Positions 1-64,000 of a DNA stretch of 64,000 nucleotides are shown one piece after another. Every line of letters starts with the position of its first letter. Positions within the stretch are counted from its first letter, which is position 1. The notes beneath the pieces are model-generated. The model saw nothing but the letters and a program-made list of their open reading frames with translations. It was not told the origin of the DNA and did not search any database. Source of the stretch: Marchantia polymorpha subsp. ruderalis (taxonomy: Eukaryota > Streptophyta > Marchantiopsida > Marchantiales > Marchantiaceae); contig AP031355.1 in assembly GCA_037833965.1 (NCBI GenBank), positions 12,487,501-12,551,500 of the forward strand. Reading direction: 5' to 3'. The position numbers and the translations under genes were made by a program.

Positions 1-186
1 TCACTTCACGATCCGAGAGGCCCGTCTCTGACCAATAACAAGTCTCGAGTTGCAGATTCCAGCTCCTCCCTTCTTAATTCCGGCAGATCTGTGTCGACGA
101 CAGATTCTAGCACGAGCACAAGCTCGCAGTCCCCGCTCCATCAGGGCCCCAGTTCGCACCTGCCCACTCAAGATAACTCTCGGTAG
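1..186 (+). CDS. C-terminal tail of a Ser-rich protein, cut by window edge
   Basis: Frame 1 is open from the first base to TAG at 184-186, giving 61 residues without a start codon, so this would be the end of a gene that begins left of the window. The peptide is rich in Ser, Thr and Gln with a run of Ser residues, a composition common in disordered tails of plant proteins. No domain can be seen and the partner exons are outside the window. The call rests only on the open frame and composition, and it could be chance. Confidence 0.35.
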   Translation, partial: SLHDPRGPSLTNNKSRVADSSSSLLNSGRSVSTTDSSTSTSSQSPLHQGPSSHLPTQDNSR

Positions 187-1363
187 AGATTACCGAAACT
201 TCTGTTTTCTTTAGTTGTATCTGTTCGACTGTCTGTCAGTGACAGTGAAGATAACTTCCTTTCTTGCGAGAGTAAGCGGCGGCAAACATCAAGCCAAGCT
301 TGAACATTGCAGCCGTTCGTTGTAGGATAGTAGGTCAGTCCCAGTCATCATCATGTGGAAACTCTATAACTCCAACTGTGTAGTACTACATACTCAGAAT
401 TTTGAAAAGAATCGATCTCTTCTGATTGTATTCACCTTTAGTGTTGTACATATATTTGCATCTCCGATAGCAGCGTAATCTTCTAACGAGCTGAAGTTTT
501 GTCCAAAGCTACGGATGTGTTGTCGACCTTTGCTGAATGCTTGATTCGTTGTGGGCCACTCTGAGCTGACCTTCACTTCTCACTCGTGAGTTCTCTTTGT
601 AGTGCAAGCAAATCCCCATCAAACGATGGTGATTTGCTTTCTGCTCATTGTTCACGCCCTTAGTTTCCCGGCAGCGATCCTGTCGCGGTCAAGCCGCACA
701 ATCTACACTGTCCATCTTCGGATTTGTGCGTTGGCCAAACCTCACCGTTTGACACCAGAAATTTTTCTCATGTCCCGATGCCTCGACTGCTTTTTGTTTC
801 GTATACGCCATGAGTCAAGGAACATGCTACCGTCTCGTTGTCAAAAGTGCTTTGTCGGAGAAATATTTTCCCGTTTAGTTGCCTATCACAGTCGTCATGT
901 ACGTTAGGACTTGTCGATCAAGGTTGCGTCCACATCATACGTCTGAGCAGAAGCGTTTGCATTTCGCTATCTCCATCGTTCATCATCATCTCTCTCGTGT
1001 CATCTTCTGTGATGAGTTAAAGAAGTGTGCAGAGGTTTTGAACAGAGAACGTGACGCTCCAGTCCTGGCGTGAAGAGGAGAAAATCGTCCTGTTGTCCAC
1101 TTACTACCACTCTGTACATAACGTGGTTACTTCATCTGGTTGACGTGAACTAATCACAGGTGTCTTCCAAAGACACTGCACATGCAGCCTTAATAGGACA
1201 CGATCAGCGTGCAATACCAATCTCAGATAGGGGCGGGGGCGTTCCTTGTGCTGAAGTACGGTTCTGCCACGTTTCTCCTTTTGACCAACAAAGTGTACGT
1301 CTCCGCATAGCGACTCCCACGAGTTTGGAAAGATAAATGTGCATGGTAATGCAGGTACAGTAT

Positions 1364-1430
1364 GGTCAGAGAACTATGATTCATAGCTCTCTGACCGTAG
1401 TTTGTATAGTTCATAGTCTATGAACTATAC
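1364..1430. repeat. Two adjacent inverted repeats
   Basis: Arms 1364-1379 and 1381-1396 pair with one mismatch around a single loop base. Four bases later, arms 1404-1416 and 1418-1430 pair perfectly over 13 bp around one base. Both hairpins contain related ACTATGA/TCATAGT words, so one may derive from the other. No gene or mobile-element ends are visible around them. Confidence 0.75.
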
Positions 1431-2587
1431 CAAGTGGATTGTCGACCTGAGATCTGGATCTCCCCTTTAATTGTGGTGACGTCCGTAGTGAGTGTACTGT
1501 CTCCTTGGGAAGTAAAGGCGAGAATGGAACAACTGGAAGATTGCATTTCCGAACCGGATGCGAAGAGTTGTCGAGGACCACGTCATCACCAGAGTTCTTC
1601 GACTTATAAGCGATACCACATCCTGTAACGTACATAGGAGAAGAATGTCAATCTACGGATAAACGAGAAATTCCACTGTAACAGAGTAAAAATAGGTCCT
1701 AACGACAGTCAGAAGACGCGCCCGAAATCTATGCAACTCGAGCCTCTGTAAGAAAACATGGCCTAAGTCACTAGAATCACATGATTCGATTTCGCATATG
1801 AACTTTGATCAATGACACACTCTACGAATGTAATGTACGATGTACTTTGTACTGCTTCTATTGTGTGTTACTTCGTTTTCTACCGAGAACTGAAGCGGTT
1901 TAGCAGGAATCAATGGTAAAGTTGGTGAGTCGATACTGAATTTTTTGTATTTTTTGTCGTATAGTCTCTTTTGTACCTGCCAGCGGTTGTAGAACATAAA
2001 TCCTCACATCCGTCCGAGCTGGTCATGCATGAAAGTTCCTCACAGATTATAGAGGAAAGATAGCAGAATCAAATAGATAAACTGGGGAGATGAAAATTCT
2101 ACGCAGTAGAGAACTTCACTTGCTACTTTACAGTAACAGAGGGATAATCACTCTTTTAGCTCGTGGCTGGTAGATTAGTCGTAGATTAGATGGCTGTCAA
2201 CTGTGATATTATATTCCATGTATGATGTGAACTTTTTTGAATAGGTCAACTCCGAGGTTGTATTAAGAGAGAGAGAGAGGTGTTATGTCTTTTAATGCCA
2301 GAGGTAAGCAATCTTGCAAGTACCGGTAACTATACAAACTCAAATACTAGACTGCAGAGATCAATATCGCTATTCTACTGTGTATGACACTTCATGAAAT
2401 CTTGAGCGGGGTGGTGAAATCTCACTTACAATTAAAATATGATATAAAAATAATAAGGTGGTCAGAAAATACTCATGTCATAATCAAATTAAGAGGTGCA
2501 ACATGGAAATGCCACATAGGAAAGCGACGAAGTAATCAAGCCGAAAAAGGTAAAAAATAAACGTGGGGAGACGAGGGGCAAGTATTT

Positions 2588-2608
2588 CATCACGATAATA
2601 TCGTGATG
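2588..2608. repeat. Short palindrome
   Basis: Two perfect 9-bp arms (2588-2596 and 2600-2608) flank a 3-base AT loop in AT-rich sequence. Function is unknown. Confidence 0.5.
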
Positions 2609-4088
2609 TAATAAACAAATCTAGAAACACAAACATTAGGAGTTCCAAGTCATTGTAATATATGAGCCCACTCTATTTGTCCATGCAACTGTTGTACGAC
2701 ATCTCGAAGTTCAGAAGCAATTTCCGCACCGAATGTAGTATCTACTCAACAAACTCATTATCATGAAGATAAGGAGTTTGGGACGAATCGTCAAATCAAA
2801 CATATGAAGGGGGTTTCATTTAGATCATTGATATGAATCAATTTAGAATCAATTATTAGTGAACCCCAGTTAGGCGGTGCAGATGATTCCAGTCCACCAG
2901 TTTTTATAAATATTTATGTTGTGATTAAGAAGAAAAGATTATGTATTAACATCTAATAACTTTAGGGAGAATCCAAAATTTGATCAATTAGCATAGGAGA
3001 TTTCCTGATCCAACGGTGATGTGAATAGAGTTCATCTGTTCAAGTTCAGACTCTTTCCAGTGGTGCATCTTGTTAAAATAATCAATAAACAGTCAAAATA
3101 AGAGATAATGGAAGGAATCGATACAGACATTCTATATGTAATATAAAGAAGATCAACCTCATCATTGCTTGTTCGGCAATGACGCTGAAATTGCACAAAA
3201 TCCAGGTAAAACCTTTACGGTTATATTCCTACAGTAGATGAGTCCATCTTCCTTTGATTACAACGGAAAATACTCCAAGTAACAGTTCAATATTCGAGTC
3301 TCTATTGAAAGCTGTGTTGATAATCGTTGTTCTAGAATTTCCAAGTGTTTACTTGCTTGAGATCTAATTAAACATCAAATTAATTCGTCATTTCAAAGAG
3401 AATTTACTATATTAAGAGACCTATCGGACCTTGATGTCTCACGCATTTTACACACGTCCCATGACCTTTATTCATGTTTTAACAAGAAACAAGATCTAGA
3501 GAGAAATATTAAAATTATACCAAGTCATAGCAACCATTATCTAAAAGCTTTACTTTATCTTTCAACCGTTCATTTTGAAATAAAGGGAGAATAAGAAAGA
3601 CAACTCTTTGTGTTTTTCAGATTTACAAGACTCCATGCTACACATTGCTAATGTAATGCATCAGTCATGTCACTTTATTTTTTATATATGTATGTCCTAA
3701 ACACATCATGCGACTTGGATCTAACTGTAAATAAAATAGAGGGAGCATTAGTTCTAAATTGCAAATAATTTGTGCACCTAGTTTAATAAAATGAGGATGC
3801 ATTAACGTAGGAGTTGGTCAAAATTTAGGTTTTATTTTTATTCATGAGTTGTGAAGCAATGAAAGAGTTTAATGATGTGCTCATCAATATTAGTAACATT
3901 GATTCTTCACTCTTTCCAATTCTTCCTAGTTGTACTTGATTTTATTGAAAAATTTAGAAAGTCTGCGGTAGTGACCTGATAGCTTAACCCAGAAGGGAGA
4001 CACATCTGGTTCTTTACTTTTGTGTGATCGTGTTGGTCGACCCTTGATTAAAGCCAACATACCATATTGAATTTTGTAATGTTAAAAA

Positions 4089-4183
4089 ATGGTAAATAGA
4101 TCAAGCCCGTGGGAACCAAAGGGTCAAAAGGCTGAAAAACAAAGTCCAACCCCAACCAAGGAGAGAACAAAAAAACCCTTAGC
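4089..4183 (-). mobile_element. 5'-truncated LINE 3' tail (solo copy a)
   Basis: This is the reverse complement of the 3' untranslated end of the LINE at 34.87-36.84 kb. It starts with the GGTAAATAGATCAAG end and continues through the block corresponding to GGGTCCCACGGGCTTGAT in the LINE sense, with a few substitutions and a small deletion. No reverse transcriptase sequence remains. Such copies arise when target-primed reverse transcription stops early. Confidence 0.8.
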
Positions 4184-5584
4184 TTGAAGAGATACTTCAT
4201 GAATTTTGTTTCAAATAGAAAAAGTAAATATTGGTGAGCGAAAATATTACTTCATAACAAAAAATTCGAATTCTCTTATTGCTTCATGAAAAAATTGCAC
4301 AAAACTCGTAAAGAACTTTGACTTTTAGTGGAATTATACAAAAATTCTTCATTTGTCTACAACCTGAAGAAGAATAAGATGAGTCCATTGATTTTCTCTT
4401 GTCGGATTGAAACTGGTGTCTACAAGAAAAACTGTGATCCCTAGGAAATCATAGGAAATGACACGCCTTCCAGCAACAGCAACAAATGAAGTAAATTCAA
4501 ATACATTATAAATTAAAATTGCATCAAACCTTTGGTGGTTTAAGTAGATGACTAAAGTCGGCCAATTCTGTTGTATCGACTCCATTTCTAATGGCACAGA
4601 ACAGGAACGAATCATGAAAGGATATCGTTGTTACTTCGGGCACACTCTTCACATGCGAAAAGTATGGCGAAAGTTCCAAGGATCGTTATAATTATTCATT
4701 CATTCATTCCTCGTTCCACTTCACGACCGGGCAGTGCTCAGCACATCCTGAGATTGTTGCCAACGTCTGGTCCTGTTTCGCCAAGTCAGAAGTTCTTCTT
4801 TTCAGGAATGACTTAATCACTTTCTCACACACTAAAAAGAGGGGAAAAGCGCCAAACCATGAATATGCCTGCACTCGTTAAATCCATGCCTCTTGGAAAG
4901 GTGGGGTGTATCGCCGTCCTCGTCTGATCAGTTTTAGAGCAGTCTTCTTACTGAATACCAACAAGCACTTTTGCACGGTCACATGTATTCAACGAAAATG
5001 GGAAAATACAGTTGGAAGGGAAATCCGATGTATTCCCGTGAATTCACGACATGCATTTCTGCTATGCGAACCGCATTCAACGAAACGAAAGTGGACGTTT
5101 TTCCCCGAAGAAGAATCAGAGTGACTATCCGACGTACGCCGTGCAGAAAATCATAGAAAATCCTCCTGAATACATAAACCCCTCATCCGTTCTCAGAAGT
5201 GACTGCACATGCACGTCCGATTTTATTTCACGGCCGCATTTTTGTATTATCTCCATTTCTTGAATTGTGATGGAAATTCCTGAGGGTTCATCAAAGTCCA
5301 GCTCCGGACTTCGCAGGGACGGATTCCGGTCATGGGCCACAATGAGCGGCGCAAGGTCCAAAAGTCAAACGTCTTCCTCCGAGGGCTCCGGGAATAGCGT
5401 GCGATGCTCGACTTCCAGGGCGAATGGAAGTAGAGTAAACTCTGAAGACGAGCGGTCTCAGAACTCATGCCAGTGTCTTCAAATTACGGAGTCCTGAAGT
5501 GATTGTGACGGCTCTGTTTTATAAGGCCGCAGCCACAAGATAAATCTGGTTAATTTTGAAGGTCCTGCGGCTCACAGACCTACC

Positions 5585-5628
5585 GCAGTAAAGACAGAGG
5601 ATCGTTGCAGTAAAGACAGAGCATCGTT
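5585..5628. repeat. 22-bp tandem duplication
   Basis: Two copies of a 22-bp unit (5585-5606 and 5607-5628) differ at one base. The sequence is non-coding as far as I can see. Confidence 0.8.
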
Positions 5629-6360
5629 GCTTCGGTTGGCAGCCTGCCGCCCTGGGGATGCTTGAACTTTGGACGAAGCTTTTCTGTCGATCGAGTACGT
5701 GAATGCCTGCAGCTTGAATGGACTGACAGCAGGTACGACTACTATCATTGCTTTACAATACCTCCCAACAACCAAATTGTCATAGCTAGGACAGAGCGAT
5801 TCATTCATTCTTCCACGGGACCATTCAACCACTCAGTGAACTCATTGTGTCGTCTCCTTTGTTTTCGCCAGACTTTTATCATTTCGTGGGGCGACAAGTC
5901 TTGTGGCACGATTTGCTTGGCGATACATTAATTATGACAGTTTTGGGACTCCAGAAGAAACTTCTGATCTCCGTCCCATGTGAACCTTGTGCTCTGTATT
6001 CTGTCGTGCGTTCTTTGTAAGGGGACGGAATTCCATCTGTTGGTTCGAGAATCTCGATCTTCTCGTCGGTGATCTCATCCGAATTTTTTATTTCTCGAAT
6101 CCGCAATTGATCGGATTTGATTTTTGAGATTTCAACAAGGACGCCGATATAATGCGGACAGTTGGCTGCACTCCCGTATCGTCTGTCTTCATGATACTTC
6201 AGTAGCTGCGTGACCTGATTTATTCACCTTTAATGTCATATCCTCTCGCAGGTTGGATTGTGGTGGACAATCCTTCTTCTTGTCTGGAGCGTAGGAACAG
6301 TGTTCCATTTGTGGAGGTCCACTAGCTGCTTTGGGCTCGTGAGCATTTTAGTTCCTCAAG

Positions 6361-9300
6361 ATGAAGTCAAAGCAAGTGGCAATTGTTACAGGAGCAAACA
6401 CTGGAATTGGAAGGTATAGTGCCTTGTGTGAAGTTGCCTGTACTTTGTATGCGTTCTCCTATTCCTCGCAAAAGCACTGATGTCAGAGCGTGGTTGACGG
6501 TCTTCAGCGGTCAAGTTTCGAGTTATTGCTTGTTAAGCGCACTTGTCATCATCCCAAAATGTTATATGGATGTTTTTCCTAAAACTGATGATCAATTCTA
6601 ATCGTTTACAAATCCAAAGCTTGGCGTGTTGGAATGTTCCTGTGATTCCTTTGTCTTACTAATCTTCCTCCGTATGAAGTTTCAAACAAACTCAAGTTAT
6701 ATCAACGCCGCAGACAGAGTCTTGACATCGTTGTTAACCACTTATGGTCCTTACTATATTGCTTTCTCGCCCCAGTGCAAGCTTTATAATATGACTTTGC
6801 TGCTGTTTCAGAGAGACTGCACTCGCTCTTGCCAAGAGTGACATCAAGGTGTTTTTGGCTTGCCGTAATGTTGATAAGGGTCGTGAAGCAGTGGGTTATA
6901 TCCAAGATGTACGTTTCCAACAATGAATTCATTTTGTTCTCTTTTTAGTACTGATATGTATGTATAGCTTGGCGTTACTTTTTGGGTTCTTAGAGTTGCC
7001 AGATCATGGCAGCGATAATCCTAGATGCTTGAGTAAAACAACCTGCATCTTGGTGATGTTTAATACCAAGATTAATTTGCTAGTATTCTGCTTTTACTGT
7101 CTGAAATACGTACCCTGCTGTCATGCAGGCTTGTCCAGGCGCAGATGTGGAGGTGCTTCATCTCGATATGATGAGCATGGATTCAATTCGAAAGTGTGCT
7201 TCAGAATTTAAGTCCAGGAAACTTCCTCTAAATATTCTAGTGAGTGTCGAATTCTCCAGATGAAGAATATTATCATTATTATCTACTCCATTCTAGCATA
7301 TCGTTCAAGAACATATCGGTCGAGAACCTTGAACCGTGTTTCTTTAAGCTGGTATCCATATTTGCTACAATTAAGATATGTAGATATTATTAACGAGATA
7401 GGATGATTTTCTGAGAGGCATCTTTTTCAAGTTACTTTTTCAGCTTTGACTATGATTACCATGTTCATACGATAAAGGAACAGAAGATCTGACTGGATGC
7501 AAAGTTTTCACAATTAAATTCCTTCTACTAAATGTCATCTTACAATGTTCACTGTGAATACAAATCAAACTTCAAGAATCAAGACGCTGACAAATGGCAC
7601 ACATGCCTGGCATAGGTCAATAATGCCGGCTTCAACTCACAGGAACCATCCTATTCACCAGAGGGCATCGGGGGATCAGCACAGGTTTGATTATCAATTC
7701 ATAATGTTCCTTAAATAATCTGAATGTTTGTCTTTGTTATTTTTATACATCATTTAAGGTTTATTCTCATCGACCGTTTCTCTTAGAACAATGTGTATGC
7801 TATGTATATTGTCTGAAGAGTTAAAGATAAAAAGTTCAGGAAATGGTTCAATGCCGCAGATGCCTGAGATAGACAATAGAATGATGTGTTCTCCAAACTC
7901 TCGTTAGAAACTTAATCTGTCGGTATTACTATTGAATATACCTTGCTAGTCATATCTTATTCGTAAGAGCTGAGTATGGAATGACAAGAAACAAGTGTTT
8001 TGACTTCCTACTATCTATTTATCTAAAACCAGGTGAACTTTCTCGGGCCTTATACATTCACTCGCCTTCTTGAAGAGGATTTAACAAGGGGAGCCCCTTC
8101 AAGGGTGAGTTAGCTTGTGAGCCAGAGCCAAAGCTTCAGTAGCTGCTCATGATTGCTATATGTGATCCCTTGAATTCATTTGACATAAAAATGTTTCTAG
8201 ATTGCTAAACGTCTCCTAGCAACTCGCTACGGCGCACCATGCAACAAGGATTCACAAAAGTAGAGAGTTTTCCAACTATCGATACACACGCCTTGTGTTT
8301 AGGTGGTGAACGTATCTTCGGTCACATCTCGATACTCAGATGTATTCAATCCGGTGAGCTACTACTCTACAATGTGTTTTCCATCCTTGTTAAATTAACT
8401 AACTCATTCAACGGTTTCGAGAGATTAAGTTATATCAGTAAACGTACATCTGGAGGACCATATGTGTGATGTGATATGGTTCGTATGGCGTTAATCTTTT
8501 TGTTTGAAATTTCCATTTTATTCAGCACTTATGAGTTGATGCTCTGGTCAGGTGAGCTTTCTAAACAAGTACGAGGAAGGTCTATATGCACGGACCAAAC
8601 TCGCGAATGCTTTGTTCGCACATGAAGCTCAATTGCGATGGCAAGGTAAGGCCTTCTGCTCACATTGAAACTTGATGCAGTAGAATTCTTCATAAATTTC
8701 CAGGCAGTAACTTCAGAAAGAACTTTTTGTGTCATCACATTCTCTACACTCCACTTCTACGTTGCAGATAGTTCATGCAATCGCTTTGGAAATTCAATAA
8801 TCTTGGGTGATGGGACTATCTCCTTGTGGCTTCTGAAAATAGGGTCGATGTTTTCAGTATTTTTATGTGAGTGGTTGTTTAGAAAAGCAAATGAAGTCTT
8901 ATGGAGACTAAGAATGTTTTCATAAAACCTTTTCATCAAACTTTCTGCTTGGTATGGTGAAGATAATTCGGGTCTTCTGTATGAAGGTTATGAGTAAAAC
9001 CTAGAGACCATAACAAATGATTTAATATGTTTCCGTTTTACTCATTCCTGAGTAACCGAACCCATGAAAATCTTTCATCTGCGCTGCGTACTGATGTTTG
9101 GTGCAGTTGTTTCTCTCCAGGACAGGGAATAGAATCATCTGCAGTTGATCCAGGTCAAACTACATTCATCTCTCTCGTTGCATGAGCTTGATCATAAGGA
9201 AAACATGATCTTACTTAGCTTAAACTGAGAAGCTTCATTGCACCATACCCATCTCTATATGAATAACATGAAACGTGCTGGAATCATATTCTTTATTGAT

Positions 9301-10188
9301 CCTAATAACGTTCAATACCTCCAATTCCATAAAGGCTATAGTCTGGAGAGTCTACTAAACTGCAACTTTGGTTGAACAGGTTCAGTCTATAGTGACATAT
9401 GGAGGAACCAAGCTTTCGGTCGACCACCATTCTCTTGGCTTTTGAAAGTGAGACCAATAGTCTTCTCTAATACCGCTCACTTTTTTGTTTCAGATTTCAA
9501 TGCTCAAGCCAATACACTAAACTTGCGAAATGGTCCATTTTTACGACTGGCAAGTGCACACACAAAGGTAAAAAATATATAATGTGCTCCATACTAACTT
9601 CTAGGTCCTGTCTTCACAGGCCCTGTATGCTCCAACTTGGGATGGTGCCAAGCCTGTCATATATGCGGCGATTGCACCTTATAGTGCTGAAAAGAAAAAC
9701 AACAGGCCTTACCGGTTCTTCGCTCGAGGTGTTTTTGCTTCTCCTCTGGTGAGCACTTCCCTAATCTCCTCCATCTTGCATCCTCTTCCGTCATGACTTG
9801 TAAATGGAATTCCGGTTGTTATGTAACCTGTACTCGTCGACTATCGTATAATTTAAAGAGCTTACGATGAACCTACACTTCTGTGAATTGATACCGCATG
9901 ACATGATGAGTTTTACGTATCTTATTTACCATTTACCATTCTATTTAAATATATTGATTTTGTGTGCTGTGCTAGATAACTTCGAGTCCTCCAAGAGTGC
10001 TAGAACTTCCAGTAGCATTAGCAACGCTGTTTGGCTCGCTAATCGACTGGCCAGTAAGAAGGCTAACGGGAGGTCTGATCTGGGGTAAAGTCAAGGAAGT
10101 GGCTGGACCAAAGTTTTCCTACGACAGGGACTTCTCCTCAAGGTTGTGGAAGCATGCGGCGACAGTTGCAGGATTCAGTAAAGAGTGA
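6361..10188 (+). CDS. Short-chain dehydrogenase/reductase (WWOX/retinol-dehydrogenase-like), exon 6 disrupted
   Basis: The exons I can place by GT-AG junctions and reading phase are 6361-6413, 6812-6908, 7129-7239, 7616-7684, 8033-8104, 8552-8645, 9121-9153, 9380-9447, 9620-9748 and 9976-10188. They encode about 310 residues. The Rossmann cofactor motif TGANTGIG opens the protein, followed by the NNAG motif in exon 4 and the active-site YARTK (Tyr-x-x-x-Lys) in exon 6 of this list, then a DPG turn. It should be an NAD(P)-dependent oxidoreductase; the substrate cannot be told. The exon that should carry the NVSS strand with the catalytic Ser starts at 8201 after a good acceptor. It reads N-V-S only in a shifted frame that meets TAG, so it holds at least one indel and a nonsense codon. 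Either the copy is dying or the assembly has errors. A possible extra exon at 9494-9570 contains stops; joining 9447 directly to 9620 keeps the frame. Confidence 0.85.
8201..8301 (+). pseudogene. Damaged sixth exon of the dehydrogenase gene
   Basis: The region follows a TTTCTAG acceptor and should encode the beta-strand ending in the catalytic Ser, between exons ending GAPSR and beginning with FLNKYEEG. In the expected phase it reads I-A-K-R-L-L and stops after 20 codons. Removing one A of the AAA at 8207-8209 restores I-A-N-V-S but is followed at once by TAG. No single reading gives an intact exon. The donor is uncertain. Confidence 0.5.
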
Positions 10189-11421
10189 GGCTTTTCGGGA
10201 GGAAAATTTTCATGACTTTCACAACTCTCATTCCTGGTGTCTTCAATACACTTCCCTCCCCAAAATGTTATGGGGAAGAACAAATAGCTGGCAAACTGTT
10301 AGTGGATGGTCAGGTCTGAACAGTTCGTTGGAGATGCAGAGTTCGATACGCTTCTGGCCTGGGCATTACCTTGTGTCGATGCCTTTGATTGAACAGGTGG
10401 TAATGTCTGTCTGGAAGTTTCTGAAGTAACATTCGATGCGTACAGGTACTATGAAGTAAAGTCTGTGAAGCAGTAAAGAAAACCAGTCTCATTTCCATTT
10501 TTGTTGGCAGACAGGCCTTTCTGGGGTCTTCATTTCACCGCGCATTTCTGAAATCTGAGAGTCAACCTTCCTCTGCACGGTCATTGTCTACAACAGCACA
10601 AGACAAGGCAGTGAATCACGTGTCAATTCTTCTTCTTTAGACTTCAAATTTACTTCGCAGAAGGCCCAATACTCCAGGCTTCTCATACATTCAAACTTTG
10701 AATATCCTTGCAACTGTCGAAAGTAGTGTGAGAAAACAGGGAATATTTCATGAGCAGCAACCGTTGAGGAAAGATCGAGAGTGCTGATGCAGAACACAGA
10801 TTTGCAAAATGGAGGCTATTCATTCAACAGAACTTAGACTTAAGCTACTTTTCTTGAGACTGAAGCTCGTACATGATCCTGTTTGCTCCAAATCTTGAGC
10901 TTTCAGCAGGCTCCGGGGCCTAGCAATTTGACAAGGATTGACGATATTTCAAACAACATTGAAAGAATAAGAAAACAGATGACTTGTACAAGTGAGGAAA
11001 CTGGGTTTGTTTCAACTCACGGTATATATACCGAAGGATTTGATAGTGCAGCGTATGCGATGTCATGTAGGTGCTAATTTTATTGGACACTATTATTTTG
11101 AGGGAATCTACTATTGAGCACTCAGAGAATCATCACCACCGTCATTCTCTTTCCCGTGGCGTATTTGAGAAGTATATTGGAGAGACTGCACGAAATCTGG
11201 ACTTGCAAACCAGGAGAACTGTCCCTGCGTTTTTTTAATACACGTGCTGACCAATAAAAAGCACCCAAAGACCACCATGAGAGCATTATGGACTGCCTGT
11301 ACTGCAAGTTACTTGAGTAGTTTTAATTTTACTTTCCGGTTATATATCTTTGTAGGCCCGAGAACTGCACAGATCTGGATGGGTTAGTAGAGACAATCAG
11401 ACCTCTCATGCAAAACTGAGA
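10189..11421. other. 3' flank of dehydrogenase gene, no gene seen
   Basis: Only short ORFs of up to 91 codons on both strands are present, without recognisable motifs. The start of this stretch is presumably the 3' UTR of the dehydrogenase gene. Confidence 0.45.
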
Positions 11422-11507
11422 TCCGACCTGCCGGATTCGAACCAGCGACCTAGAGATGTCTGTCTGTCCACTACAGTCTCCCGCTCTACCAACTGAGCTA
11501 AGGTCGG
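11422..11507 (-). tRNA. tRNA-Tyr (GUA) with 13-nt intron
   Basis: Read on the minus strand, the 7-bp acceptor stem CCGACCT/AGGTCGG is perfect with discriminator A. The D-arm is TAGCTCAGTTGGTAGAGC and the T-loop is GGTTCGAATCC. The anticodon GTA lies at plus-strand positions 11472-11474. The anticodon stem GGAGA/TCTCT closes with one G-T pair once the 13-nt intron at 11458-11470, just 3' of position 37, is removed. Plant nuclear tRNA-Tyr genes carry an intron at this place. The mature length is 73 nt before CCA. Four T residues lie just downstream on the minus strand and can act as a Pol III stop. Confidence 0.95.
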
Positions 11508-13200
11508 GATGCTGAAAACGTTTAGATTGTGAATAAATAATTTATTAATTTTAGGTCGGCTAATACAATCTTGCCCTCGAATCAATTGATTTTACACGGT
11601 AAGTAGAATAAAATCGGGGATTGTTAATTTCACCCCCTCGCGGCAGTTTTCAAGGCAATAAGACATGTCAGAATTTATCTATGGGCTCGGCCTCTCTTTC
11701 TCATTTTCTTTCCCCATATGCATATGGAGGATACACCGGAATCTGCTGCAGTTGTGGAGTGTTCACTAGACCGGCTTAACGAAAAGGTCATATTCCAAGC
11801 CTTTCTCTTATTTTGCGAAGGGGGTGTATTTACAATTCCCTGAACCAAATAAAATTCCACCAAAAACAGAAATGGTTCCACGCAGTCTCCCGTGCGAGCC
11901 GCTTGCATGCGTACCAGTCAAAACCAAGAAAGGTTGAACTCAAAAAGGTTCATACAAGCCCCTTTCAAGGAACCTTTGACCTCTTTCCGCTATTTCCCGT
12001 TCTCTTTTGCTGATTTCTGATGTCCATCTCATATGTGCCTTCTCCTCTTATCTCAGTATCTCAACAGGGGTAATGACAGGCGAGATGACAACCAGAGTAA
12101 GCTGTTTTTTTTATGCCAGTCAAATTTAATGAGATGACCGGCTACAGAAGATGTCAGAAGATACACATTTGATGGCATTGCCCTTCGGTGACATCCCGCC
12201 ATGTTAGTTTTTCACTAAATCGGCGCTGCCATTCCTTCTCTCTTCCAATATTATCGTTGACAAGAATTTCTTGGCCTAAAATTCACGGCGGTCTCAAGAT
12301 TAGCAGACATAGTTTGCGAACCCCTCTGAAGAACTGGTATTATAAAGTGGGCAACCCTCCACGGAGCGTATTTCATAATCCTGGAAATACTGTCGCTGAT
12401 GAGGCATAGAACCATAAACCTGTCTGAATTTGTCATCGTTTGGAAGCACAGTTCTGAATGCTACACCGAAAATCTTTAGACGTCTGCCGAATGGGAGATA
12501 CTGATAGACATTTCTGCCCTTCAGATCCTCTGCTCTCCTTGTTGTCCGGATCCAGCAGAGCATTAGTGTCGGAGAGACTGGACGAGAGAGCACCTTATTG
12601 ATTTTAGCACACAGAGAACCGGACAAGCAGTTGGGCCAACTAATCCATGCTTCGATAGAGTCGTTCATGGATTGAAGGCATCCAGTTCCGTGCAGTCTGT
12701 GAGAGGATGATTCACGAGGAGCCTCGATTTGGGAAGAAACATTCAGTTTCTGAGATGTATAGCTCTATACACGGGAAGGAGTCCATCGAAAGCAGAGGAA
12801 ATATATCACCTGAGTTGTTGGCTTCAAGAAATGTGGTCTACCTTCGGAAGGTACAGCTTCACAAGCTCAACTGATTCAGCTCACTCGTGCTTGAGGTAAG
12901 GAGTTGACTCCTACAACGTTGTGGTAACGTGTTTCATTTTTTTTCGAAAAGATAAAGTTTGAAGAGTAGAGGAATAGACATTTACACTTCTAGGATTAGA
13001 ATGCGTAGAAGTAGATTAAATAAAGTATTATGTAACAAATGCCAAGGCATGAATAGTTGGAATCCAAGTTAGATACCCCTTGCTCGAGTAGTGTTTTTGC
13101 TTGTAGTCAATAAAGTTAAATTAGATGTATTATGATATGTTAGAGTAAATACCTCCCAACTTTTTCAGTTAGTGGCAACTTGACTTAGGAAACATCTTGA
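11508..13200. other. Intergenic stretch, no supported gene
   Basis: The longest ORF is a 122-codon minus-strand frame (12668-12300) with no recognisable domain. Nothing else is supported. Confidence 0.45.
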
Positions 13201-13212
13201 TAGATGTAGCTC

Positions 13213-13238
13213 TGCATGCTCGTTCTAACGAGCATGCA
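13213..13238. repeat. Perfect 12-bp palindrome
   Basis: Arms 13213-13224 and 13227-13238 are perfect inverted repeats around a 2-base loop, built on TGCATGCTCGTT. It lies about 0.6 kb before the recognisable part of coiled-coil element copy 1. It could mark that element's 5' side, but copy 2 shows no counterpart. Confidence 0.6.
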
Positions 13239-13894
13239 TAGCCCTCAACCCTAAACTCCTGAAACGGATAAGGAGTCATCGAGTTATGAGTGTAAAAAGT
13301 GGCTGACATGGAAAGGATAAGACGAAGAGAGTCCTTTGGCCTTAAGACTTTGGCTTTGACACCTTCGGCTTAGTAAATGTCGGCGCCAACAAGAAGAAAC
13401 TTCGGCCTTCGTACCACCAATTGGCACAAGTTCACGATGCGGTTAGGATGTTGAGAGACAATAGCAAAGACAGGAGTTCCGCGCAGACATTTCGGGAGAG
13501 TTCATTTTTGAATTGAGAGTTCAACGAGTATCACAAGTGAGCAATTGAGAGCGCAACGATGGTGCAAGTTCTGGAATTTCAGTTGAAGGCATTGAGAGTG
13601 CCGGAGTTCGGATTGAGAGCATTTTGCAATGAGCTAGTAGCTGCAAAGCTCGACTTCTTGCTGTGGGATTGAAATTGGGTTTCTGTGGCAATTGTGAAGG
13701 AGTCGTATGACAGTTGCGTATCAGAGGGCAATGAAATTTGTGGTAACTTTGAGAGTTGGACGACTGAGCAATGAGGTCAAGTCTTCAGGCCGTGTGCAAG
13801 TCAGGCAAGCGATTTACTCTATGATCACCAAAGCGTGAAGGTGACAAAGCTAGAAGTGAAGATGTTCGCAGAGTTGTTCAAGTCACCTCGATCA

Positions 13895-14305
13895 ACCAAG
13901 AATGGCCGGCGGGCGACGGTTACCTTAACCCGCTGAGACTCAATGTGGCATTAGCACTGATGCAGATTCTGAAGCATTCGCGGACAACGTACATGGTGTC
14001 TTGGCAACTAGTATTTGTGGAGCGATTCACTACGCTCAAATTTTGTGGAATGTCGACGAAAGTAATGTCAAGAATAGGTTTGGAGGATGGATGATTTATC
14101 TGTCCCCGTTCTTCACAATTTCTACCAAGCTCTGGGATTGTTGACAGAGGAGGAGAATCAGAAATTCCCTCTCGAGAGGGAGATTGTTGGATTAGAGGAC
14201 GAAGGAGCTCTAGGAGCACACGAAGTTGTCAATGACGATGATGAATTTGAACTTGCGCGGTCTTTGGCTGAAGTTGACATGTCTGATGATGAAATTGAGG
14301 AATGA
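13895..14305 (+). pseudogene. N-terminal domain of coiled-coil element copy 1
   Basis: One frame from about 13895 to 14092 reads a compact domain with LNPLRLNVALALMQILKHSR followed by TTYMVSWQLVFVER. The next part, LHNFYQALGLLTEEENQKF, is in another frame starting at ATG 14087 and runs to a TGA at 14303-14305 after the acidic DMSDDEIEE end. So there is at least one frameshift. The HSRTTYM-SWQ and FYQALG-LTEEE pattern reminds me of plant transposon-type proteins, from memory only. Copy 2 matches from the REIVGLEDEGALG part onward. Confidence 0.5.
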
Positions 14306-14308
14306 CCA

Positions 14309-14491
14309 GTGAAGAGGCGAAGTAAATTGCAGACGACTTTGGCTTCGGAAGTTGTGGGTCAGCGTAGCGGATTGCAGACAAGAAGACCACCACCTGCGCA
14401 GATGAGTATGGCGAGTATGCATGCTCGCAATAAGATGAAGGCACGACGCAAAGTAGAGACCGGAAGTAGTGGACACTATAGAATGCAATGA
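14309..14491 (+). pseudogene. Basic segment of coiled-coil element copy 1
   Basis: The frame begins after a TGA and encodes a Lys/Arg-rich stretch with LASEVVGQRSGLQTRRP and QMSMASMHAR, ending in TGA at 14489-14491. The minus-strand copy at 48.3-48.45 kb has LASEVMGRRAGLRAKRP and QMSTASVHS at the same place. This makes common descent certain at DNA level. Confidence 0.6.
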
Positions 14492-14567
14492 GGCAACGTC
14501 GCAACTTTAGCTGTTTTCGGATGATTGGACTGCACTGGGAGTGCATTAAACAGTAACAGAAGACAAA

Positions 14568-14627
14568 TGACTTTCGACAGAAGAACTTCAGCCACTCCGA
14601 AGGCTGAAGTTCTTCTGTCGAAAGTCA
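14568..14627. repeat. Perfect 26-bp inverted repeat
   Basis: Arms 14568-14593 and 14602-14627 are perfect inverted repeats around the 8-base loop ACTCCGAA. It lies inside coiled-coil element copy 1 between the basic segment and the LINE insertion. Perfect arms in otherwise decayed sequence suggest recent formation or maintenance. It is not a bacterial terminator. Confidence 0.9.
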
Positions 14628-14691
14628 CCCTTTGGATGTGCCTATAAAAAGGCCATTGGCAGAAGTCGAAGAAGAAGAAGATGAATGGTAT

Positions 14692-14840
14692 ATGGTAAAT
14701 AGATCAAGCCCGTGAGACCCAAAGGATCAAAAGGCTAAATAATACAATACAAACAATACAACTCCAACCTAGGAGAGAACCAAAAGAACCTCTTAGCTAG
14801 TGCCAAGAGCACTAGAACAGTGACTAATAACATTCTGATG
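14692..14840 (-). mobile_element. 5'-truncated LINE copy (b) inside coiled-coil element copy 1
   Basis: The reverse complement matches the last part of the LINE at 36.84 kb and runs past the LINE stop codon into the end of its ORF (the TSSALDTS region), with substitutions. It is inserted antisense to the coiled-coil gene. Length is about 150 bp. The GGTAAATAGATCAAG end carries the tail side. Confidence 0.85.
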
Positions 14841-14878
14841 AGATCGAGACAAAGACTTCGGATCAAAGCCTTCGGCCT

Positions 14879-15160
14879 TTGGATCAACTAGCAGCGATTT
14901 GGGGCAAAGATCTTCAACCTTCGGGCGAAACATCTTCGGACGTGCGCAAAGAGTTTGCAAAGTTGGCAGAGTTTACTCCTTCGGGCGTAGGACCTTCGGA
15001 GCCGTTTGCGGCAGAAGTTGGGAAGACAGTTATGAAGCAACCGACGTTGCTTTCGTGTGAGGTCTCTTCGGGTACAGTTGAGTTCGACTGTGGTGATTGG
15101 CCTTCGGCCAGCGAACCGAAGTTGGCAGAGTTTAGTTTGTCAGATCTTCTGAGTGATTGA
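14879..15160 (+). pseudogene. Acidic linker of coiled-coil element copy 1
   Basis: A 93-codon frame contains DLQPSGETSSDV, SGTVEFDCGDWPS and FSLSDLLSD. Copy 2 has DLQPTGKETLDV, SGTIDFDYGKGPS and HNVDDVLSD in the same order. The CTTCGG word recurs in this part of the element, which gives it a distinctive base pattern. The frame stops at 15158-15160; the next homologous stretch (AGSYVELVR) lies downstream with further stops. Confidence 0.6.
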
Positions 15161-15234
15161 ATAGTTTAGTTAGTGAAGTACTTAAATAGAAAGATGATGA
15201 AGTACTAGGTGTCGGCGTCTTCAGCGGGATCCTA

Positions 15235-15836
15235 TGTGGAGTTAGTGCGAAGACAAACAAAGGCGAAGGTGACAACAACTCTTGAGGTGACAGAATGAGT
15301 TGCAAGCTTGACTACTGAGTGTGCGACCATGACACTTACCTTGCAGGAGCGGGAAGAGCAACTTCGTGCAAAGTAGTTGGAGTGCGAAGACCTTCGGTGA
15401 GAGTTAGTCTTTGAGAGGAGCCTTCGTACGTAGAAGGAACTAAAGTGCAAGAGCCTTCGACTTGACATTTGCACAGTGCACAAGGTGACAGTAGAACTTC
15501 GGGTGAATTGGAGGAATCTCAAACACCATTTCAGAGAGAATTTCAACGCGCGGAGGAGCTGACAGTGCATTTGGGGGCACGAGAGCGGTTTGTGGTTGCC
15601 AAATTAGCTCGTTGGGAGAGTCGATTAGCTAATTGCAAGGCTGTCAGATCTTTAGAGATGGAGCGGGGAAGAGAGTTGGATACAGATTGCAGCAGATTGC
15701 AATCTCAATTGTCAGCAGTTGAGTAGCAATTGGTCGCGGCTCAGGCGAAATAGGTGGAGATAGAGGTGATCGTGAGGCAACTTGAACAACAGACAGATGT
15801 CAGTTTGCAAGCTAGAGTAAAATGATGTCTTCGCAG
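15235..15836 (+). pseudogene. Coiled-coil region of element copy 1
   Basis: From about 15235 (VELVRRQTKAKV) onward the sequence encodes heptad-like, charged helices broken by several stops. The best open part is 15469-15726, with DCSRLQSQLSAVE near its end. A TAG follows, then the frame resumes as QLVAAQAK and RQLEQQTDVSLQARV. Copy 2 carries the same blocks intact in 46820-47086. The protein would be a long alpha-helical coiled coil. Confidence 0.6.
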
Positions 15837-15840
15837 TTAT

Positions 15841-16134
15841 GTGGATTGGGTAATCCATACCACGAAGTTGAAAAAATTAGATTCGCTAGAGCGTAAATTG
15901 AGAGGAATGAAAGCCAGCGAAGTTGTAGAACATCAACAGTTAGGTAGAGTAGTTAGTTCTTTCATGTTCGGTTTGGAAGAGACTAGGGAGAATTTAGAGT
16001 TAGAGGTCACATCTGTTCTACGTAGGATAGGAGTAAACAAGAGTTCTTCGGGAGTGGCAACTGTCGCGTCCATGAACGTCGCACTTGATGGGGGCTTGCA
16101 GCTTGCGAGTGATGACTCCGAGTGTTCGTTGTGA
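15841..16134 (+). pseudogene. C-terminal block of coiled-coil element copy 1
   Basis: A 97-codon frame carries LEETRENLELEVTSVLRRIG then SSGVATVA and ends LASDDSECSL. The minus-strand frame 46783-46523 has DETKENLELELSAILSRIG, STGVATVA and LASDASGCLL. The shared stop position marks the true protein C-terminus. Downstream, a run of nine or more G residues and about 500 bp of 3' untranslated sequence also match copy 2. Confidence 0.65.
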
Positions 16135-16819
16135 ATAAAGTGATCCAAGGTTCTTCTTGGGGGGGGGCACTTTTTAGTGAGTTAGTTTTTAGTCTTAAGT
16201 CTGCATTCTTCCGCTGTTTCGTGAATTGTGCGTTTTGTCACAATGCGAGAGTTGCTTCGGTTTGTCGAAGATACCGCATCTGAAATAGAGTATACAACTC
16301 GGGTGATCTGAGTGGTGCATAGTGTAGTTCAGGATTTAAGCAAACTTCTAGATTGGTTGTTTGATGCAGCAAGTTGAGCTTGTAACCTTGGAAAGTTTCT
16401 CTTTGAATATCAAGTGTAGATTCGCTTGTGATTTCTTTGGTGTTTATTGGATGTATTTCAAAAATTTGACATGATTACACCTTGGATTTGTATCACCTTC
16501 GGGTTAATATTTGTTAATATTTGTAGATGCTTCTGGAAGTGACATGTGTATGAGAAGTAAAACTCGTAATTAGAATGTTTAACGTGACATTATTTGAATC
16601 TCTGGTATTAATTCTGTCCTCGTGAGATCGGATTTGTACCATTATGCTCCATTATGGTATTTATGTATTATTACAAACGTGAAGTATATTTATATAGGGA
16701 GTAAAACATATTTCATGTTGCATTGTTTAACAAATACTATCGGAAAGCTTAGCTTGTGCCACAATCACTCACCGACAATTTGTGTTAGTTGATGTGTAGT
16801 ATCCAAACATTACCTGAAA

Positions 16820-17560
16820 ACTTTCCGGGCTGCCATGGTGAATTGTAAAATGCCCCGTTTTTTGCAGGCTGTTGTGACCGGGGAGGTTTGGTTGGGCTCT
16901 GCCGCTGAGTAAAGAGCCACGTTTTTTTTTTGGTATATATAAGGATGTGGAGATGTGGTTTCTTCCTTACTCTCATTAACAGCAAGTTGGATTCTGCCAG
17001 GCTCTTGGTGATTGCTACTGCGCATGATCTAGCCATTGCAGCACTGGCATCCGCCACCGGAGGCATTTGTGGAGGCCATATCAACCCTAGGCCACGTTTT
17101 CGGTGATGGTGGTTAGGATTGTTCCCGTCGTGAAAGGTTTAATGTATAACATGCTTAGCTCTAAAGTGCCATCGCTGGTACAGGGCTACTCAGCGGTATC
17201 TCCCAGGCTCGATATAATGGCCTTGTAGCTCACTCTGTAAGCCAGAATATCTCCGAGCTTGAAGCAGTTATGTTCGGGCTTTTCCTGACTTTCGACCTCG
17301 TGTTCGTAATCTTTGGGACGGCCGTGGACTCACGAGGCCCTGAGAATATTGCGCCAATTGCCATCGTTGTTCAGAGTTCTCGTGGATCACTTTATGGAGT
17401 TCCGTTCACCGGTGCTTCCATGAATCCGACTCTGACATTGGGACCTGCAGTCTTGGAGAATGAGTGGGCTGGATTTAGAGCGTATCTGTTTGGTCAGCTG
17501 GTCGGGGCTGCTCGTGCGGAAGTTGCTTACACTCAGTTCTTTCAAGCTGGTAGGATTCAG
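16820..17560 (+). pseudogene. Tonoplast intrinsic protein (aquaporin) pseudogene
   Basis: The middle of a plant MIP channel is recognisable in several frames. At 17002-17088 the frame reads AHDLAIAALASATGG then GGHINP, the first half-helix. The first NPA box is hit by an indel at about 17089-17093, so the frame shifts before TFSVMVV. Another shift precedes the AIAGTGLL helix at 17168. From there an open frame reads through LEAVMFGLFLTFDLVFVIFG, TAVDSRGPENIAPIAI and FTGASMNP; the second NPA is NPT. LEAVM-type and TAVD-type motifs fit the TIP group. The N-terminal part (16.82-16.95 kb) is only weakly visible. The frame runs on to 17686 without aquaporin likeness after about 17560. Three defects make a working channel very unlikely. 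Confidence 0.75.
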
Positions 17561-17689
17561 GACGAAGAGGTAATGTGCACGAAAATCCATTCCATGGAGA
17601 ATCCCATGTTAGAGCACTCCCGCAAGTGCGACAAGTCTGTGTCTGGTATCTCACGTCATGACAGCCTCAACATCTTCATGGTCTAAGGC

Positions 17690-20600
17690 CAATAACTTTG
17701 AAGCCTCAAAGTTCAGGTAATGTTTTGTACCGCTATCGCCTGATGATGATGATATATTACTTGCTTCCTGTTTCGTCACACTCCAAGATCAACTATCTCT
17801 GCATTGCCAACCTGTCTTGAATACAAAACCGGGTTTATCTTGGAGAAATTCAGCTCAGTTACCCGTTTAACCGAAAAAATAATCTGATTGACAGTGTAAA
17901 TACCATTCTAGACAGGGGACTAGGGACCAGGTTAGGATGTAGGACAGGTTCAAATTCACCCCGTATCAATTTCTTCCCACCATATAGCCCTATTTTCGAA
18001 CGTAATCAATCCACAAGTACATATCTGAAATGACGCGAAATTCGAAAAACATCAAGTTTTAGATTAGTATGTGAATCAATTCGTGCTAATAATAGCAAGA
18101 GACGGAACAGTAGTAAAGAAGAAAATCTCTCCTTGTCTTTCTATTCAGAGTTGCTTAGAGCCTTGAGATCAGTGATTTTGTTATTTGTCTCGAAGTGCTT
18201 ATCCAATGTGTGCTGAAAACTTTTAATTCATAACATTTATTCGAATTTAAGCACCCATCGATCTAAGACCTGAAGTAGCGTAGTTTTAGTTGTAGTCGGT
18301 CCACAACCCTCGTTACCATTTTCCGATAGATGCTTGAGAGCAACTGGATTCTCCAATTTGATTTCTAGAAAACAGAAAGCTGAAACTCTAGACTGGAGGA
18401 GAACAGAAGATCTCGAGGTGTGATTGATTTTATCTTCTCATTTGTACGTTCATGTAAATTTGTCAACAATCAAACAGCTGCAATGCTTTCATGTGGAAGT
18501 TGAGCAGAGAAAATACACAAATTATATATTACAATACTATCTTATAACCAAAAGACACTCGCCCAGAAAGAGGCTCTTCATCATCAAATCAGGAATTTCC
18601 AGTTATAAGGAAGACTGATGGTCTCAGATCTCCTGGCGAATCGATAGATACGGACAGAGTAGCCCTTCACATGACTGAAAGCTGAAAGGAACTTGAAAGC
18701 TGGTTCGCACACAGACAAAATAAATTTCCCAGAAATTTTCTCCACTTCATTACTACATTCACACATTGGCTGGAAGACTCGATGCACAAACGGAGGGTCG
18801 ACTGTCTCAAAAAACGTGCCAAGCCATGACCATCATACCTGGAGCTCCGCTGACGACGATGCCATCTTTTGTTACGAGGCCGATACGCTGAAAAGATCAT
18901 AAGCTTACTAGCGGTAGCTGGTAACCATGTTTGACAGACAAATAAACATTGGTTGTTTGTGGGGATAACGATTTGACATAAGGCAGTCATATCGCGATGT
19001 TACCCTGCACGATGCGCATAACCATGGAACCAGCACACCAGCAGAATCCACTCCAAGCGCGAGCGAGGCATTGAGCTTGGAGCAATATGAGCGATAAAGA
19101 GGCACTGCGACAGTCCATGAGACTTTGAGGCACAACAAACGCCCTCGGAGCGGAGGGCACACTTTAGTGGGAAGCGAGAATCATACGCTGTCACCTCTAG
19201 GGAGCAGGGATTAGGACAGCAGTAGCATTCGGAAGAGGTGGATCTGTGTCTGGACATGTGGCTTGACCGACCTGGATTTTGCAGGACCTCGTAGGATCCT
19301 ACCGTTGAAATGCTAAAGTTGGAGGTCTCCAAAAGTACAAGTACACAATGCAGTACAATCAAACAGTTCAAAGATTCGCCTTTCACCTTCGCACCTTTCT
19401 CGTGTTCGCTGTACTTCTCACGCTCCTACGTTAGTTTACACCGCAGCTGCCCTGGATTCAGGCTACTCTTTTCCTCGCCCTTTTTTCCCATACCTTTCTT
19501 CGTCGGGCCACCTGAACATGGTTATTTCGGCGTTGTGCACTAGTTACTTGGCTTCCATTGGATTTCCACGTTTAACATATTGGGTTTATAGTGCGCTGAA
19601 GCTCTTCTCTACGCCGTACTTCGTGAGGCCGCTTCGATCACTGAGCCCCAGCCATAGTTCAACCTATGGCCGCAAATATGCTCTCTGTGAGACTTCAGAA
19701 TGCCGACTCAAACTCAATCCCAATCCGACAACTACATGTTCTACTCGGAGATGAATCGTTTCTGAAGCTTGTCGCTGAACTTGGTTGTCCTTCTCGATCC
19801 CAAATACTTTTAAAAATGTTGAAACCAATCGGTAAGAGATAAAGACTTGTGTCGTTACGTAGCTTTAATAGTTAGCGGTTTACGGGAGTTCTAAGCTTGC
19901 CTTTACAACGAATCAGTTCCCAACCCGCCAATTAATGAATTATCATCTTTCATAGAATTTTCTTGCAAAAATATTGAGTTATTTGGAACGTAAACAAACA
20001 ATGCCAACAATTCGTTCTTACATCTGTTGCCTCTTATTGTAGCAAACATATCAAAACTTCTACCTCTTACATATCATTGCGACGAACTCCGCATACTGCA
20101 AATCCATACCTTGCATTTCCAAAGTGATATGAAAAAATGGTTGCAGCAGAATATTTTCATTATTTGCTCTTAAACTACGAAGAGGACAACGTTAGCTAAG
20201 GATTTGTCATACAGACAAATGTATTTGCCCTCCACTTTTCATTCACAAGGATTGCTACCCAAACTCCATGCTCCACGAGTCAGGTTGTACTAAGAGAAAA
20301 GATGCAACTCACAAGCCAAACTTGCAAATTCGTTCAAGTCTTGGGAACCTAAACCTTTTTCGTTAATATGTGCCTTTCCTTAGTATTAGTTATGTTGTTC
20401 AGTTACCTTTCCACCAAGATTCTCGCTTGCCCATTACATTTCCATGAAACAGTTCCTATAGAAATACTATTGGTTAAAATCAATCACAGCGTGATTTGGT
20501 CCACCACGAAACTGGATCCCTACAGTGATGGAAAGTGCGGGACGCTATTGACATTGTCAGAATTAACTCAATTCATGTCCGCAGCACATCAAACTCCGAA

Positions 20601-21350
20601 ACGGATTATACAGTATCTTATGCTCCAGATCCAGAATCCACTTCGTTACGGCAGAATCGGTCGAGCATTCGTGGCGGACTTGCCCTGTTTCCCTTCTCTA
20701 CCAAAGGGTGCACGATCAGAGTGACCACGGGGAAAGAAAGAGTGCAAAAAGGGAGCAGATGGCCAGAAGGTCCAGCTGAGGCAGGGCAGAGCCTGACAGA
20801 CAAACAGAGAGGAGGATGAGACTTTACGGGCCATGAGCAGCAGCAGCAGCTGCTAAACGTCAGTTCAGATCAGGGAGGGCTGCGTGCGCCGTTGTACTCC
20901 CGTGGCTACTCTCAAGCTGTACTTGTACTTGCACTGACCGAGAGCATAAACTGCAAGATTCCATTCCGGGTAAAGCCTTGACGTCGGGGATTCTTTATGG
21001 CCCCATGGCATGGACCTGCCAGCACGCAGCAGCAGCAGGCAGCAGAGGCAGTACGACACTCCTCTACTGCGGCCGTGTACAGATTCTTGTACTACCATGT
21101 TTACTGAACGTCTACGACCAAAATGTCGACAGATTACTCCCCGAGCGCGATCGAGACCATAGCTTGCTCTATCGGATGGATAGGTGGACGGATGTACTCA
21201 GGGGAAATAAAATGGATAATGCTGCTGCTACTGCTGATGAGAGCAGAGTGGCGAAGAAAGAATCAGAATACAAGCGGAAATCAACGGAAACTTAGATTCG
21301 TTCCAAGCCCGGGTTATGAATGATTGGTTGAATATACAAGGTTCAGAAAG
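17690..21350. other. Stretch without a supported gene
   Basis: Short ORFs occur on both strands. The longer ones (19386-19000 minus with a GTG start, and 20368-20724 plus) show no domain and no supporting splice pattern. A CAG-type triplet run lies at about 20833-20850. I see nothing else. Confidence 0.4.
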
Positions 21351-21638
21351 TTCAGACGTAGTGGCAGGAAAAGATGATGATTCGAGGCTCCGGGAAAGCG
21401 AGCGTCGATTCTGCGCTTCACTTCGTATTTTGTGTAGTACTGTGACAGTACTGCGGATCTGTTCCACGGGGGAAGGTGGAGCTCGGAGGGGATGTATGTT
21501 CTTCTAGGAGACTTGGGTGGTGCAACGGGTGGACTGATTGCATTGAGGCGGTGAAATGTCGTGGGCTGTGTGGTGAGGTGGTGCCTGGCACTCACTGGCG
21601 TTGTGTGATTGCAGTAACGAACCAAAGTGCACTTGACG

Positions 21639-21689
21639 TTGTACAGCGCTATGCACTTTCATTGTGCACTACCATTCTGTGCAGTACAA
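21639..21689. ncRNA. Conserved hairpin, left copy
   Basis: The sequence can fold as TTGTAC/GTACAA, an A-A mismatch, GCGC/GTGC with one G-T pair, an asymmetric bulge, and TGCAC/GTGCA closed by a 7-base loop. The right copy at 25234-25289 folds in the same way although loop and bulge differ. Retained pairing in a diverged duplication suggests selection on structure, but two sequences are weak proof. Transcription is not shown. The stem is shorter than a typical plant microRNA precursor. Confidence 0.35.
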
Positions 21690-22721
21690 GGCGCTTCCCC
21701 TGTCCGATCGGAAAGGGATGCACGCAACAGGATAAGTAAGTATCGCGTCGAACAGTCGAGAGAGTCGCATCTCCGCCTCTTCCAGCCCCTCCCAGCCCAT
21801 CTCGCACCGGCAGACAGGCAGGCAGGAAGACGATGCTCAGCGTTGTCGAAGATGGAAACCGTCTCTTCCATTCCTCTGCACTTCCCATCCTTCCTTTCCA
21901 TTTCAATACTCTCATTTTTATCGTTCGCTCTTCCTCTGCCTTGCTCGTTCTGGCTCGAGTGCCCGAACACTTCAAGCGCACTGCTGCTGTGTTCCTGTTT
22001 TCGAACGATTAGGGAATGCGTTCATCTCGTTCGACCGCCCGAATCTAGAGTCTGTCGCCTGCATGATTTTAAGAACGTGTAGGTGTATGTATCTTGGGTG
22101 CGGTCGACGAGTTCAGGTGAGACGAACCTCCGAAGCATCTCGTAGTTTTTGTGCATCATGGCTCGGATTCTAGCGACGAGGGTGGGCAATTCACTCTTGA
22201 ACCGTGAATAGTCATTTCATCATTATGTGCCTGCCGCTGTCAGGGACATCGATGGGATTGCGCAGCACACTGGCATACTGTAGTATCCAACATTTAGCTA
22301 TTTAGGGAGAGTCATCCACAGTCATTTCGGCCTACGTTCATTGTTTTCGAGGCCAAATTCCTTGTACACCTCCGTGCCCTTGGATTGCTTCGGGTGACGT
22401 TGTAGTTTCGATGGAGACATGGAGTGCTGCGTTGACAGTCGGTACTTCCCAAACTGCAACATCGTTCTCTTTGTTTGGCTTGTTCGTGCGGACGAGAGTT
22501 CCGCCTCGTCCGTTGCAAAATGATCGTGAACGGCTCCGGGCAGGGATTGCCCTGCGCTGTCTTCTCCACGCACCGTCGGACATCAGGCCTCGTCAATTCT
22601 GGTCTAGAGTTCGCACTGTGCACGTTCCAGTAGAGAGAACTCGTTGCTGAATTTCACAATTTCCGAACCGGGCAAACTTCGAACCATGCTTTCAATTTTT
22701 ATTTCCTTCTCTTCTATTTTG

Positions 22722-22742
22722 TTTCTTCTTCTTCTTCTTCTT
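22722..22742. repeat. TTC triplet microsatellite
   Basis: About six consecutive TTC triplets follow a pyrimidine-rich lead-in in non-coding sequence. Confidence 0.8.
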
Positions 22743-25043
22743 GATAATGGATTTTGCACGAGGTTGTATTTGAGTGCTGCATTTCTGTCCTAAACCTCAA
22801 CAGCGTTCAGTCCCAAGGCGCCGTTCACTTGCTTTAACCGAAGATGCCTGTCACAGGTCCTCAAAATTTTCACCGATCTCAGCAGGTCTTCAGGCAGGGC
22901 GATTTCGAGGCTGGTCCTTTCCGCCGGTGAGGAACAACTGACCGACAGGTTGACTGACAGGGAAAGCAGTACGCTTCGATAGATCTTATTCCTGGACTGG
23001 CGCTGCACGGAACAGAGACGGGTGGGTGTCCAAGAGAGTAACGTTTGTACGAGGTCGCCCATCACTGTTCCTTGCACCGTCTGTCCAGGGATGGATGGAT
23101 GGACGGATGACGAAAGAGACACACGCGGGGGTCATAGAGCTGGGGTGCGGCAGCGCATGTTTAGGACAGGAGCAGAAGGCCTGCTTCTGCCGTTTTCATG
23201 CACTGCCTCTTCCCTGGCTCCTTCACTCCTCGCCCATTCTGACGAGCAAGTTCACTCAGATCCCTTGCGCTTGAAATTTGGCCAAAGTTTCAAATTCGAT
23301 GTGTACTTGTTGATCCCTCGCTTCGAGGCAGCTCCGTCTACAGGACTGAAATAAAGATTGGCTTTCGTTAACTTGTGTGGCAATCATCGTCGGCTGGAAG
23401 TGTCACATGGATGGTCCAGTTCGAAGATTTCAGGTCATCCTTAGAGAGTTGGCTTCGTTTCTTCATTGTGGTTGAATGTGTCCTGGTGTACGCCGAACCG
23501 AACAATCCTAGTAATAGAGTAGTGTTCACGTGTTGTACAGTCTCGATCTTGTGGCCAGCGTTCATCGCTGGAAGTGGGTTCTGTAATAAGTTAAGAGTCT
23601 TAACTTAGTAAGTTCTCTGAGTCTCTGGACTACTTCTCCTGTTACTGTTCGAGGGGAAGTAATTTTCAAACCTTGCGATGATAAACAAAAGAAGAGGTGC
23701 TCAATATTCATATATGCTCTGCTTCATGACTGATGACAACAAACAGATAGATTATTTACATAGATGATTTAGATAGGTGATTTTACTTATTGAGTTCTCC
23801 CATCAAATTCAGCTCTTCCTATCTCTTTCCGATCATAATCACAACTGACGTTACTGCCCATAGTGATAGCGTCCATTCGATCTGACAACAAAAATCAATT
23901 ATACAAAGTTTGGCTACATACTGAAGGTGGTAATCGAATCTTCTGTTCTGATAGACAATCTTCCATAATTTGCTAATACACGCTGTGGGCAAGAACAAGA
24001 TACGATCAGATTATGCACTATGGTTCATGGATGTCTCTCTGGATTTCAATAGTCTCTGGATTACTTCTCCTCAAACAGCGAGAAGCCAATGAAAATTGAT
24101 GATGCCGAGGATATATCACAGCAGGATACATTTTACGATGCAGTTTCATAAAGTATTAATTCTCTCCACAAACCGCACGGGCTGGATCGAGAGTACTCCA
24201 TCTATAAGAAACCAAAATTCTAGTACATTAACACGAACAATAACTCTGAAGCAGGTGTTTTTCTTGTCGGTTAAGTGGACAAATATATTTCACAAAAATT
24301 CAAAGTTCAAGAGAGTCATCGCTCTCATGACAATTATCATTTGTTGGGCCGTTTCTTATGGAGATCATTGAGCACCCCGCATCTTTCAAGCTTTCTTAAA
24401 GTCGGTAGAGTGAAATCCACCTCTGCATGCATCATCACATAGACAAGTTCTCACTTGACCGACTCTTCATAATGTTCAGCATCTGCATGCTCTTGGTTGG
24501 AACGAATCAAAATTATAACTTCACCTGATGCATTCGTCATGCGGTCGGTATGCTTGCTACAGAACCCACCTCTCCGCAGTCAAGTTCCGAAGACCTTGGA
24601 ATCATCGTCATACGTTTCGAACGAACTCGGACACAAGAACGTACGCAAAAAATATAAAACTTCTGGAAGAAAAGTAATCAGGAGAAATGTGGAAAAAGCA
24701 TCTGGATTACGGGTCCAGCATCCTGATGCTACGATTCCGTGACTCCAAGTCATGTGCTTCTCCCTGGCCTACAATTGATAGATGGATGCACTTGTTCCAA
24801 CCACCTGCGTGTCTGGTAAGTGGCTGAAATGGTCAGTACCAGAACTAGCAGCCGCTACTGGTTGCTCATGGGCGTGGCAAAAAGTGAACTCGAATCCTTC
24901 GGAAACCTATACTTCACCCACGCACGGGCCATGATTGATGTAGTTGACAGAATCAGAGATCTCGGTAGGAAAGGAACAGATAAGGAGTTCAGACCTCGAG
25001 CTCCAGAAAGGCCAGCTTCGCGTCCGTGCTCGTCAATGTACTC

Positions 25044-25070
25044 GCCGGAGTACTATGACAGTACTCCGGC
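25044..25070. repeat. Perfect 11-bp inverted repeat
   Basis: GCCGGAGTACT and its reverse complement flank a 5-base ATGAC loop. The left duplication copy keeps only the inner AGTACT pairs. Confidence 0.85.
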
Positions 25071-25233
25071 GGCACGAGCCGCAGGTTGGATTTGAATCGG
25101 GCCTCACGATCGAGCGGGTGGAACGTCCTAACTCGGGGTCGGAACGTCGCTCGTTCTGTGTGATGAGGCGAGGTTAGGTGAAGTGGTGCCCGGCCGGTCT
25201 GAGTGCAGGGAAAAAACAAAGGAGTTCTTGATA

Positions 25234-25289
25234 TTGTACAGCGCTATGCACTTCCGATGTGCACTGCCTTCTGTACATGTGCAGTACAA
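25234..25289. ncRNA. Conserved hairpin, right copy
   Basis: It shows the same pairing as 21639-21689, with TTGTACAGCGCTATGCAC as left arm, a 7-base loop, GTGCA, a longer right-side bulge, then GTGC and GTACAA. The base-paired segments are identical between copies while loop and bulge vary. Confidence 0.35.
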
Positions 25290-27299
25290 GATCCTCCGGC
25301 GTTGCCATGGTCGGATCGGAAGGGTGTTTAAGTAGTCTCTTGTGCCTGCGAGGAAAGACAGTAGTCGGAGGAGGACGACCAAGCTGAGCGAAGGGAAAGA
25401 TTACTGCAATGTCTTTCCCGCCCCTTCGACGTTTCCGCTTGCGAGCCTCCTTGTGCCCTCTCCATATTTCCTCCTCCGCTCGAGCGAGAGTTGAAACGAA
25501 ATTCAAGCGTTGGTCTAGAAATGACATTCTCATTTAGTCCCGGAGCCCATTCCGATCTGACAGTCGATCTTTGTTTCTGTCTCCTGGCTTGGACATGAAG
25601 GTAACACGTATTTCTTGTGTTTGAAAGTGATGCCTAGTTCGTACACCTAAGCGAAGATTGACATTGACTGCTGCAAGGTCAGTAGAGTGGAGGCAATTTT
25701 ATGTCAGATCTCTCAACTTTTTGAAGCTACAAACGTTCCGAATGGCGCAGGAAAGAGCAAATCTCTTTCGTACAGACGCTTCAGTTTCTTGTCGATTTTC
25801 TATTCCATTCGCAGACATCTACAAGAATTGATCTCAAAGTAGTTTACAACTTACTCTTACTCATTTGGTCAGGTGGAGCTGAGTTATTTGTAAGAAGTTC
25901 TCATTTTGGATTTCTCCAAAATGTCTGCACAGGAGTCCATCCTTTAACTCTATCCATAGAGGGAATAAGAGTCTCATAGAATCTGTATGCGATTCAGGAG
26001 GATAATATGAGGAGCAAACAGCTAACCGTATCTACAATCGGCTGGACACATTCGTCGTTGTAGGTTGGCTGGACCTCCAAGCAAATGTGAGCAGTCTGTT
26101 GAGTCGCTGCGATGGGCTGAGTCTATCAGCATTAAGCATCTCAGTAAGGTCCTCTTTATTCTAGTTAATTGAATCCCTCGGCGGTCCATAGCTCCTCGTT
26201 CCTCTCGAACTGTAAGACTCGAGTAGATAACGAGCGGAATAGACATCGGAGTCAAATCCCTCCGTCCAAAATTCTACCGCCCTTGACTCTGGTCTACATT
26301 TTCATATTTAGATTGTTATTACAATCTGAACGGAAACGCCACGTTTGCTTGCTGCCCTCCATCACTTGCTCGAGAGCAGGTTCAATTCGTAATTCTTTTA
26401 CCTCGAACTTCCGTCGTAGCAATGAGATTTTTTTTGACAAATTCCATCGTAGAGCTCTAACCTATATCCATCCTTGTGTTGATGACTCATCGAATGCCAC
26501 TTCTCTTGTTCCCGCTGAATCCAGTTTTTGAACTTGTCCCAGCTTCACTAGAATTTCTGGTTCCGACTAAATACTCACCACAGGTCATTGAAATTATTCG
26601 GTACTTCGCACTATTGTTGACAGGGATACTGCTATTGGTGCACTTTCATAGCTTGTTTCACTGATCACCTCTATATTAATCTCGCTCTACGATTCACGGC
26701 CTGGAGTTGTATTTGTGGAAGGACAGTTATCAGTGTTTCGGCCATGATAGATATGAATTGCGAACAGAGACGGGAGATTTTGGAGACACATTTTCGAAAG
26801 TCCGGCTGTCACTCCTCCTTCCAACTTCCACCAGAGATGAACATCAAGTGCGATTGTCATCACTGGACCTTTCTGGCGTTGAAGACTGACTGTTAAAGCC
26901 GCACATTTCGATACGGTGGTTCGATGGATCTTATCCCTGGATTGAATCACGAGTGACACGAGAGGGTCAGAGAGCTGGGGTGCGGCAGCGCATGATTAGG
27001 ACAGGAGCAGGAGGCCTGCTTCTGCCATTTTCATGCACTGCCTCTTCCCTGGCTCCTTCATTCACTCGTGCTTATGACGCCTGATAGCAGATTTGGACGA
27101 ATTATCAGTGGCTTAGAGTCGTACCCGTTGCCCATTGGCCCATTTGAAACCTGCTATCAGACCATACCTTCGAGTGGTGACCACTCAACTCGTCGCAAGA
27201 GTCAGCTGAGGAGTTGCATGGATCGATTTCTCATACCTTTACGTCGTCGGCTTGGAGGAATCACGTGCAACCTGTAGAAGAAATCATGTTCTTGAGTTC

Positions 27300-28300
27300 T
27301 AAAACGTTCAGATTCTGAAAATCGAATCAGAATCTCCACTGGAACTGATCCTGCCCACTCACATACACCAGTCACTATTCTCACAGAAACGAACGATATA
27401 TGAGCTCAGAGCAGAGTCTTCCATCTTTCTTCCAGAGTTAAACGCCGTGACTTCTGCAATTAGAAAGAAGAGGTACGTGTTTTTAACTAGACAAGCTTTC
27501 GTGAAGCTACGACGACAGACGTGGCTGCCTGTTTATGGTACTCTTTGGCGATGTGTGGTGTCCTGCATTTTAGCCTCCAGTGCTTAGTGTCACGCCAAAC
27601 ACCGTGAACTGCAGTGCACTTCTCAACTGAATAATCCTGTCAAAGTACATAGCGTCATTGCCCTTTCATTTTATTCCAAGACTTTTCGATCCACTAAAGT
27701 TTCCACCTTTGTACGATTATAAAGCAGTTATCACGGGATACATATTTTGATGCCTATGTGTAGTGAACTTGAGTTAAAGATAAAAATTTGTTCACGTCAA
27801 ATTCGTGCGGCATGGCTCCTTCAAAACTCTTAACCCTTAAGTCCTATTTCCTCGTTCCAATGCCTAAAGATGATCAAAGCAAAGAAAACGTTTCACGCCG
27901 TTTCGAAAAGTTTATGAGAACATTACCAGACCAGCTCATTAGTACTCGGAAACAAGTCTCTCGTTCTGTGCGTCAAAGAAATAACCGTTTGGGTGATCAT
28001 CATCACCAAATCGGAGCTTGTTCAGTTTTATGCCTTTTGTCGGTAAGAGTAAAATACATGATATTGAAAGAGAGATGGACATTGTACATTTTGTTGTCTG
28101 TAAAAAACCACCTTTATTTCACTTGGGATTATCTATATCTAGCAAAAACTGGTCAAGAGAATGTGGAAGGTCCATACCAATCCAAGTCCCACGGGAAAGG
28201 AGGGTACTTGGAGTGGTAGAATCACCATGAGTGCTTCTCTCCAGCCACTCCATAGCCAGGGATGGAATAAAGTAGAGGCTCCGAATCATCGCTGAAATCC
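27300..28300. other. 3' flank of the LRR gene, no gene seen
   Basis: A 143-codon plus-strand frame at 27788-28219 starts with TTG and has no domain. The sequence next to 28306 is probably the 3' UTR of the minus-strand LRR gene. Confidence 0.4.
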
Positions 28301-28305
28301 TTCAC

Positions 28306-30074
28306 TCAAGGTCTTGTAGGAACATTTCCTGTGAATTGATTATTGGAAAGGTCAAGAAACTGGAGGAATTCGTAGCCATTCCCTTGTAGCTCTCCCGGAA
28401 CGGTGCCGTTAAGCTGATTGTCTGAAAGATCTAGGTAGTTGATGCCGGGGTTTAAGACGCTGCCTATGTTCGAAGGCAGAGGGCCGGAGAGCTTATTGAA
28501 GGACAAGTCAAGGATGAAAGCAGTTCTGAAAGTTGTGAAAAAGCTCGAGGTGATGGGCCCATACAGCGCACAGTTGTGAAGATCCAAGACCTGCAGTGGC
28601 GAGTCCACTCCCTGAAGCGCAGGAGGTAACAAAGCGTTGAGAGGATTATTGGAAAAGTTCAGCTCGATGGCCAACTCCAACAGCTTGTCTGGAATGGGAC
28701 CGGTGAGCTTGTTGTCGGAAATGTCCAGAGTCAGAAGCTTATTCAGGCCTGTCAGCCACGAAGGTACAGGGCCCTGGAGAGAAGCGGATCTCAACCTCAG
28801 GAAGAGCAGATTCTCACTCCCCTCTGCTGGCATGCTACCACTGGAGCTGGAAGTGAGCTTGTTGTACGAGAGGTCAACACTGGTAAGTGCAGCGAGCGAG
28901 AGGGGGAAATCACCTGTCAAATAGTTGTTAGAGAAGTCGATGGATCCCGTCGAGAAATTGCCAATGGCTGCAGGAATCAGTCCGCTGAGATAGTTGGAAG
29001 AGAAATTGAGAATCCCTGGCCCCTTGAGATTTCCCAGACTCCCGGGAATCGGGCCGTAGAGATAGTTCTTGCCCAACTTCACCCTGCTAAGAACTGGAGC
29101 TCTGCCTAGCGAAGATGGAATTGGTCCACTAAAGTAGTTGTCGCTCAGATCCAAAGATAGAAGCGAGTTGAGCTGCCAGAGGAAGTCTGGGACACGACCT
29201 TTGAAGTAATTTCCATTGAAATCGAGATCTTGCAGGCGTTGTAACGATTTCATGGTGTCAGGAATGCCTCCTTTGAACTTGTTATTACTGAGGTCTAGAT
29301 TTATCAAATTCGAAAGTTGGCCGACAGACTTCGGAATGGTCCCGTAAAAATTGTTTCCCCTCAGGCTCAGCTCCGTTAGTGCTGTAAGATCACCGATGTT
29401 GGAGAAGAGCTGTCCTGTGAACTTGTTGGAAGCCAGATATAACGACTGGATCTTCTGCCACGAAGTTACCATACATGAAGGAAGAAAACCGTCGAGTTGA
29501 TTATTTTCCAGATTCAGAGATTCAAGGTTGGTGAGATTGCAGAACTCGCTCGGTAGATGGCCAGATATGGAGTTGAGGATTGTTTGCAAACTCGTCAACT
29601 TGGAGAGTCTTCCCAGCTCTTTAGGCAATGGCCCTTGAATGTTGCACTGTTGCACTGTGAGGGTCATGAGATTGGTGAGACTGGACCATTGAGAAGGGAT
29701 GGGACCGTCGAACAGAATGTCGGCGAGCTTGAGATGGGTGAGGGTTAAGATACGGGCCAACGGAACTCCTGCTTGCCCTGCTGGAACTGTCTGTTTGCGC
29801 TTGGGGTTGGTGCTCTCTCCTTCACGAGGAGGCGCCAAAAATTCCACCTGCACAACGCGTCCGGTGTTGACGTCGCAGGTGATGCCAATCCACTCACAGC
29901 AGTTCGCTGCACTGACCCAACGTGAAAAAACTCCGTCTGGATCGTCAAACTGATCTATAAACTCAAGCACGGCTTCTTTATCTTGGACATTGCAGATTTG
30001 GCGTAGCTCAACCTTGGCACCAGCAAACAGACGAGCAAAATGATGGCCCACTGAGCACCTCTGAGGTTCTGCAT
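28306..30074 (-). CDS. Secreted leucine-rich-repeat protein, with frame break after the signal peptide
   Basis: The long minus-strand frame ends at 28306 and carries an LRRNT_2 cap (DKEAVLEFIDQFDDPDGVFS, then NCCEWIGITCD) followed by about 19-20 plant-type LRRs with LxxLxLxxNxLxGxIP spacing. It stops after FTGNVPTRP with no transmembrane helix or kinase. It resembles extracellular LRR proteins of the plant-defence or polygalacturonase-inhibitor type. The long frame upstream has only a GTG start at 30240. In another frame, ATG at 30074 opens a classic signal peptide (MQNLRGAQ, WAIILLVCLLVP, RLSYA). It runs into the LRRNT frame only if one base is added or two removed at about 30000-30010. No intron fits. 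Either the gene is recently broken or one base is missing in the assembly. I take 30074 as the original start. Confidence 0.85.
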
Positions 30075-30299
30075 GTCGAGTTACAACTACAGCCGCCTCT
30101 AGATCGCAGAAATCGGATAGTTTTCTATTTGCTGTAGTGGAAGCTCTTGACTTGATTGCTCTACATCCTGCGCACAGAATAGACATATTAGCACCTTTCT
30201 CTGCCAGGCCTGTAGGACGCTCAATGCATCGGCATTTCACCGAACTAATCTATGAGCCACTAGTGCGACAAGCCTGGCTAAAGATTTGCACAGGTAAAT

Positions 30300-32780
30300 T
30301 AATAAGAGCTATCATCTCTTGAACTAGGCATCACTCTGTCAAAAACTCTGCTGTCGACATAAAACAAACTCAAGCACATTCCTTTATAACAGTCATGAAG
30401 ATTCACCGAATCACCTACCAAATTCACGTCAGCGACATTATTCAATTCATCACCTCAAATCTGTAATAAACATTCTCATTGTCTCAATATCCTGATACGG
30501 CAAAGGTAAGGAACGCAATATAGTTTTGGGCAAGTAGATAACAGATTTCCTATTTCTGTGTCTTGGTTCGATAAACCGTGGTAGAAGAGTTTGATGATGA
30601 ATGTTGCGAAATCATAATACCATGTCTAAGTATGAGAGAGTATGATGGGCCAAAGGTTTCTGCAGGATTCGGAATCCTTTGGCAAAGAAAGAGACTGCCC
30701 GATCGCAACACGTTCCGACTACTGAGCAGCCGTCTACCTGGCAATAAGAAAAGCTGAGATAGAGTTGAGCCGTTCCTCGATGCCTGGATGAAGCAATTCA
30801 AGAGCGCAGGCCAGCACACTGTCACTAGCAGAGTCCCTACACAGCTTCAAACAGTGGGAGCGAGCAGGTGATAAAAACAAGATCGGCAGAGCTGTGACTT
30901 TCAGCACAATCGGAACCCACAACTTCCAATCTGAATGATGGATATTTTGCGGACTCATGGGACCACCTTATACCCAATTTGCTCCTCTCTGTGTCGTCTT
31001 CTCCAATCTCTCAATTTCACTCGCTTTTTAGCAGAAGACAATCTCGTCCTGCACAGTTGGCCGCGGCGGATGGAAAATGACTAATCAGCGCCATCACTTA
31101 TCCCATCTCTTTGTGCACGTGAAGCTCGTACGTCGCAAGAAGCACAAGTCAACTTCCCCGCTGGAAGTCCTACAGTGCGGCTCTCTACCTGCTCAGGTCA
31201 ACCTCTCATTACTTCTGTCATTATTGTAAACGAACAGACGTTGACATAAATCTCCACGTTGTCGCAACTGTACTTTCTCTTTCCTCCGCGAGTGGTATGA
31301 ATTCCAAGCGTCACTCTTTTCGAGCATTTTCACCACCAAGCTCAAGATCCATGCATGATCTAGATAAATATGTCCGTTCATCATGACAAAGTGATTTCAA
31401 TCGAGGAGCAACGAAAGACGCAGGAAACGGCTGAGAAGACACATCTTCCGGGAACCTGGTTTAGGCCACTGAAAGTACTGGGACAAAGCTTCTTCTACCA
31501 AGTGTTTGGCGTTGACTAGAGGTTAGAGGGCCACGGCAAGGTGGTCCAAAGTTGAGAGGATCATGATCCATCTGATAGCTGGACATTGTACAGTCCGTTA
31601 CAGGTCCTTCATGGTCACAGAAGGCACTTATGCATACGCATACACGAATTCGAGATCTTCTATGGAATTGCGAGGATTATGTGTTCACTGTCTCGATCAT
31701 TGTCGGAAATAATCTAGTCCCTTGTGAGGAAGGTCAGTATAAGCTGCACTCGGAGGCCACACATTTGAAGAGATCAATTCTCAGCAGCATAGCGCTTCGG
31801 TTCCACTACGGCCTTATGTGTTTGAATGAGAACTTTCTGTACAGTATCTGCATCAATCTCTAGATTGCATCAATCTAGTGGCCATCATCTTATCAAGTCC
31901 TCTGATTACTAGCTCGCATTTAGCTATGTAGGGGGTTCAAATTTATTACCAAACAAAAACTCGGCTTCGAATGGCAATAGGTCCCACATAAACTATCAAA
32001 ACCGAAATCTTTTGGCTGATAAATCATCATATCACAAGCACTTTATGGCGAGGACTGAGTCCGGGTAGAGGGAACCAGCTGGAGTCTTTGACTTTGCTAC
32101 TACCTCCTGTTCGAGCAGAACCCTCGTGGTCGGGTCCCGTGTTTACGAAAGCGGGGCTATTTAAAAAACATAAATTCCAGGTCAACCTAGAATGGAAAAT
32201 AAATTGAAGAAGAAACTTTTGAGAAAGAAATGCACTTGCAGATCGAAATACAACTAACTCTTGTCTGGGAAAGTTTGTTCGCCGTTTCGCACAAATACAT
32301 TGCACTGGAGACTGTCTTCATGGTGAAATAATAAGAAAAGGAAACTCCACGAAGCATCAACCGGACCTGGTTCCTGCAGCTTCCTGCCGCAGTTCTGACG
32401 ATACTACTGTAAATTCGACTGGCGAATCATGGCGTAGGACAGTCTCTGCTACTTTTCCGAGACTCCAAACTTGAAGCGTGGTCTCGACCAACATGATGTG
32501 AGCAGGAAACCAATTATGGCACTAAAACAACATTCAATCGGTCGCAGCCCTGTGGAAAAGAGTTTCCATCCAGAAACCCAATCTGGAACACTAAAATCAT
32601 CACATTCCTACACTTACAGCATTATTTCCTGCTTGTTTGGTACTCAGCCACCCTACAACCAGAGCTTGTCGCCATCTTCGATCATCTCTGCAAATATTGG
32701 ATTATCTCTGAGCTTGTCGCCATTGTCGATGATGTGACCCTTATTCTCATAGAAAAGCCTGGTCATCATCTTACGCGGGT
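30300..32780. other. Upstream of LRR gene; few supported features
   Basis: Apart from the possible exon at 30738-30958 (minus), only short ORFs are present. The first hundred bases above 30075 should hold the LRR gene's promoter and 5' UTR, but I see no clear TATA box. Confidence 0.4.
30738..30958 (-). CDS. Possible first exon of an unrecognised gene
   Basis: ATG at 30958 opens a frame of 73 codons and part of another, up to a GCCAG/GTAGAC donor just below 30738. The peptide contains SDSVLACALELLHPGIEERL, which looks helical and gene-like. I do not recognise it and cannot find the next exon. Chance ORF is a real alternative. Confidence 0.22.
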
Positions 32781-32790
32781 TTTGACTTAC

Positions 32791-33000
32791 AGAGGTGAGG
32801 CAGTAAGGTTGCTCTACGCAATCCGACTTACAAGCGGTCGAGTTCTTCAGTTTCAAGACCAGGTAAGAAAAGCACATCTTTGAAGATTCCGTCTCTGAAC
32901 ATTCAAACGGGAACATGCTAGCAACAGAATCGAACGGAACATCATTTCTGCAAATCTGGTTCAAAGATGGTAACGGATTGTCGTGTCAACTTGGTTGGTA
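32791..33000 (-). CDS. Possible Cys-rich exon of an unrecognised gene
   Basis: The frame reads DNPLPSLNQICRNDVPFD, then SMFPFECSETESSKMC and CKSDCVEQPYCLTS, ending at a GTAAGT donor (plus-strand 32785-32790). Seven Cys in about 65 residues suggest an extracellular fold. A stop precedes it, so the acceptor must lie below about 33005. Near-duplicate words (NGDKLRDN and DGDKLW) follow on the minus strand past the donor. No family recognised. Confidence 0.25.
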
Positions 33001-33355
33001 GATATAACCATGTCCTTTATAATCGGCTGTAAAATCGGAAGGTAATCCGACTCGTACATCTCTTTTTTCCTCACACTACTTCGAAGAACTACTTTAAATG
33101 ATCAGACCACGAGTAAAGACTTGATATTGTTTCATTGTAGAAAATGCTTTAGTGGCACGAAGCCTACCAAGGTTTGATCGATGAGCCCACTACGGAGATC
33201 ATGTGCTGATATTTTCGAGCCACCTGACCGCCTCCTGAGACTGGTCGGGAACTGCTCAAAGAATACGAGGAACACGGGAAGAACTGTCTCACAATTCGCG
33301 GTATTGCTTAAGAGACCCCCTCGCCCATTAATATGATGTTCAGACATTCTGTCTT

Positions 33356-34243
33356 CTAGATCTGATGATTATGCTGATGCTTGTGCCTCCACCTTGCACC
33401 TACCGACAAAGCAGCAATGAAAGCCAAGAGTGACGTCACCATCAGAAGTGGCGATCCGAACCCCAGAATGGCTGGACATGAGTAACAAATACATAGCAGT
33501 AAAGTTAGGAGGACCCCGTCAAACCATACATAGATGAAACCAAAGGAGTAAGATTACCTGGGCCCAATAACATCACAATGGGAATAGAATATAACTACAC
33601 CTGTTATATTTAGGTACATCACTGTACAACGAAATTCAAGGAGCATCATCTAATGTGACCGCTTGCCGTTTTCTCATGAGAGGAACCATCCAGTACTGCA
33701 TCCAGAGCATGGAGCAATGTCATCTACATGTTTTATATATTTGACATGTCTAGGTATTACTCTTATTTTACATGCAATTTCACCTATTTATTAATGTCAT
33801 ACATCACTCTTGAAGTTAGAGATACGGAATGTAAAAGCTCTTCATATCTCTAATAACGAAAATCAGAAGAAATTACTTTTTCTGATTTCTCTGATTTCTA
33901 AATCATTGATAGTTAGCATTCGTTTTATTTATTCATGTTGAAATCGAATACACTTGTGTTTTCTTATTGCAAATTACAACACCATGATGTGTGCAAAGCA
34001 AAACAAAAGAGTAGGTCACGAGTCTACTCTTCGCTGTGCCATTCACTCCCGTGACGTCCCAACCTGGAAAGATTTGTGGATAAAGCAAGGGAGATCCTCC
34101 ACGCCTGAATTGCACTGCAGGATCCTGTAGTTTGCGTTGACCTCGTAGCCATAGTTTGTGCTACAAAAAAGAAGGGGGTTGGCGGACGGGGGTAATAGTT
34201 TTACTGGGCCAAATGATATTGCAAAAGGGTGGGAAAGTCCCAT
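33356..34243 (-). CDS. Possible unrecognised gene with membrane anchor (two exons seen)
   Basis: An exon at 34160-34064 follows a pyrimidine tract and TTTTGTAG acceptor and ends at CAG/GTTGGG. It encodes YEVNANYRILQCNSGVEDLP, CFIHKSFQ. The same frame is open upstream to ATG 34243, so it may instead be a first exon. Near the end, a minus-strand frame from about 33480 encodes FGSPLLMVTSLLAFIAALS, a membrane helix, followed by a basic His/Lys tail RWRHKHQHNHQI and TAG at 33358-33356. I infer a small type-I membrane protein. The linking exons are not identified and the two parts may belong to different genes. Confidence 0.25.
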
Positions 34244-34874
34244 AATGCCGGAGGCAATAATGTAGTGAGAGATTCGACAAGGTTTTGATGATCAAGAAGT
34301 TCGAGTTCCTAAAATGCAGTTCCTATCGAGATTTTTTGTAACGCGTGGCTTTGAAGATCATGCCCTATACTTGTCTCTCTTGATCTACAACCATCGAATC
34401 TCTATAGCGAGCTAATGCCTAATGATCTCTGCTTACGGAATGGCTGTTTTCCATTGCTGTTCTCGTGCATGCAGCAGGATGCACAGTGAAGATATCAAGA
34501 TCAACACACTTGAAGCAGGACAAAACTTTCGCAGAAAAACGTGGAAAGAAGTTGGTACGAAACTCAGTCCGGCAGAATGTGCAAATTCGACCATGAGCCG
34601 CAAGCCTCATCCATCCAAAGTTGACCACTTCAGCAATCCGACCGATTTCACAATGTTACTTATTAATTCACGTTGTTGTGAGTGGTTACTCTCCTCTTTC
34701 GGGGCAGACTACAGATCTGCACACTCATAGTGAATGCGATGGTCAGAAAGAGACTGAGGCTCGCGAAGAAGATTGATTCGGTATAGTCGAAAATTTAATG
34801 ATGGCTCGCCCATCTTTAAATTAATCTAATGTTGCATCTATGCCACATTGTGAAGGAAATCCAGTTTATTTTCA

Positions 34875-36838
34875 GAAGTTGAAGTGATGACTCAACTCAG
34901 ACAATTGGCAAATGGTAAATGTGAGGATTTGGATGGGCTTTCCATTGAACTTCTCAAGTGAGGAGGAGATGCTATTGGGCCTATATTCACGAAAGTGTTA
35001 GAGGATGCTGCTATTCATGGCTTTCCTTCATCTTGGTCTCTACGTAAGATTGTTCCTATTCACAAATCTGGGAGCAAGGCCTTGGTGACAAACTATCGCA
35101 CTATCATGGTGGGTAGTATTTTTGCCAAGTTATTTGGCAAATTGGTGGAGTCAAAGTTGAGCACATGGGCTGAATCTTGTCAGAGGAGAGCTTAGTTCCA
35201 AGCTGGTTTTTGTCCTACATTCAACACTATAGACCATATCTTGATTTTACGTGTTCTATGGGAGAAATCCAAGGGTAATGGAAAAGCTTTGTTTTGTGCC
35301 TTCATTGATTTCAAGAAAGCTTTTGACACAGTACCGCGTGAGCTTTTATGGCAAAGATTGCAAACCATTGGAGTACCATCAGATCTCTTAGCAGCGGTGG
35401 CTGCATTATACCACTCAGTTCGGGCCAAGATCAACACTTCTCAAACCAAAGATATTATCAGCACCATTGGAGTCATTCAAGGTTGTACTCTCTCTCCCAC
35501 TCTCTTTGGAGTTTTCATAGATGATATAGAAAGGTGGTTGGAGGATTGTGATAGCGAAGGTGTTAAACTTTCAGGCTTTGTCATCAAAGCTCTTTTGTAT
35601 GCAGATGATGTCATATTACTAGCACGTGATGCCACTAGTTTACAAAAACACCTTGACATTTTGGCTAGCTTTTGTACTCAAAATCAGATGGAAGTCAATT
35701 TGGAGAAGTCCAAAGTCATTCTTGTGGGCACTAGATCCAAGCTCTCTATCTGTTACAAAGGATTAGAGTTGGAACAAGTGAAAAGTTACAAATATTTGGG
35801 CATTGATTTCTCATCTGATTATAGTTGGGCACTTTGTGTGCAAAAGAGGGTAGAAGCTGGTTTCAAAGCTCTATATTCATTGCTAAATAGATGTAGAGGA
35901 GCTCATCTAGTGTCTTGGAGTCTTAGGAAATTCTTATTCAGGAGCTTAATGTTTCCCGTTATCTTATATGGAACACAAGTGTGGGATCCTGGTTGTAAGA
36001 AGACAGGTTGACAGCGTTTGGAGAGGGTGCAAAAGATCTTCTTACAAGAAGAATTGAGTGTGAGGACCCAAACTTCTTATGCAATTCTTCTTGCGGAAAC
36101 AGGTTGTCTACCTCTTGAGGCTGAAGCTCTCTTTTTGACTATCACTTACGTCAAAAGAGTGAGATCTCGTGATGCTTCTCGACTTCCTCTTGAAGCTTTG
36201 CGTGCCACACTTCCCAAGGGTTGGTTTGCAGATGTGGTGACTTGGTCTTTGAGGTGAAATGTGACGGAACTCGATTGGAATTTGCAACCTATTGCCCTAC
36301 GCGAGCATATTAAGGAGGAATTTCTCAGCATTATGTGGAGCACACGAGGCACCAAGATGCAGTTTTATCAACTTCATGTGAATCCTATGCTTGTTTATTG
36401 TGAGCAAGGATATTTACTTGCAGAGATATCTACTTTTTTACGTCATATTATTGCTAGACATAGAACTGGATCTCATAGTCTTGGGATTGAAGAAGGACGT
36501 TGGTTGAACATTGATAGGAGTGAACGTATTTGTAGGCTATGTGATGGAAGAAAAGTTGAGGATGAAGAGTATGTATTTCTTACTTGTACTAGGTATGTAG
36601 AGATTAGAGTGGCTCATAAAATTGTAGTTGAGAATTTTTATTCTTTGCTTGAGCTTGAACCTTATGATTTAGGTTGTTACATTACAGATCTTATTAGTTA
36701 CCATTCTAGTGCTTTGGACACTAGTTAGGGGGTTCTTTTGGTTCTCTCCTTGTTTGGAGTTGGATTCTTTGTATTGTGTTTTTTAGCCTTTTAACCCTTT
36801 GGGTCCCACGGGCTTGATCTATTTACCATTTACCATTA
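34875..36838 (+). mobile_element. 5'-truncated LINE (non-LTR retrotransposon) with reverse transcriptase
   Basis: A single reading frame runs from about 34875 to the stop at 36728, interrupted by four nonsense codons (TGA near 34962, TAG at 35193, TGA at 36009, TGA at 36255). All pieces stay in the same frame. Reverse transcriptase motifs are visible: ALFCAFIDFKKAFDTV, GVIQGCTLSPTLFG, LLYADDVILLA (catalytic YADD), NLEKSKV and YKYLGIDFS. The C-terminus has a Cys-rich motif (ICRLCDGRKVEDEEYVFLTC). The endonuclease and the first fingers part are missing. The 3' untranslated end carries GGGTCCCACGGGCTTGAT and closes with two to three TTTACCA-type repeats instead of poly(A). No RNase H was seen. 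The copy is immobile. Confidence 0.92.
35241..36011 (+). pseudogene. Reverse transcriptase core of the LINE
   Basis: This longest open piece (256 codons) holds the palm and catalytic YADD at about residues 117-120, preceded by FIDFKKAFDTV. Because every interruption of the ORF is a nonsense substitution rather than an indel, decay is probably recent or driven by C-to-T changes. Methylation would explain such changes, but that is inference. Confidence 0.9.
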
Positions 36839-36973
36839 TCATCCGCACTTGAATCAGTTTGAACGTGCATCCAGATCGACACAAGCATCTCTTCAGTTTG
36901 TGGTTGGTTTGAACCTACATTGTGCAGGGATTCAGTTGGATACAGCGCCTTATCAGGCCACGATCTAGACAGA

Positions 36974-37021
36974 GCATTGAGTAAATACTGCCCTTCTGCA
37001 TTGAGTAAATACTGCCCTTCC
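36974..37021. repeat. 24-bp tandem duplication
   Basis: Two copies (36974-36997 and 36998-37021) differ only at the last base. In the minus-strand frame (37173-36823, TTG start) it repeats an 8-residue EGQYLLNA unit without shifting the frame. That frame runs into the LINE tail and I do not accept it as a gene. Confidence 0.85.
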
Positions 37022-37179
37022 AAGATGGGACTCGGCAGACAGTGTACCACGATGGAAGAGGTCCCGTCTTCTTTGCAAGCAAGCAAGACCTGGTCTATCC
37101 GATTTACGAGGTCAAAGACATCATTGAATGCTTCTTTCGAGAATGTTTTCTTTCCTCCAAATTCAAGGATCAAGCACTC

Positions 37180-40050
37180 ATGCGCTTCTCAGGGACATGC
37201 ACGCTAATGCTCCCGCACGGTTCCTTTCAGAGCTTTAGGGGTAACGAACTTGTCCGAACAACTGAATGAATGCCTCACGGAGCCTTCTGATAAGCTGCCT
37301 CGGAAGACCAGCGCAATGTGCTCTTTTCTAGACGCACGCATGTCATCTGGATCTCACTTGGGGTTGACACAATATCTCTAAGTCTACCGAAAAAAAAATA
37401 TTTGGCTTTCCTGTATGTTGTCACGGGCGGATATAGTTATCGAGGTTCGCTCAAATATGCCCTATAACATCTTTCTCACGTGCCTGCAGTATTAAAATAC
37501 TGGCAAATTGCGTTCCTATGTACTGATGCATAGAGCTGCAGTTACTGTGATGTGTTGCGGGACGGGAACTTCGAAGGTGATCTTTCATGTGATCTTTCGA
37601 GAAATCAAGCGTATCCTGGTAGTCTCCAGTAATAGTTTGACACTTAGATGTGCAGTTTACGTACCCGAACGCTCATCCTCGCATTCGGAGATTACGTACG
37701 TCACATCTGATCTATCCAGTTGACATTGCAGGAAGGAGACACGTGGGTAGCTTTGAATTGCTGACTAAATTACTCGACCCTTCGGATGTAGTTAGGACGT
37801 CGAAAGTAGGATATTCGTGCGTCAATACGCACGATTGAAAAAGTTTCGGAAACCATCTCGACCGCAGTTAGGTATCACCTGTTGAAAGTGATCTGCTCTC
37901 TCGATTTTATGTTACGCGTTCACGGTGAAAAGAAGCAGTTCTCTCTCACGCTTTGTGAATTGCTCAGCAATGCTTTGGCTTCAGATTTCTGACGCATAAT
38001 GAAAACGCGTCAGAAACCCAGACGTCCGCAGCTACCTCTTCAATCTGTTGAATCTGCGTTATGACATCACCTGCAGTTCTCCATTTGTTACCTGTGGTCC
38101 ATCATACTCACGCAACATGTTTTGTCTACTCAAATATGTAAGTTCCTTGAACTTAGATTTTCCTACTTCTCAGAACTGGACCAAAGCCTAAATAATGATT
38201 TTACAACACTAAACACAAAGAGCAAGATAAGTCACTTCCAGCATATCTTGGACTACAATCCCGCCTTTGTACATTTACACCAGTTTTGAGTTTCCTGTGA
38301 GCACGCGTGCACATGTGCGGACATAATCCCCTCGTTAGACAGATGCGGGCATGAACCTCGAAGCACCATCCTCATTTTCAATTCAAATCTCCGTAAAGAC
38401 AGCATCTTGCCAAGTCAGTCACTCTTGTTATGGAAAACTCAAGTCTTTTTCCTAGTCTTCTTGTTAGAATTCGGAAATCGTGAGGGTTACTCAAATGCAG
38501 GCTTATTATCGTTAGAAAATAATTGTGATGTAAAATGTGGTTCCCTCGACTTTTCATACACATTTAATGAGTCACATCCTTTTGGTTCATAACCTCTGGT
38601 GGATGCATGCAATGGGCAGCCAGGCGTGCCGACAACCGGATTTACTATCTGATCTGCAGAGGGCACGCCCACGCTACTACCCACGCTTCTACCCACGTGG
38701 ATCCCGATCCTATATTCTTCATAAGTCGGATCCCCATTTTCCAAGGTGAGTTCATCTTGGTCATCGTGTCCAGCTACTATCATAGGGTAAAGCAGAACTG
38801 ACGGGATGCATTAAACGTACTCGAAGTCATCTTGGTTTTACACACGGTCTGAAGTCGATAGTGCTCAAAGTAATCGACATTTTGTCCTCTAAAATTTTCG
38901 TGGAATCTGTTGGTTCTCGAAGGGGAGTTGTTCAGCCCAAAACTGCCGGGGACATGAACGGACAATATGAAGAAAACATCCAACTCTAACGAAAAATTTC
39001 CATCGTTTTCGTTGATGGGATGACGCTAGACATAAGTTCTCATACTTTCATATGTTGTTTAATTTCTCTGTTTTTACTCTGCAGATGTTGCTTCACACGA
39101 CAGAGACCTTGCTGTCAAAGCAGGATGGACCAACTTTGCAGCCATTTTATTTCATCGGAACATTTTGAGCTGTCCAATCTGCTGAATTCGAACCTTTGAT
39201 AGCCTGCTATACCTATCTACCGAGTCAATTAGTCGCTTACGACAAACTCAAAGCAACGGACCGTAGCCTAAACTACTCTAACTCCGAGGCGCAAGACAAT
39301 CCACGACGTAAGCAGCGAAGTACCCCTCCCAGTTCATAATATGAATCTGGCGTGCACTTTGGAGATGAAACACTGGCTGTATACAAAGTCTATCAGACCG
39401 CAGTGACCCCACTGAAGATACAGCTGCTTCGTCACTTCGTATTCAATGCATTAAAGAGCCCTCTATATTCTCCATCCTAATTCCTTAGAGCAACTGCAGG
39501 ATAATTGATCCATCGTTTATCTGTCTGCTGCACTGCACTTCTCTTGTCAGAACGAAGAACTTAGGCTGAAAGAGAAATGTATCAGACAGGATCTACAGGA
39601 AGGTCGATCAGGAGCTTCTCTGCACATCCGAAGAGAAAAAACATTAAAACTTTTCAGACGGGCAAATCACATGATGTCCACCAACTGGCAGAGTATGTCA
39701 TGAAGTTCAACAGTCGTCCCACATCACATGCAAATGGTCCTCCGAGAAGGTAACGATGCTAAATGTCAGCAAATTCCACACTGTGACCATTGAGTTTCAC
39801 CTTTGAATGCATTTCACCACATTCTACTGCCAAAATGGTCTGGCGCTAGAATGTACGGAAGGAGTACGTCTAGTATACAGATGATCATCAATAAGCCATC
39901 ATCGACAAAGATTGGTGATAGCGCTATTCCATGTCTTCCAGGGCCGGAGCCGTTTCGAGCAAAAAGCGGAAGAGAGAGGCTACAACGTTTACATTAGGCC
40001 TACTATGCCAAATCAAAAAGCTGCTATCAGCGAAACTTCAAAAGGCTGAC
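37180..40050. other. Stretch without a supported gene
   Basis: Only short ORFs lie on both strands. A degenerate CCACGCT-CTAC direct repeat sits at about 38665-38700. I see no domains, RNA genes or mobile-element ends. Confidence 0.4.
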
Positions 40051-40057
40051 TTAGTGC

Positions 40058-40513
40058 TCAGGGCTTACAGAAGATAATGTTGCCGAGGCGGGTGCTTCCA
40101 AACTTGTCATTTCCGAGCCATACTTGGAGCTGCTTTTTATAACCAGCCTGAATTGGCACGAAGGAGATGATGGATCCGATTTGCTTGTAAGGGTCCAACT
40201 GTCCAGGCCACAACTTTCTAACGAGCATTTTGCCGGTGGCGACGTCCTTGATTCTGAGCCCAATGGGCTCTGTTGGATAACCCTGCCCAATTCTGTTGAC
40301 GCTCAGAGGGCTGACTTTGAGCATCGTCGTAGTTGGGCAGTTGGGGAAGACTGTTGCATTCGAGCAAATCTCCAAAATCAAGTCGAGTTTACTCAAGTTG
40401 CTCACAAACGTATTCCATAGCTCCACTGGAGGTCCTTTCTGTGCAAGAGCTGGGCCTACCAGCAAAAGAACGAGAAAAGCCATCGGCATCACCACGGATC
40501 CATGTCTCGCCAT
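40058..40513 (-). CDS. Small secreted protein, unrecognised family
   Basis: ATG at 40513 opens 151 codons. The N-terminus is a good signal peptide: a short basic start, then a hydrophobic run MAFLVLLLVG and cleavage near PALA/QKG. The mature part is about 127 residues with four Cys, one of them three residues from the end (IIFCKP), plus ICSNAT and PNCPTTT. The mid part (TEPIGLRIKDVATGKMLVRK) and the Trp/Leu-rich end suggest a beta-rich extracellular domain. I do not recognise the family. A TATA box lies at 40615-40622, about 105 bp above the start, which supports a real promoter and a single-exon gene. No nearby partner is evident. Confidence 0.7.
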   Translation of the reverse strand: MARHGSVVMPMAFLVLLLVGPALAQKGPPVELWNTFVSNLSKLDLILEICSNATVFPNCPTTTMLKVSPLSVNRIGQGYPTEPIGLRIKDVATGKMLVRKLWPGQLDPYKQIGSIISFVPIQAGYKKQLQVWLGNDKFGSTRLGNIIFCKP

Positions 40514-40614
40514 TGTTGCCTCAGCTGTAATTACTGGTGATCGGACAAGAGACGGGACCTTCGATATTCGAGGCTCTGAAATTGTAAGGGTGAGCTTCTA
40601 ACCTTTCCACATCG

Positions 40615-40622
40615 CTTATATA
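40615..40622 (-). promoter_or_regulatory. TATA box of the small secreted-protein gene
   Basis: The minus strand reads TATATAAG here. With transcription starting about 30 bp downstream, the 5' UTR would be some 70-80 nt to ATG 40513. Confidence 0.6.
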
Positions 40623-40629
40623 GACCCTC

Positions 40630-43600
40630 CGAGCTTAGCATATGCACTCGGTGATGATAATGGTCAATGGTAAATGGTGATGAGATCTCCAGGTTATGCA
40701 TATGCAAACGCTAGACGACCTAGAAAAGACGACGATTGCATGATATCCTGTCATCGCACAGTGGAGGGCCTCACGGCGAGTAAGTAGCAACCAGTCCGCT
40801 CAGAGACCCAAACGGAACACGACCCGTCGTGTACTCCAAAGTCAACTATTGCAGGGAGTTTCCTCCTTTCGACTATACCTCTGCACGTTGAGAAGGCACG
40901 TCCAAGCAATACCAATGTCTATACATATCGTAGTTTGCAAGCTTGGCACGCAGTGAGTGCTGAATCCACAAAAATTTTCAGGATCCCCTGCATTCTTCAC
41001 AGTAGCCCCCTAGCCCCCTCGACCTGGAAAATTTTGTTCGGCTGGGTACAACCAGTGCAGGAGGCTGGGCCAGCCTCTGTGGGTGGAGACGCCAGAAGAT
41101 TTACAGATGACGTTATCAGCAGCTTAGCAAATGGAATTATTCGTGGAGTCAGGCAGAGTCTAGTCATAAGCAATTCGAATCATCATTCGGATTTATATAC
41201 ATCCAGACGAGGGCCTTATCAGATTGGCTTGTCCCTGCTGTTCTCTATGTTCGTGAGCAAACCGAGACCGAAATTCCATAAGACGTGGACAATGTCAACG
41301 TCTACTGTGTTTTGGGCAAGGTGCCTTAAGCACAATAATTAATCACATTCTACCTGATGAATCTCGCCGCAACCGCAGATGGCCGGCCCAGTTAGCTCAT
41401 GATAGTACAATGACGTTCAGTAATGAGGGGGAATCTTCAATGATTAGGCAGAGGACCTCCAAGACAGAACGTGCCGCTGTTGTGCATCATCGGTTCAAGC
41501 CTCTATTATTCCATATATTATTTTAGAACGAGCTCTAAGGCGAAATTTCTCCCCTCTGTGATGCGCTTTAAGCCACACTTGTCTTCTCATGAGCTGCGAT
41601 AATCGGAAGTCTCACCTTCTAAAGTAACAAACGGCCGGTTGAAGGAGAGAAGACTCTAGAGCCCGAGCTAAAGGTCGGATTATTAAGGCGGATGCTAGAG
41701 CCACTGACGTTTTAGTCGCATCTGCCTTCCTTGAGACGAAGGTCATGGGGTCCCTTTCTCTCACTGTTCTGTGCGTCTTCATCATTGTTGACTACTGCTT
41801 TTTCATCGCATCAGCTGTAATGTTCCTCTATGATGACGGACTCTGATCTGATGTCTTGTTTTGTTTGTTATGTCCTGATCGATCTGCCTCGGCCGGGATC
41901 GGTCACCGCCTGCCATGATGTACACAAATCGAGCAGGGATGGAGGACTGGAGAATGTCAGATCTAAGGAGAGGGAAGTCGACGACAGATCTGTCGATACT
42001 TATTCCACATCAGCATCAGATTATCCTCTAGTAGCTTCGAGGTAGCAGAGTTGACAGTCTATTCTCACTATGATGCAGAATGGACATAGAGTTTACAAGG
42101 TGCCAGAAGGAACCTAGGTGCTGACAGACTACGGAGAACTGTAACTTTGGTACGGTATGATAAGGGAATGTTGAGATACACTACATCAATATAATGTCTC
42201 CGAGCGTCGTTTTGATGCCCCGTCGTTCTTTTTCAATGATGGAGCACGATGACAGATATGTGCTGATCACCTGTAGAGTTGCGGACACCCCTGGCGGGAA
42301 TAGAGCCGAGGTATAGAAGTGCCCTTCACAATGATGGGAGAAAGACAAAACTGTATAGACTCATAGATCTTGACAGGACAACAGGCTCTGTCTGCTGTGA
42401 TAGACGTGACAGTGAAAAATTCTCAATCTTGATGAGTTGCTGTCAATAAATTTGGTGATATCATGCTCTCTCAATTGGCCGCAAATCAACATTGTATTTG
42501 TTGAACAATTTTAGCTTTATATATCAACTGGTAAGCTATTTGCACTTGAGGTCCTCTGGCTGCCACTCTTGAATCTTTTGCTGCTTTTCCTCAAGCTTTG
42601 ATTCCCTATCAAACGAGAAGCCAACCAAATGATCCAATATCGTCAGTTCTTGTCGTCTCCTTGGAATGGTCATCTACAGGAGACAGAACAGAAGAGAGAC
42701 AGAACAGAAGGGCTGAATCGATCCCGCTGGTCGTATTAGGTACCGCGACAAGAACAGATTTCATGACCAAAACTCGCATGCTAGTGGGCAGACAGTTGTT
42801 TCATGACTCTGAGGGATAGCAGAGTGCAACATTGGTTCTGATGAATAGTAGCTTCACAATTATGAACTTACTGTCTTATCTACAGTACTCTAGCCTCAAA
42901 GCAGCGGATCTGAATGCCTTGGAGTGTGACAGTTTAACCATATCTTGAACATCTGATACAATAGCCTGGCTGCCGAGAAACTACTCGGTGTTTCAACTGA
43001 TGGAAAACCACATCTGGAACTCAATGCTTCATCCATACTCTTCTGAAATGCAGTAATTCAAAGGCGGAAAACCGAAGAATCTCCGTCGGTAAAGCCACTC
43101 TCATCTGACAACGATCTAGAGCTGCCCAGCATCTCTAAGAAGGTCTCAACCGAGAGCTACCCAGCATACTGTAGCGGTTTCCATGATCCTTCATGATTGG
43201 CTAGACGAGAAGAGGAATCCGAACATGAGTTGCTAAGTGTGCTCCTTCATATAAACTATGAATTGTATTTAACAGTATGTTACAACAGACTTCATCCGAG
43301 GGCTTACATTGTGTCAGCTGGCCTTACGCACTTTTGAAGATGGTCTAAAGTCTTTCCCTCTGTATTACAAAAGTTCCAGCGTTTTCTGTCCCGTTCTCTT
43401 CTTTGTTGCAGAGAGCTCAAGGAAACCAGCTCTTCTGAAAGGTGTTACCAACTTTTCTTTGGATTCTCATCCCTCAGGCCCTATCATCATTCAACTTCCC
43501 AGGTACGAAGCTGTAAATCATAAAATAAGATTCTTAGGAGTCGAAGAGACTCAAGATCTGATCACGCGTGAAAACCTAATGGTGCCAGATGAGTGCTGGT

Positions 43601-43980
43601 GTTCGATATATGTGCTTTACTGCAATCGTTGATACTTTCCTTCCATTCTAATTGAATTGTCTGGATTGATGTGACAAGCAAGAATAAAGCAGCGTTGTGG
43701 CAACAGGAGACAAATTAGAGTCAATCGAAATATCCGATATACTAAAGGTAAGCTAAACTATGTTGTATCCCGACTTGAGCCCATTCAGGAAAGGAGTTCA
43801 GTTCAGGTGTGAGAAAACTGAACACTGTTGCTACTCTGCAATTGTACCTATTGGCGACGACCCGGGTGATCGCAAAATTCTTGCGGAAAAATCGAATTAT
43901 TATTTATTTTGGCCCCCAATACCAAATAGGGGAAAATTAGTCGAAAATTAGACGCCACGTACCCAATTACCTTCGTATCA
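40630..43980. other. Stretch without a supported gene
   Basis: ORFs of up to 135 codons (40935-41342) show no domain. A 15-bp direct repeat (GAGACAGAACAGAAG-like) lies near 42680-42710, and a GAGCTGCCCAGCAT near-repeat near 43121-43170. A fragment with GGTAAATGG at about 40668-40677 may be a LINE-tail remnant. Confidence 0.4.
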
Positions 43981-43985
43981 CTTTG

Positions 43986-44313
43986 AAAAATCACTGTTTG
44001 TGGCTTCCGCTATGAGCAAGCTATCTGAGGAATATCGTCTCATCGAGGTCAAGGGTAAACTATGTCGAAAAATCACTGTTTGTGGCTTCCGCTATGAGCA
44101 AGCTATCTGAGGAATATCGTCTCATCGAGGTCAAGGGTAAACTATGTCGAAAAATCACTGTTTGTGGCTTCCGCTATGAGCAAGCTATCTGAGGAATATC
44201 GTCTCATCGAGGTCAAGGGTAAACTATGTCGAAAAATCACTGTTTGTGGCTTCCGCCATCAGCAAGCTATCTGAGGAATATGTTCTCATCCAGGTCAAGG
44301 GTAAACTATGTCG
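43986..44313. repeat. Four tandem copies of an 82-bp unit
   Basis: Units start at 43986, 44068, 44150 and 44232, exactly 82 bp apart. The first three are nearly identical. The fourth differs at several bases and passes without a break into unique sequence with an open frame (SKLSEEYVLIQVKGKLCR, then WEFNNNDLSTIDKHKD). The last unit therefore looks like the ancestral, once-coding sequence, with the other units copied upstream. Because 82 is not a multiple of three, the expansion destroys any reading frame across the array. Confidence 0.95.
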
Positions 44314-44319
44314 ATGGGA

Positions 44320-45480
44320 ATTTAATAACAATGACCTTAGTACCATCGACAAACATAAAGACAATGTACCTCTCGCCATGAATAGCATCATAATATACCT
44401 TTTCAAGTTTGGTCTTCATGTGGTATAACCCACGATGACTAGATCAATTACTCCCTGCTCAACCTTAAGCATCACCGTCATAACCATCATCTTCAAGATC
44501 AATGTCAACCGTTAGCTCGGACAATGCAAGCCTAATAGCAAGCCATTCTTTGCTGAAGAGGCGCAAGCATGGTGGAGTCAGCGGATCTCAGCAATGTGTG
44601 TCATTTCGGAACACCACGAAAACTGATCCAAAACATAACACAAAGTTCTAGGTGAATCGGCTGTGGAAGAAATTAGATTCTTGCGAAAAAGCATGAAGAC
44701 GCATTATGGAGTACCTGAATGGAAGCAAGGGGAGGAAATTGTGTTGGACTTGATGCAAGGGGAGGAGATTGTGTTGGACTTGATGCAACAGGGATTATGG
44801 GATATTGTCATTCGGGCTATACTTCTTATTGGTGTCCGTCTCCTCATAAGGTTGAGCAAGGTATTGTAGGAAGTATGTGATACTCTACGTCGAAAGTCAC
44901 AAGTTCCTAAACATGCTCTCAACGCTGATGATTTTCAAACCTTCATTGAAGAATGTCAAACGTGGGAACTAGAGTACGGATTTCCATGTGCACACCGAAG
45001 GTCACGCCAGTATCTGATGAGCAGAATGTCACTTTGACTAAACTTTGGACCCGTTTTAGGAACAAGATAAAGAGCATGAATCGAAGGGTGATTAGTTTCA
45101 GTCGTTGGACCTAGTACTGTGATCTTCATGCTCTTGGAGTGCGCTTGACAAGAATCGCTGAGAACGTCTTTCATGCATGTGTTTGAATTTAAATTAAGTT
45201 GAATAGTGAAGATCTCACCGATGTTGAGCGCGAACAATTACTTCTAGAGAAGAAAATGCATCTATCCGCTATTATTGATCAACTGCGTTTAATGTCAAAG
45301 TTTATGAAGAACTATGTAGGTAGACATACATCATCACAATCAATGCCTGAGACTAATATCAACAATTTGTATGAAGATACACTTCATGATATGTTTGTTG
45401 AACATAAGACTCTATTTGAAATACAGGTCTAGATTGAAAATTTTGATCGCAACTTTACCCTTACTTTTTATGGGCAATCT
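44320..45480 (+). pseudogene. Decayed coding-like fragments of unknown origin
   Basis: Short open pieces follow one another on the plus strand: YLFKFGLHVV ending near 44428, 44663-44869 (EEIRFLRKSMKTHYGVPEWK and a duplicated EEIVLDLMQ), then 45199-45432 (LTDVEREQLLLEKKMHLSAI). Helical, charged peptides in succession suggest a broken gene or transposon protein. No family is recognisable. Confidence 0.3.
44725..44784 (+). repeat. In-frame 30-bp tandem duplication
   Basis: Units 44725-44754 and 44755-44784 differ at one base and duplicate the ten residues of QGEEIVLDLM in frame. Confidence 0.9.
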
Positions 45481-46522
45481 CGTACATCGACGGATTACTT
45501 TAATTCTAATTTGATGATGTAAAATTTCATTATAGCCGACATCATCAACAATGTGAACAACGTTATTATTTACGACAAATGTTGTCGTGGGATTTATTTG
45601 AGGCTTGAGACTACAATGTAGTTAGTGTTTTGTGTGAGTATAGGTTAGGATGAAAAATCATAAATAGTGTCAATGTTATGTGTGTTCACTGTAATAAGAG
45701 TTGAGTGTAGTATGTACTTCCAAGTTATACTACAAAGTTGTACTACGTGTTGTACTAGTATCAAATGTACTATATACTTTCAAGTTGTACTTCTCATATA
45801 CTATGTTTTTTTAAAGCTTTCTTGAAAAACTAAATAGTAAAGAATAGGTGGCTAATTCAGCTCAATCTCAACTTTGCATTTCCACAGGTTGATGGTTTGA
45901 GTGTTTTCGCGTTTCTTTTAGGATTTGTGTGTGTTTTGAGATTTCTTTGTTTATCTAAGTGACATTGTCAAGTCATTTAATAATTGTCTATTGTAATAAT
46001 AGATTATTATCAAAATGGAGCATAATGGTAAAGATCTCATTCCACGAAGATAAAAACAACATCAAAGATTCAAATACTATCACAAATTAACATTCTATTG
46101 AAGAGTTTCACTTCTCAGACACATGTCACTCCTAGAAACATCTGCAATTGCTAAGACCAAAGGCGACACAAATGAAAGGTGAAATCACATTCAAATTTTG
46201 AAATTCATTTAATATACAACACACAATTCGCAAGCGACTCTGAAATTGATATTCATCAGGTAAATTTCCCAAGATTACACGCTCAGCCGGCTGCACCGAG
46301 CATCCAATGTACAAATTTGCTTAAATCTTGAGCTACACTATGCACCACTCACAACGTCCAAATTGTACTCTCTACTTCAAATGCGATATCTTCAACAAAC
46401 TGAATCAACTCGCGCACTGCGACAAAACGCACAACTCGCAAACGTGTGGAGGAATGCATACTGTAAACTAAACACTGACTCCTGGAAAAGACTCTCAAAG
46501 GCAGAGCCCTGGACCTCTTTAC

Positions 46523-46783
46523 TCACAACAAACACCCGGAGGCATCACTCGCTAGCTGCGAGCTCCTAACAGTTGAAACACCAGTTGCGACAGTTGCCAC
46601 ACCAGTAGAGTTCTTGTCTATTCCTATCCTACTCAAAATTGCTGACAATTCTAACTCTAGATTCTCCTTCGTCTCATCTAAATTGAAATTGACCATTTTA
46701 CCTGACTGTCGATGTTTTGTAGCTCCAATGGCTCCAAATTTATTCACTCGATGCTTCAGCTCGTCCAATTTCATCCAATTCAT
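46523..46783 (-). pseudogene. C-terminal block of coiled-coil element copy 2
   Basis: The 86-codon frame begins MNWMKLDELKHRVNKFG and holds DETKENLELELSAILSRIG and STGVATVA before the stop. It matches 15841-16134. No frame break is seen inside it. Confidence 0.65.
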
Positions 46784-46819
46784 TTTCTGTATCTCCCATT
46801 CTACATAATGGTGAAGACA

Positions 46820-47086
46820 TCACTCTACCCTTGTAAGCAAACCAGCATCCGTATGTTGTTCCAACTGTTGGACTGTCGCTTCCGTCTCCATCAATTTTGC
46901 TCGAGCCGCGATCAACTGCTCCTCAACTGCAGACAGTTGAAAACGCAATCTGCTACAATTCGCGTCCAATTTCTTCCTAAGCTCTAACTCCGAAGTCTGG
47001 ACAGCTTTGCAATCAGTCAATTCCTTCGCCTTAAGAGCCAATTCGATAGCATGCGATTGATTTCGTGCTGCCAGAGTTGTCTTCAA
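46820..47086 (-). pseudogene. Coiled-coil region of element copy 2
   Basis: An 88-codon frame of charged heptads includes LTDCKAVQTSELELRKKLD, NCSRLRFQLSAVEEQL and LMETEATVQQLEQHTD. It stops just before the C-terminal block, where copy 1 also stops. This is the clearest view of the long helical coiled coil the ancestral gene encoded. Confidence 0.65.
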
Positions 47087-47578
47087 CTCCCCCGAGCGCG
47101 TGAATTCTCTCTCAAATCTTTCAAATCTCTCAAATCTTCAAATCTCTCTCAAATGTTTGAAGTTGGATTGTTTGTATTGTGTTTTTTAGCCTTTTGACCC
47201 TTTGGGTCCCACGGGCTTGATCTATTTACCATTTACCATTTACCATTATCTTCCGAGACAATTTCAATTTGTTCAAAGTTCCACCGTCACCTTCTGCGCA
47301 TTGTTGATGTCAAGCCGAAGGTCCTTGCACTCTAGCTCCTTCGGCGTTCAAAGATTCTCCTTCAGCCGAGGGCTTACTCAGCATGCGATTGATTTTGTGC
47401 CGCCAGAGTTGTCTTTAGCTCCCCGCGCGCTTGAATTCTCTCTCAAATCCCTTCTGAGACAATTCCAATTTGTCTCAAAGTTCCACCGTCACCTTTTGCG
47501 CATTGCTGATGTCAACCCGAAAGTCCTTGCACTCTAGCTCCTTTGGCGTACAAAGATTCTCCTCAGCCGAGTGCTTAC
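47049..47578 (-). repeat. Internal direct duplication in element copy 2
   Basis: A unit of about 200 bp starting GCATGCGATTGATTT occurs at 47381-47578 and again at 47049-47380. The second unit is split by the LINE tail at 47158-47247 and an adjacent CAAATCTCT-rich filler. Matching blocks include TTGAATTCTCTCTCAAAT, GTTCCACCGTCACCTT and CTTGCACTCTAGCTCCTT. The split shows that the LINE tail landed after the duplication formed or in one unit only. Confidence 0.75.
47158..47247 (+). mobile_element. 5'-truncated LINE 3' tail (copy c)
   Basis: This near-identical match to the last 90 bp of the LINE at 36.84 kb ends in three ACCATTT repeats. It is antisense to coiled-coil element copy 2, as the LINE piece in copy 1 is to that copy. 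Confidence 0.9.
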
Positions 47579-47779
47579 TCCAAAGTTCTGAACACTTCAA
47601 CTCCTTCACCCAAAGTTGCACAAGATAGCCGTCACAGTCCGGCACTCAGAAGTTAAGCTCGCCATTCTTTCTACTACCTCCGTAGCTGCTGTCACCTTCG
47701 CCTTCGTCCTACTACGCACTAATTCTACATATGATCCTGCTAACTCTGGCTCCGCGTACTTCGCCATCTTTCCATCTAA

Positions 47780-48166
47780 TTATCTGAGTAAGGAAACTAT
47801 CTTATCACTCAAAACATCATCTACATTATGTTCGGCCGTCTTCGGTTCCTCAGTAGAAGGCCCTTTGCCGTAGTCAAAATCGATTGTACCCGAAAACACT
47901 TGACGCGAAGGCATCACCGATTGCTCCGCGATAGTCTTTTCCACTTCCGCCACCACTCAATCTAGAAGTTCTTTGACCAAATTTGGCTCCACGGCCGGCT
48001 CTTCCAACTCTACATGCACATCCAAAGTTTCCTTACCCGTAGGTTGAAGATCTTCAGACGAATTTGCTGATGGTTGCTTCGAAGGCCGAAGACATTGACC
48101 CGAAGTCTCTGTCTCGGTCTCATCATCTCGTTCTCCTTCTTCCTTCAACGGACCATTCATGGGCAC
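47780..48166 (-). pseudogene. Acidic linker of coiled-coil element copy 2
   Basis: It reads SSEDLQPTGKETLDVHVELE, then a TAG at 47959-47957, and continues VEKTIAEQSVMPSRQVFSG and TIDFDYGKGPSTEEP to DDVLSDK. It aligns with 14879-15160 of copy 1. A highly acidic lead (ERDDETETETSG) precedes it. Confidence 0.6.
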
Positions 48167-48269
48167 GTCCGAAGGTCGCCACTATGGAGGCCAAAGGCTC
48201 TTTGCCGAAGGCCATTCGTCTTCTATTCTCGCATCTCCCACTTCCAATTCAACCCATTCCACCGAAGTC

Positions 48270-48625
48270 ACTTGATGTTGCGAAGTTGCTCCGCTACACT
48301 CTGTACTATACTCTTACTCTATCCATTGGTGTTGTGCCTTCATCATACTACAAGAATGCACGCTCGCTGTACTCATCTGCGTAGAAACTGGTCTTTTGGC
48401 CCGCAATCCTGCACGTCGACCCATCACCTCCGAAGCCAAAGACATTTTTAATTTCCGTCACTTCTTTGCTAGTCGTTCCTAAATGTCTTCGTCCGACTTG
48501 TCCACTTCGGCCGAAGGTGGTGCAGGTTTAATGTTGTTCTCCTTGCTAGCAACTTCATTCCCTCCCAACACTCCTTCGTTGTTTGCAATCTCTCTTTCAT
48601 GTAAATCTGTCATTGACTTTCTATG
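48270..48625 (-). pseudogene. Basic segment and linker of coiled-coil element copy 2
   Basis: It reads REIANNEGVLGGNEVASKEN, SAEVDKSDEDI, a stop, then LASEVMGRRAGLRAKRP and QMSTASVHS. Copy 1 has the same order with a stop at nearly the same place. The shared position of that stop may mean the two frames were joined by splicing in the ancestral gene. Confidence 0.55.
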
Positions 48626-49020
48626 ACAAGGTCATTTTGTTGTATTTGATTTCCTTCCATTCGCACAATCCGGTTGATCGCGTCGACGCATGATGCTGGA
48701 ATAAGATCCGCATCATGAACATGTACTCTCCTGCTGCTGCTCTTGATTGTACCTGAGCTGAACGAAATCAAATCGATGTTTTGCGACTTCCTAGATCATC
48801 GATCTTCCAAACAACTTTTTTTACGGATTAGACTCCATTGCTATCGAAGTACTTCAAACCCATGTCGACCAACTACATCGGTAATTATTTCTTTGAAATT
48901 GATGAGGGTTTTGTGTTCATGTGCCATTTCGTGATCACGCCGGATAGCGACATGGAGTTAGTTGCGACAGTTTTTCTATCGAATATTGATTCGATTCGCA
49001 AGTATGTCTTGTTCTCAAGA

Positions 49021-49062
49021 CGTCATCAATAGTCTGCACTAACGTGCAGAACATTGATGACG
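49021..49062. repeat. Two-step hairpin
   Basis: Outer arms CGTCATCAAT and ATTGATGACG (49021-49030, 49053-49062) and inner arms CTGCAC and GTGCAG (49034-49039, 49044-49049) are perfectly complementary. Confidence 0.75.
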
Positions 49063-49122
49063 TCACTTTGATTGACAATGTAAAGCTCCCTCGCGTTAAT
49101 GTGAAAACATTGTCCAACAAAA

Positions 49123-49150
49123 AACTAATGAACTCAGTTGTTCATTAGTT
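49123..49150. repeat. 11-bp inverted repeat
   Basis: AACTAATGAAC (49123-49133) and its complement (49140-49150) flank a 6-base loop. Confidence 0.8.
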
Positions 49151-49559
49151 GTCAAGTATTTTTTCATTCCTCCGGAGGAGCTTTTGTACTATCCGGACAT
49201 TCCTACCGATGAAGTCCATCATGAGGAGAAAGATACGCTATCCAAATCTGCTTCGAAGAAAACGAGTAAGAAAAAAGGTGCCGTCGAGGTTGTCAAATCC
49301 AAGAAATCAGGTCCTAGCGCCCTATTAAGCCAGTATCAATTTCACTTGGTTAGACATCAATCCTAATAGTTTTTAATAAAGATTGAAGATGTTAATGAAA
49401 CCTATGGATTAAATGAAGCGATCAGTGTTGTTTTGGAGTCAATCATATGATTATTCGTAGAGATTTCGGCTTTTTGCGAGACCTAGGGTTCTTGGATGAC
49501 ATGTATCGTTGCTAATAGGTTTAGTTGTCAATATGCAAGCGGTTTGTCGACATTTTTCG

Positions 49560-52500
49560 TGAGGCCAATATGTAAATACTCATCTCCATTTTTAACTAAC
49601 AGCAAATTATCATCAGCTTAAAATTTCAAATATCAACCTGAACAATGAATGTTCTCATATGTGACATATTCATTGTGAATGTGATGGTGTGCAACATATA
49701 AACAGTAATTCAGCTCAAAATATGTTAGAGAATTACATAAGAGTGTGTAGTTAGTAGATGTAATTGGGATTGATTTGCATGTTTGTAAATTTTTTTCAGT
49801 ACATGTCATACATTTGAAACTATTTATTCAGTAGATGTCATACATTTTAAACTATTTCAAAAGCTAAAGATCATTTCTTAGAGTTTATTGGGTACAAGTT
49901 AGTCTAACACATAATAGCCATTTCTCATGAAAGCTAGTCACATCGTGAAAGAGCATGTAAAAGTAAGATTTTGTAAAAGTATGTTTCACCATACTTTCCC
50001 AAAAAAAATTGTCACAATTCACCAAATGAATATATATATATATATATACTTACTTACTTACTTACTTACTTAGATACATATGCACACAAACACATCAATA
50101 GTCACCATCAAGTTACATTAGTTCGGACAACTTGCAACAAAAGAAATGAGAATCATTAGTTGAACACCAAAATTAAACAAAATGTATGTCACTTTTATTT
50201 TTTCAAGCACTATGTAATAAAAAATAAACATCATAATATGTAAAGCTGAAATTTGTATATTTATGATGTAAAATGGCATGTGATTTAGTTTGATTACAAA
50301 ATAATCTAGAAAAAATTTAAGATTCAATTTTAATTTTTTTCAATTTGAGATTAATCAATAAGAAACATGTACATATACATTCAATTACTAATTTTCTACT
50401 GCATATCAATTACGTCAAGAACATGAGTTATTCAAATTCGAAAATTTGTGTGAGGTTTTAAGTTGATAATTTAGATCATCATGAATGAGATACGCAACAA
50501 ACTATTGACGAGATGAATAATTACAATCCAACAAATTCCAGGAACAAAGTTTGTGAGTATGTCTTTTTGAAATACACATGCAAAAAATATTAAATGTTCA
50601 AATGCAAGAAAAAAATGAATATCAATATCTTGTTTTATTAATTTTTATTAATTTTGAGAAATGATCACATTTCAATATCATACCACAAATATTAACATCA
50701 TTTTTTCAACTGATATTTGTTAACATACAAGATGAAAAACATCAAATTATCAGATATATTTATATTTATTTATTTACCAACAATTTCAAATTTACACATG
50801 ATTAGATAGAATTGAGAATGAAAGCTGAAAAGTAATGTGAACTTATATATATAGTACTGATGTTATAGTTCTACATAGAGTAAAGTTTGAGGATAATAAT
50901 TTGTAAATTAAATTTGATTAATACATAAATAAATAATGATTCAAATTTCTTAATTCTACAACGTGATATCAATAATTTGATATATTATTAGATACTTATG
51001 TGAATTCTATGTCTATTAATAATCATTTTGGATTTTCTGGATTTTTAATCCAAAAAGATAATATTCCAAAAATATGCATGTCGTAAAGACTATGATTGAA
51101 AATTACATGGTTCATATTTCTGAGTCTACATAATCATCAGGCCACAAAGTGTTTTACTGAAGATTAGCATTTTACATAGAGCTTCCAAAAACACTCTTTT
51201 GTAATAATGAAAACTAAGTCTAGTTACTGAATACACTCGCTTAAGTACGCATCCCGTCTAAGTCCGCATTTTTCAGACGAAATGTTAAGGATCAAAATTC
51301 TTGAGGTCAAAGTTTTGATTAATGATGGTGATGCTAAAAAATTATGATAACTTGAAACGAATATTTGCATGTATGAGTCAACATGTTGATTTCTCACGAG
51401 AGATTAGCTCTCTCTTCCTTTTGGCACTCCGGTTGGATATCAATCTTTTAATAACTGCTTGAATTTGAGTCTACTAGTTTGCATCCTACTTCCTTTCCAT
51501 GCGTCTCGAACCCAGTTTCATCCTGAGAAGCCTTCACTGATATCAATCTTTACGGACTTACCAAAAAATCTTAAATTAACTGTCTCGATTAATCACTAAT
51601 CGAAATTTGTTCGATGTAGACGTTGTTGAGTAAGAACAGCACAAAATAATTGTAATAGAAATTGAGTCGGAAATTAGCGATACCTTTCTTTAACAATTGC
51701 CATACAAGGATTATTAATAATGTCAATGTTAACCTCTAAGCACAAGGTTTTATAGTTTTTTGAAGTGGGATTTTTTCCTTGTTATTAAGATCCTTTGACA
51801 ATAGTAAACATAGATATACTTCGACAGACATAGAAATCATAAGATGAGATATTACTAAAGTCTGCATCCCATACAAGTCCGCATCAACCTTTGCAGATCA
51901 AACTGTGTCCTTAAGCCAAGTCATACATACTTTATCACATAGATAAAGTCAATCAAGACTTAAAAATAATTGGAAATTGTTAGATGAGATCAACATTCCT
52001 TTTAGTTTCTTAATTTCAACACAAAATTACAAATCATAAATTAATATTATGAATTTGTAATTCTATATTTGTAATTATATGGTTTAAATTACTTTTCAAA
52101 TTGTAAGAATTTTTTATTCTCTACATATTTGAAATCTGTATAAAAAATATTAAATATATATTAGATAGCTATAATAAACACAATATAGCTACTTTGTAAT
52201 GATCTAAGTACTGTAGATTATCCATATATCACAACATTGCAATTTTCAATAAATTCACAATCTGTGTATGTTTATAACATAAAAATATTCCATAGAGAAG
52301 TTCACCAAATATGTTATTGTATAAAGATGCCTAAATTAGTGGATTGATTCATCCAAATTCTACTCGTTTTATCGAAGTAAGAGTTGAATCAAATTCCTAA
52401 ATTGCATTTTATGAAGAATTATCATAAAAATAAACATTAAGTTAAAACTTTAAAGGAAAAAAAAATCATAAATTCATAAAGTACATTTCAAAAGCAAAAC

Positions 52501-52980
52501 TCCAAGAAGTGACAAAAGTATTCTAGCATATAAGAGATGTTTTTTTTTTGTGGGAATGGTATATGGATGAATCAAGAGGAATAAAGAAGACTAGTACCGG
52601 ATCATCACAATGAACATGATGAATTTTAACATAAGAGATTTACCAAGTATGTAGCTAAACATGTCTACACGACAGGAATGTATCCTAACCTATATATGGA
52701 TCAAATTGACCAGTGCTAAATGCGGAGAAACCGTATGCACATTGATGAAAACAATGTTCAAGTAATATGGCAAAAATATGTGAAGATGCCATCAAAATTT
52801 CACAGGTTTTTAGCCATATAGAAATATGTAAAATATCAGTGGTTTCGGTAACATCTCAGTACACTTCAGATATTTTTACTATGTAGATAAGATGATATTC
52901 AAGAAGCATAAATAAAAAATTAATTAAATGTTGAACATAAATCCAAAGCGATTAGTGTAGACTATACCATGCCATGAAAT
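49560..52980. other. AT-rich gene desert
   Basis: About 3.4 kb of strongly AT-rich sequence holds only one ORF above 60 codons on either strand. Near-repeats of a GCATCCC-AAGTCCGCAT phrase occur at about 51248-51275 and 51862-51890. No transposon ends could be read with confidence. It may be old transposon debris or spacer. Confidence 0.6.
50031..50073. repeat. Compound microsatellite (TA)n then (CTTA)n
   Basis: About nine TA units are followed directly by six CTTA units. Length is likely to vary between individuals. Confidence 0.9.
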
Positions 52981-54087
52981 GAGCTATACCATGTAAAAGA
53001 AATTGTAACAGGCCATCGCTGAGTTATCCCAAATACAACTCTGCATCACGTACAGCGCAACTGCAGATTGTCGAATCTTAACAACTGAAACTCCGGGGAG
53101 AAGAAGAAGAAAATACGTGGAGTCGAACTTACGAACAGCCAACCGCGGCGCAGTGGAAAAGCAGAACGCAAAGCAACCGACGAGAGTGGAGTGTGCGGGA
53201 CGACGGCGACAGTAATAGGCAGCCTCTAACTTCTGGTCGAGGCATGTTCCTGTCCGTGCCTCTGACGATCCAGAGAAAGCAAAGCAACGGAACGGAAAGG
53301 CTAAATAACGACAAGCAGCAGCTCGTGGGCGTGGCCGGGCCATGGCGCCAAGATCCGGACAGGACAGTGCCTGGAGCTCTCCTGCTGAGAGAACGCTTTG
53401 GCTGGGCTTCCGTGCTGGATTCCTTCCCAAGGGAAGCTTGGCTTGACCGACTTGCTCACTGGCTGAATGACAGAGCGGCGGGTGAAGTCGAGTGAGTGGC
53501 AGAGGGAGTGGAGGGAGTGACAGATAGTCAGAACGACAGGTAGAGATAGGGAGGCTGCATATTCAGACGGAGCAGGAATGGTGATGGTTTAGACCAGAGG
53601 GAGCAGGAAGCGCAAGGACTCTCTCATGTTCATTTCTGCGAACGGATTGGTGTGGGTGGATTCTCTCATTGGCGCTTGCTTTCCTCTGGGAAGAAACGGA
53701 GGTCGGACGTCAGCGCCTTGGATTTCTCTCTATGCGAAAGAAGAAGACGGGTGGTGGTGCAGGAGGAGGATGTAAGAAACGTTCGCACTAGTGGGGAACA
53801 GCAGCCAGCACTCGTCCGTAACTTAGCCTGAAAAGTTAAAACACGAAAGCAGAGTAAGATTTTTATTCTATTGGGGGCGTCGAGGGCAATAGGGATTGTC
53901 GAGGTGGCCTAGCCTCTAGTGGGTCCGATCAACTTTGAAAAAAGGGAGGCAAGATATCAAAGGCAGGATTCAGCCTGTGGGATCCGTAAATTCGGTCTCG
54001 CTGTACGGAGGATTTTGGAGCTCTCGGTGATGGGTTGTGGCGGATTGATGGAGTTTTTTGTAGGGGTGTAGGAAAGTGTTGCCCCAT
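52981..54087 (+). promoter_or_regulatory. Upstream region of the DUF1749 gene
   Basis: Composition changes sharply at about 52.98 kb from AT-rich to GC-balanced with GA-rich tracts (GAGTGAGTGGCAGAGGGAG and similar near 53.49-53.55 kb). These tracts are typical of TATA-less plant promoters. The 5' UTR must end at ATG 54088. The ORFs here (for example 53430-52984 minus) show no domains. Confidence 0.4.
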
Positions 54088-57000
54088 ATGCAGAGTGGAG
54101 CACTTCCCGTGGGGGTTTCGGTGATGGCGCCTAAGGCGCATTTGGAGGGCACTCTCTTTAGATACGGTTCCAAAAGCGTTCAGGTAATTTCTTCTGAGAG
54201 CGATTGTTCAGTCTGCGATCGGATTTTTGCCTGTGTTTCCAAAATCGAGTAAGCATCGAGTCCAAAAACCACGATAGAAGAGCTTTGAAGTTCTGCAATT
54301 TAGAGGTACCAGCGAATTCTAGGGTGTTCGATTTAGAATCCATTTGACGTCAAGAGCTCGACATAATCTGTCGAATCCGTTTCCAAAAATGCCCGTTTGG
54401 AAATGTAATGCCAGATGAGTGAATACGACAGTGTGGCAATTTATCCAGTGTTTAACATTAAAGACCACTGCTCTAAATCGGTTGCCAGTGGACGTTCTCT
54501 GTATCATTGACCAGCTGAATAAAAGTCATATTTTGAAAATCGTTTACCTGTATTGCGTTCAAAACATGTTTAAACGTGGAGTGCATTCAGCGTAGATGCA
54601 TACACCGGCGAAATCTTTCCATGTCTGTCACTGAAACTACGTCGGCTCAGGAGTTGTACAAACAACTTGCCAACAACGCATCAGTTTGGAATATCTGCAG
54701 TTCACTACTTGAGGAAGGATGCTATGTGGACTCAGTAGTAGAGCATCTTGTTGCAGAAGGATAGAAACTTGAAGAACCAAAATAAGGCTCACTGTACGTG
54801 GCTACGAGCAGCAGATAGATACTTTCTATCCTCCCTGGTGTAGGTGTGAGCCGATGCTAAATTTGGATCCCTGATGATTAGGTGTAGAGTTCCTCCGTGG
54901 AAGCTAAGCGGGACTTACGCAAAGATGCTGAATGGTGGAATTTAACGGCCATGGGTATCCAGAAGGGAACCATAAGTCCAAAACTAGAAGGATTGAACTG
55001 GTTTTTCCGCAAAGCAGTGTCCCGAAGATATATGTATGTTCATCTTCAATGTAACATCCAAACTTCTTAATGTAGGCTGTGTAGCACATGATCGAACTCT
55101 GGAACTATGGAGATAGCCGTGGACATGTACCACAGCGTAGAAGCACGAAGAAAACCCGACATGGTGCTGATTATTCTTGACTTCCATGCAGACTTAGTAT
55201 CTCTCTGCTGCATCATTTAGGCTGCTCGTCGCTTCGAGAAGATAGAAACTACGAATAATTCTCGACGTCTCACTTATTAAAGCACAGGCACAAGTCTTTA
55301 ATTAGCGTCTCACCATTCTATGTTTTATTATGTTGATCGCAGCTCAGTTGATTGGGTTATGACTGAAGCTAGTACTTAGCTTGTCTTTTATCTTTTCTTC
55401 GATCCCAGAGATACTTCTTAAATTATGAGAGAGATCCTGCTCACTGTCAAATTGTCCTTTCTTCTTACTTCCTCTTTCATACCGCGTACCTCTTCCTTCT
55501 AATGCTATCTCGTCGTCTAGCACTATCACCCCTCAGCCAGGCCTCCAGGTGCATGTTCTTTAGGCTGTAATTGTCAATATTTTTAACAAAGTCTGAAGTT
55601 TTTTTTTTCTACTAACCTACTGTATGTGCTTAGAACTATGCTTCTTGTTTTTCACTGTTGTTTTCCACTTCAACTACGTCACTGGGTGCAACATAACGAT
55701 AATCGCTCTTATCTCACAGGTTGCGTTTCGGAGTGGTGATTTCAAGAAGCAAGTAATATTTTTAGGGGGTCTCACAGATGGCCTCCTTGCTACAGAGTAA
55801 GTACGCTATCAGACTCTGTACTATGAATTTTTTAACACATTCTTTGTACTTTTGCGGAGTGAATGTCAGCAGTGAGAGTCCTGCCTTCCTTTTTCCTCCC
55901 TGAATTTGAACTTTGGAGTTCCGAATTTGAAGGACAGTACTGTCGATCATATTCATGACTCGCTGGTTAGTATTCTGCATGGACTTGAGTGAGTGGTCAA
56001 CTTGGATTGCTGATAAAATGCTTATTGTCCATTGTACGGACAACTAATTTTTTCATCGACATCGGTGGTGCGACCATAGAGCACAGTTATAATTAGAGCT
56101 TTGCTTTTGAGAAGATCGAGAAACAGGGTAATGTGATCATACTTTGATCCTGTTATTCGTTTTTTTCAGCTATGTCAAACCCTTAGCAGATGCCCTTCTA
56201 GATGAGAAGTGGTCTCTCGTACAGCCGTTGCTGTCATCATCATACACTGGATATGGTCAGTCAAGTCTCATGCAGGTTCAACTCTCCACTCTCGCGCCTC
56301 ACGTTCAAACTTATCAGAAGGTGACCAGTTTCTATATGCTGCTTGATTTATAACATCAAGAGCAGGAACTGGCATATTCTTCCTTTTCATTTCAGCTGTT
56401 GTTCAGATTCAGGCTCATTTTGACCACATCTTCAGTGTTCAGTCGTTGTTGTCTGATTCCATGCTTATACTATTGGCTGTTTAGTCAAAGTCTGAAGGCT
56501 ATTAAGAGAAATTTAGACCTAACTTGTATTTGAACTCTTTGGACTTTCCAGGATACAGCGGAAATAGAGCAACTAATATATTTCCTTATAAATGAAGAAG
56601 CGTCCCAAGGAGTAATGCTGATGGGCCATAGCACTGGATGCCAGGTTTTCCCTCTCAACCACTAATGTATCATGTGTCTTAACGGGTGTGGCTCCCATCT
56701 ACTCAACGCACAAGGCATTATAGCTAATTCAGATGTGGATGGTTTATGTTTTGCTTCACTAAATTTGTCCTTAAATTGTGTACTTTAACTGTGTCTGCTA
56801 CAGAATATTGTTCACTATCTAAGAAGAGGAAGTAGTTGCTCGAAGGCTGTACGAGGAGCTATATTACAGGTATAATGAGAGACAGAAATCATTGCTCAAT
56901 CGTCACATATCTGGCTGTGTGAACTGTTGCTTGCTCTTTCATTCCTTGCTGCTGAGGTTCTTGCTAGTTGCTTCTGAATGTGAAAATCCTTGGACTTGGG

Positions 57001-58812
57001 AACTGTCTGCAGGCACCTGTTAGTGACAGAGAATATAGAGCTACGCTGCCTGAAACACCTGGTCTTCTCGATCTGGCTGAGATAATGATAAAGGAGGGAA
57101 AGGGAGAGGAACTGATGCCACGTGAAGCTGATCCTTGTGCTCCAATCAATGCCCTCAGGTTTTCAATTCTCCTATTAGACGTTACGTGTGAAATTTGTAC
57201 AGCATATGTATCTCTCTTCAAGAGACTTCAAGTACCATTTCTTAATTATAACAGGGCTTTGCAGTTGTTCTTACAGTTTCTCTCCTTTTTTACGTCTAAT
57301 GTCATACCGATTTCACACCTGGCTTTGATGATAGTATCAAGTCATACGTAAAAGCGTAGAATATTTAGGGGCAAGAAATTTTTCCAAAATATATCGAAGA
57401 TGGTTCAGTACGCTCGACGAGACATACTGTTGCGATCCTTGTATTGGCATTCGGGATGTCCTAAGTTAATTGGACACGTAACTAACCACCTAAGAATATT
57501 CTGATGGTCGTCATGTATATTTCAAGGCATCACCTTTACTCGTGAGCATGTTTTCTTTCTCCAGATATCGATCTTTGTGTGCGTTTCTTGGAGAGGACGA
57601 TATGTTCAGCTCCGATCTTACTGATGCACAGTTGAAGAACAGATTGGGTCATATGGAACGATTTCCTTGTCAGGTTTGCTCCCATAGCCTTCTTTTGATT
57701 GCTTGTCCAGTCTTACCTGCCACTTGTCTTGTCTTATGTTCCTCATTATCATGGATCAAACTGGAAGTAATTACCTTGGCCTTCTTTCAAGCTTTTGTAC
57801 AAGTGCACTAAAAAGCGTCAACCCAAAAGTTTACGTTACAGTCTTGCTCAGGATGTGAAGCCAAACTGTAATAGCACTTTGATGTATAGTCCTACAAAAA
57901 AACTAAAAAAGGGGGAATGTTTATGAGCTTGTGATGAAAGCCAAACTCGCAATTGAGGTTTTGTGTCAGAGCTCCTTGCCTCATGCGGATATAGGTCACG
58001 TTTAGGTTTCTACTTGAAAGCTTGAATGTGTGGGGTTGAAGTGGCAAGAAATGCTTTCGCTTGTTTAATGAAAAGTTGTTTTTAATCATCTATTGTCCCG
58101 TCTAACGTTGTAGGTGATATTCTCCATGAGAGATGAATATGTGCCAGACTATGTAGACAAGAAGGCACTTGTACAACGGTGAGATACCCACCTTCACTCC
58201 TTCTCTATATTCAACTCTAGGAGAAGTGTACGTTCATGTGCTTATCTTCTACACAGCTTTTACGATTTCCAAACGCCGTAGGTTTCAGATCTGAAGTATG
58301 CAAGACACATCGGACATCCATCTTGAATCCTTTTTGTTAATCCTGTTCCATTAGTGTCCAACCCTGGATCTGATTGGTAGATGCTGTAAATAATGTTATG
58401 CCCCGGAAGCTGACAAGTGGCCTATGATATCGGGGAGTACATTAAGAACAAACCGATGCCTTACGACAAATATACCGAAACCATTGTGTGGGGCTTTAGG
58501 CGACGTTCCTATTCCGAGTCAGACTCTGGAGAGGGAAGTGGTCGTCATGTAGTATGAAACCGTTCCCACAGTAAGGGAGGGTATTTGGGTAACCATCTTG
58601 TAAGAGAATTCTGAGTTTCGTAAGGTTCATGTTTGATCTTATGTTTCTTTCTCTTATATGTCAGGTTGTGCGTTGCTATGGGTGGGGCCGAGAAGGTTGA
58701 GATCCAGTGGGGTAATCACAGTCTTTCAAATCGTGTGCAAGATGCTGTCCGTGCAGTCGTCGATTTTGTTCGGAGAGAAGGGCCGAAAGGATGGGACGAT
58801 CCTTGGAAATAA
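54088..58812 (+). CDS. DUF1749 (UPF0613-type) alpha/beta hydrolase, nine exons
   Basis: Exons: 54088-54183, 55720-55796, 56170-56275, 56552-56644, 56804-56869, 57013-57158, 57565-57673, 58114-58178 and 58665-58812. All junctions are GT-AG, all phases match, and they encode 301 residues, the usual size. The start ATG 54088 is the first after an in-frame TAG. Motifs: LFRYGSKSVQ at the end of exon 1, QVIFLGGLTDGLLAT in exon 2, SSSYTGYGQSSL in exon 3, the nucleophile elbow GHSTGCQ in exon 4, RDEYVPDYVD (likely acid residue) in exon 8, and WGNHSLSN (likely catalytic His) in exon 9. The predicted role is a serine hydrolase or lipase-like enzyme; the substrate is unknown for the family. The 1.5-kb first intron is the longest. 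Everything looks intact, unlike most other genes in this window. Confidence 0.93.
54621..54764 (+). other. Small ORF inside intron 1 of the DUF1749 gene
   Basis: ATG 54621 opens 47 codons (YKQLANNASVWNIC, then EEGCYVDSVVEHLVAEG) ending at TAG 54762-54764. The peptide looks amphipathic and gene-like, but nothing else supports it. It could be an alternative exon, a transposon remnant or chance. Confidence 0.15.
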
Positions 58813-61800
58813 GATCCCTAATTAAGGATCTTGGTAGTGGTCGATTATCACTGGAAATTCACATCTGTTGTCTATGGGTTGAAGCCTCATATGCGTGTGC
58901 TTTGAATTACAACTAGGAAACTGAGCTTTGAGGATTTCAAAATCGCCCAGTGTCGGGCATCTGCTAGCAAAATTCCGATCCCACTGTCTCCTTGTATATC
59001 TGTGGCTCCCTTTTCTATTTGAGCAAATTTTTTGCTTCATTTGTAACCGAAGGCGCTTCAAGAGTTGTTGTGCTCTACATGGGACATCAAACCTGCTTAG
59101 CCGGATTATACGCTTCACGAAATTGAACGATTCATCTGTACCACATGCCTTCGGTATATAATTGATATTGGAAATGTGATTGGCGAGAAGGGCGATCGTA
59201 TGAACCTTGCAGTCTCTATTTATTTCAGTGATGAGTTCTCCTGGTCCCATCCTCTAAGCCTGTAAACATCTTGTTTACAGGATGTTCCTATTTTTTCGCG
59301 AATGGATTTCCTAATGTGTTCAGTAAAATCAATTCCGTCTCTTCTGCTACACTCGATATTGCTCAACTAAACTTGTCTAAAATCCTGATCCGAAAGTTTC
59401 TGCTCATCATTTACGTCCATGGGCATCTTCAACCGATAAACATATTTTCCAGCAACCTGTCCTTGAAATGCAGAATGTTTCTGCCATGCGCGTGTTTAAA
59501 GATTCGGAACGAAGGAATAGCTATAGAAACGAGTCTTTTGAACCAATGAAGATTCCCAACATTCTCGAAATCCTCGTGGACTCTTAGGGAGTATGCCACT
59601 TAAGACTGTTGCTGCTTTTTTATCCAGACGTTCCAGATTGCGTTAATCCAAGCCAAGCATGTTTTATTTATATAGGCTGTTGAGTCTTCTGAAATACTGT
59701 ACCCTGGAATGGGTTGAAGCAGTACACGGTGCCGACACGCACCAGTTGAGTGTTCACGCACACAGCTCCTAAAGCAGTCAAACTATATGCCTTTACCCGG
59801 CGTCTCGAGGACATCAAGCTAGTCGAGGGCGAGCAGCTTCGAGCGCCGAGAAGGACGATGATTCTAGTGTAGCTGTTTCCAAGATCATTGTCGTCAAAGT
59901 ATAAAACTTAAATGGAAGTCGGGTAAACCGAGTATAGGAGAAAGGATCGGAAGACCCGATCACCTCTCACAGTCATTCAACCATGTGGCTAGCCTTAGGA
60001 GACAACTTCAGTTTCATCCACGTACGGCTTTCTGAGGATCTTACCGTCCTTTTTGCTAAACATTTCTTACTTTCCGAAGGGTAGAATGGGAAAAGAATGA
60101 TATTTCATTTGAGAGGCAGTATAATATGAAGAAGGGATAGTAGCTATATTAACAAGAAGTGCAATTAATGCCAAAGACCAAGTGCTTGTAAATTTCTGAC
60201 AGTCACAAGTATCTCCTACAGTACATCAGACAAGTGTAATGGCCAAATCAGACACAAATCAGACTTGAGCCAGCCACTCAGAAACACCGCATTGCGTGCT
60301 CATTGAACATATCGTGGTGGCTCAACAGATATTTCTTGAAAGATCTATTTTTTATTGCTCAGCTGAAGAGAAGTATGTAGGATAATGTCATCAGTGTTGC
60401 AGTGGAGAAAGCAAAAACATAAATGGCGAGGAAGAGGGATTACTGGCCAAATGCATCGTCTCCTTCCTGGCAAGCATAGTAACGCATGATGTTGTACCAG
60501 AGGAAACGTCCGATCGCAAACGGTGACAATGACTGAATTGAGTTGAGATCAAGGCTTCTTGTTAAACACCAAAGCGGCTAGTACACGATGAAGGTCATAG
60601 CCGTTGACGTGTTGCGCCGAAGTAGACGAACATGCGTGCCGTAGGAATCTGAGTCGTGACATCTGATTGGCTCTCGTCCTTGCAAACAGTGAATAATCAG
60701 AAGTCACTCACAGACCTATTGACATTGACGTCCAATTAATACCCTGATCTTTTAGGTAAATTTTCGTGGAGACAAGGATGGAATGAAGCTGTACTATTAT
60801 GAATCGTCAAAGTGACAAGGAATTCATACCGAGTGGAAATACCGAGCCAATTTACAATGGACAAAGTGCGGCAAAAGCTTGCGGCAATATTTGAATCTTA
60901 CTTCACATTGTTATTAGATCTTATGTTTCTAACTCTCATGTCATTTCCCATACTTTGAGTTCACGAAACCAAAGGTAGTGCTCTTAACATTGCACTCATG
61001 GTTGTTGGTGTTTTATTGTACATACTATAACAGAAAGCGGAACTAATTGAACCATTTGATGCATGCAAAGTATTGACCTTGAAACATATGTAAGACTCTA
61101 TGAAGGAAGTTTGAACTTGTAAACTTCTTGTAGAAAATAATTTCATTTTGCTCTTTGTAATTCCATCCCCATCGGCCTTATTTCTTGGATACACTAGTGA
61201 AGGAAGGGACACGTGTAAGAGCCAGGTCAAAAGTTTGGCTCATATATATCGATATGGAGAACAGTCAGATAGCCACAAAGATCCCCTGTATGATGAACTT
61301 CATGATGTTTTGGGTCTTCTGTTACTCTTCAACAACTCGACCTCTGATTTGAGTCGTTATAAGTCTTTGTGATTCATGCCTGGGCATGAATCAAAACATA
61401 TACTGTAACCATCCAAGTTTGACTGTTTTCATCCCTAACATGGTGTCTAAGACCACTTGTATTTCAAATTTTAATCTCCAGTTTTCCTGCGGTTGCGGTT
61501 CGGTTTAAATATTCCAAGAACCAATAAGAAATCCACATTCTAGATGTTCCAAGATTAAATATATCCTGCATTACCACTAAAACTTATCTCGTTTGGGTCA
61601 CACTGCATCTCGTTTTGGTCGAGCACATGCCGGGAACCGATCATGAAAATGATTGATTTAACTAATTAGATTCCCTGATTACAGATTTGGGCGTCGCTCT
61701 GACTGCTGGTTTCGATCTCTTTCTAAGAACTTCTCACTGCCTCGAAAACGGTAATCAAGAATTAACAAAGTAGAGAGTGGGGCATAACTCGGCAAAGGAA
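58813..61800. other. 3' flank of the DUF1749 gene, no gene seen
   Basis: The 3' UTR begins here. A 142-codon minus-strand frame (59250-58822) lies antisense to it and shows no domain. Nothing else is supported up to about 61.8 kb. Confidence 0.4.
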
Positions 61801-62025
61801 GCCTTACTGAATGAGGTCGGGCTGTACGTTCTTTATTTGTCATGCTGTTGTGGGTGGTCTGAGCATGTTAAAGTTCGTTCTCATCACATACTTCAGTGCC
61901 CGCGGATATGACCTCCAAAATCAGCCAGTCAGGACTCCGAAGGGCTCGTACACCTGCTTCTTACCGTACGGCTCTCTGTTCCTCTCCTGCGCAGTCCTAA
62001 TTTAGTTGCTTTTACCACTTCACAG

Positions 62026-62109
62026 GTGTGCATGTGGGTTGAGGTTCTGCCATCAACTGCCAACGATTGCTCACATGCGTTTATCCGATTTTATGCTCGT
62101 GGAAATCAG
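62026..62109 (+). CDS. Possible internal exon of an unrecognised gene
   Basis: A CACAG acceptor precedes 84 bases in phase 0 that read VCMWVEVLPSTANDCSHAFI and RFYARGNQ and end at CAG/GTCTTC. The peptide is gene-like. Frames upstream (61811-62005, with GYDLQNQPVRTPKGSYTCFL) and downstream (63024-63222, between a CAG acceptor and a GTAAGT donor) could be further exons. I recognise none of them and cannot confirm that they join. Confidence 0.25.
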
Positions 62110-64000
62110 GTCTTCCGGATTAGCAACCCAGTTCAGCTATTGTCGCTAGTTAACAACCTCCGCCAGGCGAATGCGAATAGTCGAGATCGGTGGAGCAACG
62201 TCTGTAGAGGATTATACGACCTTGCAAGTTGTCAAATGTATTCAGTCAGGGGTCTGCCATGGAGGCTTCGGTACGGTTTTATGGTTAGGAACGCTGTTAG
62301 GGTTTGACATGTCATCTTGCTTCGACTTCGGACCGAGGTCAACCGCAGACTATCCTCTAGATGGATAGTTTTTGTCGTTGGTTGACAGCTGCGTTCAGCT
62401 GGGAAATGCCTTCTTATCACAGCTAGGAGGAAGAAGGCAGGATTGTTTGAGTTTCCGAGAAACGCAATGATGAAGAATGGTTGAAGATGTGACAATGCAG
62501 TATGCAAGCAATCTCGGAACATGTCATGATCAATTATAGTGACGTAAGATACAGTATCCCAAAGTATCCGTATGGAATGTTTCTACCAGCTCCTTTGTTC
62601 ATACTCTCTGACTGCACGGCCGGTTCCACGGTCGAAGGAAGAGCTCTTAAGTCAGGCACCAACTAATAGCGGCGAGGTAAGTTTTGAAAGAAAGTGTGTT
62701 GTTTTATGTTGGCTCACTGTCTTTGCCGGCAACGTGCTTCTTGCCACTGGATTCCGTGACATGGTTAGTCCTTCCTCTAACTAATAATATCCGATCCTTC
62801 CGTCACACAGAACGTACTCGCTCGCTTTATCTTCCGGAAAGCTTTTCCAGAGTCTGGTCATGCACCGTACGAACGATGACAAGAGCATGAATGCCAATAA
62901 AGACAGGGCAGACGATATTATCGAGAGACTGGGCGTCTCCTCCTCTCTAGATTCGTGCACTCTCGCTCTTCTCAGGACAACGCATGCATAGTTACTAACC
63001 AACTGCCCCCTCCTCATCGACAGCGTGGACTTTCGCTTTGATCCACTTGAATCTCCACCATCGCCTGGCATGCAGTGTTGGTTAAGGCCGGGTAATTCTC
63101 TCGACTTCCGATTCGTACTCTTCGGCACATTTCGGATTAATCGTCAGCTTGGACCACACCACAATTTTTGTAGAAGCAGAGATTTTTTAGCCACGTCCAG
63201 CCTAAGTACCGGAGAAATGATGGTAAGTACGGGATAATCTGTGAGGATCAAGGGTTTGTGATATGAATAGGTCGAGGGTGGCTGGCATCTACCGTATGGA
63301 ACATTCTAGCCTCCTGCAGTACCTATCTTTGAGTGCTTGCGGCTAGGTTTCCCTACTGCTTTGTACTGGATACGCAAGGGAGCATTCTTTGCAGAGAAGA
63401 TCACAATGAGACGTTGTGCTCACTCCGCCTATCTAACGGTTTGGTTGCAATGGAGTTGAAATTATGAACTTTAAATTCTCCTATTGCCACAATGATCGTG
63501 CTGCAAATTTCGACCAATAAATGAGAAGCCCATAAGTAAGCTGGTAGCGCCACTGCCACCCTAACTGGGACTTTGGCAAAATTCGGTGGAGATGCTAGAG
63601 AACCGCTAAATCTGGGGATTATCGAAGAGTGCTAACGGCAGAGGTTACTTACCTACTGAATGCATTCAACTTGAATGGTTATTTGGCACGAGTTTGGCGC
63701 TTGGTCACTTAATGAGGTCTCCACGGTAACAAAGTCTGACCCGTAAACATTCGTTTGTTCCAGAAGAAATGCGAATTGGAAGAGCCGGACGTTCGGAACG
63801 ACAGGTCTGGTGGCTTGACTTGACAGAATGCAATATAAGAGCCAAGCGGCGACACACCAACCAGCAGGCGAGGTGAGACAGGAAGGGGAAACATGCCCAG
63901 GAGCAGAGGAAGTTTGAAATCCATCTAATTTAATTTCCACTCTCAGTTTTACTGTGGGCGTTCTGTGAGATTTGGTCTCGGGAGATCTTGGGTTTATCCG
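62110..64000. other. Right end, only weak exon candidates
   Basis: A possible exon at 63024-63222 (VDFRFDPLESPPSPGMQCWL onward) has consensus borders. The minus-strand ORFs of 115 and 95 codons (63128-62781 and 63940-63653) have no recognisable domain. Confidence 0.3.

Follow-up and report, generated by a model that had tools for sequence, protein, structure and literature searches.

The LTRs of retrotransposons are commonly viewed as regulatory DNA. A gene encoded in an LTR is found in an animal retrovirus, the sag of mouse mammary tumour virus, and the TR-GAG/LARD elements of plants have two LTRs around an internal part. For plant LTR retrotransposons, additional ORFs (aORFs) have been described, such as gene23 of Grande, ORF4 of Retand and ORF2 of PvRetro13; they are placed in the internal region, mostly between pol and the 3' LTR, in sense or antisense orientation, and ORF4 of Retand is linked to Transposase_28 (PMC7264820). 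The ORF studied here resembles the aORFs as an extra conserved protein of unknown role, which in aORFs sometimes has SMC-like parts (PMC7264820). In contrast, it lies in sense orientation within the LTR, inside a unit that has TGTGG and TTACA ends and bears target-site duplications (TSDs), and not in the internal region where the aORFs are placed. No significant match to Transposase_28 of Pfam was detected in the scanned ORF pieces, and no earlier account of a plant LTR containing an ORF was found in the openly accessible part of the literature searched. The likeness to sag is that of a gene inside an LTR, duplicated at each insertion, and no sequence relation is claimed. Like TR-GAG/LARD elements, the unit has one ORF and a non-autonomous look, whereas its ORF lies within one LTR.

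The window, a stretch of 64,000 nucleotides from Marchantia polymorpha subsp. ruderalis, contained two inverted copies of this unit, with the following features:

12915..12919, no strand: left TSD of copy 1, AACGT, perfect in 5/5 bases
12920..16675, plus strand: copy 1, a solo LTR (TGTGGTAAC...GTATTATTACA) of 3,756 bp with short inserts, TSD on both sides
13450..16134, plus strand: decayed ORF within the copy 1 LTR, from homology to the open frames of L041 and L042, 5' limit approximate
14568..14627, no strand: near-perfect 60-bp palindrome in copy 1, from self-comparison
14684..14836, plus strand: insertion of a 153-bp short dispersed repeat into copy 1, from self-comparison
16134..16165, plus strand: AATAAAG immediately 3' of the stop, then CCAAGG..CTTGG, from the lined-up copies
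16135..16675, plus strand: 3' part of the copy 1 LTR behind the ORF, from homology to copy 2 and relatives
16676..16680, no strand: right TSD of copy 1, AACGT, matching the left one
45992..48598, minus strand: copy 2, a 5'-truncated LTR with ORF remnants and the 3' part, its 3' end ...CTATTATTACA at 45992
47154..47253, minus strand: short dispersed repeat, the same as in copy 1, inserted in copy 2, from self-comparison

Self-comparison of the window aligned 45991-47016 with 16676-15629 (minus strand) at 71.8% over 1,052 bp (E 1e-152), 47417-48125 with 15560-14836 at 66.6% over 727, and 48199-48516 with 14584-14262 at 69.4% over 323. The shared blocks had an identical order in both copies and included about 540 bp 3' of the ORF. 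This confirmed the original prediction of two inverted repeats with a common block order and shared sequence behind the ORF. The span proposed for copy 1 (13.88-16.67 kb) was too small; its real start is at 12920, 960 bp earlier, and its end at 16675. Some 1.28 kb were missing from the 5' part of copy 2, which was also internally rearranged, 47250-47379 repeating 47451-47580.

The genome search revealed many relatives with sharp, shared boundaries, seen on lining up 15 copies at the 5' end and 19 at the 3' end, where a finding of only two copies or of no shared boundary had been named as the contrary outcome. The termini of the unit were TG...CA. Four or five of the five TSD bases matched in 11 of 14 copies, perfectly in six including copy 1, compared with 0-2 of the 14 copies in 19 shifted registers used as a control; this length falls in the range of 4-6 bp for a solo LTR. 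The flanks of the copies were mostly unrelated. Accordingly, the proposal of a mobile unit was borne out by common ends and TSDs.

The ends of a related subfamily were very abundant, the 3' end occurring at 6,166 places versus 24 in the control and the 5' end at 3,017 versus 4. Furthermore, the junction TTATTACA-N(10-30)-TGGCGCCG, in which a tRNA-primer-like site comes after the LTR 3' end, was found at 1,245 places versus 1 in the control. In two junctions read letter by letter, a 22-bp spacer preceded TGGCGCCGCTGCCGGGGA. The site beginning with TGGCGCCG is presumably of the tRNA-Asp type. It lies behind the 5' LTR as a primer-binding site does, in one case behind an LTR of the window type. 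The range covered by the junction listing contained 34 matches to the PF00665 integrase, of which 25 had a same-strand junction about 4.9 kb upstream and none had one on the opposite strand; the other 9 had no junction among those listed. The distance was 4,870-4,903 bp on the plus strand and 5,144-5,162 bp on the minus strand, the latter including the 0.3-kb domain, and this fixed geometry was observed for the related subfamily. As judged from the position of the integrase, whose start is some 4.9 kb beyond the 5' LTR, the elements would suit the gypsy gene order RT-RH-INT and may belong to the Tat/Athila group of Ty3/gypsy. In addition, 6 of the 13 integrase matches on C1 had a 3' end of the same strand on either side, the two being 9.4-10.7 kb apart, judged by positions only. 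The late position of the integrase in the internal region, the 5-bp TSD and the primer site are all features shared with known LTR retrotransposons.

For the window type itself, the sequence at C2:1330821-1331946 was 74% alike to copy 2, and the match stopped at query base 2,649, the last base of the LTR. It adjoined a primer-site junction (C2:1330794-1330828), and the ORF motif was present at C2:1333742, the strand being the same throughout. This was the one of 139 listed match rows joined to a junction, among the first 100 exact junctions listed; several rows came from one copy, and at least the row C1:864045 was left out, having no listed junction near it. No junction was present behind the 19 window-type 3' ends (0/19), nor was any primer-site-like stretch found behind copy 1. 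These counts fit old solo LTRs, but they leave the full element of the window type seen in one decayed case.

The relatives thus share TG...CA ends, 5-bp TSDs and common boundaries, and those with the same ends continue into primer-site-like sequence and then an integrase at a fixed distance. Therefore, copy 1 is a solo LTR and copy 2 a truncated LTR, and both very probably derive, in decayed form, from a highly abundant family of LTR retrotransposons in this genome. The original prediction had reported no LTR or terminal inverted repeat; the terminal repeat was missed because the entire unit is itself a single LTR, which no second copy flanks. Its suggestion of spread by another machinery was sound: the unit was moved by a machinery that is absent from both copies. 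The readings as a free captured gene or as an element in its own right were not borne out, the unit being the LTR of an integrase-bearing retrotransposon family; a gene carried by other machinery holds in one sense, as the ORF inside the LTR is retained by every solo LTR. As a whole, the earlier interpretation was partly supported.

The ORF of copy 1 encodes, in order, an N-terminal domain (~13560-14300), acidic and basic linkers and a helix-rich C-terminal part; it ends with the stop TGA at 16132-16134 and has numerous internal stops and frameshifts. The same plan, with a helix-rich C-terminal half, was seen in sense orientation in window-type LTRs. The AATAAAG behind the stop was retained in 14 of 19 window-type copies lined up, and by its sequence it could be either a poly(A) signal or a TATA-like element. 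The ORF motif occurred at 1,184 places versus 0 in the control. Long open frames of 530 and 673 aa persisted among the relatives, and ORF proteins that were 41-48% identical retained the same blocks. Between L041 and its relative L028, aligned blind to the frame, mismatches were 29, 23 and 40% at codon positions 1, 2 and 3 (p 4e-11), and the control stretch behind the ORF also showed a weak bias (20, 19 and 30%, p 0.04). One pair of relatives thus shows past constraint on the ORF at the protein level. The dN/dS was undefined for most pairs because synonymous sites were saturated, and its input consisted of tblastn pieces, which favour conserved stretches. The heptad periodicity of the last 190 aa of L041 was significant, being reached by 3 of 1,000 shuffles, and that of L040 was not (550 of 1,000); the long coiled coil predicted earlier was thus only partly supported.

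Pfam scans of seven ORF pieces, the N-terminal region of L042, both L041 frames and the alignment A1 gave nothing significant (best E 0.036), and a PDB profile search with the ORF protein gave 0 matches. No transposase in the sense of a TIR transposon was significantly matched among the ORF pieces scanned. Nor did these Pfam scans support a suspected resemblance to a 'transposon protein' domain of plants. Among its first 100 places, the exact ORF motif was near none of 47 integrase loci (0.5-6 kb downstream, 5-10.5 kb upstream); the ORF may therefore have been lost or altered in these elements. As judged by eye, ORF matches were not clearly more often paired in the manner of an element's two LTRs than otherwise.

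Other explanations differ in how they treat the unit. As a DNA transposon, it would have short terminal inverted repeats (TGTRRTAAC...), a 5-bp TSD and a transposase acting in trans, and the ORF-less copies of 2.3-2.4 kb would be deletion derivatives. The short, imperfect inverted ends (TGTGGTAAC / TGTAATAAC), the ORF-less unit of 2,396 bp nested in L041 and the clustering of 5'-to-3'-end distances on C1 at 2.25, 3.68 and 4.6-5.1 kb are consistent with this, and it is nevertheless very unlikely in view of the repeated joining of a homologous 3' end to the primer-like site and of the integrase beyond it. Ordinary gene duplication was ruled out by the shared boundaries and TSDs. A host gene family spread via segmental duplication would account for the long ORF under codon constraint and for the lack of a recognised mobile-element protein inside; however, the very many copies with identical boundaries, 5-bp TSDs and mostly unrelated flanks leave it a negligible probability. 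Little credence can likewise be given to a non-autonomous gag-only element of the TR-GAG/LARD kind, in which the unit would be the whole element and its flanking LTRs would have decayed past recognition. The single ORF would suit such an element, and an LTR 3' end just ahead of ORF sequence in L041, L037 and L038 resembles an LTR followed by its ORF. However, the 1-kb direct repeat of L041, considered as an LTR pair around the ORF, was resolved into two nested units, the inner one having a near-TSD (GCAGT/GCATT) and the outer one a perfect TSD (GATTA on both sides); of the three cases, L041 is the one so resolved. Copy 1 had no direct terminal repeat, although its closest relatives were still 77-79% alike and an element inserts with its LTR pair identical. 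Moreover, the 3' end of one window-type unit was joined to a primer site.

The remaining alternative accepts the LTR and regards the ORF as a passenger, captured or a chance frame, without a role in the element. It draws on the missing Pfam and PDB matches, the ORF-less LTR derivatives and the 47 integrase loci without the exact ORF motif nearby, and is rather unlikely, because the persisting frames, kept blocks and constrained codon positions indicate that the protein was under selection through many copying rounds.

We infer that the ORF encodes an accessory protein of the retrotransposon. The elements would have multiplied through an RNA stage, with their own integrase carrying out the insertion, and LTR-LTR recombination would later have deleted the internal part, so that a solo LTR remained, as in copy 1; the 5' third of copy 2 would additionally have been lost. 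The accessory gene may be expressed from the LTR, and its product may act in trans on the cycle of the element itself. With the ORF inside the LTR, an insertion brings in two copies of it and a solo LTR still has a complete one, and thus a gene for a helix-rich protein was spread widely through the genome. Tentatively, a plant retrotransposon lineage might have moved an accessory gene into its LTR, where it is duplicated per insertion and survives LTR-LTR recombination, giving a big dispersed gene pool that outlasts the element machinery; some long frames could yield protein that acts on the remaining elements or has been adopted by the host. An LTR family with a constrained protein gene could explain gene-like repeats of unknown class, and the LTR-borne ORF offers a case in which the retention of an accessory gene in all solo LTRs can be tested. 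Apart from this ORF, the two copies are decayed retrotransposon sequence of an ordinary kind.

A stretch of about 250 bp in copy 1 (~14588-14836) was not shared with its relatives; the 60-bp palindrome overlaps the left edge of this stretch, and the 153-bp short repeat occupies its right part. The repeat was also present in the window at 36688-36837, 47154-47253 and 4087-4178.

The two units of the window were compared with each other and with the genome of the same plant. Their positions are as follows.

The two copies in the window
12920-16675, plus strand: copy 1, with AACGT on both sides
45992-48598, minus strand: copy 2, with the 3' end intact at 45992 and, by homology comparison, no homology past 48598

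Self-comparison of the window gave three collinear blocks of 1,052, 727 and 323 bp between copy 1 and the oppositely oriented copy 2, with identities of 71.8, 66.6 and 69.4%, respectively, far above chance. The pair of inverted copies with blocks in one order, described in the original prediction, was thus real. Copy 2 was 5'-truncated, because homology was absent beyond 48598. The genome that contains the window (241.5 Mb in 9 contigs) was searched with each copy, and 40 first-look candidates were scored each time: out of 2,455 for copy 1, with 75 matching pieces, and out of 2,366 for copy 2, with 79. Therefore, the alternative that just these two copies exist was excluded. Many of the LTR matches fell on a short contig, C1 (5.59 Mb), where three places (2434446, 2840815 and 3183328) were alike. 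These suggest triplicated stretches, and C1 is perhaps, as a guess, a sex chromosome or another non-recombining contig.

For the unit boundaries, 20 places with 10-kb surroundings and both window copies were compared all against all. Homology began and ended at two common points, about 3.56 kb apart in complete copies, and the flanks were mostly unrelated, except for other repeats common to some loci. The aligned 5' ends (n = 15) and 3' ends (n = 19) read TGTGGTAAC and GTTATTACA, respectively, or variants thereof. Among the 14 copies with both ends placeable by end motifs, the five flanking bases matched at four or five positions in 11 and perfectly in six; 19 other registers gave agreement in 0-2 of the 14. 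Three loci (L021, L026 and L035) did not reach this level of agreement. The common boundaries and target-site duplications that the original prediction had proposed to look for were accordingly found. TG...CA ends with a 5-bp duplication are the hallmark of a retroviral-type integrase. Since the window self-comparison showed no direct terminal repeat inside copy 1, these features suit a single LTR, and the perfect duplication around copy 1 marks it as a solo LTR. In a related copy, L041, the outer unit had the perfect duplication GATTA, and a 2,396-bp second unit without the ORF was nested inside it. The 3' end of this nested unit, TGGTGGGTTATTACA, occurred at 6,166 genome places at up to one mismatch (control 24), and its 5' end at 3,017 (control 4).

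The ORF within these LTRs was interrupted by many stops and frameshifts in the window copies. In relatives it was open over long stretches, with reading frames 530 and 673 aa in length, and at L041 it comprised 338 + 410 aa with a single stop between. Four N-terminal pieces of other copies were 41-48% identical to that of L041, with one conserved block in common, and the TYM..WQVGF motif of this domain occurred at 1,184 places at up to one mismatch (control 0). The protein gave nothing significant against Pfam and no match in PDB. In the nucleotide alignment of L041 with its relative L028, the mismatch rate was 29% at first, 23% at second and 40% at third codon positions (p 4e-11), compared with 20, 19 and 30% (p 0.04) in a control stretch 3' of the ORF. 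The protein was thus probably constrained during multiplication of the family. As for the long coiled coil of the original prediction, the helix-rich composition of the C-terminal part (37-41% K/E/R/Q, few P/G) held in two copies; the heptad signal was significant in L041 but not in L040. Furthermore, AATAAAG directly followed the stop codon in 14 of 19 window-type copies, the two L041 units being unaligned there. This motif may be a poly(A) signal or, alternatively, TATA-like, and the placement of the ORF in U3 or U5 depends on this reading; U3 is preferred.

If the units are LTRs, a primer-binding site should lie behind some of them. Two junctions read at sequence level had a 22-bp spacer followed by TGGCGCCGCTGCCGGGGA, which we take to be a primer site of the tRNA-Asp type. 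The junction TTATTACA-N(10-30)-TGGCGCCG was found at 1,245 places genome-wide (control 1). The best 150 of 2,873 candidate matches to the integrase PF00665 were placed on the genome, and 34 lay in range of the first 100 junctions listed (C1, C2 and the start of C3). Of the 34 integrase matches, 25 had one of these junctions on their own strand, upstream by about 4.9 kb, and none had one on the opposite strand. On C1, six of 13 integrase matches sat between two same-strand 3' ends spaced 9.4-10.7 kb apart. By geometry, these integrase loci appear to be full LTR retrotransposons, and their LTR lengths are inferred from the spacings as about 2.0, 3.7 and 5.0 kb, one LTR length being assumed. Head-to-tail integrase series were also seen at C4:3411747-3433061, C5:8912991-8928349 and C2:15269906-15280555, at intervals of roughly 10.66 kb or 7.68 kb; these are perhaps tandem elements with common LTRs.

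One window-type LTR was linked to such a junction. The copy-2-type LTR at C2:1330821-1331946 (minus strand, 74% to copy 2) matched as far as base 2,649 of the query, where the LTR ends, and its exact end adjoined the junction C2:1330794-1330828; the ORF motif (C2:1333742) was located 2.9 kb upstream, also on the minus strand. It was the only one of 139 listed match rows joined to any of the first 100 junctions listed, and none of 19 3' ends examined was followed by a primer site. The observed window-type units are therefore nearly always solo or broken LTRs. Among the exact motif places listed, none was near the 47 integrase loci tested, so the ORF of these full elements may have been lost or altered. 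Eight LTRs with a 3' part 93-95% like the nested L041 unit were also compared, the ORF-less form being left out. The C-terminal ORF block was at the expected place in six, one of them with the N-terminal domain too; thus, ORF-bearing relatives of the nested LTR exist, outside proven full elements.

The sag ORF of MMTV is located within the LTR. For plant LTRs, no report of such an ORF was found in the open-licence papers searched. In PMC7264820, additional plant ORFs are placed in the internal region, mostly between pol and the 3' LTR, whereas the window-type ORF lies within the LTR.

Two of the four window copies of a short dispersed repeat were located within the two LTRs; this repeat is possibly a SINE-like or small non-autonomous element. 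It is given below with the remaining features.

Other features of the window
4087-4178, 14684-14836, 36688-36837 and 47154-47253: short dispersed repeat of some 80-150 bp, one end of it (ATGGTAA)n-like (self-comparison)
11422-11507: tRNA-His gene
14568-14627: near-perfect 60-bp palindrome with 92% self-complementarity, at the left margin of the part that copy 1 does not share with relatives
17165-17686: Major intrinsic protein (aquaporin) frame (PF00230 at E 2e-22), whose start lies about 490 bp past solo LTR copy 1
28306-30240: leucine-rich repeat protein, 644 aa, matching LRRNT_2
35241-36011: 256-aa open frame with a match to reverse transcriptase (PF00078) at E 6e-28, located between copy 1 and copy 2
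43985-44314: tandem repeat with about four copies of an 82-bp unit, alike at 94-98% (self-comparison)
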